From positions 2,153,181 through 2,217,180 of the forward strand of contig OX439035.1 in the NCBI GenBank assembly GCA_949317995.1: a DNA stretch of 64,000 bases, in the 5' to 3' direction. Both the position numbers and the translations under genes were made by a program. Origin of the DNA: Acholoe squamosa. Its lineage: Eukaryota > Annelida > Polychaeta > Phyllodocida > Polynoidae. The notes under the pieces were generated by a model. It made no database searches. It saw only the letters and a program-made list of their open reading frames with translations, and was not told where the DNA came from. The number at the start of each line of letters is the position of its first letter. Within the stretch, counting starts at the first letter, position 1. Positions 1-64,000 of the stretch are shown here, one piece after another.

Positions 1-207
1 GCGCGAATCATTATTACTTGCTGAGACCAACCAGAGGAGAAAACTTTAATAAGAAACATGATTATTTGTTAATGTTTTGATCCATAACAGACAATTGGTT
101 CATAATACACCTATAGACAGTAAATATCACAATGTGTTCAGCTTCTTGTGTCAGAACAACACAAAGGTGTTTTCGATACAAGGTAACAAACAGCAGTAGG
201 CGAGTGT

Positions 208-303
208 TTAAGATGTGCTGTTTGCGTTGTTTGCGCTCTCCACCAAGTCCTGTAACTTGCCGTATGCCTCAATCTGTGCCGTGGTGACCCCCGTCTCCTC
301 TAT
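208..303 (-). CDS. COG2: COG2 coding exon 18 (stop)
   Basis: Residues 689-719 and TAA stop at 208-210. IEETGVTTAQIEAYGKLQ corresponds to the final helix, followed by a short S/N/T tail. Acceptor cag. Confidence 0.93.
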   Translation of the reverse strand: MEETGVTTAQIEAYGKLQDLVESANNANSTS

Positions 304-3300
304 CTGTAAGATCAATGGTACACACACAGTTAACCCTTTAAGGACCACTATTAGATGTTTCCCGCTTCACTTTGTTACCAACAATTTTAATAATTCTTAT
401 GGGTACCGGTATGTGATTCCCAAATCCCAATGTAGCTATACTTGTACAAAGGGGTGCAAAATCTTGAATTATCTGTCTGTAGTTAGTTAACTCTTACTTG
501 TTGTCCATAGCTCTTTACGTCCAGCAGCAGCTGTAGCCGAATCTTGTCGTCGTCCGAGGGACCGTTAGAACCCCCCGTCTTGCCACTTTTACCCTTCTTG
601 AGCCTCTTCAGACTCTCCTCCATTTTCCGTACTGAGGTCAGGACATCACTTGTAGTCTGGTAGTACCTGCAATAAACAACCACATCAACTCAGTAATTAT
701 GATGAAGGGTGTCACCTTCACTCGCTGACTGTTATCGCAAATAGGAGCCTTGGAATCTGCATGTCAGGGAGTGAGGGGTGGGTAACTGGACACCTCGGAA
801 GCAAGGAAAGGTTGGAAGCAGACACCTCGGAAGCAGGGACAGGTCGGAAGCAGACATCTCGGAAGCAAATGACTTTTTAAAATAATTGCTTTAACAATTT
901 TTAAACAGGTTTTGGCCATTCCATGGTTCTATGGCGTAGGGACAGTATCATTAGGGTTGTTGTTTTTCAAATTCTATAAGATGAGAGGGATATTATCATG
1001 GTTCCTTTTGCACCCAAACTGTCCTTGCTTCCGAGATGTCTCAAGCCTACTTCGGAGGTGTCTGCTTCCGACCTGTCCTTGATTCCGAGGTGTCCAGTAT
1101 TCGAGGGGTGGGGTAGAGGGACAGGAACCTTGGAATCTGCACGTCAGGGAGTGAGGGGTGGGGTAGAGGGACATGAACCTTGGAATCTGCACGTCAGGGA
1201 GTGAGGGGTGGGGTAGAGGGACAGGAACCTTGGAATCTGCACGTCAGGGAGTGAGGGGTGGGGTAGAGGGACATGAACCTTGGAATCTGCACGTCAGGGA
1301 GTGAGGGGTGGGGTAGAGGGACATGAACCTTGGAATCTGCACGTCAGGGAGTGAGGGGTGGGGTAGAGGGACATGAACCTTGGAATCTGCACGTCAGGGA
1401 GTGAGGGGTGGGGTAGAGGGACAGGAACCTTGGAATCTGCACGTCAGGGAGTGAGGGGTGGGGTAGAGGGACAGGAACCTTGGAATCTGCACGTCAGGGA
1501 GTGAGGGGTGGGGTAGAGGGACAGGAACCTGCATATCCGCAACTTGGAACCGAGGAACCACCACCTCATAAACCTATGAGGCTGTAGTTGTTTGTTTGCT
1601 TCTTTTTTTATTTATTTTTTTTTCTAAATAAAGAATTATAAACAGCTAATGAACATCTTCATCACATACAAAGCTAGATGACATCTACTCACTGTTCCGT
1701 TAGATTGTTGAGTAGGGATTTAGTGAGCGGCAGACACACGTCGTCTGTCAGCACAGGGCGGCTTTCTGTCAGGAATGTCAGCAGTGGGCGTAGGAGGTTA
1801 GTCACATACCCTGACGCCTTGGTCGGCACCTACAAACAAGGAAACGGAAACAACATTTTTATTTCACATGATGTGTATTACAGCATAGACTTCAGTGTGT
1901 CTTTACTCCCCTAGCTTGTCATTGTAATGTACCATAAATTCTCTGGTATAATACCAGAATCCAAAACAGAATTAGGCTTATAGGATTGGCCCAAAGTCTG
2001 GGTGCAGTTTATACGAGGATATCTATTACCGTAAACTCCCGCGTATAAGACGCGTCCTCTACGCCAAACAAATGCCTGGGGGGTCTTATAGGATTTTTTC
2101 AAGTTTGGGGTGCGTCTTATACGAGGGGTAATTTTACTATAGAAATGTACTAATCTTACAAATTTTAGTCTTAAAATGTGCGTCTTATATGCGAAAATGC
2201 ATGTGCTGAGTTTGGGGTGCGTCTTATACGCGCAGCGCATCTTCTACGCGGGAGTTTACGGTACTATGGAACAGTACTAAACCACCAAATTTCAGGCCTC
2301 ATATGCAGCCTACAACATTCTCCTAAGTCAGGGTGCGGCTTATACGAGGGGTGCGCCTTATACGAGGGGTGCGGCTCATGGTGTCACCACCCTAAATCGA
2401 ACCACTTCCGGGTTTACTGGCCAAAAAGTCCCTTCTGAACTTAGTTATTTTGAGGAATTTGGCCCCAAGGGAAGGGAAAGAGGCGCCAAACCTATTGTTA
2501 TTTGGTATCAGAATGATGAGTAGGAGTATTCCAATAGTCCCAGAATATTTTTTGTTCAAAACATAAATTCAGTGGAAGTTTATGGGGTGAAGGGGTCCTG
2601 ATGTGTATTCATGCGCTGATCAGGCCTCACCATGCAAAAATCACTACCTGGATACCATGGCAATTTGCGCAAAATCTAGCCTGACTATGTTTATGTGGAC
2701 CTATCTTATTTTTTTCTCCATTTCATAAGCTAAAATATGGTGTACGTTGCTAAGCACTGTGAGAATTTTAAGTATATTTAATATCAGGTCAAAGGTGGAA
2801 GACCTATGATTTTTTGGATGGCCACAAGGCATTTGGGGTGGTGACACCTCATACGAGGGAATTTATGGTAATGGTCATTGTAATGATTTCCCTGCTGGTC
2901 AAATAAAAGTGGCGCCTAGAGTAGGGTCACTGACTAGTTTAACGTGCTATATTATATACATACACAATATGGTACATATGTCCCTGTCCGACAGTAGAGT
3001 CGCGGTGTGTCACTGATAAGTTAACCCTTTAAGGACCGCTGATACAGGAGTGCATCCTGCCCATTACCGTAATCTCCCGCGTAGAAGACGCGTCCTCTAG
3101 GCCAAACAAAATGCTGGGGCGTCTTATAGGATTTCTTCAAGTTGGGGGTGCGTCTTATACGAGGGGTAATTTTACTATAGAACAGTACTGGATTGACAAA
3201 AATCACCCTTAAAATGTGCGTCTTATACGCGAAAATGCATGTGCTAAGTTTGGGGTGCGTCTTATACGCGCGGCGCATCTTCTACGCGGGAGATTACGGT

Positions 3301-6300
3301 AGTTAGTTTAATACAGCAATGAAGTACCGTAAAACACTGGTCATAAGTCAGATTTTTCTTCTAATTTTGACTAAAACCAGCTTCTAAATTTCTCCCAAAG
3401 TCTACCCCCGGCTTATGAGTGGGTGTTTATTACTATAGAATAAGAGAATATAATGTAGCAATGTAAATTGCTGATAACTCGAAAAGTGAAAAGCTTTTTT
3501 TTTTCTGTTTGGATGAGTGAAATAATTGACCCTGTACTGTTGAGCTATGAATGTGAATATGAAATAAAACACAACATCATTGCTTTTGACTAAAATCATT
3601 CATTGGAGTCTTTTTCTTTATTTGCTCAACAGAGCAGGAGATAAATATTGCAATCAATAAATTAGAATGTGGGATGGGGCTGCAGGCACCGCTGGAGTAA
3701 GCCAGGGCGGAGGGGGTTCTGATGTAAGACAAACGCTACTCGCCTGTGATTGGCTCCCATGAGTTATGCACTCATCCTGTTGCATCAGCACTTCCTCACC
3801 CAGGTTATTGGCACCACCAATCCACTATTCGTATAACTCCCGTCAAAACTGCACTATTCGCACCACATTGCCAAAAAAGGCGGGAAAGTTGATACATGGA
3901 TCAACATCATATACCTTTACCATTTGAGGCAAAAAGTGTCTTATGGCTGCCAAACAATTGACTCTGTAGAATATAGACAATTACTCAAAACTTACAAAAG
4001 TTCTGAAATACCTTTTCCTGCAAGACCCCTCCTTTAAGATCTCCTCCTTTAATGGCACTACACATTCATTAAGTAATTCTGCCTCTTATATATAAAATTT
4101 CCATCTTTTTTTAAACTTATTCGCACCACCAAAATGACTGAAAATGAGGGGACCCTAGTTCTTTTCGAGTTAAAAATGGCTAAAATTTGACCCCAAAATC
4201 GGCTCATAATATTTCTTCAAAGTCTACCCCCGGCTTATAACTGAGGTCGGCTTATGACCGAGGTTTTACGGTACTGAGTAATGAGTCTTCTCACAACCAC
4301 TTCACTGGAGCATCATGCCGATCCTCAGGGAGTGTATTGACCCCCGTAGGGTGGCATGATGCATGAATTTGTGAGTAACTCACCAGGGCTGTACTCATGC
4401 ATCATGACGACTAAGGGGTATGATACATTAATGCATCAGCGGTCGTCATAACATATAATATGGTACCTATGTCTCTGCTTCTCCTACGGTACAGGCGCGG
4501 TGTGTCACTGACTAGTTATGTTATATACACAAAAGGGTACCTACGTCTCTGTTTGTCCTACAGTACAGGTGCGGTGTGTCACTGACTAGTTATGTTATAT
4601 ACACAATAGGGTACCTACGTCTCTGTTTGTCCTACGGTACAGGTGCGGTGTGTCACTGACTAGTTATGTTATATACACAATAGGGTACCTACGTCTCTGT
4701 TTGTCCTACAGTACAGGCGCGGTGTGTCACTGACTAGTTATGTTATATACACAATATGGTACCTACGTCTCTGTTTGTCCTACAGTACAGGTGCGGTGTG
4801 TCAGTGACTAGTCATGTTATATACACAATAAGGTACCTACGTCTCTGTTTGTCCTACGGTACAGGCGCGGTGTTTCACTGACTAGTTATGTTATATACAC
4901 AATATGGTACCTATGTCTGTTTGTCCTACGGTACAGTCGCGGTGTGTCACTGACTAGTTATGTTATATACACAATAGGGTACTTACGTCTCTGTTTGTCC
5001 TACAGTACAGGTGCGGTGTGTCAGTGACTAGTTATGTTATATACACAATATGGTACCTACGTCTCTGTTTGTCCTACAGTACAGGTGCGGTGTGTCACTG
5101 ACTAGTTATGTTATATACACAATAGGGTACCTACGTCTCTGTTTGTCCTACGGTACAGGCGCGGTGTGTCACTGACTAGTTATGTTATATACACAATAGG
5201 GTACCTACGTCTCTGTTTGTCCTAGGTACAGGTGCGGTGTGTCACTGACCATATAGTTATGTTATATACACAATAGGGTACTTACGTCTCTGTTTGTCCT
5301 ACGGTACAGTCGCGGTGTGTCACTGACTAGTTATGTTATATACACAATATGGTACCTACGTCTGTTTGTCCTACGGTACAGTCGCGGTGTGTCACTGACT
5401 AGTTATGTTATATACACAATCGGGTACCTACGTCTCTGTTTGTCCTAGGTACAGGTGCGGTGTGTCACTGACTAGTTATGTTATATACACAATATGGTAC
5501 CTACGTCTCTGTTTGTTCTACTGTACAGGCGTGGTCTGTCACTGACCATATAGTTATGTTATAGACACAATAGGGTACTTACGTCTCTGTTTGTCCTACG
5601 GTACAGTCGCGGTGTGTCACTGACTAGTTATGTTATATACACAATATGGTACCTATGTCTCTGCTTCTCCTACGGTACAGGCGCGGTGTGTCACTGACTA
5701 GTTATGTTATATACACAATAAGGTACCTACGTCTCTGTTTGTCCTACGGTACAGGCGCGGTGTGTCACTGACTAGTTATGTTATATACACAATATGGTAC
5801 CTACGTCTCTGTTTGTTCTACTGTACAGGCGTGGTCTGTCACTGACCATATAGTTATGTTATAGACACAATAGGGTACTTACGTCTCTGTTTGTCCTACG
5901 GTACAGGCGCAGTGTGTCACTGACTAGTTATGTTATATACACAATAGGGTACCTACGTCTCTGTTTGTCCTACAGTCCAGGCGCGGTGTGTCACTGACTA
6001 GTTATGTTATATACACAATAAGGTACCTACGTCTCTGTTTGTCCTACAGTACAGGCGCGGTGTGTCACTGACTAGTTATGTTATATACACAATATGGTAC
6101 CTACGTCTCTGTTTGTCCTACAGTCCAGGCGCGGTGTGTCACTGACTAGTTATGTTATATACACAATAAGGTACCTACGTCTCTGTTTGTCCTACGGTAC
6201 AGGCGCAGTGTGTCACTGACTAGTTATGTTATATACACAATAGGGTACCTACGTCTCTGTTTGTCCTACGGTACAGGCGCGGTGTGTCACTGACTAGTCA

Positions 6301-9300
6301 TGTTATATACACAATATGGTACCTACGTCTCTGTTTGTCCTACAGTCCAGGCGCGGTGTGTCACTGACTAGTTATGTTATATACACAATAAGGTACCTAC
6401 GTCTCTGTTTGTCCTACAGTACAGGCGCGGTGTGTCACTGACTAGTTATGTTATATACACAATATGGTACCTACGTCTCTGTTTGTCCTACAGTACAGGC
6501 GCGGTGTGTCACTGACCATATAGTTATGTTATATACACAATAGGGTACTTACGTCTCTGTTTGTCCTACGGTACAGTCGCGGTGTGTCACTGACTAGTTA
6601 TGTTATATACACAATATGGTACCTACGTCTCTGTTTGTCCTACAGTACAGGCGCGGTGTGTCACTGACTAGTCATGTTATATACACAATATGGTACCTAC
6701 GTCTCTGTTTGTCCTACAGTCCAGGCGCGGTGTGTCACTGACTAGTTATGTTATATACACAATAAGGTACCTACGTCTCTGTTTGTCCTACAGTACAGGC
6801 GCGGTGTGTCACTGACTAGTTATGTTATATACACAATATGGTACCTACGTCTCTGTTTGTCCTACAGTACAGGCGCGGTGTGTCACTGACCATATAGTTA
6901 TGTTATATACACAATAGGGTACTTACGTCTCTGTTTGTCCTACGGTACAGTCGCGGTGTGTCACTGACTAGTTATGTTATATACACAATATGGTACCTAC
7001 GTCTCTGTTTGTCCTACAGTACAGGCGCGGTGTGTCACTGACCATATAGTTATGTTATATACACAATAGGGTACTTACGTCTCTGTTTGTCCTACGGTAC
7101 AGTCGCGGTGTGTCACTGACTAGTTATGTTATATACACAATATGGTACCTATGTCTCTGCTTCTCCTACGGTACAGGTGCGGTGTGTCACTGACTAGTTA
7201 TGTTATATACACAATATGGTACCTACGTCTCTGTTTGTCCTACAGTACAGGCGCGGTGTGTCACTGACTAGTTATGTTATATACACAATAAGGTACCTAC
7301 GTCTCTGTTTGTCCTACGGTACAGGCGGTGTGTCACTGACTAGTTATGTTATATACACAATAGGGTACCTACGTCTCTGTTTGTCCTACAGTCCAGGCGC
7401 GGTGTGTCACTGACCATATAGTTATGTTATAGACACAATAAGGTACCTACGTCTCTGTCTCTGTTTGTCCTACGGTACAGTCGCGGTGTGTCACTGACCA
7501 TATAGTTATGTTATATACACAATAGGGTACCTACGTCTCTGTTTGTCCTACGGTACAGTCGCGGTGTGTCACTGACGAGTTTAAGGTGTACAGAACACTG
7601 CAGTGTGATATCCTCCTCCATGTAGTCGGTGAACGCACCCAGCGTCGACAACAACGTCCTGCACGCCTCGTCTAGACTCTCTGTAATGGTATTCAAACAC
7701 AGTATTGTAATTTTCAGTTTAAGGAACAATAACTGCTTTTAGTGGATTTTGTACATTTGCATACCCTCCCCACTGAGTAGTGAATTACAAGACAGTAACC
7801 TGTGAGTATGTTGGTATCTGTCAGTCCAAGTTGTGCCACATGCGGCTGTACCACACTCGTGTAGATCCCGGGTGCCTGCAATAAAAAAAACATAACTCAA
7901 TTAACACGTTTAAGAGCCTCCGCTACAGAAGTGCATCTTACCAGCATATTGCTTGTGAGTAGATTATAACCAAGGAATGTGAAAGGGACGAGTGTGCACG
8001 CGGCTTTATATATGGTGAATTATTTGTCAGCTGGCCTGAAGATTACATTTCCAAAATACATCACCTCACATTTAGATCCACTTTGACAGAATGTTCTACC
8101 CGTACCTTGGCGGCGAAGGTGCGGCAGTCGGCCATGAGCAGTACGACCTGTGAGCGTGTAACCAGTGGCTGCTGACTCAGCGTTTCTGTCGACTCAGGAT
8201 CAGGACTCGGCTGTTTGACGTGAGAATCCCCCTCCGCACCGTTTGTAGGACGCTTCAACTGGAACAATGTGTGTGAGGTGAGGATAGAATAGAATACCAG
8301 CCTGCTCTTGGGGAAGTCTGATTACTACAGGAGGCCAGGACAACTGGGGATGGTGGTCTCAAGCATGTTGGGTTGCGAGGTATGACCTTTTTTTTTGATC
8401 CTATTAAAATGGCACTTTGAAGCACCCCTGTTTAAGTCAAGCTGGAACACTGATTTTTCTAACAATTTATTTAATCTGTTTTTGGTGAAAATTGCAATTG
8501 TGCTGTTATCCTCGACCACCAATTAGGGAATATTGCACATGACTGGTGGTGGTTGTCCGCAATTTTTTTCTACGACTAACAATCGTTCCTTACCTGTGTG
8601 TTGTGTACTTCTTGTACCCACGTCGTGTAGCGTGAGATGAGCTGTAACGTCAGTTTCCAGAACCGATGACAGAGGGCGCCCAGATACACGTCCGGCTCCC
8701 AGCACCGGTGGATGCACGACCACAGCGTTTCAGTGGCCACAAGGTGGAACCCCGTGTTATCTATCGGGAAAGATTTATATTGTATTTAATTGGTATTTCA
8801 GGGCAATTTTTTAAAGTTAAGTTTTAATACAGTTGTAAAAAACTGACTGCTCACTACTAATAGCGCTCAATCAGGAGCGAACTGGTTCTCAAGCTTACCA
8901 TATTCATGCTGATATTAGCGACTTCTGGTTCTGATCTCGCACCAAAACTTGTTCCTGGCATGTCATAAAGTTTGGATGATAAGTACCCATATAAGTATCA
9001 CGAGATATTGCGAAATCAGAACTGTCAGTGCGTGCATAGAGAAAACAAGAAACCTCATTAGATATCCCATTCTCTACCCTTTTGACAATGTCATTTAGGC
9101 CACACCAAAATAATAAGTTGGTCTACAGATCCCCCTCTCCATATTTTCGGATATACAATTTTTTTCTTTCTTTGAAAAAAATCTTGTCTACGGATTTCGC
9201 TCGCTTCAGTTTCTACAAGTTTTCTCTTTGTGATGTTTGGCAAAATTAAAAAAAAAAAAAAAAAGTTTGTTCACTCGCCTCAAGTTCCCAGCAAGGAATC

Positions 9301-12300
9301 CGTTGGACGCAAAAAAATTTCTTAAAAAAAAAAATTCACTCGTTCGCACCATTTTTTCAAAACCGAAATCCGTAAACCAACTTATTTTTTTGGTTTGGCC
9401 TTACAGCCATAATTTTCCCCTCTATCATCGAGAGACGACTCACCCTTAGCATTACTGAAGGGCGTGGCTAGAACTGACTCCAGATTCCCAGCAATCTCCT
9501 GGAACCTGTAAAGTTAGCAAAAGTAGTCATTATAAACAAAGCCTTGTGAACAAAATTTGGACAAACTTTGTTGTGGCTGTTCACCATCAAAGTAGATTTA
9601 CTACGATCCACAAGTTTCAGCCTTTAAGGGCGGCTGATGCATTAATACATCAAGTTTCAGCCTTAAGGGCGGCTAATGCATTAATACATCAAGTTTCAGC
9701 CTTAAGGGCGGCTAATGTATTAATACATCAAGTTTCAGCCTTTAAGGGCGGCTGATGTATTAATACATCAGGTTTCAGCCTTTAAGGGCGGCTGATGCAT
9801 TAATACATCAAGTTTCAGCCTTTAAGGGCGGCTAATGCATTAATACATCAAGTTTCAGCCTTAAGGGCGGCTAATGCATTAATACATCAAGTTTCAGCCT
9901 TTAAGGGCGGCTAATGCATTAATACATCAAGTTTCAGCCTTAAGGGCGGCTAATGCATTAATACATCAAGTTTCAGCCTTTAAGGGCGGCTAATGCATTA
10001 ATACATCAAGTTTCAGCCTTAAGGGCGGCTAATGCATTAATACATCAAGTTTCAGCCTTTAAGGGCGGCTAATGTATTAATACATCAAGTTTCAGCCTTT
10101 AAGGGCGGCTGATGCATTAATACATCAAGTTTCAGCCTTTAAGGGCGGCTAATGCATTAATACATCAAGTTTCAGCTTTAAGGGCAGCTAATGTATTAAT
10201 ACATCAAGTTTCAGCTTTAAGGGCGGCTAATGCATTAATACATCAAGTTTCAGCCTTAAGGGCGGCTGACACATTAATACATCAAGTTTCAGCCTTAAGG
10301 GCGGCTAATGCATTAATACATCAAGTTTCAGCCTTTAAGGGCGGCTGATGCATTAATACATCAAGTTTCAGCCTTAAGGGCGGAAAATGCATTAATACAT
10401 CAAGTTTCAGCCTTAAGGGTGGCAAATGCATTAATACATCAAGTTTCAGCCTTAAGGGCGGCAAATGCATTAATACAACAAGTTTCAGCCTTAAGGGCGG
10501 CTAATGCATTAATACATCAAGTTTCAGCCTTAAGGGCGGCTAATGCATTAATACATCAAGTTTCAGCCTTTAAGGGCGGCTAATGTATTAATACATCATA
10601 TATATTGCTTGTCATGATGCATGAATGCAGCACTGGAATGCATGAATGCAGCACTGGAATGCATGAATGCAGCACTGGAATGCATGAATGCAGCACTGGA
10701 ATGCATGAATGCAGCACTGGAATGCAAGAATGCAGCACTGGAATGCATGAATGCAGCACTGGAATGCATGAATGCAGCACTGGAATGCATGAATGCAGCA
10801 CTGGAATGCATGAATGCAGCACTGGAATGCATGAATGCAGCACTGGAATGCATGAATGCAGCACTGGAAAGTAACTCACCAAGGCAGTCATGCTACATGC
10901 TGACCCTATGGGCTTAATATACTCCTAATTATTTGGAAGTAGACAAACACTTACTGACCTTATTTGGAAGTAGACAGACAGTAACTGACCTTATTTGGAA
11001 GTAGACGGGAAGGCTCCACTTGGACATGAATGTATGGTAACTGGGGTGAGCACGAAGTCGTTTGATGCTAGCCTGAGACCCACATCGATGCTCAAACATG
11101 CTGACAAACTCCAGACTGGTCGTGTATTTCTACAAACAAACAAAACCAGGTTGTACTATTTGACACATCAGATTAACATTAGTGCATGGAGACAACATAG
11201 GGATTAATGAGCACCCCGGATGTGTCGCCCGTCAGGGGCCGGCTCACTTGGGAGGGAGGGAGTGATAGATGTGTAACGCCATTTTAACAGCTGATGTTAT
11301 ATTCATGGCGAGAAATACATTACAGAATTTCACAGTGGGCTATGGAAGGCCGGGTTTACTTCATGGTCTCTACCTCTATGTATACCAAGTACCATACAGA
11401 TCCAGAGGCAGGTGGGAATGTCAGACAACAGGAACTGGGTACGGTGGTAACACTTTTGATATGAAGTCAAGAGACCCAGGTTTGATTCCCAGAGTTCCTT
11501 GGCATTTCTGCCTACCTCTACACATCTGAAAATGACGCCTTGTGATATGGTCTTCTCATTTAAGATATTAAAGGTTTCTTGAGAAGATTACCTCATGGAA
11601 AACATTTGGGTTGCCGGGTGCGAATATGGACGGTGTTTTGGCCTCGATGTTGAGCACGACCTCAGGCCAGACAGCATTGACAATGAAGTCATAGCCACGT
11701 ACAACCTCTGTACCCCTGAAACATATAGAAATAATATGTTGAATCTTGAAACTCTCTGATATAAATTTGTACATGAATACATTTTCACCATCTACAAAAA
11801 AGTGTTCTCATTATGTCGTCTACATTAAGAGTACAGTGGTAAGAGGAAAAGGTAGCGCAGCTAGCAAGAAGGCCCATCCACTTTGTCACTTCGTGCTCCT
11901 ACAGCTAAGAGCAGACATCATTTCACTATGTGGGGCCAACCTGCCCGTAATAGTCTCATCGCATTGTGCATCGAGGACCCATATGATGCAGAGATCTTAA
12001 GAAGGCTTTTCAATTAAAAAAGGGGCTTTTTTTAAATTGGATTCTCTGCATAGATTATTTGTTTGTTTTGTTTTACGTCTGGGGGCCATCGAGGAACTCG
12101 GACATTCTATATCGGACATGAAGTCCTTTCTTTTCTCTCAGGACAGGTATTTATATGCTGCTTGCCCGACACAGCAGTGACCACATCTATGGATGACCGA
12201 ATCTATGAGATGAATGACCGCATCTATGAGGGGTGAGTGGGGAACACTGCTACCGGGGCTTCATTCCCCTACTCTTTTCGAAGGATAGCAAGTGTTCTTT

Positions 12301-15300
12301 TATTTGCCTGGTCTCATAGGCAGGGCCAGACAAACCATGGCCTTTGATCACTCAGACGTGGTTCACTAAGGGGGAATCCCATGGCAAAAGACAAGCATGT
12401 AGACCCGGGCCCTCACATATGGACACCAGCTGCCAACATGCTCACCCCAAGCCACAAGAAACCCAGAGTTTGTCACCTTTTACGAATCTGGTATGCCCAC
12501 TGGTAGAATAGAAGGAGAATTCCTCCTTCGTGGACTGCCAATGAAGTTATTCTGCTCCATTATGCCCTCACATGAAGGTCCACACTTGACAGGAGGTATA
12601 GAGGAATCCACTAAGAGTGGCATCTATAAAATCACATATAAGCGATTTGGGACTGAATGCAGCACAATTATTTCTTTTTAAAAGAGGAGTACTGACACAT
12701 CAGGAAAATTTTCAGCCCCAAAAATTTAGTTTACAATTCTTGAAAGTGGTGAAAAATAGCATAATTGTTTCTTTCTTCGCTGGCAGGCAGATTACAAGGA
12801 AAATGTTCAATTAAGCTAAGATGACTTACTTAACTAGCGCGTCCCGTAACTTGTTGCAGTGTTTGGGGATAAAGTCGAGTACCTTCTGGTACATGCCGTT
12901 CAGTCCCTGCGGGTTCTGTGAGATGAACTGCTCCGTAATGACCTGTAAATCCATGTTAAGTATGAATATCACACAAAGTGGACAGCATCAGAATTTCACA
13001 GTGCCTATCCTTAATTAAGCCGTTTTATGCTAATCCAAAACCATTATAGCCTATTTTTTTCAAACAGATTATCTCCATTAAAGGGTAATTCTCTGAATTA
13101 TCATATATCTTAAAACCTTACCGTCTCCATATATGGCCGTACAACCTGTTGCCTAAACAGGTTTTCGGCATCCCGCATCTTGTCTATAGTGGCATATGTA
13201 CGCAGACACTGACGTAGCATGTCTGTGTTATTGGACTCCAGACCCTCCGTGAACTGTGTCTCCAAGCTGATCTGTAGCGTGTTGGTGATGTTGGTGATCC
13301 GCTATAAGGGATATGTTGGAATTAATGACAGTTTTATCTTAATGACCGTGTTGGTGAACGCTGTAAGGGATATGTCGGAATTAATGACAGTTTTATCTTA
13401 ATAACCGTGTTGGTGAACGCTGTAAAGGATAGGTCGGAAGTAATGACAGATTAGTCTTAATAATCATGTTGGTGAACGCTGTAAGGGATATGTCGGAATT
13501 AATGACAGTTTTATATTAATGACCGTATTGGTGAACGCTGTAAGGGATATGTCGGAATTAATGACAGTTTTATCATTTATCTTTTATCCGTATTGGTGAA
13601 CGCTGTAAGGGATATGTCGGAATTAATGACAGTTTTATCTTAATAACCGTGTTGGTGAACGCTGTAAGGGATATGTCGGAATTAATGACTGTTTTATCTT
13701 AATAACCGTGTTGGTGAACGCTGTAAGGGATATGTCAGAATTAATGACAGTTTTATCTTAATAACCGTGTCGGGGAACGCTGTGAAGGATAGGTCGGAAG
13801 TAATGACAGATTAGTCTTAATATTCATGTTGGTGAACGCTGTAAGGGATATGTCGGAATTAATGACAGTTTTATATTAATGACCGTATTGGTGAACGCTG
13901 TAAGGGATATGTCGGAATTAATGACAGTTTTATCATTTATCTTTTATCCGTATTGGTGAACGCTGTAAGGGATATGTCGGAATTAATGACAGTTTTATCT
14001 TAATAACCGTGTTGGTGAACGCTGTAAGGGATATGTAGGAATTAATGACTGTTTTATCTTAATAACCGTGTTGGTGAACGCTGTAAGGGATATGTCGGAA
14101 TTAATGACAGTTTTATCTTAATAACCGTGTTGGTGAACGCTGTAAAGGATAGGTCGGAAGTAATGACAGATTAGTCTTAATAATCATGTTGGTGATACGC
14201 TGTAAAGGATAGGTCGGAAACATAGAGCACTGCGACTTGAGTCGTCCGAAACTCTAAAAGAGTGCCACAACGTAGTAGTCTCCACAAGCAGAACTTCGGC
14301 AAAACCTCCACTCCGTACCTACGTTCTGGGCCCTAGAATGAGGTCTGGCCGGTTAGTTGGTGACCGGCTGCAACTCCCATACTTGTACTACAAGGTACGA
14401 CGGGACAGACCTGTGTCAGTCTAGCTGGCCGGGAGACTAACAACGTAGTACATATGTGGAACTATGGCGGGAGTTCATGACACCCTGGCGGGAGTCTATG
14501 ACACCCTGACTTGACACCTCCATAGGAATAACATTGCTGAGCCCAAAGCGTCGCTGTGACATTTTTTGGTCATAGTTATTTTTCTAATTTTAATATCTCT
14601 TAAATAACTTGATTCCCCCTTATAATCTTTAGTCCTGCATGTGCTACCGAATGTAATCTATCATATACACGTTGTTCTGAGACCAAAATGAACCTTAAAA
14701 GAATTTTAATGGATTTTTAAAAATAAGAAGATGGTCGGTTTTGGTCCCAAACGCCCCGTCGTAAAGTGGCTTGACCCACCCCTGAATCCCTAAAACTCTT
14801 AATCAATGACAGATTAGTCTTAATAATCGTGTTGGTGAAACGCTGTAAGGGATAGCGTAGAATTAACAACTTAACAAATATGATTTTAATATGCTGGAAG
14901 AGATATGTCAATCAGCCCAAACAAGGTTGAAGCTTATAGATATTCAACACTAACAAACCACTAATTTTGAGGCCCTAGCTGCAGCCTATGACTCTAAGAC
15001 ACACTCAGACTGAGCTTACACAAGGGTGCGTCTTATACACAGAAGTTTACAGTACTCAACATAAAACCATGATGATACAACTTACCGGTTTGATGTGTTC
15101 CACGAGAGGCGCCCCGCGACTCTTGTTAACGTAAAACTGTAACTTGTTAAATTCTGTCGCTACTCGCTCTATCAGCTGTCCTGTCAGGTCCTCTCTGTCA
15201 ACATCAATAAAACACATCACACAAACCATTAACCCTTTAAGAGCCGCTAATGCAGGAGTGCATCATGCTCATTGGTGCATCATGACGACCGTGCGGGAGC

Positions 15301-18300
15301 GCATCTATCCCATAGGGTCAGCATGATGCATGAATGCAGCCCTGGTGAGTGACTCTACAGGGCGGCATTCATGCATCATGACGACCAAGGGGCATGATGC
15401 ATTAATGCAGCCTGACACTGGGAAGGTTCTTCATATGCTACCAATATGGCTACTAATGGCTATTATAGCGTCAGTACTAGAGCATCAATTTCCATCCCTT
15501 AAGTGCGGTCTATAGCTTCCTCTCTAACTCAGGGTGTGTCTTATACGGGAGGGTTTATGGTGATAACATAAGGCGTGTACATACCCGTAGTGCGTTCCAT
15601 GCTCGTCGTCTGCGCGCTTAATGCCCAACAACTTCTCCATCCTGTCCACAGACTCCGTGATGGCGATAAGACGCTGCAGACATGCCTACAATATATACAC
15701 GTGAACACTCTGACACAGTCTATTTTTCCCCTCAGAGGCTACTAATGGTCTGCTTTGCAAGCCGCAAAAAAACAAAATGTAGCCCAAGGCCCCACGATTA
15801 TAACCAGACATTCGGTGTGGCAGTCTGGCAATTTCCGCCGGCCCAGCAGCAATTTTGCCAGCAAAAGCCGATGTCTGACGATTTTAGCATTGACTGATAC
15901 CACAGCGATAAGGCAACTTAGACATGCCTACAATATCACATAGGTATGCCATAAAACGTGGAAACTCTAAACTACTAGACATACATTTTATATGTTTTCC
16001 AAGTGCATGGTGCGCGAATTACACCAAATATGGTAAACCTCTGGGTGTGTATTAGGGCCATAAGGTGAGCATCCTACATGAATGTAGTAACTCTGGGTGT
16101 GTATTAGGGCCATAAGGTGAGCATCCTACATGAATGTAGTAACTCTGGGTGTGTATTAAGGCAATAAGGTGAGCATCCTACATGAATGTAGTAACTCTGT
16201 GTGTGTATTAAGGCCATAAGGTGAGCATCCTACATGAATGTAGTCAGTAACTCTGGGTGTGTATTAGGGCCATAAGGTGACCATCCTACATGAATGTAGT
16301 AACTCTGGGTGTGTATTAAGGCAATAAGGTGAGCATCCTACATGAATGTAGTAACTCTGTGTGTGTATTAAGGCCATAAGGTGAGCATCCTACATGAATG
16401 TAGTCAGTAACTCTGGGTGTGTATTAAGGCCATAAGGTGAGCATCCTACATGAATGTAGTGAGTAACTCTGGGTGTGTATTAAGGCCATAAGGTGAGCAT
16501 CCTACATGAATGTAGTCAGTAACTCTGGGTGTGTATTAAGGTCATAAGGTGAGCATCCTACATGAATGTGGTGAGTAACTCTGGGTGTGTATTAAGGCCA
16601 TAAGGTGAGCATCCTACATGAATGTAGTGAGTAACTCTGGGTGTGTATTAAGGCCATAAGGTGACCATCCTACATGAATGTAGTGAGTAACTCTGGGTGT
16701 GTATTAGGGCCATAAGGTGAGCATCCTACATGAATGTGGTAACTCTGGGTGTGTATTAAGGCCATAAGGTGAGCATCCTACATGAATGTAGTAACTCTGG
16801 GTGTGTATTAAGGCCATGAGGTGAGCATCCTACATGAATGTAGTAACTCTGTGTGTGTATTAAGGCCATAAGGTGAGCATCCTACATGAATGTAGTAACT
16901 CTGGGTGTGTATTAGGGCCATAAGGTAACCATCCTACATGAATGTGGTGAGTAACTCTGGGTGTGTATTAGGGGCATAAGGTGAGCATCCTACATGAATG
17001 TGGTGAGTAACTCTGTGTGTATTAAGGCCATAAGGCGAGCATCCTACATGAATGTAGTGAGTAACTCTGGGTGTGTATTAAGGCCATAAGGTGAGCATCC
17101 TACATGAATGTAGTAACTCTGGGTGTGTATTAGGGGCATAAGGTGAGCATCCTACATGAATGTAGTAACTCTGGGTGTGTATTAAGGCCATAAGGCGAGC
17201 ATCCTACATGAATGTGGTAAGTAACTCTGTGTGTGTATTAAGGCCATAAGGTGACCATCCTACATGAATGTAGTAACTCTGGGTGTGTATTAAGGCCATA
17301 AGGTGACCATCCTACATGAATGTAGTAACTCTGGGTGTGTATTAAGGCCATAAGGCGAGCATCCTACATGAATGTAGTGAGTAACTCTGTGTGTATTAGG
17401 GCCATAAGGTGAGCATCCTACATGAATGTAGTAACTCTGGGTGTGTATTAAGGCCATAAGGTGACCATCCTACATGAATGTGGTCAGTAACTCTGGGTGT
17501 GTATTAAGGCCATAAGGTGACCATCCTACATGAATGTGGTAACTCTAGGTGTGTATTAAGGACATAAGGTGACCATCCTACATGAATGTAGTAACTCTGG
17601 GTGTGTATTAAGGCCATAAGGTTAGCATCCTACATGAATGTAGTAACTCTGGGTGTGTATTAAGGTCATAAGCTGAGCATCCTACATGAATGTAGTGAGT
17701 AACTCTGTGTGTATTAAGGTCATAAGGTGAGCATCCTACATGAATGTAGAGAGTAACTCTGGGTGTGTATTAAGGCCATAAGGTGAGCATCCTACATGAA
17801 TGTAGTAACTCTGGGTGTGTATTAAGGTCATAAGGTGACCATCCTACATGAATGTAGTAACTCTGGGTGTGTATTAGGGCCATAAGGTGAACATCCTACA
17901 TGAATGTAGTAACTCTGGGTGTGTATTAAGGCCATAAGGTGAGCATCCTACATGAATGTAGTGAGTAACTCTGGGTGTGTATTAAGGCCATAAGGTGAGC
18001 ATCCTACATGAATGTAGTAACTCTGGGTGTGTATTAAGGCCATAAGGTGAGCATCCTACATGAATGTGGTGAGTAACTCTGGGTGTGTATTAGGGCCATA
18101 AGGTGAGCATCCTACATGAATGTAGTGAGTAACTCTGGGTGTGTATTAAGGCCATAAGGTGAGCATCCTACATGAATGTAGTCAGTAACTCTGGGTGTGT
18201 ATTAAGGCCATAAGGCGAGCATCCTACATGAATGTAGTGAGTAACTCTGGGTGTGTATTAGGGCCATAAGGTGAGCATCCTACATGAATGTAGGGAGTAA

Positions 18301-21300
18301 CTCTGGGTGTGTATTAAGGCCATAAGGTGAGCATCCTACATGAATGTAGTAACTCTGGGTGTGTATTAGGGCCATAAGGTGAGCATCCTACATGAATGTA
18401 GTAACTCTGGGTGTGTATTAAGGCCATAAGGTGAGCATCCTACATGAATGTAGTAACTCTGGGTGTGTATTAAGGCCATAAGGTGAGCATCCTACATGAA
18501 TTTAGTCAGTAACTCTGGGTGTGTATTAAGGCAATAAGGTGAGCATCCTACATGAATGTGGTGAGTAACTCTGTGTGTGTATTAGGGCCGTAAGGTGACC
18601 ATCCTACATGAATGTAGTAACTCTGGGTGTGTATTAAGGCCATAAGGTGAGCATCCTACATGAATGTAGTAACTCTGGGTGTGTATTAAGGCCATAAGGT
18701 GAGCATCCTACATGAATGTAGTGAGTAACTCTGGGTGTGTATTAGGGCCATAAGGTGAGCATCCTACATGAATGTAGTAACTCTGGGTGTGTATTAAGGC
18801 CATAAGGCGAGCATCCTACATGAATGTAGTAACTCTGTGTGTGTATTAAGGCCATAAGGTGAGCATCCTACATGAATGTAGTAACTCTGGGTGTGTATTA
18901 AGGCCATAAGGTGAGCATCCTACATGAATGAAGTAACTCTGGGTGTGTATTAGGGCCATAAGGTGAGCATCCTACATGAAGGTAGTGAGTAACTCTGGGT
19001 GTGTATTAAGGCCATAAGGTGAGCATCCTACATGAATGTAGAGAGTAACTCTGGGTGTGTATTAGGGCCATAAGGTGAGCATCCTACATGAATGTAGTAA
19101 CTCTGGGTGTGTATTAAGGTCATAAGGTGACCATCCTACATGAATGTAGTAACTCTGGGTGTGTATTAAGGCCATAAGGTGAGCATCCTACATGAAGGTA
19201 GTTAGTAACTCTGTGTGTGTATTAGGGCCATAAGCTGAGCATCCTACATGAATGTAGTGAGTAACTCTGGGTGTGTATTAAGGCCATAAGGTGAGCATCC
19301 TACATGAATGTGGTAACTCTGGGTGTGTATTAGGGCCATAAGGTGAGCATCCTACATGAATGTAGTAAGTAACTCTGGGTGTGTATTAAGGCCATAAGGT
19401 GAGCATCCTACATGAATGTAGTCAGTAACTCTGGGTGTGTATTAGGGCCATAAGGTGAGCATCCTACATGAATGTGGTGAGTAACTCTGTGTGTGTATTA
19501 AGGCCATAAGGTGAGCATCCTACATGGATGTAGTAACTCTGGGTGTGTATTGAGGCCATAAGGTGAGCATCCTACATGAATGTGGTGAGTAACTCTGGGT
19601 GTGTATTAAGGCCATAAGGTGAGCATCCTACATGAATGTAGTAAGTAACTCTGGGTGTGTATTAAGGCCATAAGGTGAGCATCCTACATGAATGTAGTAA
19701 GTAACTCTGGGTGTGTATTAAGGCCATAAGGTGAGCATCCTACATGAATGTAGTAACTCTGGGTGTGTATTAAGGCCATAAGGTGAGCATCCTACATGAA
19801 TGTAGTAAGTAACTCTGGGTGTGTATTAAGGCCATAAGCTGAGCATCCTACATGAATGTAGTAACTCTGGGTGTGTATTAAGGTCATAAGGTGAGCATCC
19901 TACATGAATGTAGTAACTCTGTGTGTGTATTAGGGCCATAAGGTGAGCATCCTACATGAATGTAGTGAGTAACTCTGGCTGTGTATTAAGGCCATAAGGT
20001 GAGCATCCTACATGAATGTAGTAACTCTGGGTGTGTATTAAGGCCATAAGGTGAGCATCCTACATGAATGTAGTAACTCTGGGTGTGTATTAAGGCCATA
20101 AGGTGAGCATCCTACATGAATGTAGTAACTCTGGGTGTGTATTAGGGCCATAAGCTGAGCATCCTACATGAATGTGGTGAGTAACTCTGTGTGTGTATTA
20201 AGGCCATAAGGTGACCATCCTACATGAATGTAGTAAGTAACTCTGTGTGTGTATTAAGGCCATAAGGTGAGCATCCTACATGAATGTAGTGAGTAACTCT
20301 GGCTGTGTATTAAGGCCATAAGGTGACCATCCTACATGAATGTAGTAACTCTGGGTGTGTATTAAGGCCATAAGGTGACCATCCTACATGAATGTAGTAA
20401 GTTACTCTGGGTGTGTATTAAGGCCATAAGGTGAGCATTCTACATGAATGTAGTAACTCTGGGTGTGTATTAAGGCCATAAGGTGACCATCCTACATGAA
20501 TGTAGTAACTCTGGGTGTGTATTAGGGCCATAAGGTGACCATCCTACATGAATGTGGTGAGTATCTCTGGGTGTGTATTAGGGCCATAAGGTGAGCATCC
20601 TACATGAATGTAGTCAGTAACTCTGGGTGTGTATTAAGGCCATAAGGTGAGCATCCTACATGAATGTAGTAACTCTGGGTGTGTATTAAGGCCATAAGGT
20701 GAGCATCCTACATGAATGTGGTGAGTAACTCTGGGTGTGTATTAAGGCCATAAGGCGAGCATCCTACATGAATGTGGTAACTCTGGGTGTGTATTAAGGC
20801 CATAAGCTGAGCATCCTACATGAATGTAGTAAGTAACTCTGGGTGTGTATTAAGGCCATAAGGTGAGCATCCTACATGAATGTAGTGAGTAACTCTGTGT
20901 GTGTATTAAGGCCATAAGCTGAGCATCCTACATGAATGTAGTCAGTAACTCTGTGTGTGTATTAAGGCCATAAGCTGAGCATCCTACATGAATGTGGTAA
21001 CTCTGGGTGTGTATTAAGGCCATAAGGTGAGCATCCTACATGAATGTAGTAACTCTGGGTGTGTATTAAGGCCATAAGGTGAGCATCCTACATGAATGTA
21101 GTAACTCTGTGTGTGTATTAAGGCCATAAGGTGAGCATCCTACATGAATGTAGTAACTCTGGGTGTGTATTAGGGCCATAAGGTGACCATCCTACATGAA
21201 TGTAGTGAGTAACTCTGGGTGTGTATTAAGGTCATAAGGTGAGCATCCTACATGAATGTAGTAACTCTGGGTGTGTATTAAGGCCATAAGGTGAGCATCC

Positions 21301-24300
21301 TACATGAATGTAGTGAGTAACTCTGGGTGTGTATTAAGGCCATAAGGCGAGCATCCTACATGAATGTAGTGAGTAACTCTGGGTGTGTATTAAGGCCATA
21401 AGGTGAGCATCCTACATGAATGTAGTGAGTAACTCTGGGTGTGTATTAAGGCCATAAGGTGAGCATCCTACATGAATGTAGTAACTCTGGGTGTGTATTA
21501 GGGCCATAAGTTGAGCATCCTACATGAATGTAGTGAGTAACTCTGGGTGTGTATTAAGGTCATAAGGTGGGCATCCTACATGAATGTAGTGAGTAACTCT
21601 GGGTGTGTATTAAGGCCATAAGGCGAGCATCCTACATGAATGTAGTGAGTAACTCTGGCTGTGTATTAAGGCCATAAGGTGAGCATCCTACATGAATGTA
21701 GTAACTCTTGGTGTGTATTAAGGCCATAAGGTGAGCATCCTACATGAATGTAGTAACTCTGGGTGTGTATTAAGGCCATAAGGTGAGCATCCTACATGAA
21801 TGTAGTGAGTAACTCTGGCTGTGTATTAAGGCCATAAGGTGAGCATCCTACATGAATGTAGTGAGTAACTCTGCGTGTATTAAGGCCATAAGGTGAGCAT
21901 CCTACATGAATGTAGTGAGTAACTCTGGGTGTGTATTAAGGCCATAAGGTGAGCATCCTACATGTATGTAGTAACTCTGGGTGTGTATTAAGGCCATAAG
22001 GTGAGCATCCTACATGGATGTAGTAACTCTGGGTGTGTATTAAGGCCATAAGGTGAGCATCCTACATGAATGTAGTAACTCTGGGTGTGTATTAAGGCCA
22101 TAAGGTGAGCATCCTACATGAATGTAGTAACTCTGGGTGTGTATTAAGGCCATAAGGTGAGCATCCTACATGAATGTAGTGAGTAACTCTGGGTGTGTGT
22201 TAAGGCCATAAGGTGAGCATCCTACATGAATGTAGTGAGTAACTCTGGGTGTGTATTAAGGCCATAAGGTGAGCATCCTACATGAATGTAGTCAGTAACT
22301 CTGGGTGTGTATTAAGGCCATAAGGTGAGCATCCTACATGAATGTAGTGAGTAACTCTGGGTGTGTATTAGGGCCATAAGGTGAGCATCCTACATGAATG
22401 TAGTGAGTAACTCTGGGTGTGTATTAGGGCCATAAGGTGAGCATCCTACATGAATGTAGTAACTCTGTGTGTGTATTAAGGCCATAAGGTGAGCATCCTA
22501 CATGAATTTAGTCAGTAACTCTGGGTGTGTATTAAGGCCATAAGGTGAGCATCCTACATGAATGTAGGGAGTAACTCTGTGTGTGTATTAAGGACATAAG
22601 GTGAGCATCCTACATGAATGTAGTGAGTAACTCTGGGTGTGTATTAAGGCCATACGGTGAGCATCCTACATGAATGTAGTAACTCTGGGTGTGTATTAGG
22701 GCCATAAGGTGAGCATCCTACATGAATGTAGTAACTCTGGGTGTGTATTAGGGCCATAAGGTGACCATCCTACATGAATGTAGTAAGTAACTCTGGGTGT
22801 GTATTAAGGCCATAAGGTGAGCATCCTACATGAATGTAGTGAGTAACTCTGGGTGTGTATTAAGGCCATAAGGTGAGCATCCTACATGAATGTAGTGAGT
22901 AACTCTGGGTGTGTATTAAGGCAATAAGGTGAGCATCCTACATGAATGTAGTAACTCTGGGTGTGTATTAGGGCCATAAGGTGAGCATCCTACATGAATG
23001 TAGTAACTCTGGGTGTGTATTAGGGCCATAAGGTGAGCATCCTACATGAATGTAGTAACTCTGGGTGTGTATTAGGGCCATAAGGTGGGCATCCTACATG
23101 AATGTAGTCAGTAACTCTGGGTGTGTATTAAGGCCATAAGGTGAGCATCCTACATGAATGTGGTAACTCTGGGTGTGTATTAAGGCCATAAGGTGAGCAT
23201 CCTACATGAATGTAGTGAGTAACTCTGGGTGTGTATTAAGGCCATAAGGTGAGCATCCTACATGAATGTGGTAACTCTGGGTGTGTATTAAGGCCATAAG
23301 GTGAGCATCCTACATGAATGTAGTGAGTAACTCTGGGTGTGTATTAAGGCCATAAGGTGAGCATCCTACATGAATGTAGGGAGTAACTCTGTGTGTGTAT
23401 TAAGGACATAAGGTGACCATCCTACATGAATGTAGTGAGTAACTCTGGGTGTGTATTAGGGCCATAAGGTGAGCATCCTACATGAATGTAGTGAGTAACT
23501 CTGGGTGTGTATTAAGGCCATAAGGTGAGCATCCTACATGAATGTAGTGAGTAACTCTGGGTGTGTATTAAGGCCATAAGGTGAGCATCCTACATGAATG
23601 TAGGGAGTAACTCTGTGTGTGTATTAGGGCCATAAGGTGAGCATCCTACATGAATGTAGTGAGTAACTCTGGGTGTGTATTAAGGCCATAAGGTGAGCAT
23701 CCTACATGAATGTGGTGAGTAACTCTGTGTGTATTAAGGCCATAAGGTGAGCATCCTACATGAATGTAGTGAGTAACTCTGGGTGTGTATTAAGGCCATA
23801 AGGTGAGCATCCTACATGAATGTAGTAACTCTGGGTGTGTATTAGGGCCATAAGGTGAGCATCCTACATGTATGTAGTAACTCTGGGTGTGTATTAGGGC
23901 CATAAGGTGAGCATCCTACATGAATGTAGGCATGGTGAGTAACTTGCCAGGCTTACATTCATGTATCATGACGACCTGTGAACATGATACATTAATGCAC
24001 TATCAGCCTATTTTTAAAGGGGTGAAATAGCATTAATAGTTCGCACAAGATTCTCAAATCAAAATTCCCTGACCTATGGGAACCCTGAGCACAGGACACT
24101 AACCTTTTTGTCATTAACAGTCGACTGTTGTTCCATTTTCTCCTCCACGGCCATGATGGCCTGGTCCATCGCTGAGCGCACTTTCTGTAAAAGATGAAAA
24201 CTTGTGTCATTAACAATAGAAGGCTGAATCAGTTGATCTCAGGTAACAGCTTTTGTGGTGACTACATTTACTGTAAATTCCCTCGTATAAGCCACACCCT

Positions 24301-27300
24301 CAAATAAGCCACACCCTCAAAAAAGCCCCATCCGGAAAATTTTGAAAATTTCACCGACAATTAGACAAGAATCGTTGTGGTATTTCAATTTTCGGAGGGG
24401 GGGGCGACATTTTGATCTATAAATGCATTTTCATCAGACAAACTTTGATAAATACTGACCATGACTTCGTCCCTGAGTTGTACGAGCGGGGACGTTAGAC
24501 TGTTAATGGCCTTGTCCACTCCTACCTGAAAACAGCAAACATATCAGCCACACCTGTGAGTTTGTTGGTCTTATACAGAGTCATCCTAAAATCTACAGCC
24601 TACAGGGGAACATAATGCACTTTACCAGATGCTAGATAGGCACTATAGCGGGCGCTTTTACCTGAGCTCACAATAAGGGCACAAAGTAAACCCATTAAAC
24701 GAGGCCTTACGGCCCAGCACATAGACACCGCCTTACATTTGAAGTTCTCAAAAACTTCAGTAAAATGGCAAAAATTCTTCAAAAGCCATTAATGCATAAG
24801 TGCATCATGCCCATGGGTTATCATGATGCACCAATGCACTATGCTGGCAAGCAGTCTCACCGGCAGTCCACTGGCATATCATGCCCCTTGGCCAGCATGA
24901 TGCAGGAATGCAGCCCTCATGAGTAACTCGCCAGGAATGCAGCATCACGAGTAACTCGCCAGGAATGCAGCCCTCACGAGTAACTCACCAGGAATGCAGC
25001 CCTCACGAGTAACTCACCAGGAATGCAGCCCTCACGAGTAACTCACCAGGAATGCAGCATCACGAGTAACTCGCCAGGAATGCAGCCCTCATGAGTAACT
25101 CGCCAGGGTTGCATTCATGCATTATACCGACCCTACACTAGGGTTCCCACTCTTTATTGATTATGATTTTAACTGACTTTAACCTGACTTTTATCAACTT
25201 TTAACTGGCCAAATAGCGGATAGTTTACGGGTTTCAAAAAAAGATTTATCCACCCCGGTTGATACAGTCCTGAAGGGTCGGGATGATGCACTAATGAAGT
25301 GGTGTCCAGCAGTCTCACCAGCACTTCATCGGTGCATCATGCCGACCCATGTCCATAATGCGCTCCTACAATAATTGCCTTAAAAGAGTTCAAGGACTAG
25401 CTTTTCAAATACAAGTCTTACCAGGTTTGTGGAGAGGTTGACAAAGTCTGCGTAGTCCTTGTTGATGAGTTCTATCATGGCCGACTGCAGAATCTTGAGG
25501 TAGACGTTGAGATCATTGCGGAGGTTTTCCAGCGGCACCCGACGCCGACACTCCACCACAAACTGATCCACGTTAAAGTCATCCTGGCAACAAAAATGAT
25601 ATCTTTTAATTGTAGTGTAAGCCTTAGGGCTGCTGATACAGGAGCACATCATACCCATTGGTCATCATGATGTCTCAATGAAACTGCTCACATGAGCGGC
25701 CCTTAAAGGGTTAACTAAATGGTGCCAAATGAAATACCATAATATATTGCTTAATATAATACATGGCTGGCATGCATACATGGATAGATGATTGCTGCAC
25801 CTGATTATAGAATCTACCTGATGCCAGGGTGCGCTAGACCAGTCAAACACTCTCTAGGCTATGGCCATAGCCTATCTCCATGTAATAATGTTAGGATGAA
25901 TAATATTATAATGTACACAACAATATCAATATTGTCAGTAGGGTACATATTATAAAGGACCAGTGACGTAAGAGCGACATGCGACAGGATTCGCAAATAT
26001 CAACAGCTTTTGAAATCTGGGACGGCTGTCGGACAGTGTGTCGCAAGTAGGCATTCGCATCAGAAACACCCCGTTGAGAGTCTGAAGCCTGTGAAGGTGC
26101 AGGCAGTGGTGCAGAACATACACTCAATCAGGGATACTTGTATGTAATTCCACGTTCAGGCTGACATGGCCTGCATTAGTCTCTAGACTCTAATTGTGTA
26201 TTTCTAGCTGACCATTACTCTTAGGGAGTGGTCAGTATTCTTCAACAGGGGAGGGTTAAAAAATTTAACCTCTTTAAAGCAAAAAAGCCTGCACTGTACT
26301 ATAGGTCAAATTCTAAATGCCTCCAGTGTGGCAACACAAAAATTTTGAATGCTGTTGAGGGGGAGACAAATAAAAATATTTTCCAAAAAAAAAGAAAATT
26401 TTCCCTCCCTCCCTCATTGGCTTGAAAAATCCCACCCTCTGGACAGGAAACGAACATATTTTTAAGGGTGGCCTGAGACGAAAAGTCCAGTAACCTTGGT
26501 TACGTGCCGACGTCGGCCCACCGGAAGCCGGGGACAAAGGGGTGCTCTGCGCTCCCCATTACATAGCATATTTAAAGCCCTACACTGGGACCCTACGCTT
26601 TCTTTAAAGGCAGATTACAGCCATCATACTGCCCCAGCCTCTTACTGATAAACCTGGTATCATCTTCGCTGTTATTACACCATTCTGTGTGGGTATGAAT
26701 TTCATGAATGTCCTATTTTGGAAGAATTTCAACTTTGAACAGTGCCTGCTGTACTGAAGGGTCTAAATTTGTCCACGGCACAGTATGATGTGGTCCATGT
26801 GCACGTGACACGTTACCTTCGCGACTTACTATGATACATGGTTAGTCCGGACGAATTAGAAATTTTCACGCGTCCACATGAAAACCCACTACTCCCTCAA
26901 TTACTCCTTTGATCAAGAACTGATCTAGAGTAGAGAAGAAACTGATTTAAGTTCAGAACCGGAATGTGTATTGGCCACCCTCTCTCCGCCCCTTCACCCT
27001 CCATTTTCTTGAGTATCAACCTATAGTGGAGGAGTGGAACACTCACAATCAGGTCTAGAGTACCTACTGTGAGACTGACTAGAGAGAGAGGGTCACTGAC
27101 CAAGTTACGGTACTCAGTCTGGTAACTGGACACCTCGCCTCGGAAGCATAGACACCTCAGAAGCAGACATGTCGGAAGCAAGTTATCTCAGCAGCAGACA
27201 TCTTGGAAGCAAAATGTTTTTCTAAATCATTATTTTAACAATTTTAAACTGATTTTTTCGGCATCCATGATTCTACGGCGTAGGGACAGTACCACTAGGG

Positions 27301-30300
27301 TTTTTGTTTATTCAAATTCTATAAGGGAGCGTTCATTATTTATGGCAGGGGGGGTGAGCAAATGAGGGGGGGAGGTCAAAATTTTTAGGGGTATTCAGAG
27401 GGGGGGGGGTCATTTTTTTTCAGCCTATTGTGAGAGGGGGGGTTCATTTTTTTTTTCAACCTATTCCTGAGGGGCGGCGCAATTCCTTTTTTTGGGGTAT
27501 TCGCCAACACAATGTAAAATTTCACAACACAACACGATTTTTTTTCGCGACACGTCGCAAAGTTCACAATTCTCCACCAAGTAATAGTACTTATTAATGA
27601 TTGCAGCCACAATTTTGCCCAACATTTTCTTATTACCTATCATTCATATCCATTTAATCATGTTGGTGCAAACTATAAAAACAGATTAATTGGTCGTAAT
27701 AACAAAGGGCGACGGTGCGTCTCTGTCCGGAGACCCAAGACCCGAGGTCCGAGGGCTGGGCCAGTAGTACAGGAGAGAAAGAATCGAGCCAATGAAAGGA
27801 ACTGAGTTCCCCGACCGTCCTTGGTCTCGAATTGCTGCTGACTTCTGTTATCATGTTGGAACAAACTACCTAGTAGTTGTTGACTACTATTTAAGGGATA
27901 TTGAGACAAGCAAAGTCACTAAAGGAGTTGACGCCGCACAGACTGTCGCCAAACTTAAGAAAATATTTGTTCATCAGGGCATCCCCGATATACTTGTCAC
28001 AGACAATGGACCTCAGTTCAGTGCAAGAGACTTTGCAAACTTTGTAGATGAGTGGAAATTTGTACATGTAACATCTTCGCTGAGATATCCACAGTCAAAT
28101 GGTGAGGCCGAGCGAGCCGTACAGACAGTCAGAGGTATTCTCAACAAAGCTACTGATGTGGACTTAGCATTATTAATGTACCGAAACACACCACTCCATA
28201 ATGGCTTCTCACCAGCGCAACTAAATATGGGCAGGAAATTAAAGACCAGAGTCCCCTGCTATCCATCTGAACTCTTACCAAGCACACCAGACCCGGTTGT
28301 TGTATGAAAAAAGGAGAGGATGTACAGAGCCAGTATGAAACTGAACTATGACCAACGACACCGTGTGAAAGAAGCCGGAGAGTTATGAGCAGGTGACAAA
28401 GTGTGGCTCCCTGATCTCAAGACTCATGGCACAATTGTAGGCAAAGCCAATGGACCGAGATCATATGTCATCTCAACCCCAACAGGCCTCCTGAGGCGAA
28501 ACCGCCGTATGACTAGAAATGTTGGACTACCACCTGCTACACTACCAATACCAGGTCCACCTAATACAGGACCTATTCCAGCAGTTCATCCTCCTACACC
28601 AAGACGTGACATACCATCACATGCAGTCACCCCTAGGGTTGACTCACCTAACAAACCAACACTGAGGATTGATCAGCCGGGTACCCCTTCATATGTGAAT
28701 GAACCTGATGACCCGCCAGGGGCTGATACTACTGAGCCTCGTAGGTCTGGGAGAGCCAGATCTGCACCTAAGCGTCTGATTGAAAACATGGAAAAGACTC
28801 AATGAGATATCAGTTTAGTTTAACTTGAGAGATAATTTCATAGCAAGATACTAGCTATAATCATGTTCTTATTTGGTTGATAAGTATTATTCATTCATGA
28901 ACATTTCAAGACAAAGAGATTAATAAGTGAGCTACTCATTTTGATCGATAGGTATTATTCATCTATGAACATTTCAAGACAAAGAGACTAATAAGTGAAC
29001 TTCTCATTTTCAAAAAAAAAAGGAGATGTGGTATGACCGGTATGCCTATATGGTGCTGCCACCAGTGACTGTGTGGGGAACTAAAAAGTAAAGTGAGTGG
29101 GTTGAGTGGGACACAACTTTGGGGGTTTAGGAAGCGGAGATCAGCATGTCAACATGTGGAACTGAATTTGTAACACTACAAGTCTACTCTACATTAAAGA
29201 ACTTCAAGAACTAATCTTCTAAATGTTTGCTCAATAGAGTATCCAACAATTGCCAAAGGCGATCAGCCCAGCCTGAGGACCGAGGGCCTTGGGTTTCCGG
29301 AACAGAGACAAACCGAAGCCCTTTGTTTACGTTCTGACACGAGAAAAAGCTTTGATTTTCCTTAAAATAATTCACAAATAAGACAGAAAAGCCACAAACA
29401 GGAAGTGAGACTGGAAGTACTTTTATGGGTCCCCTGACCCAACATGCACTCTCAACCAATCAGATTGCAGGAAAGGCGACCCAACTGCACTTGAGTGTTA
29501 GAACAACTTGCTTACATCACTAGACCTGGTGCTCCTTTAGACATTGCTTAAAGGTGCTCATGATTTTATTTTTAAAATTCAATAGTACCTCCCATATATA
29601 ACGTGTGATTTGTGGATAAGGCACACTGTAGGAGCAAATTCAAAAGATCAAATGAGAATATGAAGTTGGCTCCAGAAATTCCAAAAACATTCTTGGGAGA
29701 TACTCTCATACTCCATTATTATTGCTCCCATGCTGTACTACTTAACTAATGTGGTACAGTAATAAAAAAGTATTCTCTTGCATGAAGTTTGTATTTAGGA
29801 ATGTTTTAGTCCTGACTACCATAATGTCTTGCATATAAGGCGTGTCTTAGGCCTATGTGCGAATCAGAGCCCAGGTGCGCCTTATAGGATCAGCCTGAGT
29901 TAAGGGTGCATCTTATATGTGGGGTTTATTCAAATATCATTTGATACATAAAATGATTTACCCTAAAAAACATGTAAATAGCCCCCCACCTCCATCACAC
30001 CTATGGGTAAAGCTAATGAATGCTGTAAAGGTGTTGGGCAGTATCAGCTCCCCTCCAACCCTACCAGTACTCTATGGTGGCCATAGCTTTTCACACCTTC
30101 CCATGTGACACTCACACCATCCAATGCCACCCTCACTCCATCCCATGCCGCCCTCACACCCTCCAATGTCGCGGTAACACAACTTAGGCCTATTCAATGT
30201 ACATGTAGGTTGGCTTTTACAGCATATGTCAAAGGGTTGGGGTGCACCTTATATAAGAGTTTTTTAAAATATTTATCCAGAAGCAGTAGGTGTGCCTTAT

Positions 30301-33300
30301 ATGCAAAACACACATCCCTGAGTTAGGGGTGCACCTTATACATGAGCTCCGCCTTATATACGCGGGAGATTACGGTAAACTTTATTTTCAATAATCTTGG
30401 TGGCCAAAAGAGATCGCAAAGCACATTTTTCTGTAATTCCAATTACCATTTTCTTATTCCATGTACCGGGTAATTAGTTCAGGGTGTCAGGAGCAGTGAA
30501 CCATTATCAAATCACCTTATCATCTTATATCTGGCACAAGGGTCTTCTGTCAAGAAAGAGATAATGGTAAACATTCTCCAATCTGTTGTGGACCATCAGA
30601 GTAGATGACAGCAGTGGCTTTCTAGAAGTATACATAGAAAAGCATGTCTCTTGAGCTGAGAGGTGCCAGCAAAGTTCTTGGTGGTAAGAAAGTCACCTAC
30701 TATAATTACAGCAACTACTGATCAGAACCTCCAGTTTCTAACCCTTAGTTTCACTTTTGAAATCAATGCTTTTGCTATTGATATCCATCACACCTACTAA
30801 ACTAATGTTAAAAAATGAGATCAGAATGAAATTGAAACACTAGAAAAATCTCAAAAAGTTTGTCTTTGTATGCGCAAATTTTGAAAAAGACAGCTGCAAG
30901 TGCTTCAATCATTACAGTTAGTCAGGAATAGGTTGCATGATATAGCTGGCTAAGACATCCTGTATTTCCCTGTGTATTACTAAAAGCCCGTACGGGCTTG
31001 TAAACACACTTAACCCATTAAGGGCTGGCTATAAGAGGACTTTGAAAGGCTAGAGGACTGAATTTTGAGCAGTACATTTACCAGGGGGCGGGAGGGTCCA
31101 AGGTATAATACACTATCCATGACTTTGATATCATTTTTAACCATTGTACAATGTCTATCACTGTAAACTTCTCAGATTCGAATTCCTCAGCCTGAAAATA
31201 GGTAATTACCATCATCATACCAAAAACAGTAATTCAATTAAGTCTCTCTCAAATTTCCAAACATGGCTGCCACATAATATATCTATGTCGATTATACTCA
31301 ACATCAGGCCCTACAAATTAGGAGTGTCATTGATATCCAATTTATTTCGATTTTGATTATCACTATTTTTATCTCGATATCCCGAATATATCGACTATCA
31401 TGATACAGGCCAAAATGGCCTTGATCTGGACGTTCTAACAGTGAAAGAATTGTTCAAATACTCCAATTAGAACAGATGTTAGAGCCACTAGTATATTTCC
31501 TCTCTTCGGCAAAAAAGTGAAGCATTGAAAAATAATTTTTGAAGTCCTTAAATATTTTATACTTGATTTTTTTTCCATATCACCAGGTAATTTGTTCAAT
31601 AACTCTGGTTCTAGTAGGAATTTTTACAAAATTTTTACAGTTTTAGAAAGGTCTAGATCTGTACTTTTGGGGTAATAAAGACTGTATCGATATAATGGTA
31701 TTATCGATGCGATAATCGATGTTTTGTAAATGGCGACGTATCGATATGGTATGTATCGATGACACTCCTACCCTACATGGTGTTGAAAATACTCAACATC
31801 CGCCCCTACATGGATGTTGAGTATTCTCAACATCAGGCCTTAATGGGTTAAGTGGCAAATTTACCAGGATTATAAACAGGGCAGGCTTATACACAGGGCA
31901 GGCTTATATTTCTCTACATGAAATAATGAGGGAGTGGCAAACAGTTTGCTCAAGACTTATCTATGGTTTGTACATCATTCTTTAAACATTTTCTATAATC
32001 CTTTATCTTTCTTTGCATGAAATATAAGGGTAGCGGAAATTGATATAGCTGAAAAAATATATAAATACCATATGTTGAAGTATGGTAATGGTCCAAAATG
32101 CTTTTTCATTGAGCACAGAGGCCATACACAGGGAAATATAGTACCCACTTAAACTGCATCAGTAGTGGCCCATGTTAGTGCCAACTATGGAGGAGCCTTC
32201 AAATTAGGTACTTTTTATACAGATGTCAATCAATCAATGGCAGGGTATTCACATTTCAATTTTTCAAAAGATCGGAACCATTTTGAAAAAGGCTTTGTAT
32301 TTATACAAAATGAAAGCTGGCCAACGGCTGATAGCTTTTACGACATTCTACAACGGACACCCCATTTTTAACATAATAATTGGAATGATTTAAATTCAGG
32401 TAGAATACACTTTAGCTGGCGCACATCTTGCTGCACATTAGGATTAGCATAGGGTTAGCATTAGGGTAGCTAAAGGGTTCACTTCAGCACCGGCTAAAGT
32501 GCATTAGTCCCTCAATTTCTCCTAATATGACAGGAATGAAGAGACCTGATGTACACAGACTTTGTTGAACATGGTTAAATGTATAAGGTAATGTGATGGG
32601 AATCATTTTCTTTCAATCAGTTCTAAGGGGGGGGGGGGTCATTTTTTTTCAACCCATTCCTAAGGGGGGGGTCACTTTTTTCAACCTATTCCCAGGGGGG
32701 GGGTAATTTTTTTTGGACATATCCGTTCTGCCAGATTGGCACCCCCCCTGCCATAAATAATGAACGCTCCCTAAGAGAGGGATATTATCATGGTTTTCAA
32801 GTGCTTTGTGCATTGAGAACATTTGGAAATGCATTGAGGGAAGTGCTGGTGGAAGCATTTGACCTGACAGTTAGTACTTCTGTGAGAACTGGGCACTCAA
32901 CCAATCTGGCAGATTAGATAGACTACCAACACTGCAACAGACACCTTTGGTCTCTGAGGTTCCCTCAGAGTGTCTACGGAGTACGATCAAGTATGAGTGC
33001 CAGAGACTCAGAGTGGCCCAGTGGGCGTACTCCGTAGACCTCCAAGGGTCCTGACCCTCAAAGACCAAAGATGACTGTTGGTACCAGTAGTTTTAATATC
33101 TACTCAGCTAATCTGGCAGAGTGACCAACTCTCATAGAAGTACTTACTATAGTCAAAAAATTGTGGCCCCCCCCAAACCGGAGGCGCGGAGAATTTTCGC
33201 GCCCCTCTTTGAAAAAAAAAAGGAATACACAAAATAAATTCACATTCTTCACAACTAGGAAGCTACTACTTTCACACCTGCTTTGAATACACAAGAAATT

Positions 33301-34344
33301 GATAAGGAAAAAAAAATAAAGGAAATTAAATAGAAATTGAAACAACAATGGAATACACACACAAAAAAAAAGTCACATTCTTCACAACTAGGAAGCTACT
33401 ACTTTCACACCTGCTTTGAATACACAAGAAATTGAAAAAAAAAATAAAGGAAATTAATTAGAAATTGAAAAACCCCACACATTCACACCTGAATTCTATT
33501 ATTTTATTAAAATGGCAAATAAATCATAGAAGATATATGGTTGAAACAAATGTAAGACATGTGATTTAATTGTGTTTATGTATGGATTCAATATAGAAAG
33601 CACATCTGAATTTTTTTTATTTTTTTTTTTCAACATTTTTTCTTAATAATTTTTTCATATAATTTTCAATCAAGTGTAACATGGAAAGTGTCATAGATAT
33701 GCATGATTAATGAAGATAGGTGATAGATGTGGGATGGACCCTGGTTTAAAAGTTGGGGCCATCAGTCTCATTTTCTAGGGCCATCAATCTCATTTTCTAG
33801 GGCCATCGGTCCCTGGGGCCATGGGTCCCGGTACCTTGGCATGTATGCACGGGTTGCCCCTACTTCGGTAAGGGAGTGATCATTTTTTAACAACAGGGGG
33901 GGCTGGTGGGTTTGCGCGCGGACGCGCGAAAAAAATTCCGGCCCCCCCTCTCGACGGGTCAAAATTTTTTCGACCCCCCCCCTCGGGAGGTGAAAAATCG
34001 CATGCGAACGCCCCTTTTGACCTATAGTAACACGCAGGCTTTTTCACTGAAAACAGGTGAAATTATTTTGACCCCCCCTAGTCAAGGGGGCAAAAAAATT
34101 CTGACCCCCCTGGTCGAGGGGTTGAAAAAATTCTGACCCCCCCTCAAACCCACCAGCCCGCCCCCCCCCCCCTGTTGTTAAAAAATGATCACTCCCTAAG
34201 GCTAAGCCTAAGGCTACGAGACTGAGTGGCTAAGGTGGGCGAGGCTCCTGTCTACCCCCGTCTCACCTTCATAAACTCTTCCTTGTTGAAGCTCAGGTTG
34301 ACCGGACTGGCCGGCAGCGTCCTCTTCAACGACTCAGATATCAT
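208..34344 (-). CDS. COG2: COG2, conserved oligomeric Golgi complex subunit 2 (complete, 18 coding exons)
   Basis: COG2 belongs to lobe A of the COG tethering complex on the cytosolic face of the Golgi, which captures retrograde vesicles and keeps glycosylation enzymes in place (family knowledge). I assembled 18 exons with GT-AG borders and matching phases: 2160 nt, 719 residues, against about 738 in human. The N-terminal COG2 domain covers roughly residues 20-150 (MIELINKDYADFVNLS), the middle holds CLRTYATIDK and GYDFIVNAVWPEV, and the C-terminal domain holds TPRLYRRTN and KMEESLKRLK. No signal peptide or membrane segment is seen, as expected for a peripheral protein. The start ATG (34342-34344) has a good context (CACC before it). 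Introns carry nearly all the repeats of the left half; introns 1, 4 and 15 are about 8.7, 8.4 and 5.7 kb. Only the variant ATTAAA (45-50) was seen as a possible poly(A) signal. Confidence 0.97.
498..666 (-). CDS. COG2: COG2 coding exon 17
   Basis: Residues 632-688: SDVLTSVRKMEESLKRLK and SDDDKIRLQLLLDV, nearly identical to the vertebrate C-terminus. Acceptor cag, donor gtaaga, ends in phase 0. Confidence 0.97.
744..1545. repeat. 50-bp minisatellite in COG2 intron 16
   Basis: About eight near-perfect tandem units of 50 bp from 1110 to 1540, containing GTCAGGGAGTGAGGGG, plus a stray unit at 744-790. Between them (790-1100) are short CTCGGAAGCAG repeats and a segment (888-1000) that is the empty-site paralogue of the 5.4-kb insertion in intron 1. 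Confidence 0.93.
1693..1829 (-). CDS. COG2: COG2 coding exon 16
   Basis: Residues 587-632: VPTKASGYVTNLLRPLL. The VPT start joins RRTNRD of exon 15 exactly as in vertebrate COG2. Acceptor tag, donor gtgagt, ends in phase 2. Confidence 0.95.
1930..2870. mobile_element. TA-flanked element with CCATAAATTC ends, carrying a nested 237-bp element
   Basis: Inverted ends TACCATAAATTC at 1930 and GAATTTATGGTA at 2870 bound 941 bp. The 237-bp element at 2027-2263 is inserted inside it. No transposase frame is seen, so it is non-autonomous. Confidence 0.65.
2027..2263. mobile_element. 237-bp TA-flanked MITE, copy 1
   Basis: Ends TACCGTAAACTCCCGCG and CGCGGGAGTTTACGGTA are inverted repeats bounded by TA. 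The interior repeats GCGTCTTATACG. Same exact length as the copies at 3065 and 39478. Confidence 0.85.
2945..3020. repeat. Isolated copy of the 74-bp exon-15-derived unit
   Basis: Contains the GTCGCGGTGTGTCACTGA signature of the array at 4440-7576, cut off by the TTAA of the piggyBac-like MITE at 3021. It shows that the MITE jumped into the array. Confidence 0.8.
3065..3301. mobile_element. 237-bp TA-flanked MITE, copy 2
   Basis: TACCGTAATCTCCCGCG / CGCGGGAGATTACGGTA inverted ends; 237 bp, same orientation and interior as copy 1. Confidence 0.87.
3325..4273. mobile_element. TA-flanked element, CCGTAAAAC ends, copy 1
   Basis: TACCGTAAAAC at 3325 and GAGGTTTTACGGTA ending at 4273 bound 949 bp with several GGCTTATGA/TCTACCCCC subterminal motifs. 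Non-autonomous; a shorter relative is at 34761-34964. Confidence 0.75.
4440..7576. repeat. 74-bp satellite founded on the COG2 exon 15 donor
   Basis: About 42 tandem units of 74 bp in intron 15. On the minus strand each carries the last 40 or so bases of exon 15 (coding SDTPRLYRRTNRD) plus the donor GTAGGTACC, then 30 bp of intron. The unit at 7535-7576 is the real exon end. Variants with ACCATATAG recur at 300-bp spacing, showing a higher-order repeat. Confidence 0.95.
7535..7680 (-). CDS. COG2: COG2 coding exon 15
   Basis: Residues 538-586, ending in SDTPRLYRRTNRD, the family's RLYRRTN motif. Acceptor cag, donor gtaggt, phase 0. The last 42 or so exon bases and the donor are the founder of the 74-bp array that follows in intron 15. 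Confidence 0.96.
7800..7875 (-). CDS. COG2: COG2 coding exon 14
   Basis: Residues 513-538: APGIYTSVVQPHVAQLGL. Acceptor cag behind an A/T tract, donor gttact, ends in phase 1. Assigned from position and phase as much as from similarity. Confidence 0.88.
7876..8105. other. COG2 intron 13
   Basis: Short intron. A TTAACACGTTTAAGAG stretch at about 7903 looks like a decayed piggyBac-type end; nothing else recognised. Confidence 0.4.
8106..8258 (-). CDS. COG2: COG2 coding exon 13
   Basis: Residues 462-512: a polar, proline/serine/glutamine-rich linker, then RSQVVLLMADCRTF where the fold resumes. Low conservation of the linker is usual here. Acceptor cag, donor gtacgg, phase 0. Confidence 0.92.
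8259..8593. other. COG2 intron 12, nothing recognised
   Basis: Apparently unique sequence between exons 12 and 13, with no repeat or further reading frame I can support. Confidence 0.6.
8594..8760 (-). CDS. COG2: COG2 coding exon 12
   Basis: Residues 406-461: TLWSCIHRCW and FWKLTLQLISRYTTW, conserved in position with vertebrate COG2. Acceptor tag, donor gtaagg, ends in phase 0. Confidence 0.96.
9095..9403. mobile_element. Harbinger-like MITE with TTA duplication
   Basis: TTA at 9095-9097 and 9401-9403 flank a 303-bp element. The 33-bp inverted ends start GGCCACACC on the left and GGCCAAACC on the right, sharing AATAAGTTGGT. TWA duplications with G-rich ends are typical of PIF/Harbinger elements. 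It lies in COG2 intron 11. Confidence 0.8.
9444..9505 (-). CDS. COG2: COG2 coding exon 11
   Basis: Residues 385-406: FQEIAGNLESVLATPF matches the vertebrate FREIAGSLE segment. Acceptor cag, donor gtgagt, 62 nt. Confidence 0.94.
9610..10600. repeat. 40-bp satellite made from a piggyBac-like MITE end
   Basis: About 24 units of 40-41 bp, each with CAGCCTTTAAGGGCGGC and AATGCATTAATACATC. These match the terminal module of the MITE family (TTAAGGGCGGC next to ATGCATTAATG). Located in COG2 intron 10, head to tail with the 21-bp array. Confidence 0.92.
10617..10870. repeat. 21-bp satellite made from a MITE hairpin module
   Basis: Twelve units of 21 bp (GAATGCAGCACTGGAATGCAT pattern), one with AAG for ATG. 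The next bases, AGTAACTCACCAAGGCAG, continue into the same MITE module. The unit is seven codons, so long false reading frames appear in several frames. Confidence 0.93.
10929..11010. repeat. Triplicated COG2 exon 10 donor region
   Basis: Three direct copies of about 30 bp with ATTTGGAAGTAGAC. Minus-strand reading gives CTACTTCCAAATAAG followed by GTCAGT: exon 10 end plus donor, repeated twice into the intron. Confidence 0.88.
10990..11129 (-). CDS. COG2: COG2 coding exon 10
   Basis: Residues 339-385: CGSQASIKRLRAHPSY and KWSLPVYFQI. Acceptor tag, donor gtcagt, ends in phase 2. The last 15 or so exon bases plus donor are repeated twice more just downstream. Confidence 0.96.
11260..11336. mobile_element. 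SINE-like repeat fragment (copy in COG2 intron 9)
   Basis: Matches the 5' half of the 185-bp SINE-like repeat at 44688: TAACGCCATTT, TATTCATGGCGAGAA, AATTTCACAG. Confidence 0.65.
11592..11715 (-). CDS. COG2: COG2 coding exon 9
   Basis: Residues 297-338: GYDFIVNAVWPEV and FAPGNPNVFHE, both strongly conserved in the family. Acceptor cag, donor gtaatc, ends in phase 0. Confidence 0.97.
11716..12829. other. COG2 intron 8, probably old repeat
   Basis: The part at 12060-12480 (GTTTTACGTCTGGGGGCC onward) has the feel of a dispersed repeat, but no second copy is in the window and no boundaries can be placed. The rest is A/T-rich unique sequence. Confidence 0.35.
12830..12942 (-). CDS. COG2: COG2 coding exon 8
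   Basis: Residues 260-297: VITEQFISQNPQGL and DFIPKHC. Acceptor cag, donor gtaagt, ends in phase 2. Confidence 0.96.
13122..13301 (-). CDS. COG2: COG2 coding exon 7
   Basis: Residues 200-259. Contains CLRTYATIDKMRDAE, almost identical to vertebrate COG2. Acceptor is tag, directly preceded by an array of about 15 copies of the same acceptor region, most with cag. Donor gtaagg, phase 0. Confidence 0.97.
13285..14215. repeat. 59-bp satellite founded on the COG2 exon 7 acceptor
   Basis: About 15 tandem units; each minus-strand unit holds CCCTTACAG followed by CGTTCACCAACA, a copy of the acceptor and first 12 or so bases of exon 7. Marker variants recur exactly 360 bp apart (13428, 13788, 14148; also 13572 and 13932), giving a six-unit higher-order repeat. 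Confidence 0.94.
14216..15085. other. COG2 intron 6, remainder
   Basis: 14216-14520 is GC-richer sequence of unknown origin. 14801-14875 is a stray unit of the 59-bp satellite. 14970-15060 has CTTATACACAG-type remnants of a TA-flanked element. No gene is seen. Confidence 0.45.
15086..15194 (-). CDS. COG2: COG2 coding exon 6
   Basis: Residues 163-199: LTGQLIERVATEFNKLQF, followed by LVEHIKP. Acceptor cag, donor gtaagt. Starts with the single base that completes a glycine codon from exon 5. Confidence 0.96.
15229..15420. mobile_element. piggyBac-like MITE, copy in COG2 intron 5
   Basis: TTAACCCTTTAAGAGCCGC at 15229, then hairpin arms GTGCATCATGCTCATTGG, AGCATGATGCATGAATGC and CATTCATGCATCATGACG, ending near GCATTAATGCAG. 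The right TTAA end is missing. Confidence 0.78.
15585..15685 (-). CDS. COG2: COG2 coding exon 5
   Basis: Residues 130-163: ACLQRLIAITESVDRMEKLL aligns with the helix after the paired lysines in vertebrate COG2. Acceptor tag, donor gtatgt, ends in phase 2. A ghost copy of its first 30 or so bases and its acceptor lies about 240 bp upstream. Confidence 0.95.
15720..15945. repeat. Ghost COG2 exon 5 border and old dispersed repeat
   Basis: 15903-15945 repeats the exon 5 acceptor and start (minus: ATATTGTAG then GCATGTCTAAGTTGCC). 15735-15890 resembles 36170-36295 (AAGCCCAAGG, CAGCAGC..TTTTG), an old dispersed repeat. Confidence 0.65.
16020..23935. repeat. 8-kb satellite (46-51 bp unit, about 160 copies) made from a MITE module
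   Basis: Fills most of COG2 intron 4. The unit carries ATAAGGTGAGCATCC, TACATGAATGTAGT and AACTCTGGGTGTGTATTA, with optional GAGT/CAGT/AAGT. It corresponds to the MITE's GTCAGCATGATGCATGAATGCAG...GAGTAACTC module; the last unit runs directly into an intact right MITE half. Confidence 0.93.
23900..24022. mobile_element. Right half of the founding piggyBac-like MITE
   Basis: After the final satellite unit come GGTGAGTAACTTGCC, TTCATGTATCATGACG, CATGATACATTAATGC and a terminus TTTTTAAAGGGG. This is the order found in other copies of the family. Confidence 0.72.
24104..24184 (-). CDS. COG2: COG2 coding exon 4
   Basis: Residues 103-129, charged helix with VEEKMEQQ, ending in KK. Acceptor cag after a T-rich tract, donor gttagt, phase 0. 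It lies 80 bp from the end of the 8-kb satellite in intron 4. Confidence 0.95.
24262..24450. mobile_element. TA-flanked element remnant
   Basis: TACTGTAAATTCCCTCG with ATAAGCCACACCC repeats marks the left end of a TA-flanked element; no matching right end was found. Confidence 0.5.
24460..24525 (-). CDS. COG2: COG2 coding exon 3
   Basis: Residues 81-102: VGVDKAINSLTSPL and QLRDEVM continue the N-terminal helical domain. Acceptor cag, donor gtcagt, phase 0 on both sides, 66 nt. Confidence 0.96.
24780..25140. mobile_element. piggyBac-like MITE with an internally amplified module
   Basis: Hairpin arms GTGCATCATGCCCATGGG and ATCATGATGCACCAATGC on the left, then about seven units of 28-29 bp (CAGGAATGCAGCCCTCACG + AGTAACTC) at 24902-25110, then the closing arm GCATTCATGCATTAT. 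Located in COG2 intron 2. Confidence 0.78.
25262..25345. mobile_element. piggyBac-like MITE fragment
   Basis: Hairpin pair GATGATGCACTAATGAAG and CACTTCATCGGTGCATC around a CAGTCTCACCAG loop, the family's central module alone. Confidence 0.65.
25422..25583 (-). CDS. COG2: COG2 coding exon 2
   Basis: Residues 27-80. Contains DDFNVDQFV and MIELINKDYADFVNLS, the best conserved stretch of the COG2 N-terminal domain. Acceptor cag, donor gtaaga, phase 0 on both sides. Confidence 0.98.
25617..25714. mobile_element. Short piggyBac-like MITE, right end intact
   Basis: CATACCCATTGGTCATCATGATG, then GCGGCCCTTAAAGGGTTAA ending at 25714 with the TTAA target. The left end is damaged (TTAGGGCTGCTGATAC). 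Located next to COG2 exon 2. Confidence 0.7.
25715..27110. other. COG2 intron 1, 5' flank of the Harbinger insertion
   Basis: 26221-26440 has one end of a Harbinger-like element (TTAGGGAGTGGTCA) with no right end. Nothing coding is supported elsewhere. 27110-27324 is the left flank of the 5.4-kb insertion, homologous to 780-975. Confidence 0.5.
27792..28805 (+). pseudogene. Ty3/gypsy retrotransposon integrase, decayed
   Basis: Fragment of a Ty3/gypsy Pol. The integrase core is clear: AADF holds the first Asp, LVTDNGPQF the second, and SNGEAERAV the Glu, with 35 residues between the last two (DD35E). YPQSNGEAERAV and PAQLNMGRK are typical of the K02A2.6-like group. Two in-frame TGA codons (28305-28307, 28386-28388) break an otherwise continuous frame that goes on through VWLPDLKTHG and a proline-rich tail to 28805. 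No protease, reverse transcriptase or RNase H is in front of it, so it is 5' truncated and inactive. Confidence 0.9.
28866..29010. repeat. Direct duplication behind the integrase
   Basis: Two copies of about 70 bp sharing GAACATTTCAAGACAAAGAG and TAATAAGTGA, in the non-coding 3' part of the retroelement. Confidence 0.75.
29012..29210 (+). mobile_element. Polypurine tract and start of a 3' LTR (putative)
   Basis: AAAAAAAAAAGGAGA (29012-29026) directly before TGTGGTATGACC is the usual layout of a polypurine tract and LTR start. The LTR end and the 5' partner are not identified. Confidence 0.5.
29817..30377. mobile_element. TA-flanked element (561 bp) related to the 237-bp family
   Basis: TACCATAATGTCTTGC on the left and GCGGGAGATTACGGTA on the right. 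The interior repeats GCACCTTATA. Nested in the Harbinger-like insertion. Confidence 0.65.
31010..31851. mobile_element. piggyBac-like element with TTAA flanks
   Basis: TTAA at 31010-31013 and 31848-31851 flank ends CCCATTAAGGGC and GGCCTTAATGGG. It contains the hAT-like element at 31317-31770 and CTCAACATC repeats. No transposase. Confidence 0.78.
31317..31770. mobile_element. hAT-like MITE with 8-bp duplication
   Basis: Flanked by CCCTACAA (31309-31316) and CCCTACAT (31771-31778). Ends TAGGAGTGTCATTGAT and ATCGATGACACTCCTA are inverted; subterminal ATCGAT/TCGATA motifs are frequent. 454 bp. Confidence 0.78.
33222..33476. repeat. Direct duplication of about 130 bp
   Basis: Two adjacent copies sharing CACATTCTTCACAACTAGG and CACCTGCTTTGAATACAC, about 132 bp apart, in COG2 intron 1. 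Confidence 0.85.
33869..34199. mobile_element. Harbinger-like MITE, TAA duplication (325 bp)
   Basis: TAA at 33869-33871 and 34197-34199; ends GGGAGTGATCATTTTTTAAC and its reverse complement; interior rich in G/C runs. Close to COG2 exon 1. Confidence 0.85.
34267..34344 (-). CDS. COG2: COG2 coding exon 1
   Basis: Residues 1-26, ATG at 34342-34344, ending in EEFMK before a gtgaga donor, phase 0. The ending matches the DEFMK that precedes the conserved D-F-x-V-D block in vertebrate COG2, which supports this as the true start exon. Confidence 0.93.
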
Positions 34345-34361
34345 GGTGCGAGTGTAGGCAT
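34341..34361 (-). promoter_or_regulatory. Short upstream ORF overlapping the COG2 start codon
   Basis: A six-codon reading frame (ATG at 34359-34361) ends in a TGA that overlaps the COG2 ATG as ATGA. If the transcript starts upstream of it, this arrangement could tune COG2 translation by reinitiation. That the 5' UTR includes it is inference. Confidence 0.5.
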
Positions 34362-34760
34362 CGAGTTTCTTCACAAATTAACCTTTATCACAACTTTATT
34401 CCTCTCAATTTCTCGCCAACACGGCACCGGAAGCATCTGTCCGTACCTTCAATGAATATTTTTGAAGAGCTCCAAATAGTTTGCGTGCGTTCCAGCAGGG
34501 AGCGCCATCGTCGTTTGGCGCCTTTCTCCCGAATTTCAGGTAAAGAGGGAGTGGTGACCCAGTGGTGGGCAGATAGGGCCAGACTCTGGACTGAAAGAAT
34601 TTTTCAAATATTCCTATTAGAACCAAAGTGAAGTATCCACTGCTTACCCCTAATCTCTATTTTCACTGCTTCCCTAGTCCCCTATGCCCATATGCAACTA
34701 GACTATGTAGTATGTTTTTGCTCCTCTAACTTTCTCCATGATGCCATTTCAGGACATTAC

Positions 34761-34964
34761 TACCGTAAAACCCCGATCAGTCATTTTTGGGCAAAATCAG
34801 CTTCAAACTTTTTACCAAAGTCTACCCCTGGCTTATGACCAGGGTTTTATGACTATAGATTATGAAACTGATAAAATTCTTCCCTAAACTCGGCTTATAA
34901 TATTTTCTCTCATCCTACCCCAAGCTTATGAGAGGGGCTGGCTTATGACTGAGGTTTTACGGTA
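34761..34964. mobile_element. TA-flanked element, CCGTAAAAC ends, copy 2 (204 bp)
   Basis: TACCGTAAAACCCCGATC and GAGGTTTTACGGTA bound 204 bp with GGCTTATGA motifs, a compact relative of 3325-4273. Confidence 0.82.
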
Positions 34965-35112
34965 CTGTCCCCTTCTAGGGCCTACAATTTCGATCCAATA
35001 CAGTATCCAATTATGCTCACAGACCTCCCAAAAATGCACTATTTTACCTTTAACATTTCAAAATTTTCGATGGGGATGGGGGAGGGAGATAAATTAAGAT
35101 TGAAATATATGG

Positions 35113-35207
35113 GAGTGACTAATAGATGTTTAACACCATTTCGACAGCTCAGGTCATTCATGGCGGGAACTATATTACACAATTTCACAGAGGAATGCGT
35201 CAGTGCC
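35113..35207. mobile_element. SINE-like repeat fragment
   Basis: Shares TAATAGATGTTTAAC, CCATTTCGACAGCT and AATTTCACAGAGGAATG with the full copies at 44688 and 58236. Confidence 0.72.
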
Positions 35208-36732
35208 AAAATATATGGGAAGAAAATCCACACTATCAATGTTCCTGAGGGAAAGAGAGCAAAGTGTACTGGCAGATCTGGGGTGACAAAGAGGGAATTT
35301 GTGTCTGAAGATGCTCGACAATGCACTAGTTATAGTCTAGGTTTTCAAAGTCTTTTTTCTTTTTTAGAAAGACCCACATTCTGAGGTGTTTTAAAAGAAT
35401 CTTATAAAGGCATCTTCTGACTTTTATCTATATATCTGAGGGGAGATTAATATGGTTGACAGAACATGTAATGTCTCCTCAAAAGTCATTAGAATGCACC
35501 TTCTGGCTTTGTGATTTTCAAAATTTTCCCAGACCCTCAACTTCCATTGCCACTACCTAGGCTCTAATACTTTAATATGCTCCCTTTTTTGTGGGGGGGG
35601 GGGCAGGGGCATGAGCTAATATATGACCTCCCCCTTCAACTTTCCAATGGTTGTTGTTGGAGGAATGTTAAGTCTTGTTTTAGCCTTACCCCCAGTCTCA
35701 ATATCTGAATTTGATATCTAAATAAGACTACAGTAGCCTCTATATGGGGGACTGACAATGCACCAAATGCCTTCTAGAGAATTCAAAATCTTCTTGGAGA
35801 TATGCCCCCAGACTCCCTAACATAGTTGCTTCACTAGGCTTGAAAATTAACTGCATTTCCCTCGGAATGGACCCATCAACCTATTCAACTATGTCTTATG
35901 ACCAACATAGAGAAAAATGCATGGGAACCGAAAACTAAATATAGTATTTCCATGCTAACAATAATTCCTCTTTTGTATAATGACCCAGCTGTCTATACAA
36001 AAAGTTTTCCTCCACAGGCCATTCGGTCCTGCAGATCTTATTGTTCTACAGGCCCGGACTGATTTTGGCAGGACTGGATTCCTCAAAATCATTATTTCAA
36101 TCATTTACCCCTTTAAATCTTAATAAACAGTAATGCCTTTTGTTTTAGGCTGTAAAAACCTTAATAATTGTCTAATTTGCAAGCCATGTAAACAAAATTG
36201 AAGCCCAAGGTCCCAAGATAACAGCCAGTCATTTGGTCATGCAGCCTGGTCATTTCTGGAGTCCCAGCAGCGATTTTGACAGCAATGGCCTCGATCCCGT
36301 GAGTTTTCATATTGATTTATTACTCTCACATTTAATGAAAATCTCTTTAACTCAAGTCAAAACATTTATTAGTTTATTAGGCAGCCTAAAATCGTAGAAT
36401 TGTTCTTTTCAATACAGAGACAAATCAACTCTCCAAACCTGCTCACGGTGAGGAACTGTGACCTTGTCACAAGGCTTGTGGTTAGGCTGGTATAGGATTT
36501 ATGTCTTTTTAGATAGGAATCTGATCCCATAGATAAAACAGGCGGAGAGTTTCTGCACTATACTGAATGGAACTTTTTCCTCTACCATGAAAAGGGCGTG
36601 GCTCATCAGTGATGTGGATAACTGTAGAGGCCCCAGCACTAACACAGACTTAGCAGGTTTAATTATTAGCCAATTAGATAATCCCAACTATTCACTGCGA
36701 CCCTCTCGGGGGGGTGTGGATGGGGGGTCCCC

Positions 36733-36940
36733 CATGTCACATGTCAATTTTAAGAAATGGTTATGTCACATGTCACTTAAATCCCCATGTCCCATGTCAC
36801 CTCTAAGAACCTCTCATGTCACATGTCGATTTTAAGAAATGGTTATGTCACATGTCACTTAAATCCCCATGTCAAATGTCACCTCTAAGAACCTCTCATG
36901 TCACATGTCGATTTTAAGAAATTGCCATGTCACCATGTCA
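36733..36940. repeat. 82-bp tandem repeat (2.5 copies)
   Basis: CATGTCACATGTC starts at 36733, 36815 and 36897, exactly 82 bp apart; within the unit, CATGTCA is itself repeated. Confidence 0.92.
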
Positions 36941-37734
36941 AATTTAGTGGTCCACACCCATTCTCGGGGGCCAACTGGTACCCATCTGATAGGTCTTATC
37001 AGTATAACTCGCTGGTAACAAGCTCCAGCAATGGCTGCGCCCATGGGACAACCTGCTGCCTTGGAATAAATTTAAGTTCACCCCACCTCAAGAGTTTAAG
37101 ACTAGGCCAATGCAGTACATATAAGTGTTCTCGTAATAATAACTCAATCTTTACAGAAACAGGTAAGTATACATTGTGCATAGCCTTTATACTTGTTTCC
37201 TTTAATATGACGTAACTTCTTCATACAAAACAAGACCAGGGCAAATTAATTTTTAATTTTTTATTCAACATTAGCATGTTATTTCCACTTTGATATACAT
37301 GTGTACATGTAACAATCGGCAACAACTGCTCAACAATCTTTCATAGGTTTAATGTTTGAATGACAATAGCTTTTACCCAAACCCTACATTTCAAGGTACC
37401 GCTAATGCATGCTTGAACGTAACCTTTACCAGACTTGGCCAGGGTTCCCACTACATGTATTTACGGATCACTTTTAACGGACTTTTACCGACTTTTACCT
37501 CACCAAATATTGGATAATTCATGGGGCTCAGGGAAAATGTCATCCATTCTCCAGCAAGTTTATTTAAGAAATATTGCAAATCCGGGTGAAATCTTAATAA
37601 TCACCCCCCTTAAATTAGTCAAAATTCCATTTTTATATGACTTTTAACTGACTTTCCCCAAAAAATATCTATTTAACTGACTTTGAGACTGTTCTTTACA
37701 GAGAAATAGGTTAAACTGACCAGTGGAAAGCCTT

Positions 37735-37830
37735 ACATCTTATATGCGTGATGCATCATGCCCATTGGTCATCATGATGCATCACGTCCACCCTCCTGGA
37801 GCCCGGAGGATCGCCATGATGCTTCAAGAT
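37735..37830. mobile_element. piggyBac-like MITE hairpin fragment
   Basis: GCATCATGCCCATTGGTCATC and ATCATGATGCATCACG pair as in other family members; ends missing. Confidence 0.5.
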
Positions 37831-38302
37831 TTGAATCCAATTCTCATTTTTATCAACAGAATAACAGAAAACAGTTTGTGATAATACACATGCACATCAG
37901 ATTTGGTTCAAAAGGAGAATGTGGCAACCCGCTTGCATAAAGTTTGGGAAATTCTACATTTTTCCTAAAATTACATTTTATAACCATTCTCTCCATTAAT
38001 AAGGTAATATACTGTACCTTCATTATGTCATCATGTTCATATACTTGTAGTAAAATAAGCTCAAGTAAAAAACGAGGTAACATTTGTACAATATTCAGGG
38101 CCTGTTGGCTTTGTGCTGGCTTCAAAAGTTCATCTCCAGATTTAATCTGTGAACTACTTCTCAGGCAGAGCGAGGTACTTCCAATAAAGATTATTCCACC
38201 AGAGTTATACCGCCCAAGTTTAAAAGACCATAATTAAAGTTTGAGTACCTAATAACACATCACAGTCAGAATGAGGAACAATAGGAACAGCTCCAAGGCC
38301 CA

Positions 38303-39019
38303 CTAGCTGTCTCTGCCTGGTTCAATCCTGATTATTTCAGGCTCCTTTGGCAAAGGTTTGGGTACTTTTTTTCTCGGGGTAGGTGTTGGCGGGGTGACAC
38401 CGGGATGTTGTTCTTTAACATGTTTAATCATATTTCTCTCTGACCTGAACTTGTTTGGGCATACTGTACAAGGTACATGCTTTGTGTTACCGTGCGTTTT
38501 CTCGTGCCGTCCCAAAGTCGAAGTTTGGCTGAATTTTTTGCCACATTTACTACAAGCGAATGGTTTTTCACCTGTGTGTATCCGTAAATGTTCTTCTAAA
38601 TGCTTACTGTTCGAGAAGATTTTCCCACAAGTGTGACAGAAGAATAATGTTTTCGGCTTCTGGTTGTCAGCGTTTGGCTTCTTCCTCGGGGACGGTGTTG
38701 GCGGGGTAACCTCCGGGTGCTGCTTCTTCACATGTTTTATCATGTTTCCTTCCTCCCTGAATTTCTTTGTACAAACCGTGCATGGAATGTGCTTGTAGTT
38801 GCCGTGTGTTTTCTCATGTCGCGTTAACATCCCCTTCTGGTTAAATCTCTTCCCACACATACTACACACAAACGGTTTGTCACCCGTGTGGGTACGTAAA
38901 TGGTCTGTAAGATGGGCTCTAATATAGAAGGTCTTTTCACAAACGCCACACATGAAGATTTTCCTCAGCTTCTGTCGTTCCTTGCTCTGCTGCTTAGCTG
39001 TCAATCTTTGTGTTGTTTT
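38303..39019 (-). CDS. Zinc-finger gene, coding exon 2 (six C2H2 fingers, stop)
   Basis: Opens with KTTQRLTAKQQ after a cag acceptor; TAG stop at 38303-38305; 717 nt. The linkers THTGDKPF and IHTGEKPF follow fingers 1 and 4, as in classical Kruppel-type proteins; the other linkers are atypical (THGNYKHI, THGNTKHV). Confidence 0.92.
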   Translation of the reverse strand, partial: KTTQRLTAKQQSKERQKLRKIFMCGVCEKTFYIRAHLTDHLRTHTGDKPFVCSMCGKRFNQKGMLTRHEKTHGNYKHIPCTVCTKKFREEGNMIKHVKKQHPEVTPPTPSPRKKPNADNQKPKTLFFCHTCGKIFSNSKHLEEHLRIHTGEKPFACSKCGKKFSQTSTLGRHEKTHGNTKHVPCTVCPNKFRSERNMIKHVKEQHPGVTPPTPTPRKKVPKPLPKEPEIIRIEPGRDS

Positions 39020-40586
39020 CTGTAAAATAGAACAAGAAAGGATTCCTACTAGGGATAACGGCTACTGTAAATTTTCATGTATAAGCCACACCCTGACTTA
39101 GAGAGGAAGCTCTAGGCCCCAACTTAGGGCTGAAAATTAATGTTTTAGTACCGTAATATCCCGCATATAAAGCGCGTCTTATACACGAGGTTTTTGCACT
39201 CCCTGGATCCGCAAGGGGGAGACTGAGACCTTTCTTTTGTTACACTCCTGCTAAGTCATAATAGAACATTGGGGGAACCAGGGGGGTCCAGGGGGCCATA
39301 TCTAGACATGGCTTTTTGAATTTTTAAGATCCATTCAGAAGAACCAAAGTTGCAGGAGATTACGGTACTCTTCTATAGGTTTAAATACCACCTATAAGCT
39401 GCACCCCCCCTTTGGCCATATTTTAATTTTGGTTCTGGTATAAGCCTTGGCAGTGGTTTATACAGGAGAATTTACACTACCATAATCTCCCGCGTAGAAG
39501 ACGCGCTGCACGTATAAGACGCACCCCAAACTCAGCACATGCATTTTCGCGTATAGGACGCACCTCTTAGGTACCAATTTTGTAAATTCAGTACATTTCT
39601 ATAGTAAAATTACCCCTCGTATAAGACGCACCCCCAATTTCAGTACATCCTATAAGACCCCCCAGCATTTTGTTTGGCATAGAGGACGCGTCTTATACGC
39701 GGGAGATTACGGTACATTCACATCTCATACAAGGGATATAGAATTTACACTACTTTCACATCTCATACAATGGATATGTGAATATACAGTCTAAAGGATT
39801 TTTCACCATGTGGGCCTATTTGGTCCTGCAGTTCTTATTTTTATCATCATTTATTTCTTCTAGTTTTGAAGATGAGTTTTGAGGGTAAAGACTTACTAAA
39901 TGTGACGGCCCAGCAGTCCAGCTTGTGCCGTGTGGTTGTTGTAAGCTGCCTGTCATCGACATTTGAGTATTGTCACCAATATCATGGAATGTTTGTGATG
40001 GGTCAAATCCTGATACGTCAGTTATAGTGGGCCATCCTTGGCCGTCATCGCCTCCTGAGCTGTCTCCTTCACCATCATAACTGTCTGTCTCACAGCTGTT
40101 CTCGTCCTTCTCATCATACACATCTCCTTGTCCACGCGTGTGTTGTTCACTGTTCATATTGTGTCCTAAGTCATAGTGCCCCACACCACCACCATGGCAA
40201 GTCCGTTTTGGTACCCGTCTTCGGCCAGCTACCATTTGTACGGGAGTTACGACCCCCTCTAGTTTAACGTTAGAGTCTATGATGCAGTGCTCCGCCTCCT
40301 GTTTGACATTGATAAAGTCTAGCTGACTGCTATCACCCGTGTCAGCGTCTGTTAGATGAGCACTCTCATCCTGATTGTCTGCAGTGTCGAGAGTGACTAA
40401 TGCACTCTCGGACTGACTGTTTGTAAACTCCTTCGAGATGTGGACAAAGAAGACGTCCTTTTTGTCTACAGTTACACCAAGAAGGCCTTCCACCTGGAGT
40501 TCATCTTTGAACTGTACACTGTTTTTACATAACAACGCGACTGTGTCCATTAACAGGTTACGTAAACGCTCCTGGTCAGGATGCAT
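38303..40586 (-). CDS. Six-finger C2H2 zinc-finger protein (2 coding exons)
   Basis: Probable nuclear DNA-binding factor of 468 residues. Exon 1 (residues 1-230) is acidic and begins with a predicted compact segment, roughly residues 5-55 (LRNLLMDTVALLCKNS, VEGLLGVTVD). It then holds two SUMO-type sites (VKQE at K95, VKLE at K108) and a basic patch GRRRVPKR (121-128). Exon 2 has six C2H2 fingers at residues 254-274, 282-302, 310-331, 358-378, 386-406 and 414-435. Fingers 1-3 and 4-6 are two copies of one 104-residue module, each ending in TPPTPxPRKK; fingers 3 and 6 have the H-x4-H form. The splice is phase 0 (donor gtaagt, acceptor cag). I do not recognise a named orthologue. An acceptor-like site at about 40684 suggests a further non-coding 5' exon. 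Confidence 0.9.
39063..39479. mobile_element. TA-flanked element with a nested relative
   Basis: TACTGTAAATTTTCATG at 39063 and AGAATTTACACTA ending at 39479; inside, 39149-39367 has TACCGTAATATCCCGC and GGAGATTACGGTA ends. It fills the intron of the zinc-finger gene together with 39478-39714. Confidence 0.62.
39478..39714. mobile_element. 237-bp TA-flanked MITE, copy 3 (reverse orientation)
   Basis: TACCATAATCTCCCGCG and CGCGGGAGATTACGGTA ends; exactly 237 bp; interior reads as the reverse complement of copies 1 and 2. Confidence 0.85.
39897..40586 (-). CDS. Zinc-finger gene, coding exon 1 (acidic N-terminus)
   Basis: Starts at ATG 40584-40586 (MHPDQERLR) and ends phase 0 at PSHL before gtaagt; 690 nt. 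Rich in D, E, S and G after residue 60, with no finger. A TTG five codons upstream keeps the frame open, but the ATG is the sensible start. Confidence 0.85.
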
Positions 40587-41108
40587 GGTGACTGTGTACA
40601 ACTCTACTGGATGTACTTAAACATGCAGGCACAAACTTCTGTATCACTGAACCTTTCTCCTTTTGAGTAATACCATGCACATCTGAAAAGCAAACAGAGA
40701 AGTATCAAGTTGTCCGTTTAAATTGTCAATACACATCTTATATGAACAGTTGTAAAGGAAAACAAAGGTTTGCTACATTTACATAGACTGCGGGTGGGTA
40801 GAATTGTGGCCCCTTTGTCCCTTTAGGCACATTTTTTTAAAACCTTGTGCATTAATAATTGCCCATGGGCATCATGTAGTCTATGTGTTTATACATGGGG
40901 TTGGAGCATTGGATCCCCTCACCAACCCACAAGGCCAGGGCCGTGTAGCTTCCCGGGTTCTATCATTGTTCACACAATAAGACCTAAAGTAAGGGAGTGA
41001 TTATTTTTTAACAATGGGGGGGGGGGGGGCTGGTGGTTTGTGCATGCACACGCGAAAAAAATTCCGAACCCCCCTCCTGATGGGTCAAAATACTTTTGCC
41101 CCCCCCCC

Positions 41109-41745
41109 CAGTGAACAGCAAACGTTTAGAGAACGTTCGTGAACGTCATTTTAAAGCTAGAAAGTGAACGTTAGGGAGTGGTCATTATTTATCAACAGGG
41201 GGGGGAGGGTGGGTTTGAGGGGGGGGCGTAAAATTTTCAGACCCCTCCCGAGGGGGGGGCTAAAAAAAATTTGACCCCTCTTGAGGGGGGGGCTAAAAAA
41301 ATTCACCCTCTTTTTAGCAAAAAAGCCCGCGCGCTACTATAGATCAAAGAGGGGCGCGAAAACTCTCCGCGCCTCCGGCGCGGGGGAGGGGCAAAAAATT
41401 TTGACTGCTGTCGAGGGGGGGCGTAAAAAATTTCCGCGCGTCCGCGCGAAAACCCACCACCCCCCCGCTGTTGATAAATAATGACCACTCCCTTAGGTTC
41501 TGATGTTTTCCAACATAAATGAAATGTTCAGCAAATGTTTACTAATGTCCATAAAGGCTTTAAAACAAACGTTCATATATAATGTTTTATAACATCAAAC
41601 AAACATTTAACAAACGTTTGTTAACATCAACAATAATTTAGAATGTGAACATTCATTCCAAACATTTTAAAACATTCAATGAATGTTTATATAACGTTTT
41701 CTAACATTTGTTGAAAAATGTCAGCAAAAGTCTTTTTGTTCACTG
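41109..41745. mobile_element. Element with CAGTGAACA ends, rich in AACGTT
   Basis: CAGTGAACA at 41109 and TGTTCACTG ending at 41745. The interior has many AACGTTT and AACATTT motifs in both orientations. It is itself split by the element at 41174-41492. Confidence 0.65.
41174..41492. mobile_element. Harbinger-like MITE, TTA duplication (319 bp)
   Basis: TTA at 41171-41173 and 41493-41495; inverted ends GGGAGTGGTCATTATTTATC. Innermost of three nested elements, so the latest to arrive here. Confidence 0.87.
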
Positions 41746-42613
41746 GGGGCCACCCCTCCGAAGGGCCGAAAATCGCATGCAAACGCACCCTTTTAACCTA
41801 AGTCAGGGGTGTGAAATCCTAAAGTCCATTTCCTCTGAAGCTACTTCGCAATGATTTCCAGTTAACATTTTAACATTATATAAAGGTCATGCCATCTTCT
41901 CTTGTACAGAGAGGCTAAGAACTACCACTGGGATACTCAAATTTCTGGTTTTGGATGACAACAGATCATAACATTGGAAAAAATTCTAAGGAACCCCCCC
42001 CCCCATATAAGTGCAGGGCTTTTGACAGGGCTGCGCAGTGCGTAATACACGCATTTAATGCTTAAATGTCGCATTTAAATGGCTAGAATCGCCATTCATT
42101 TACAGAATGGCGCATTGTTTTTGCTAAAAAGTGTGCAATTGGCGCATTGCAAAAAATCCTGTCAAAAGCCCTGTAAGTGGTAATTCATTTTCTCAGTGGA
42201 TTTGCACAGATCTCAGGAATGATGCCTGTGAGCATCAAAACCGCGGAATTCTGCGTTTCCGCAGAGCTTTCACATCCCTGTAAGTAACATGCGGGCTTTT
42301 CGCTGAAAACAGGCGAAAAAATTCTGACAGCCCCCCCCCCCCGTTGTTAAAAAATGATCACTCCCTAACGTATTCAAATTTACCCTTTGGATAGAAATAT
42401 TACAGACCTTCTAATGGTCATAAAATACAGCAAACCTGCAAAAGTTGGCATTCATCTATCGGCGAAACCAAGCTGACGGTTCATGAATTTGTGACATGTT
42501 TCTTAGTTACAGCATAGAGCAGCCAATGAGCGTATATCATGTGGGTTTCTAAAACTCACTGTACATACAGTAAATGTTTTTTTTTTCCCTTGAAATATCT
42601 AGAATATTTTGTT

Positions 42614-42786
42614 CAGGGATGTAAGTCAGGCATGGTCAAAAATCAGGAAGCCATACATTTTCTTGACATAAAACCCTTCTATTTTTCCAAACAGCCCTCC
42701 TTACCACTCGTATCAGGAAAATAAATATCGTTCAAAATTTTCAGAAATCAGGAAATCCTGATAAAACCTGAAGACTTACATCCCTG
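42614..42786. mobile_element. hAT-like MITE, CAGGGATGTAAGT ends, copy 1
   Basis: CAGGGATGTAAGTCAGG and GACTTACATCCCTG inverted ends, 173 bp, flanked by the 6-bp duplication TTTGTT. Confidence 0.75.
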
Positions 42787-42844
42787 TTTGTTTGTTTGTT
42801 AGAACCGCCCTTAACCAGAACTGCACTTAACAACGCACTGGCGT

Positions 42845-43662
42845 TACCGTTATCTCCCGCGTAGAAGGCGCAGCTCGCGTAGAAGGCGCCCCCCCCAACT
42901 CAGAGGAGGCCTTTTCACGTAGAAGGCGCACGTACCTCTTCTGGATCGATTTCCGGAAAAAACCTGCGTATAAGGCGCCCCCCCAACTCACAGGGGGGCT
43001 GTTTCGCGTAGAAGGCGCCCCCTCCCCACCCCCCTTCCTAACCCCCCTCCCCACCCCCTTCCCAACCCCCCCCTCCCCACCCCCCTTCCCAACCCCCCCC
43101 CTCCCCACCCCCCTATTGTACACCGACCGGGCTGCCGCGCTGCTGGGTCTATGAGTAGATGCTGTCATCGGCCCACGTGTTCCCTACACCCCGGCAGGCG
43201 TGCGGACCATTCCCGGGTCTGCCGCGGCGCTAGCGCTATGAGTCGATGCTGTCATCGGCCCACGGTCGGCTTGAACCCGCCGAGCGCCCGTACACCGACC
43301 GGGCTGCCGCGGTGAGGGCTCTATGAGTTCAAGCTGTCATCGGCACATGGTGGGCCTTATCCCCGCCGAGCGCGTCAACACCTCCCGGTCTGCCGCGGTG
43401 CTGGCTCTATGAGTTCAAGCTGTCATCAGCACACGGTGGGCATACACCGACCGGGCTGCCACGGTGAGGGCTCTATAAAAACAGAATTTTTAATATTTTT
43501 TTTCAATTGCCCTATTTTTGGGGTGTTTTCCCAATTGAGATGTTGGAAAAACCCGCGTATAAGGCGCACCCCCAACTCAAGGCAATTACCCTCCCGCGTA
43601 TAAGACCCAGCAGCATTTTGTTTGGCGTAGAAGACGCGCCTTCTACGCGGGAGATAACGGTA
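42845..43662. mobile_element. TA-flanked element with a GC-rich core
   Basis: TACCGTTATCTCCCGCG and CGCGGGAGATAACGGTA ends, about 815 bp, relatives of the 237-bp family. The core holds a C-rich microsatellite (43017-43105) and a GC-rich tandem repeat (43120-43465). Confidence 0.78.
43120..43465. repeat. GC-rich tandem repeat, about five units
   Basis: GGGCTGCCGCG/GGTCTGCCGCGG followed by CTCTATGAGTTCAAGCTG and CATCGGC recurs about every 80-100 bp. CpG-dense, unlike its surroundings. Confidence 0.82.
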
Positions 43663-43859
43663 GTCTATTGCCGCCTCTGGGTATTGCACTGCCGACTATG
43701 ATAGAACCAGGAACATCCTACAACGTACACCTGGGGCTTGAAAATTGCCGGTTTAGTACTATTCTGTAGACTGTGTAGTGTCAAATATTCCAGTATTTAT
43801 AAGTTAATCACTTTTCTCAATGTGTGGGATTGGGAAAATAATGAGATCGAGGGTACACA

Positions 43860-44157
43860 GGGAGTGGTCATTTTACATCAACAGGGTTGGGGGTTTTGGG
43901 GGAGGGGTAATTGTTGACCCCACAGGGCGTCCTCTTATAAGCAAAAAAGCCTCCCCGCTACTAGATCTATACAGTGGATCAAGGAGTGGTGTGGACATTT
44001 TCTGTGCTCCCAGCTTAGCCTAGCCCTGGCCTAGGGAAGGGGCACAAAAACATTCGACTGCCCTTGAACGGGGCCTAAAGATTTTTGCATGACTGCACGA
44101 AAACTCACCCGCCCCTTGTTGATAAATATTAAAGGACCACTCCCCCGTGCCACTCCC
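43860..44157. mobile_element. Damaged Harbinger-like MITE
   Basis: GGGAGTGGTCATTTTACATC on the left, TTGTTGATAAATATT and a doubled CCACTCCC on the right, then TAA. The left duplication is not intact. Confidence 0.55.
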
Positions 44158-44281
44158 TAAACCTTAGTTCAAAAGTACTAAGTTAAATATAAAACTATAA
44201 GGGGCCACCCATAAATGATTTCACACTAAATTTGACCATTTATTACCTCCCCCCCATATTTTTTTTTTTGCCAAATTTGCA

Positions 44282-44632
44282 GTGCTGAAGGTATTAGAGA
44301 ATACTAGCAAGTGTAGAATTATCAAGATGTGTAAAGATGATCTCAATGACATTTATGAAGAGCGTGAATACCTAACGCATACAGAATCACCTAAAATTAG
44401 AACCATTATTGCTAAACTCCGGACTGACAATAACTGTACACTTGACAGCCTGTCAAGAAGATATAGAGGAAAGAAACCTGTCAATTCTAAGTGCACATTC
44501 TGTAATGCTGTGCAAGATGTCAATCATGTCTTCTTACATTGTAACATGCCCGAGATGAGAAACGCACGGTCAGTGTTTGAAACAAAATACCTCAAGTTCG
44601 TTGATTACTATAAAAGACACGATGACACGTGA
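44282..44632 (+). pseudogene. C-terminal fragment of a non-LTR reverse transcriptase polyprotein
   Basis: About 116 residues with IRTIIAKLRTDNNCTLDSLS and CTFCNAVQDVNHVFLHC, the C-x2-C...H...C cluster found behind the reverse transcriptase of many LINEs. No polymerase or endonuclease domain remains, as expected from 5' truncation on insertion. The class (CR1/L2-like) is inferred from the tail. Confidence 0.78.
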
Positions 44633-44687
44633 CTAGGAAACTTTCTCAAATACTAGCAGTGGCCCCATATTGCAAATCATCTAAAAG

Positions 44688-44872
44688 GAGTGAGTGAGTG
44701 AGTAATAGATGTTTTACGCCATTTCGACATCTAAGGTCATATTCATGGCGAGAACGACATTACACAATTTCACAGAGGAATGTGTCAGTGCCTGCGCATA
44801 TGTGCACCACACACATCCTGAGGGGATAGGAAAGAAGAGATATAGACCCTTTTAAGTGGGCTAGGGAAGCCC
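44688..44872. mobile_element. SINE-like repeat, full copy 1, 12-bp duplication
   Basis: 185 bp flanked by perfect ATCATCTAAAAG duplications (44676-44687 and 44873-44884). Starts with GTGAGTGAGTAATAG and ends GGGCTAGGGAAGCCC. No clear tRNA-type A or B box seen. Confidence 0.82.
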
Positions 44873-45454
44873 ATCATCTAAAAGACCAGGGGCTGTGAAC
44901 TGTATATACTCATATATAAAATCTGTCTACAACATTATAAATGAAAACCTGGTGCTGACATAAGTGTACCTGTACATTAGTCAATAAAGCCATCTTGAAT
45001 CTTGAATTGAATCTATGGAAAATTGTCACACCTAGCCTGACCCCCCCCCCCTCCAGCGTGACGTCATTTGTGGAGAACCATTTATCATAAATTTTATGGA
45101 TGAGGAATCACTGACATTCAATTGATTTATCTTCTGTTTGTCAAGTTTATAATTATAGCATGTCCTGTGCCGGTGACTGACTCAGTGACTGTGTGCACTG
45201 GTATTTGGATCCTAGAACTTTTAATAACAGAAGTGTTCTTTGGTCCACGTGATGAGGCCCATGGCCTGGACTCATGTATTTGTACACTGTTTACACGCAG
45301 CCTTGGTTTTCCATCTGACAACGCTGACCTATATAGAAAACTACCTGCGTCATCAGCAGCCACCGCCCCCTCCCACCCGGCAGCAGAAACTCATGAATAT
45401 TCATCCCCAAGTTCCAACCCAGTTCAAGAAAGCAATGTCAGCAGCGCCGTTCCC

Positions 45455-45871
45455 TCTAATAGCCAATAGAAGCGCTATAAATACAACTCCGGCGAAGTTA
45501 TAACCATTTGCAAAATCTGACAGACCTTGCTATCGGAATGCCTCGGTAAACTTGCACAAAAATGAAGTAAATGTGGCCAGAACGTCGAGACGTTCAGCTT
45601 TCACTGGAGGCCGCCATTTTGGCTGTGAGTGCGGCTGCGCGGCGCGGTGTGTGCTGGGAAACGGCCCACGTGACCCGGCGTCAACCAATCAGCGCCCAGA
45701 CCCCCAGCACAGGTTGTTGTTTCATCGATGGTGGAGTGGACAGGACCGTCCAAGTCCCACCTTTCAATGGGTGTTTCCACGTATTTCTCATAAAATCAAG
45801 TCGACATTTTTTCACCAAATAACCCCCGCGTGCTGTGGAAGCTGCCGTGATTCGATAGAGAAGATTTGATC
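45455..45871 (+). promoter_or_regulatory. Putative ARID4 promoter and 5' UTR
   Basis: A CCAAT box (45463-45467) sits just before TATAAATA (45476-45483). Further down, a GC-rich, CpG-containing part holds a YY1-like GCCGCCATTTTGG (45610-45622), an E-box CACGTGAC (45667-45674) and a second CCAAT (45685-45692). The start ATG is at 45872. Motif positions are seen; use as the ARID4 promoter, and whether the TATA or the YY1/E-box cluster sets the start, is inference. Confidence 0.5.
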
Positions 45872-45874
45872 ATG
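45872..45874 (+). CDS. ARID4: ARID4 coding exon 1 (start codon only)
   Basis: The ATG is immediately followed by a gtaaag donor, so the coding part of exon 1 is the initiator methionine alone. Joined to exon 2 it gives [15 protein letters not shown], equivalent to the human M-KAADEPAYLTVGTDV. No other in-frame ATG precedes the Tudor-like region. Confidence 0.8.
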
Positions 45875-48800
45875 GTAAAGTATAGTTTTTGAGTCGTTTT
45901 CACTGTGGCCAGTTTGAGCGCGTATGGCGAATGTCATGTTGTCCAACGTAGTGAGTGAGGACCATGTTTTGAGCCTTGAGGACAACGTTTCGCTGAGATT
46001 AGATCAAGGCTTTGAAGTCAAATGTTTCTGGTTATTCTCAGAGTCAATGACCCTTCGTAGGTACACTGGGATCTGGATTTATGTCCGTATTGTGTGTTGA
46101 AGGAGGGAGAGAGTTAGGGCGTGAGTTCATTGTTCGTGGTCGGCTCGTGAGTCGGCCATGTTCCGTGATACAGACAGCTGACTGGGTCACCGCCAACACG
46201 TACCGACACACAGAGTGAAGAGGATCTCTGCTCTCCCTTCTCCTACAACAACTACATCTAGCAATGGCCACCACTCTCTCCTCTCTCCACATTTAAGAGC
46301 GAGTCCTCATATGAGTGACCCTACAATTTGGGTGTATGGAAAGGGAGGGAGACGTGTTGTGTATTCAAGTTGAAGTTGAGCACATAATTCGGGTGTGGAC
46401 TGGTCTGGGGGGAGGTGGGGGTGAAGTGCGTCACGATTTGGCAGCTGAATCACTGACATTCATAATTTTACTATTTTCACCGTGTCCTGGATGAAAGCAG
46501 AACGCATAGGCCGTAGTCTAGGCAACCAAATACACAGAGTCTGGGTCTAGACTCTATTTTGAATACTGATATTAACTAAACATTTCTCAAGCAGAATTAC
46601 TACAGAATTACGACAGACAGATCATGTTGTCTATTGGGATGAAACAAAAAAGAACAAAAAAACAAAAACAACAAAAAAAACCCACATAGGATCCTGGGAG
46701 AGTTAGGGTGTAAAATAAAACATAGTGACACTGGTATGGCCTACAACAAAATCTGGCTGACAACTTCATCTCTCTCCACCAATACACATTTGTAGAAGAC
46801 ATGTGTAGGGGCACGGTTTATGTCGAGTGTCTATAACTTACAGGTTGGTCAGCTACGGTACCCGAGTGGTAGTTGTCTTCAGAGAAGCCACTTTTCCTGG
46901 TTTAATACCAGGAATTCCTGGTTTTGATTCCAAGATTTCTGTATTAAATTATGTTAAATTCCTGGGAAAATGTGTCAAAAGTCCAGTTTTCCTGGATTTT
47001 GTCTGCCAGTGAGTGGCATCTCTGTGTCTTGTATGGTGGTGTTAGGTAGGCATGTCCAGAGGGCAGCACCTCTCCTCTTGCTTCGGTTCTTCGCCATTCA
47101 GTGTCACCAACTCTCCGAGCTTAAATTGGTGTGAGCTGGTTGGTAGACCATCCAAACTGCCTGTCTAGTAGCTATCGGACAGTAGGGAGAAGGCTGAGAG
47201 GTGTGGCCTAGCTGGTTGGCTGGTGAGCTAGTTGTCCAAACTCCCTGTCTAGTAGCTATCGGACAGTACGGAGAAGCTGGTTGGCTGGTGAGCTAGTTGA
47301 GAAAAAAATTACCATTTTAAATGGGGGAGGGGTTCTGACATACGTTTCTGATAATGTCTAATAAAAGGGGTGGACAAATCAGTTCCGATCCATTGTATCC
47401 ACTGGGCACAACATCAAATCAAAGCTGTGTCCAACAGGGAAATATTGCATGCACACCCTTCAACTCTATGTATAATCCTGGCCTGACAGTTGTGTCCACT
47501 AGACACAAATTGAAAAATAAGTTAAATATTTTTGTGTCCAGGGCACTGGACACAGGGATTTGTCGAACCCTGACAGAGTCTGTCCTTTAATGAGTGTGGA
47601 CGATTTACTATCCAAAAGGCAAATTTAAATATTGTTAAAACATTGATTAGTGTACCTCTTTCAATAACTTACTGTACGTTGTAAAATACTATCTGCACAT
47701 TGCTGTGAAGCCATATAGGCACTTCAGAGAAATCCACTTTTTTGTCATTTCATTTATAAGCAATAATTTACAATAAGATGTATGGTTTCCAGGGGGGGGG
47801 GGGGAGGAGCCGCTGGTACTACTGGTCGGCACTGAGATCAGTGCCAAGTATTGCAATGCATTTATATACACAGTAATTTATGTTACCCTGTAATGTTATG
47901 TCATTGTACACAGGCGGGGGAGGAGCCGCTGGTACTACCGGTGGGCACCGAGGTCAGTGCCAAGTACCGCGGCGCATTCTGTGAGGCTAAGGTCAAGAAG
48001 ATCGTCAAATTAGTCAAGTGCAAGGTATGTATCAAGACTTATTTATGAGAATAATCTCCGCTCTGTAGATATTTTGCTCTGAGCACGCACTAATCTCTGC
48101 AGTTACCTTCCTTCACACATGAGAAAGCGCTAGATTCTGGCAATTATGCATTTTGATGAAAACTATATTAGTTTTGATCTAATCAACCCCATAGGCAATG
48201 CAATAAATGTCTAACAAGTTCTGAAAGTTTTAGACGAAAACGTATTATTGGACAAAATCCTCACAGGCCCAAGAGCTATATTTTGTGTGGACACATGTCT
48301 GTGATGAGGATAGAAAAGCAGGAAGACAGTACTACTTTCACGCCTTCTTACACAAAAGGTTTCAATGTTTATGCAGAGAGCTAGTACGAGTGAATACAGC
48401 CCTGGTAAGTTACTCGCTATGATACCTGAATGCAGCCCTGGTGAGTTACTCACCAGCGGTGCACTCATTGACTGGACCAGAAGGAGGAGGAATATGGTAG
48501 CGAGTGGTCATCGTGATGCACAAGTGTTATGTGTTTGATAAGAGCGATGCTTTGTTGTAGGTGACGCTGTCAGAGCCGCGCTCCCAGATTGTGGTGTCAG
48601 ACGAAGATGTCCGAGGCACGCTTAAGGTAACGACTCTTTATCCTTTAGCATTTACGATACTTAAAGTAACAAAAGCACTAAGTAGTTATAAAATGTAAGG
48701 CTCTCTATGGAATTTGATACTGCCGTAAAGATTGTTTGGGTAAATACAAAGTACCCATAGAAAGTCACAAATTCAAGATTGGAGATGATTTTGAAATAAG

Positions 48801-51800
48801 TGCTTTTGATAAGCATGGTTCTGATTCTTTGTAGTCTTTTAAGTAAAATACAACAAAATTAAGTTTCCAACTTGACTTATAAGAAATGGCATAAACTTTT
48901 GTTGTTGTCAGAACCTACAGTTTCGTTGCTATAGCATCTTCGTCAGGGTTCTTGATAGGCTTGTAACTTTGTGAAGCTGAATGGCAGGGCCCAAGGATAA
49001 TAATGATAGTGCTAAATTGAGATTAAGTGCCAAGAAGATAGCCTGAATATGTCACTTTACTCATTGTCGTTATTTTACAGCCGGGTGCCAAGGTGGAGGT
49101 AAAACACCCAGAGAGCGGTGTCTACGTGGAGGCCACGTTAAACAAGCTGACTGACTGCAGCATGTACACTGTCGGTATGCATGGCACGGTTATACTGTTT
49201 TTGTTCCTTTGTCTTAATTCTAGCCATTGTAGCGCTAGCCAGATTACACAAAAGAATTGTCCATGTTCCTTTGATGTGATATTAATCAATTTAGCGCTGG
49301 TCTGTCTACTCAAAGTGACACACAAACTGTTACTGATCACCTTCCCTTTTCGTAATATCAACCAAAGCAATGTTGGTCAGTAAACTCGCGAGAACTGCCA
49401 AGGATCAACCCCATAGTGTTTGCATGCTACATGAATATAGGCATTGCGTGTTGCACCATACTAGCCAAGAGCAATAGTGCGTTTTAGCACTATGGAGTAA
49501 AACAGTTATTAGTAAAATCAGAACACACACAAAAAAGAGAGAATTATTTCCAATGTGTAAATACCATCTAAAAAAGTATAGTTTAGTGTGGTTCAATACA
49601 AAATAAAAGTGAACTGTCAAAGTAAATGAGCTGTTGGTTTGTTTTCAGTTTTTGACGACAGTGATGAGAACACGTTACGGAGGACACAATTATGTCTGAA
49701 GGGAGAGAAACATTTTGTGAAGAGCGAGGTAAGTTCTACATACACAGGGAAGCTCTTTGTAAATGTTGTCTATGTTTAGAAAAAACAGTCACACATGGTT
49801 GCAAATTTGTACGCATCAAATGCCTTGAGGCACCCTGGTGATCTTTCATCAGGGCACAAAATAATGTCTCAAAAACGATTGTGTTTCATTATCAACTTTC
49901 ATTAGAGTTTATAAACAAGGCAAGCAGCATTAGAGTATTTCACTATTCTTATTTCAGACATTAGACCAGTTGCCGTTGACCCACCCTGAACATTTCGGCA
50001 CACCGGTAATGAAAGGTTATAAAGGAACCAAGCGCCGTCGGACCCCGACCGGCGGTGGGGTGTCTGACTCAGACTCAGAGAGCGAGGCATCAGAATGCAG
50101 CTCTCCCAGAAAACGGATTTACACAGGTCGGTTACGGGACCTGGTGGGTCGGGTTCTGTGTATGGAGATCGACGACCGTAAAAAGACAACGTGGGTCCCT
50201 GTACTCACCATTATACCCAGCGCTGCTGATATGGAGCTAAAGACGCGGGATCATCTCCTAGTCAAGTCCTTTAAGGACAGTCGTATGTAAGTGTGTTAGA
50301 TGTATGTATGTATTACATGTACCGGGGAAGTAGATATCTTCTGTCATACCCAGGGTTCTCCACAGAATGTAAAATCACACCGTAGAAAAAATCCTGCAGC
50401 AAGCTTGCATAAAATTTCATTTGGTAACACCCTAAGCCTTATGGTAGGCTAAATTTGGTTTTGTAGTCTCATTCATGACAGTGTGGGATTACAGATGGGA
50501 ATTTAACAAAGGAATTGAAAGTATTTTCATAAATATGGCCATAACTTCTGTTCTAATTGGCCGATTTGCAAAATTCAAAAACCTACATGAAGCTAAAATG
50601 ACATCGGCCGTGATTCTGAGATGAAATCACACTGGCGACAGTAAAAATCACACCGTCGGCCCACCGGCGTCATTACAGTGTGAGGAGAACCCTGATACCT
50701 TAGGTGTATAAAAAATGGCTAATATTGGACATTTTGTGTTGCTTTGATTGTATTGTAAATTTGTAAATCTTTAACCTTACAGTCACACAGTGGCACGTAA
50801 AGACACCAAGGAGTTTGTCCGAGACATGGCGATAAAGAATGAGGACAAGGCGTTAAAACCTGCCATGGAGAAGGCGCTGGCGTACTACGACAGCCGCGAC
50901 TTGCCGAGTAACTGGGACCGGGAGGAGCTGCTCGGTGTGGACAGTGAGGATGAAGAGGAGAGCGACGTGAGTGTCTCTATGTTTATCTCTTTTTCTGATT
51001 GTGCTTAACAAGAATGAGTTTTTTTCCAAAATCTTGGATATTGGAAGGTGAAGTGGGTCATTCTCGTGACAGATCCATTGAGAAAGTATTTTAATATTAG
51101 TGGGGGGGGGGCGAGATTTATACCTTAAACGGTATATATTTAATCTCAAATACCACCTAGTGGGGGTGGTTAAAAAACCATCTTAGATATACCCTCAAAA
51201 TCAAGTCCCGTGCATGACTTTAAGTTCTGTCACTTACTCAGTTTTTACTTGACCCTGTTTCATCCTTTTCCTGTTGATGTAGACGTCTGACGATGTACCA
51301 ACGGAAGAAAAGGATCACTTCGTAGCGCAGCTTTACAAGTTCATGGACGACCGAGGTGAGTAAAGAGACATCCTATAACAGTATAATGGCTGGTGATGCA
51401 TTAGTGTAGTATGCCCATTGGTTCCATGAATGCAGCCCTGGTGAGTCAAGGAGGGTCGGCACGATTCTCGACCATGTAGTATCATGCTGACCCTATGTGG
51501 TTGGTGCACTCCCAGGGGGTCTGTATGATGCCCCAATGAAGTACTGGTAAGCAAACAGTGCCACGTGCTCTAACATTTCGCTTTTATATTCCCCCCGTAC
51601 AGACACACCGATCAACAAGCCTCCGTCCATCGGCACCCACGACCTGAATCTGTACAGGCTTTTCATGCTGGTCCGCAACCTGGGCGGATATAACAAGGTA
51701 TCGATACACTATCTTTCACACTCTACATCCCCTATTGAGACTGGGTAGTTTTCTGATTTGTAAAACTCTGGTCCTGAACTTGTTTGGCTATAACCAGGGA

Positions 51801-54800
51801 TGTAAGTTTTCAGAATTTTGTCTGATTTCAGAATTTTTTTTAACCAGACGTGTCTAATAGATTTAACCAAATTCCCTTTCTTGCATCAAAGTTTTGTTAA
51901 TGTTTTACAACAAATGCAGGATTTCTAAATGTGTTGTCAGAACTTTTCAGACAGACTGACTTAGATCCCTGTATAACAGTAACGACACTATTTGTCTCAC
52001 TTGACGTACCCTGTAAGAGCAATTCAATCTGTATAAACAGTGGTTCGATATAACAGTAACGACACTATTTGTCTCACTTGACGTACCCTGTAAGAGCAAT
52101 TCAATCTGTATAAACAGTGGTTCGATATAACAGTAACGACACTATTTGTCTCACTTGACGTACCCTGTAAGAGCAATGTCAATCTGTATAAACAGTGGTT
52201 TGATATAACAAAGTAACGACACTATTTGTCTCACTTGACGTACCCTGTAAGAGCAATGTCAATCTGTATAAACAGTGGTTTGATATAACAAAGTAACGAC
52301 ACTATTTGTCTCACTTGACGTACCCTGTAAGAGCAATGTCAATCTGTATAAACAGTGGTTTGATATAACAAAGTAACGACACTATTTGTCTCACTTGACG
52401 TACCCTGTAAGAGCAATTCAATCTGTATAAACAGTGGTTCGATATAACAGTAACGACACTATTTGTCTCACTTGACGTACCCTGTAAGAGCAATTCAATC
52501 TGTATAAACAGTGGTTCAATATAACAAAGTAAGGACACTATTTGTCTCACTTGACGTACCCTGTAAGACCAATGTCAATCTGTATAAACAGTGGTTCGAT
52601 ATAACAAAGTAACGACACTATTTGTCTCACTTGACGTACCCTGTAAGACCAATGTCAATCTGTATAAACAGTGGTTCGATATAACAAAGTAACGACACTA
52701 TTTGTCTCACTTGACGTACCCTGTAAGAGCAATGTCAATCTGTATAAACAGTGGTTCGATATAACAGTAACGACACTATTTGTCTCACTTGACGTACCCT
52801 GTAAGAGCAATTCAATCTGTATAAACAGTGGTTCGATATAACAAAGTAACGACACTATTTGTCTCACTTGACGTACCCTGTAAGACCAATGTCAATCTGT
52901 ATAAACAGTGGTTCGATATAACAAAGTAACGACACTATTTGTCTCACTTGACGTACCCTGTAAGACCAATGTCAATCTGTATAAACAGTGGTTCGATATA
53001 ACAAAGTAACGACACTATTTGTCTCACTTGACGTACCCTGTAAGACCAATGTCAATCTGTATAAACAGTGGTTCGATATAACAAAGTAACGACACTATTT
53101 GTCTCACTTGACGTACCCTGTAAGAGCAATGTCAATCTGTCTAAACAGTGGTTCGATATAACAAAGTAACGACACTATTTGTCTCACTTGACGTACCCTG
53201 TAAGAGCAATTCAATCTGTATAAACAGTGGTTCGATATAACAAAGTAACGACACTATTTGTCTCACTTGACGTACCCTGTAAGAGCAATGTCAATCTGTA
53301 TAAACAGTGGTTCAATATAACAAAGTAAGGACACTATTTGTCTCACTTGACGTACCCTGTAAGAGCAATTCAATCTGTATAAACAGTGGTTCGATATAAC
53401 AAAGTAACGACACTATTTGTCTCACTTGACGTACCCTGTAAGAGCAATGTCAATCTGTCTAAACAGTGGTTCGATATAACAGTAACGACACTATTTGTCT
53501 CACTTGACGTACCCTGTAAGAGCAATGTCAATCTGTATAAACAGTGGTTCAATATAACAAAGTAAGGACACTATTTGTCTCACTTGACGTACCCTGTAAG
53601 AGCAATGTCAATCTGTATAAACAGTGGTTCAGTATAACAAAGTAAGGACACTATTTGTCTCACTTGACGTACCCTGTAAGAGCAATTCAATCTGTATAAA
53701 CAGTGGTTCAATATAACAAAGTAAGGACACTATTTGTCTCACTTGACGTACCCTGTAAGAGCAATGTCAATCTGTATAAACAGTGGTTCAATATAACAAA
53801 GTAAGGACACTATTTGTCTCACTTGACGTACCCTGTAAGAGCAATTCAATCTGTATAAACAGTGGTTCGATATAACAAAGTAACGACACTATTTGTCTCA
53901 CTTGACGTACCCTGTAAGAGCAATGTCAATCTGTCTAAACAGTGGTTCGATATAACAGTAACGACACTATTTGTCTCACTTGACGTACCCTGTAAGAGCA
54001 ATGTCAATCTGTATAAACAGTGGTTCAATATAACAAAGTAAGGACACTATTTGTCTCACTTGACGTACCCTGTAAGAGCAATGTCAATCTGTATAAACAG
54101 TGGTTCAGTATAACAAAGTAACGACACTATTTGTCTCACTTGACATACCCTGTAAGAGAAATGTCAATCTGTATAAACAGTGGTTCGATATAACAGTAAC
54201 GACACTATTTGTCTCACTTGACGTACCCTGTAAGAGCAATGTCAATCTGTATAAACAGTGGTTTGATATAACAGTAACGACACTATTTGTCTCACTTGAC
54301 GTACCCTGTAAGAGCAATGTCAATCTGTCTAAACAGTGGTTCGATATAACAAAGTAACGACACTATTTGTCTCACTTGACGTACCCTGTAAGAGCAATGT
54401 CAATCTGTATAAACAGTGGTTCGATATAACAGTAACGACACTATTTGTCTCACTTGACGTACCCTGTAAGAGCAATGTCAATCTGTATAAACAGTGGTTC
54501 GATATAACAAAGTAACGACACTATTTGTCTCACTTGACGTACCCTGTAAGAGCAATGTCAATCTGTATAAACAGTGGTTCGATATAACAGTAACGACACT
54601 ATTTGTCTCACTTGACGTACCCTGTAAGAGCAATGTCAATCTGTCTAAACAGTGGTTCGATATAACAAAGTAACGACACTATTTGTCTCACTTGACGTAC
54701 CCTGTAAGAGCAATGTCAATTTGTCTAAACAGTGGTTCGATATAACAAAGTAACGACACTATTTGTCTCACTTGACGTACCCTGTAAGAGCAATGTCAAT

Positions 54801-57800
54801 CTGTATAAACAGTGGTTCGATATAACAGTAACGACACTATTTGTCTCACTTGACGTACCCTGTAAGAGCAATGTCAATCTGTCTAAACAGTGGTTCGATA
54901 TAACAAAGTAACGACACTATTTGTCTCACTTGACGAACCCTGTAAGAGCAATGTCAATTTGTCTAAACAGTGGTTCGATATAACAAAGTAACGACACTAT
55001 TTGTCTCACTTGACGTACCCTGTAAGAGCAATTCAATCTGTATAAACAGTGGTTCGATATAACAAAGTAACGACACTATTTGTCTCACTTGACGTACCCT
55101 GTAAGAGCAATGTCAATCTGTATAAACAGTGGTTCAATATAACAAAGTAAGGACACTATTTGTCTCACTTGACGTACCCTGTAAGAGCAATGTCAATCTG
55201 TATAAACAGTGGTTCGATATAACAAAGTAACGACACTATTTGTCTCACTTGACGTACCCTGTAAGAGCAATGTCAATCTGTATAAACAGTGGTTCAATAT
55301 AACAAAGTAAGGACACTATTTGTCTCACTTGACGTACTCTGTAAGAGCAATGTCAATCTGTCTAAACAGTGGTTCGATATAACAAAGTAACGACACTATT
55401 TGTCTCACTTGACGTACCCTGTAAGAGCAATGTCAATCTGTCTAAACAGTGGTTCGATATAACAAAGTAACGACACCATTTGTCTCACTTGACGTACCCT
55501 GTAAGAGCAATGTCAATCTGTATAAACAGTGGTTCGATATAACAAAGTAACGACACTATTTGTCTCACTTGACATACCCTCAAAGAGCAATGTCAATCTG
55601 TCTAAACAGTGGTTCGATATAACAAAGTAACAACACACTCAGCCTTTGTATACTTGTCATGAGCCCAGTCTTTTTGTAATTCTTTTTGTCAAAATGTGCT
55701 AACATTTTTCCAGTCTACTCCCCAGTTCAGGGTTTTAATACATACCATAAATCAAGAAATTAGGCCCCATCAGGGTAATGGATATCCTCATAAACTGACC
55801 CAAGTTCATGACTGAGATGTGTTTATGAGCAGCTTTCCACTCTACTTAGCATGCTTGTATAAATCTAGCTGAAACATTTGCTACCTGTCCTCACCCCATG
55901 GCATATGTGTGCATTCTGTGCCCAACGAAACCACGTCCAAAGTCTCACGCATGTCACAAGTACCAGAAATGTAAGGCAGGCAGCTCTTACACAAAAAAGC
56001 TTGAGATGAGGCCAGGACACATGTCCAAATTGGTTGCTATAGGTTGAATGCATTGCTAAACCTACTACCCTTGAAATGTATGTCTGAGCTGTGGTCATGT
56101 TTTAAGATTCCTTGACTGAGGGCTTATGTAAATTGTTGCTTGTTGCAGGTTACAAACTTAATGAAATGGAAAATGGTTTACTCAAAGATGAATCTACCGG
56201 CCTCGACCAATGCGTACAACCAGATAAAGACCGCTTACAAAAAGTAAGTCGAAATAATCACAGAGATGTAAGTTGTCAGGGATTTCCCTGAAAATAAGGA
56301 ATTCAAAAATGTTGAAATGTAGTCTGAATAGGGATATCCAGGGTCTTCAGGGACAGAATTTATTCACAGCCTTCTTTCCCTGGTCATTTCCTTCACACAG
56401 ACCCAGTCCTCAGTTGTATTTTCAACTAGGGACTCCACTAAGCCCCATTGATGTAAGCAGAGGGACTCACTGGTCCAGGGGAGACTCTGGGCAGGGAATC
56501 TCAGGGGCAGACCCTCCCAGAGAGAAAAGAAGGGAATGCTGCTCTCTGATTGGTCTAAAATCATCAGTCAGCAACATAGTACAATTGTTTAACACCAGGG
56601 GGTGCCATGATGTTGTGCTGGTCAGAGTCTGCCCTGAACACTCTGCTTATATACCAGGGGTGCTGCCAACTCTCCCAGTGTCGCGATAACAGCTTTTCAG
56701 GGATTTTCCCAGTACCTGACTTACATCTCTGTAATCATGCTTTAGATGAGGCTGATTCTTAAAATGGAGAACTTGTCTGACCAGTCGATTCTGCTTAAGT
56801 TTTTTAGTCACTTGTGATGTGTTCGTATACAATGTACTTTAGACACCCTTGGACCTTTAAAAGACTCCTCAGGTCTACAAATCTGTAGTCAACATAATGA
56901 ATGATTTAGCCCTGTCCCCTTAGGCCATGTTGAAAGAAAAAAAATCAAATCAGAATAAAACGGCCTTACTCACCAGGGCTACTTTGACCTGTGTTGATAA
57001 AAAAGGTTTTTGGCAACCCTGCTTCAGGTGTCATTGTTAAGGTAGTGGCTAGCCACTACCTTAATTACATCTATCTACCATCCAAAGTAGCCACAGAAAA
57101 TAATCCATGTATAGGCTTAGTCTGTAACTCACCCATGTTAAATCAATACACAACATAATGTAGGAGAGTGAATTGGTGGGGATCAGCCTTGGTCAATTCT
57201 GCTTTGTTCTATAGTAAGCAGAGGCTTTGTACTAAACTCATCCCATGTTCCAATATGGTGTGTTTCAGCTTGGAGACTTGGTGTCTTGACATATGAGTCA
57301 AGCTCCTAGTATAGATTATATCCAAAACTGCCATAGTATTTCAATATGCTATGTAATTGCTTGGAGATAGGCACAGAGCTCCTGTCACTCCCTTTGACAG
57401 CTTGGTCAAACCACCACACCTGTATGTACCCCCCACACACCTTCCCTAATGCCTATTATGGCCACAATCACTCCCTGGGCAGGCCTACACCTAATATGAA
57501 TTAGCTGTAGGTACTAGCACCCCACTATCAATATCCAAGGTCTAGCCATTTACAAAATCAGTGAAGAGCCTGGTGTAATTGTTTTCTCTCTCCCAGGGCA
57601 GATGATATGATGCATGAGTGCAACCCTACACATATAGCATATACATGTAGTACTACTAGTAGTGTAGCTCATCAATATTAGAGGGACACCACAAAATAAC
57701 CCTCTGCATGCAACATTATGTGTCATCAGTTAAACAATAAACCTTTATGTACATAGGCAGCCTGATGTTTCATTAATTAAACTAAGCACACCTTTACAGA

Positions 57801-60800
57801 CAATATGGTGTTTTATTAGTTATACGATACAATAACCCTTCATAGGCAACATGGTGGTTTATTTACCATGCCTTACCACAACCCTTTACAGGCAACATTA
57901 TATTCTATCGATTATACCATACAATAACCCTTTGTAAGCAACATGATTATAATTTGTAATTTATTGATTATAGAGATGTACATACAATAACCCTCTATAA
58001 GCAACATGATGTTTTATTAAACACACCATACAAATACCCTTTATGGGCAACATGATTGTTTATTAGATTCACCTTACAATTACCCTCTACAGGCAACATG
58101 ATGTTTTATTCCTTTTGTCATATCATAACCCCTTACAGGCAACATGGTCTTCTATTGGTTATACCATACAATAACCCTTCATATGCAACATGATGGTTTA
58201 TTAGATTCATCTTGTAATAACCATATAAGATTCCAGTGAGTGAGTAATAGATGTCTAATGCCATTTCAACAGCTAAGGTCATATTCATGGTGAGAACAAC
58301 ATTACACATTTTCACAGAGGGATGTGTCAGTGCCTGCACATATGTGCACCACACACATCCTGAGGGGATAGGAAAGATGAGAAGTAGACCCTTTTAAGTG
58401 GGCTAGGGAAGCCCGACCCCTACAGGAAACATGATGATTTATTGGTTATAACATACAATAACCCTTTAGAGGCAGCATGCTGTTTTTATCAGTTTCATAA
58501 TAAAATAACCCTCTACAGGCAACATGATGTTTTATCAATCACAGCACACAATAACACTCTGCATGCAACACTATGTATTGTCGGCCGTATTGTCAGTTAA
58601 ACAAACCTTTATATACAAAGACAGCCTGATGTTTCATTAATCAAACTAAACAAACCTTTACAGACAACATGGTGTTTTATTAGTTATACCATACAATAAC
58701 CCTTCATAGGCAACATTATATTCTATTGATTATACCATACAATTATCCTTTATAAACAACATGATGTTTTATTAAACACACCATAGAATAACCCCCTTTA
58801 TGGGCAACATGATGGTTTATAAGATTCATCTTAGAATGACCCTGTACAGGCAACATGATGTTTTATTCGTTTTGTCATATCATAACCCCTTACAGGCAAC
58901 ATGGTCTTCTATTGGTTATACCATACAATAACCCTTCATATGCAACATGATGGTTTATTAGATTCATCTTAAAATGACCCTGTACAGGCAACATGATGTT
59001 TTATTTGTTATGCAATATTATAAACCCTTACAGGCAACATGGTAGTCTATTGATTATACCATACAATAGCCCATTACAGGCAACATGATGGGTCATTGGT
59101 TATACCCTACAATGACCCTGTACAGGCAGCATGGTGTTTTATTAGCTTTGCCATTCAATGATCTTTTACAGGCAATATGATGATTTATTGGACCTCAATA
59201 GACAGTATAATGTAGGAAAGTGAGCTGGGGGGGGGGGGCTGAGCTATGGGAAGCTCTGATTTGTTTTATAGAAAACAAAAGCTTTGTATATCACCTCCCT
59301 CATTTTCCAATATGGTGTATAAATACTTGGAGTCAGTGATTACTAAATATACTTTGTCACTATAACATCACTTAGTATGATAATTTTGTATAGACTATAG
59401 TTCTTTGAACATAGAAGCCACTATAACATAGGGCTTTGCCCTAACCTTAAACATTTTGTGAAGGAGTAAAGTGTTTATACAAAGTAGCAATGTGTTCCTA
59501 CTTAAGGTACCTGTTATAAGTATTTCTAATGCTGTGTTCCTACTTAAGGTACCTGTTGTCAGTATTTCTAATGCTGTGTTCCTACTTCAGGTACCTGTTA
59601 TAAGTATTTCTAATGCTGTGTTCCTACTTAAGGTACCTGTTATAAGTATTTCTAATGCTGTGTTCCTACTTAAGGTACCTGTTGTCAGTATTTCTAATGC
59701 TGTGTTCCTACTTCAGGTACCTGTTATAAGTATTTCTAATGCTGTGTTCCTACTTAAGGTACCTGTTGTCAGTATTTCTAATGCTGTGTTCCTACTTCAG
59801 GCACCTGTTATCAGTATTTCTTATGCTGTGTTCCTACTTCAGGTACCTGTTATCAGTATTTCTAATGCTGTGTTCCTACTTAAGGTACCTGTTATCAGTA
59901 TTTCTAATCCTGTGTTCCTACTTAAGGTACCTGTTATCAGTATTTCTAATGCTGTGTTCCTACTTAAGGTACCTGTTATAAGTATTTCTAATCCTGTGTT
60001 CCTACTTTAGGTACCTCCATGCATACGAGGACTTTTACCGTAAGTTGGGCAGCACCATGGGTAACCGTCCGGGGCGTACACGACACTCGTCCGGCCGCAG
60101 TCTGCTGTCATTCAGAGAGCGAGAGGGAGGCCAGCCCAAGTCTCCACGTGCCGAGAAGAAAAAGGAAGATAAGATAGAGGAAGAGAAAGAAGAGGAGAAA
60201 ACTGGGGACGACAAGAAGGAAGATGACAAGGTAGTGTAGAAAGTAACACTTAGAGTAAAAGTATTTTTCACCTTAAACTTTAAGGGCCACTGATACAGGA
60301 GAGCATCGTGCCCATCGGTCGGCATGATGCACCAATGAAGTGCTGCCAAGACTGCTCGTCAGCACTTCATTGGAGCATCATGCCAACCCTCCGAGAGTTT
60401 GTGTATCAACCCCATAGGGTCTGCCTTATGCATGAATATAGCCCGTGTCAGAACTGCACTCCTGCATCATTACGACCAATTGGTATGATACATTAATACA
60501 TCATAAGGCACATTTGTAGTTATGAACCCTGGTGTGTCTACTTACCATTGCTACATTCTAGATTGACAAACATAATTGCATTTACTTCAGACCAAAGTAA
60601 AGGAGCCAGAGAAGAAGGAATCAGACGTTAAGACGAAGAAGGCAGAAGAACGTAAATCTGCAGTGAAAGAAGAGTTGGATGTTGACGTCGACAGTCCAAG
60701 AAAAAGACGCAGCCGAAATACACCAGGTGAGAAGAAACCTGAGGATAAGGGAGAGGAGAAGGTGAACAAACGAGTAACACGGGAGGATGCTGCGAAGATG

Positions 60801-62857
60801 AAGGATGAGACCAAGGTCAAAGAGGAGGGTGAAAGATCACGGCGTAGTACAAGTAAGAAGGTGGAGGAGGCGGAGGATAAGGAAGATGCAGCTGCACAGA
60901 AAAGGCGCAGTGGGGTGAGTCTAAATCCTACTGTCATAAACACTGTGTGGTGCACCCAGTCATAACCCATACCCCGAGTTCATAAACACCCTGGTCTATG
61001 TGGTGCACCTAGTCATAACCCACACCCTGAGTTCATAAACACCCTGGTCTATGTGGTGCACACAGTCATAACCCACACCCTGAGTTCATAAACACCCTGG
61101 TCTATGTGGTGCACACAGTCATAACCCACACCCTGAGTTCATAAACACCCTGGTCTATGTGGTGCACACAGTCATAACCCATACCCCGAGTTCATAAACA
61201 CCCTGGTCTGTGTGGTGCACACAGTCATAACCCACACCCTGAGTTCATAAACACCCTGGTCTATGTGGTGCACACAGTCATAACCCACACCCTGAGTTCA
61301 TAAACACCCTGGTCTATGTGGTGCACACAGTCATAACCCACACCCTGAGTTCATAAACACCCTGGTCTATGTGGTGCACACAGTCATAACCCACACCCTG
61401 AGTTCATAAACACCCTGGTCTATGTGGTGCACCTAGTCATAACTCACACCCTGAGTTCATAAACACCCTGGTCTATGTGGTGCACCTAGTCATAACCCAC
61501 ACCCTGAGTTCATAAACACCCTGGTCTATGTGGTGCACGTAGTCATAACCCACACCCTGAGTTCATAAATACCCTGGTCTATGTGGTGCACCTAGTCATA
61601 ACCCACACCCTGAGTTCATAAACACCCTGGTCTGTGTGGTGCACCCAGTCATAACCCACACCCTGAGTTCATAAACACCCTGGTCTATGTGGTGCACCTA
61701 GTCATAACCCACACCCTGAGTTCATAAATACCCTGGTCTGTGTGGTGCACCTAGTCATAACCCACACCCCGAGTTCATAAACACCCTGGTCTATGTGGTG
61801 CACCTAGTCATAACCCACACCCCGAGTTCATAAACACCCTGGTCTATGTGGTGCACCTAGTCATAACCCACACCCCAAGTTCATAAACACCCTGGTCTAT
61901 GTGGTGCACCTAGTCATAACCCATACCCCGAGTTCATAAACACCCTGGTCTATGTGGTGCACCTAGTCATAACCCACACCCCGAGTTCATAAACACCCTG
62001 GTCTATGTGGTGCACCTAGTCATAACTCACACCCTGAGTTCATAAACACCCTGGTCTATGTGGTGCACACAGTCATAACCCACACCCTGAGTTCATAAAC
62101 ACCCTGGTCTATGTGCTGCACCTAGTCATAACCCACACCCTGAGTTCATAAACACCCTGATCTATGTGGTGCACGCAGTCATAACCCACACCCTGAGTTC
62201 ATAAACACCCTGGTCTATGTGGTTACTTGGAAAGATTCTATATAAAGCTGCTATATAAGGCCTCTGATCCATGTATGTGGCTAAAATATGTAGGAGTTTA
62301 TGTACTGTAAAACTTTTATCACTCGTTGTTGGGATGGTTAGTTTCTATTTAAACAAGGAAACGACAATTTAGATATGCCTAAATGTTCCCAATATCAGCT
62401 TAAAGATTTCCACAGAATTAGTCCAAAACTCACGTAAATAAGGTAGAGAAGGACTTTTGGGATTGCTTCCTTCGATTGAATGTTTTGAACGGCCAAAGAA
62501 AAGTTTTATAAAGACTACAGGCACGTCTCAATATACCGGTCTTCAAAAAGTCGGCTGATTCACTAACCAGCCACTAATCTCTGTGAACAGATTAAATTAT
62601 AACCATTAAATTCTGATTCAAAGAACCAGTCGATTCAGGAACCAGTCGATTTTTATCTGAAACGGAGGTGGTCAGTTAAGTGAGACACGACTGTAATTGG
62701 ATCCAAAAGGATATGCTTTATGACACATTTCCTCACCGACTCATGTCTTGTTTCAGCCACCACGTAAGAAAGGAGGCAAGACTGAGGAGAAGGAGGATGT
62801 GAAAAAGAAGGAGGAGACTGTGAGTGATGGGGGACCTGACGACGACTCAGACGACGG
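45872..62857 (+). CDS. ARID4: ARID4A/ARID4B (RBBP1-type) chromatin protein, 5' part, 13 coding exons
   Basis: Vertebrate ARID4A/B bind RB and sit in Sin3-HDAC complexes (family knowledge). The thirteen exons total 1775 nt with consistent phases. Residues 1-118 form the N-terminal Tudor-like region ([38 protein letters not shown]), followed by [20 protein letters not shown]1NT spans roughly residues 165-265. ARID spans roughly 295-390 ([37 protein letters not shown]). After that comes a K/E-rich tail. The gene leaves the window: the chromobarrel domain and stop are not present after 62857. One gene where vertebrates have two (A and B) fits a lineage that predates that duplication. Introns 9, 10 and 12 are filled with minisatellites. 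Confidence 0.96.
45875..47913. other. ARID4 intron 1
   Basis: Mostly unique. 47128-47300 holds a tandem duplication (CTGTCTAGTAGCTATCGGAC twice, GGTTGGCTGGTGAGCTAG twice). 47793-47852 is a ghost of exon 2. No alternative coding exon supported. Confidence 0.6.
47785..47852 (+). pseudogene. Ghost copy of ARID4 exon 2 with acceptor
   Basis: After TTTCCAG and a G run, the sequence repeats exon 2 (GAGGAGCCGCTGGTACTAC, TCAGTGCCAAGTA) with several changes, turning the conserved YRGAF into YCNAF and then losing similarity. It lies about 120 bp before the true exon. Confidence 0.82.
47914..48024 (+). CDS. ARID4: ARID4 coding exon 2
   Basis: Residues 2-38: [18 protein letters not shown], first Tudor-like strand set. 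Acceptor cag, donor gtatgt, phase 0. A decayed copy of its first 60 or so bases sits about 120 bp upstream. Confidence 0.97.
48025..48560. other. ARID4 intron 2 with MITE fragment
   Basis: 48380-48540 holds piggyBac-like hairpin modules (GAATGCAGCCCTGGTGAG, TTACTCACCAGCGGTG). The rest is unique. Confidence 0.55.
48561..48626 (+). CDS. ARID4: ARID4 coding exon 3
   Basis: Residues 39-60: [19 protein letters not shown]. Acceptor tag, donor gtaacg, phase 0 both sides, 66 nt. Confidence 0.94.
48627..49080. other. ARID4 intron 3, nothing recognised
   Basis: A/T-rich, no repeat or reading frame supported. Confidence 0.55.
49081..49174 (+). CDS. ARID4: ARID4 coding exon 4
   Basis: Residues 61-92: [20 protein letters not shown] and [10 protein letters not shown]. 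Acceptor cag, donor gtatgc, ends in phase 1. Confidence 0.96.
49175..49648. other. ARID4 intron 4, nothing recognised
   Basis: A/T-rich intron; reading frames running in from exon 4 stop early and show no similarity. Confidence 0.55.
49649..49728 (+). CDS. ARID4: ARID4 coding exon 5
   Basis: Residues 92-118: [20 protein letters not shown], a hallmark of the ARID4 Tudor-like region. Acceptor cag, donor gtaagt, ends in phase 0. Confidence 0.98.
49958..50286 (+). CDS. ARID4: ARID4 coding exon 6
   Basis: Residues 119-228: [17 protein letters not shown], a basic then serine-rich acidic linker, and the first part of RBB1NT ([27 protein letters not shown]). Acceptor cag, donor gtaagt after AT, phase 2. 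Reading on without splicing meets TAA at once. Confidence 0.97.
50351..50694. mobile_element. hAT-like MITE in ARID4 intron 6
   Basis: CAGGGTTCTCCACA and GTGAGGAGAACCCTG inverted ends, 344 bp, with ATACC on both sides as a probable duplication; internal AATCACACCG motifs near both ends. Confidence 0.7.
50783..50966 (+). CDS. ARID4: ARID4 coding exon 7
   Basis: Residues 228-289: [11 protein letters not shown] completes RBB1NT, then an acidic tail DSEDEEESD ahead of the ARID. Acceptor cag, donor gtgagt, phase 0. Confidence 0.96.
50967..51282. other. ARID4 intron 7, nothing recognised
   Basis: Unique sequence with a short G run at about 51100; no gene or mobile element supported. Confidence 0.5.
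51283..51355 (+). CDS. ARID4: ARID4 coding exon 8
   Basis: Residues 290-314: [12 protein letters not shown] is the first ARID helix. Acceptor tag, donor gtgagt, ends in phase 1. Confidence 0.97.
51385..51560. mobile_element. piggyBac-like MITE fragment in ARID4 intron 8
   Basis: CATGAATGCAGCCCTGGTGAG, AGTATCATGCTGACCC and GATGCCCCAATGAAG are family modules; both ends are lost. It covers most of the intron up to the exon 9 acceptor. Confidence 0.58.
51603..51697 (+). CDS. ARID4: ARID4 coding exon 9
   Basis: Residues 314-345: [20 protein letters not shown] and [10 protein letters not shown], core ARID. Acceptor cag, donor gtatcg, phase 0. Its donor region looks like the ancestor of the array in intron 9. 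Confidence 0.98.
51795..51971. mobile_element. hAT-like MITE, CAGGGATGTAAGT ends, copy 2
   Basis: 177 bp with ends CAGGGATGTAAGT and ACTTAGATCCCTG and 6-bp duplication TATAAC. It splits a duplicated piece of the exon 9 donor region (CTGGTCCTGAAC..GGCTATAAC, then TATAACAGTAACG). Confidence 0.77.
51972..55640. repeat. 77-80 bp satellite founded on the ARID4 exon 9 donor region
   Basis: About 46 units containing CGATATAACAAAGTAACG, CACTATTTGTCTCACTTG and CCCTGTAAGAGCAATG. The first part aligns with the exon 9 end and donor (GGATATAACAAGGTATCG, CACTATC). Identical blocks recur 476 bp apart (53370 and 53846), a six-unit higher-order repeat. The founder link is by alignment at roughly three quarters identity by eye. 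Confidence 0.9.
56149..56243 (+). CDS. ARID4: ARID4 coding exon 10
   Basis: Residues 346-377: [17 protein letters not shown] and [11 protein letters not shown], later ARID helices. Acceptor cag, donor gtaagt, ends in phase 2. Confidence 0.97.
56261..56731. mobile_element. hAT-like element, CAGAGATGTAAGT ends
   Basis: Ends CAGAGATGTAAGT and ACTTACATCTCTG, 471 bp, 6-bp duplication TAATCA. The internal reading frame has no recognisable domain. It sits 17 bp after the exon 10 donor. Confidence 0.7.
56732..57690. other. ARID4 intron 10, middle part
   Basis: Unique-looking sequence; 57600-57630 has a trace of the piggyBac-like hairpin (GATGCATGAGTGCA). No gene. Confidence 0.5.
57690..59185. repeat. 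Degenerate 50-60 bp minisatellite in ARID4 intron 10
   Basis: About 25 diverged units with ATAACCCTTTACAGGCAAC and ATGATGTTTTATT. A larger block recurs: 57703-58200 resembles 58557-58960 in order of units, about 850 bp apart. A SINE-like copy interrupts it. Confidence 0.88.
58236..58414. mobile_element. SINE-like repeat, full copy 2
   Basis: Begins GTGAGTGAGTAATAG and ends GGGCTAGGGAAGCCC like the copy at 44688. The flanking duplication is not clear because it landed in a repeat array. Confidence 0.82.
59489..60010. repeat. 42-bp satellite founded on the ARID4 exon 11 acceptor
   Basis: About twelve units, each with TGTTCCTACTTMAG followed by GTACCT: polypyrimidine tract, AG and first bases of exon 11, then ATAAGTATTTCTAATGC. 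The last unit ends in the true acceptor TTTAG at 60010. Length is a multiple of three, creating a long false reading frame. Confidence 0.95.
60011..60230 (+). CDS. ARID4: ARID4 coding exon 11
   Basis: Residues 377-450: [11 protein letters not shown] closes the ARID; then a basic, serine-rich stretch and a K/E-rich segment. Acceptor tag at the end of a 42-bp array of acceptor copies; donor gtagtg, phase 0. Confidence 0.95.
60275..60512. mobile_element. piggyBac-like MITE in ARID4 intron 11
   Basis: CTTTAAGGGCCACTGATAC on the left, then the pair GGCATGATGCACCAATG / CATTGGAGCATCATGCC, and GATACATTAATACATCA on the right. TTAA ends not intact. Confidence 0.75.
60591..60914 (+). CDS. ARID4: ARID4 coding exon 12
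   Basis: Residues 451-558: low-complexity K/E/D-rich tail with [13 protein letters not shown], like the charged linker of vertebrate ARID4. Acceptor cag, donor gtgagt, phase 0, 324 nt. Confidence 0.92.
60930..62225. repeat. 53-bp satellite in ARID4 intron 12
   Basis: About 24 units with GAGTTCATAAACACCCTGG and GTGGTGCACCTAGTC. The first, shorter unit begins about 20 bp after the exon 12 donor; whether the donor itself belonged to the founder unit is unclear. Confidence 0.93.
62757..62857 (+). CDS. ARID4: ARID4 coding exon 13 (last one visible)
   Basis: Residues 559-592: [20 protein letters not shown] then [12 protein letters not shown]. Acceptor cag, donor gtgcgt, phase 2. I could not find the next exon before the window ends. 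Confidence 0.87.
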
Positions 62858-64000
62858 GTGCGTACATAATCATGTGTCATATATAACTTCAGTTCTGCTT
62901 TTTTGGTTGAATTATTCATGGCTCTTTTGTTTTTCCAAAGACTACTTAGGGGTAGACACTAACGCTGGCCCGGAAGCTAATGGCCTGTAGTTTTGGTTGT
63001 GGGCCCATAGTTTTCTCAAGAATTGCCTTCCTGTGTGCCCGGGATGGCCCACAGGATTTGAGAGAGAGAGCTCTATCAAACTTGACTTATCTGAATATAG
63101 GCATGTTATTTACCATTGGAAAGATAAAATCGGTAAGAATGTGGTCATTCTGACTAAGTTATAGTGTGGATTAATGAAAGATACCTATAATCTTCTCTTT
63201 AAAACAAAGTAAATTAGTTGCTCTGGGCCCGCAGATTTAGCTCCGGGCCCACAAATCTCTTAATTTACGGGCCCGGGTGGCCAGTGGCCAAAAAAGGTAG
63301 TGTCTACCCCTGCTACCTATTTTTGGCTCAGGGTACCTCCTGAGTCTATACCGCCGGGTAGGCAGTGGCAATTCCCAAAAAAAGTCATACATTTCAAATC
63401 TCAATTTTCATCTAGAATTTCCAAATAAAGTGTCAAGAAACAGAAGCAGATGGGTGAAAAAAATGATATTGTATCCACCTGACACCAAAAAAAGAAAAGA
63501 AAAAATGGAAGCAGAACCATCATTATACCTTTTAAAAAATGGTTTCAGGTGTCAATTTGCTGTGGGGGATTTTCCCATAGGGCCTAGTACGAAAGTGGAA
63601 GGAAAATCCATGATTTTCTATATGAAGCCTAACCCAGCTCACCAAAAAGTATCTTATTGTGAGACGTTTTCCACTTCCTGTTCAGTCCATATAAGGTTAA
63701 AGAGGAAAACCACATAGTTTACCCTGAGCCTTATGTGCTTAAATGCACATCCTCCATTAGTTATTGCTTTGTCATGGTACATATGATGTCTACTAGACAT
63801 ATGAAAAGTTTAGTTAAGGTATTGCTGGTCAATTTTCCAATATCTAAGAAAATGATGAAAAATGGCGGTTTCTCCCATAAGCGGCAAGAGTTAAGGATTC
63901 CCCATCTTAAGATGTCAATAAATCTGAAACTAGCACAATGAACCATGGTTTTTATCGCTTCATCTAGTTCATAATATATAAAACTTGAATGATCCCAAGC
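62858..64000. other. ARID4 intron 13, start; no further exon seen
   Basis: I searched for acidic or chromobarrel coding sequence behind an AG and found none. The frame at 63430-63717 has no recognisable domain. The gene most likely continues beyond the window. Confidence 0.55.

Follow-up and report, generated by a model that had tools for sequence, protein, structure and literature searches.

Minisatellites whose repeat unit straddles an exon-intron border have been described in amphioxus as "mirages", in Adh3, the globin genes BflGb6 and BflGb9, PGBD5 and troponin C (PMC3087553, PMC3902484); the original prediction on the DNA studied here had mentioned such elements near exon borders, and correctly so. 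According to excerpts of these reports, the amphioxus units span exon-intron borders at 5' as well as 3' sites and the splice signals are present in many copies, as in the arrays described below. The two systems differ in their host, a cephalochordate there and a lophotrochozoan here, and in size, the excerpts giving up to 6 copies for the globin cases (PMC3087553), whereas our clearest array has about 42. In amphioxus, moreover, splicing and length instability are described as having been studied, whereas the arrays presented here are known from the sequence of one assembly.

A number of other systems share part of this organization. In human genes lying in segmental duplications, minisatellite expansion at an exon-intron boundary is likewise reported, although the excerpted results concern recent paralogues, with repeats linked to longer exons or putative new introns (PMC2812944), rather than intronic arrays in two unrelated genes as found here. 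The earthworm metallothionein genes, also lophotrochozoan, contain intronic arrays of minisatellite length, as well as fourth-exon duplications that are missing from the transcript, but in the excerpts of that report the units are not stated to span a splice border (PMC12783039). Intron gain by tandem genomic duplication, as outlined in part of PMC4974935, also provides a gene with a second splice site; in our case, by contrast, the duplications cross the borders of pre-existing introns. Within the excerpts returned by our search of the open-access literature, no splice-border arrays were reported from a lophotrochozoan.

Splice-border copies in COG2 and ARID4

The window, that is, the whole stretch of 64,000 nucleotides analysed, carries two genes, modelled by homology together with GT-AG rules:

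208..34344, minus strand: COG2 gene, 18 exons, from exon 1 (34344-34267) to exon 18 (303-208)
46901..62856, plus strand: ARID4, partial, 11 modelled exons, with exon 1 not located and the end of the last exon uncertain
47914-48024, 49081-49174, 49649-49728, 49958-50286, 50783-50966 and 51283-51355, plus strand: first six modelled ARID4 exons
51603-51697, 56149-56243, 60011-60230, 60591-60914 and 62757-about 62856, plus strand: last five modelled ARID4 exons

The joined COG2 frame is open over 719 residues, all 18 exons obeying GT-AG, and its product contains the Pfam domains COG2_N and COG2_C; the 11 ARID4 exons join into an open frame of 568 residues, with the Pfam domains ARID and RBB1NT. 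The ARID4 exon starting at 47914 is numbered exon 2, and exons 9 and 11 of the original prediction correspond to 8 and 10 in this numbering.

Border copies were sought with probes of 30 exon and 12 intron bases, each aligned to the rest of its own intron, the reverse complement of the intron serving as control. Of 55 exon-intron borders tested, in the 28 introns adjoining the 18 COG2 and 11 ARID4 exons, a sense-strand copy was found at 7, in 7 of the 28 introns (scores 79, 50, 48, 37, 35, 31 and 27). The remaining 48 borders reached sense scores of at most 19, and none of the 55 antisense controls gave a border copy (maximum score 21). The probe test thus picked exactly the seven duplicated splice borders that had been claimed for these two unrelated genes. 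Copies of splice borders inside the adjoining introns are real and beyond chance. Three donors (COG2 exons 10 and 15; ARID4 51697) and four acceptors (COG2 exons 5 and 7; ARID4 47914 and 60011) are affected, and the exon bases carried by the copies number 6-53, ending inside the exon and not at the junction. Among the seven there are four clear cases of arrays or repeats, with units of 31, 74, 59 and 42 bp in 2.5, 42, 15.5 and 12.5 copies, respectively (the array copy numbers may be inexact), two two-copy duplications (ARID4 47914 and COG2 exon 5) and one decayed array resemblance (ARID4 51697):

4457..7581, minus strand: 74-bp array of about 42 copies, in which COG2 exon 15 (7680-7535) is represented by its final 47 bases and its donor
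10929..11006, minus strand: 31-bp repeat of 2.5 copies, holding the end and the donor of COG2 exon 10 (11129-10990)
13278..14219, minus strand: 59-bp array of about 15 copies that takes in the COG2 exon 7 (13301-13122) acceptor with the exon bases next to it
15905..15936, minus strand: lone relic in which the COG2 exon 5 (15685-15585) acceptor is copied together with about 23 exon bases
47797..47850, plus strand: duplicate, lying 116-117 bp upstream, of the initial 53 bases of the ARID4 exon at 47914
51978..55636, plus strand: 80-bp array of about 46 copies that resembles the ARID4 donor at 51697 in decayed form
59491..60016, plus strand: 42-bp array of about 12 copies that takes in the acceptor of the ARID4 exon at 60011 with the 6 exon bases next to it

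Border scores of the clear arrays and repeats stand above their antisense values: 79 versus 17 for the COG2 exon 15 donor, 48 versus 17 for the exon 10 donor, 37 versus 16 for the exon 7 acceptor and 31 versus 17 for the ARID4 60011 acceptor. The same holds for the ARID4 47914 acceptor (50 versus 15), whose copy carries a few changes, and for the 51697 donor (27 versus 13). In the border arrays, copies match the array consensus at 88-96%. The 36 copies compared in the exon 15 array show no distance gradient in their identity to the copy at the exon, as would be expected of a homogenised array.

Two of the seven cases turned out to be weaker than had been proposed. Arrays or duplications had been described at all seven borders, and a copy is indeed present at each, but that of COG2 exon 5 is a lone relic about 240 bp upstream, outside the 146-copy array of COG2 intron 4 (16039-23929); the derivation of this long array from the exon 5 border was rejected, the border score there being 14. 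The relic itself scores 35, a value reached by 0 of 1000 random probes (best 27), and it lies in an open frame resembling the start of exon 5 (ACLSCLIAVVSV versus ACLQRLIAITES). As for the 46-copy ARID4 array, placed by the original prediction at a donor, its resemblance to the 51697 donor (11 exon and 36 intron bases; score 42) exceeds that of random probes, with 0 of 1000 reaching the score and a best of 30, but the match is decayed and the array begins 281 bp from the donor. Two further arrays, 9611-10598 and 60946-62223, showed no border in their units; a self-match of the former comes to within 15 nt of an acceptor, while the latter starts 29 nt from a donor.

Splice dinucleotides are largely retained in the aligned copies. 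GT is kept in 37/41 copies for COG2 exon 15 (real site included) and in 46/46 for ARID4 51697, and AG in 13/13 both for COG2 exon 7 and for ARID4 60011 (real site included in both). Sites were scored with a small weight matrix built from 27 donors and 28 acceptors of COG2 and ARID4; decoys scoring at least as high as the real site amount to 36/39 for COG2 exon 15, 24/35 for ARID4 51697, 14/14 for COG2 exon 7 and 4/12 for ARID4 60011. With decoys as strong as the real site, it would have to be position that decides the choice.

The lineage of the host was deduced from COG2, whose nearest relatives found, at most 57% identical, include those of Owenia, a chiton and bivalves; identity to three Branchiostoma species is 54-55%. 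In a tree of 26 COG2 rows the window falls inside a 16-row lophotrochozoan group (bootstrap 100, SH-aLRT 99, for this one gene). A topology that forces it together with Branchiostoma is worse by 61 log-likelihood units (p-AU 7.7e-5), and the possibility of amphioxus DNA is rejected on this tree.

Placement of the duplications relative to splice junctions

Tandem Repeats Finder returned 55 rows for the window. Arrays scoring at least 200 cover 32.8% of it, compared with 3.1% in a sample from chromosome 1 and 0.8% in five further stretches; the window is thus unusually rich in arrays and its rates are not to be transferred elsewhere. In the placement test, each array was reduced to one unit and placed at random within the two gene bodies. 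By blind detection, 5 of 26 events span a border, where 2.7 are expected (P 0.12). Other thresholds give 5 of 35 (P 0.13) and 5 of 20 (P 0.10), with random expectations of 2.6-2.8, and Tandem Repeats Finder scores of at least 200 alone give 3 of 13 against 1.2 expected (P 0.11). At all thresholds the observed counts exceed those expected at random; with the two decayed cases the total would rise to 7, but these were found solely by searching at borders. When multi-copy arrays are considered (n=13), 4 span a border against 1.2 expected (P 0.027), or 5 with the decayed ARID4 array (P 0.0045), figures that rest on a hand-made list of 21 events in which two arrays scoring above 100 are omitted and one joined array is split. 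The border pattern had been singled out before these placement statistics were made. A tendency of about two-fold towards borders is possible but not demonstrated (blind detection P 0.12), and the window gives no demonstration of splice junctions as special targets.

A sample of 29 stretches of 10 kb (290 kb) from the same assembly provided a view of the rest of the genome. In one of them (L005, 4353-4518), an exact two-copy tandem duplication of 83 bp lies across an acceptor of an RGS-domain gene and includes 9 exon bases, with 1 bp of homology flanking the breakpoint. The Pfam RGS match of this gene is below the cut-off; its four exons match the RGS7 domain in order. Another candidate, L028 944-1124, spans a good acceptor and its copy would carry 5 exon bases; it was not counted, the supposed exons being without Pfam match or homologue. 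When 182 edges of coding segments predicted in the first 21 stretches were compared with the sequence around them, scores of at least 30 occurred at 19 in sense and 11 in antisense, and inspection of 7 of those 19 sense edges left the RGS case as the only border copy. An ab initio exon score trained on the window's genes exceeded the 95% null at 2 of the 42 arrays sampled (2.1 expected) and did not pick up the RGS case; on the window itself it gave 5/26 above the null with 1.3 expected, a circular figure owing to training on the same genes. Matches between the first 21 stretches and the window number 77; the best 15 of them have identities of 82-96%, in line with shared dispersed repeats.

Origin of the arrays

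We consider it probable that these arrays are minisatellites of the mirage type, arising from ordinary tandem duplications that happened to cross a border, were tolerated and were then amplified, with no targeting required. Initially, a short tandem duplication across a border would produce two copies of the splice site; the duplicated sites are seen in the sequence, and an error of repair or replication would be their source. Such a duplication would be tolerated, the exon-side site remaining unchanged and still in use while the extra copy becomes intronic. Since the exon-side splice site is left untouched, a duplication crossing the border should cost little. Through unequal exchange or slippage the intronic copies would then be amplified, at some borders to dozens, and homogenised, as suggested by the arrays of about 12 to 46 similar copies. 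Part of them finally decay to relics, which are seen as such at COG2 exon 5 and ARID4 47914, and probably also in the array at 51978. The 83-bp duplication in the RGS gene looks, from its sequence, like the initial step before amplification. Tolerance of duplications at borders, which had been put forward in the original prediction, fits the data. Donors and acceptors are affected without preference (3 versus 4), an observation that we counted for tolerance. Tolerance is nevertheless assumed in this scheme, and to judge from their sequence some of the equally strong decoys could be used.

In an alternative scenario, duplications begin preferentially at or near splice junctions, for example through breaks at co-transcriptional structures, and borders are mutational hotspots. 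Counts about two-fold over expectation, the low P values of the multi-copy arrays (0.027 or 0.0045, from the hand-made list) and the two further arrays lying 15 and 29 nt from a border all speak for it, but the excess is not significant by blind detection (P 0.10-0.13), the pattern was picked after being seen, the copy ends are varied within the exons and the ab initio score at the 42 sampled arrays (2 versus 2.1 expected) shows no enrichment, even if it missed the RGS case. We regard hotspots as rather unlikely, and the process starting duplications at splice junctions that had been suggested is not supported by 5 events against 2.7 expected. Slippage at AG-GT sequences, suggested in the same context, is disfavoured because the copies stop 6-53 bases inside the exon and not at the junction, although exon-side ends may be blurred in decayed copies; the single exact duplication, that of the RGS gene, with its 1 bp of flanking homology, also speaks against it. 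The copies might also be what remains of a duplicated whole exon, or of an intron gained when DNA bearing splice signals was duplicated in tandem. Boundary repeats are tied to new introns in excerpts of the work on human genes (PMC2812944), a similar origin is proposed for amphioxus globins (PMC3087553), and the COG2 exon 5 relic is in an open frame still exon 5-like at its start; yet most units carry 6-53 exon bases plus intron, and no whole exon, which makes this origin improbable.

The retention of splice dinucleotides in the copies would agree with a splicing function of the arrays, which might for instance bind splicing factors or slow down site choice, but homogenisation accounts for it equally well, sizes range from 2 copies to dozens and borderless arrays are found in the same introns, so that we hold such a function to be very improbable. 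Errors of genome assembly, a risk with any long array, are hardly credible as an explanation: no specific support for them was found, the array copies are not identical (88-96% match to consensus), decay is seen in some cases and the contigs are chromosome-sized (127 Mb).

Mirage-type arrays and splice-site choice

Returning to tandem duplication, tolerance and amplification as the favoured course of events, the resulting structures share with amphioxus mirages units that combine exon bases, splice site and intron bases (at 7 of 55 borders, five of which are spanned in blind detection), an occurrence at donors and acceptors in several genes (COG2 and ARID4, plus the RGS-gene acceptor) and splice signals kept in many copies. 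The cephalochordate host is lacking, as the COG2 tree indicates, and this is a feature of the known cases and not of the structure. Judged by structure, the arrays would therefore represent the mirage kind in a new animal branch. The mirage pattern would thus extend to a protostome lineage, and it would be no peculiarity of cephalochordates.

A more far-reaching proposal is that border-founded minisatellites form a recurrent class from amphioxus to lophotrochozoans, starting near junctions more often than by chance, and that the spliceosome, faced with dozens of equal decoys, recognises the exon-side site purely by position; taken as a whole, we deem it doubtful. Each array nevertheless offers a natural test of splice-site choice, as it lines up many near-identical donors or acceptors, presumably with a single one of them in use. 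Should arrays prove to be founded at splice sites across the genome, a mutational process tied to gene structure would be indicated, and the copies would be raw material for new introns.

Array density and the stretch between the genes

Arrays scoring at least 200 in Tandem Repeats Finder occupy 41% of the COG2 span (208-34344) and 38% of the ARID4 part (46901-64000), whereas only 4% of the inter-gene stretch (34345-46900) is covered by arrays of this score. Between COG2 and ARID4 lies a long open frame:

39819-40616, minus strand: open frame of 266 codons

This frame has no Pfam match at an E cut-off of 0.01 and is possibly a third gene of the window.

COG2 introns 1 and 4

Most of COG2 intron 4 is taken up by a single array, detected with Tandem Repeats Finder:

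16039-23929: 56-bp array, about 146 copies

A probe of the COG2 exon 5 border, aligned to this array, gave no match. The relic in which the start of exon 5 is repeated sits within an open frame on the minus strand (15745-15936), and the protein of this frame is still exon 5-like; given this open frame and the protein likeness, the relic may be a decayed duplication of exon 5. In intron 1, on the strand opposite to COG2, there is a retroelement fragment:

27768-28304, plus strand: integrase core domain (Pfam rve, E 4.6e-11) encoded in an open frame

A candidate border duplication outside the window

L028, one of 29 sampled 10-kb stretches of the same assembly, contains:

L028 944-1124: 88-bp duplication ending 5 nt beyond a strong acceptor

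The putative exons here are without known homologue, and the duplication is a possible further case of a unit that includes a splice site and exon bases.

ARID4 arrays

Tandem Repeats Finder also places an array 29 nt past the ARID4 donor at 60914:

60943-62223: 53-bp array, about 24 copies

Comparison of the array unit with the border showed that this donor is absent from the array. The array at 59491-60016 is built of 42-bp units, a length divisible by three; in the phase of the ARID4 exon at 60011, its reading frame stays open across 59730-59978, with a stop thereafter. Thus, a decoy acceptor (an extra splice-site copy inside the array), if used, could add in-frame repeats to ARID4.
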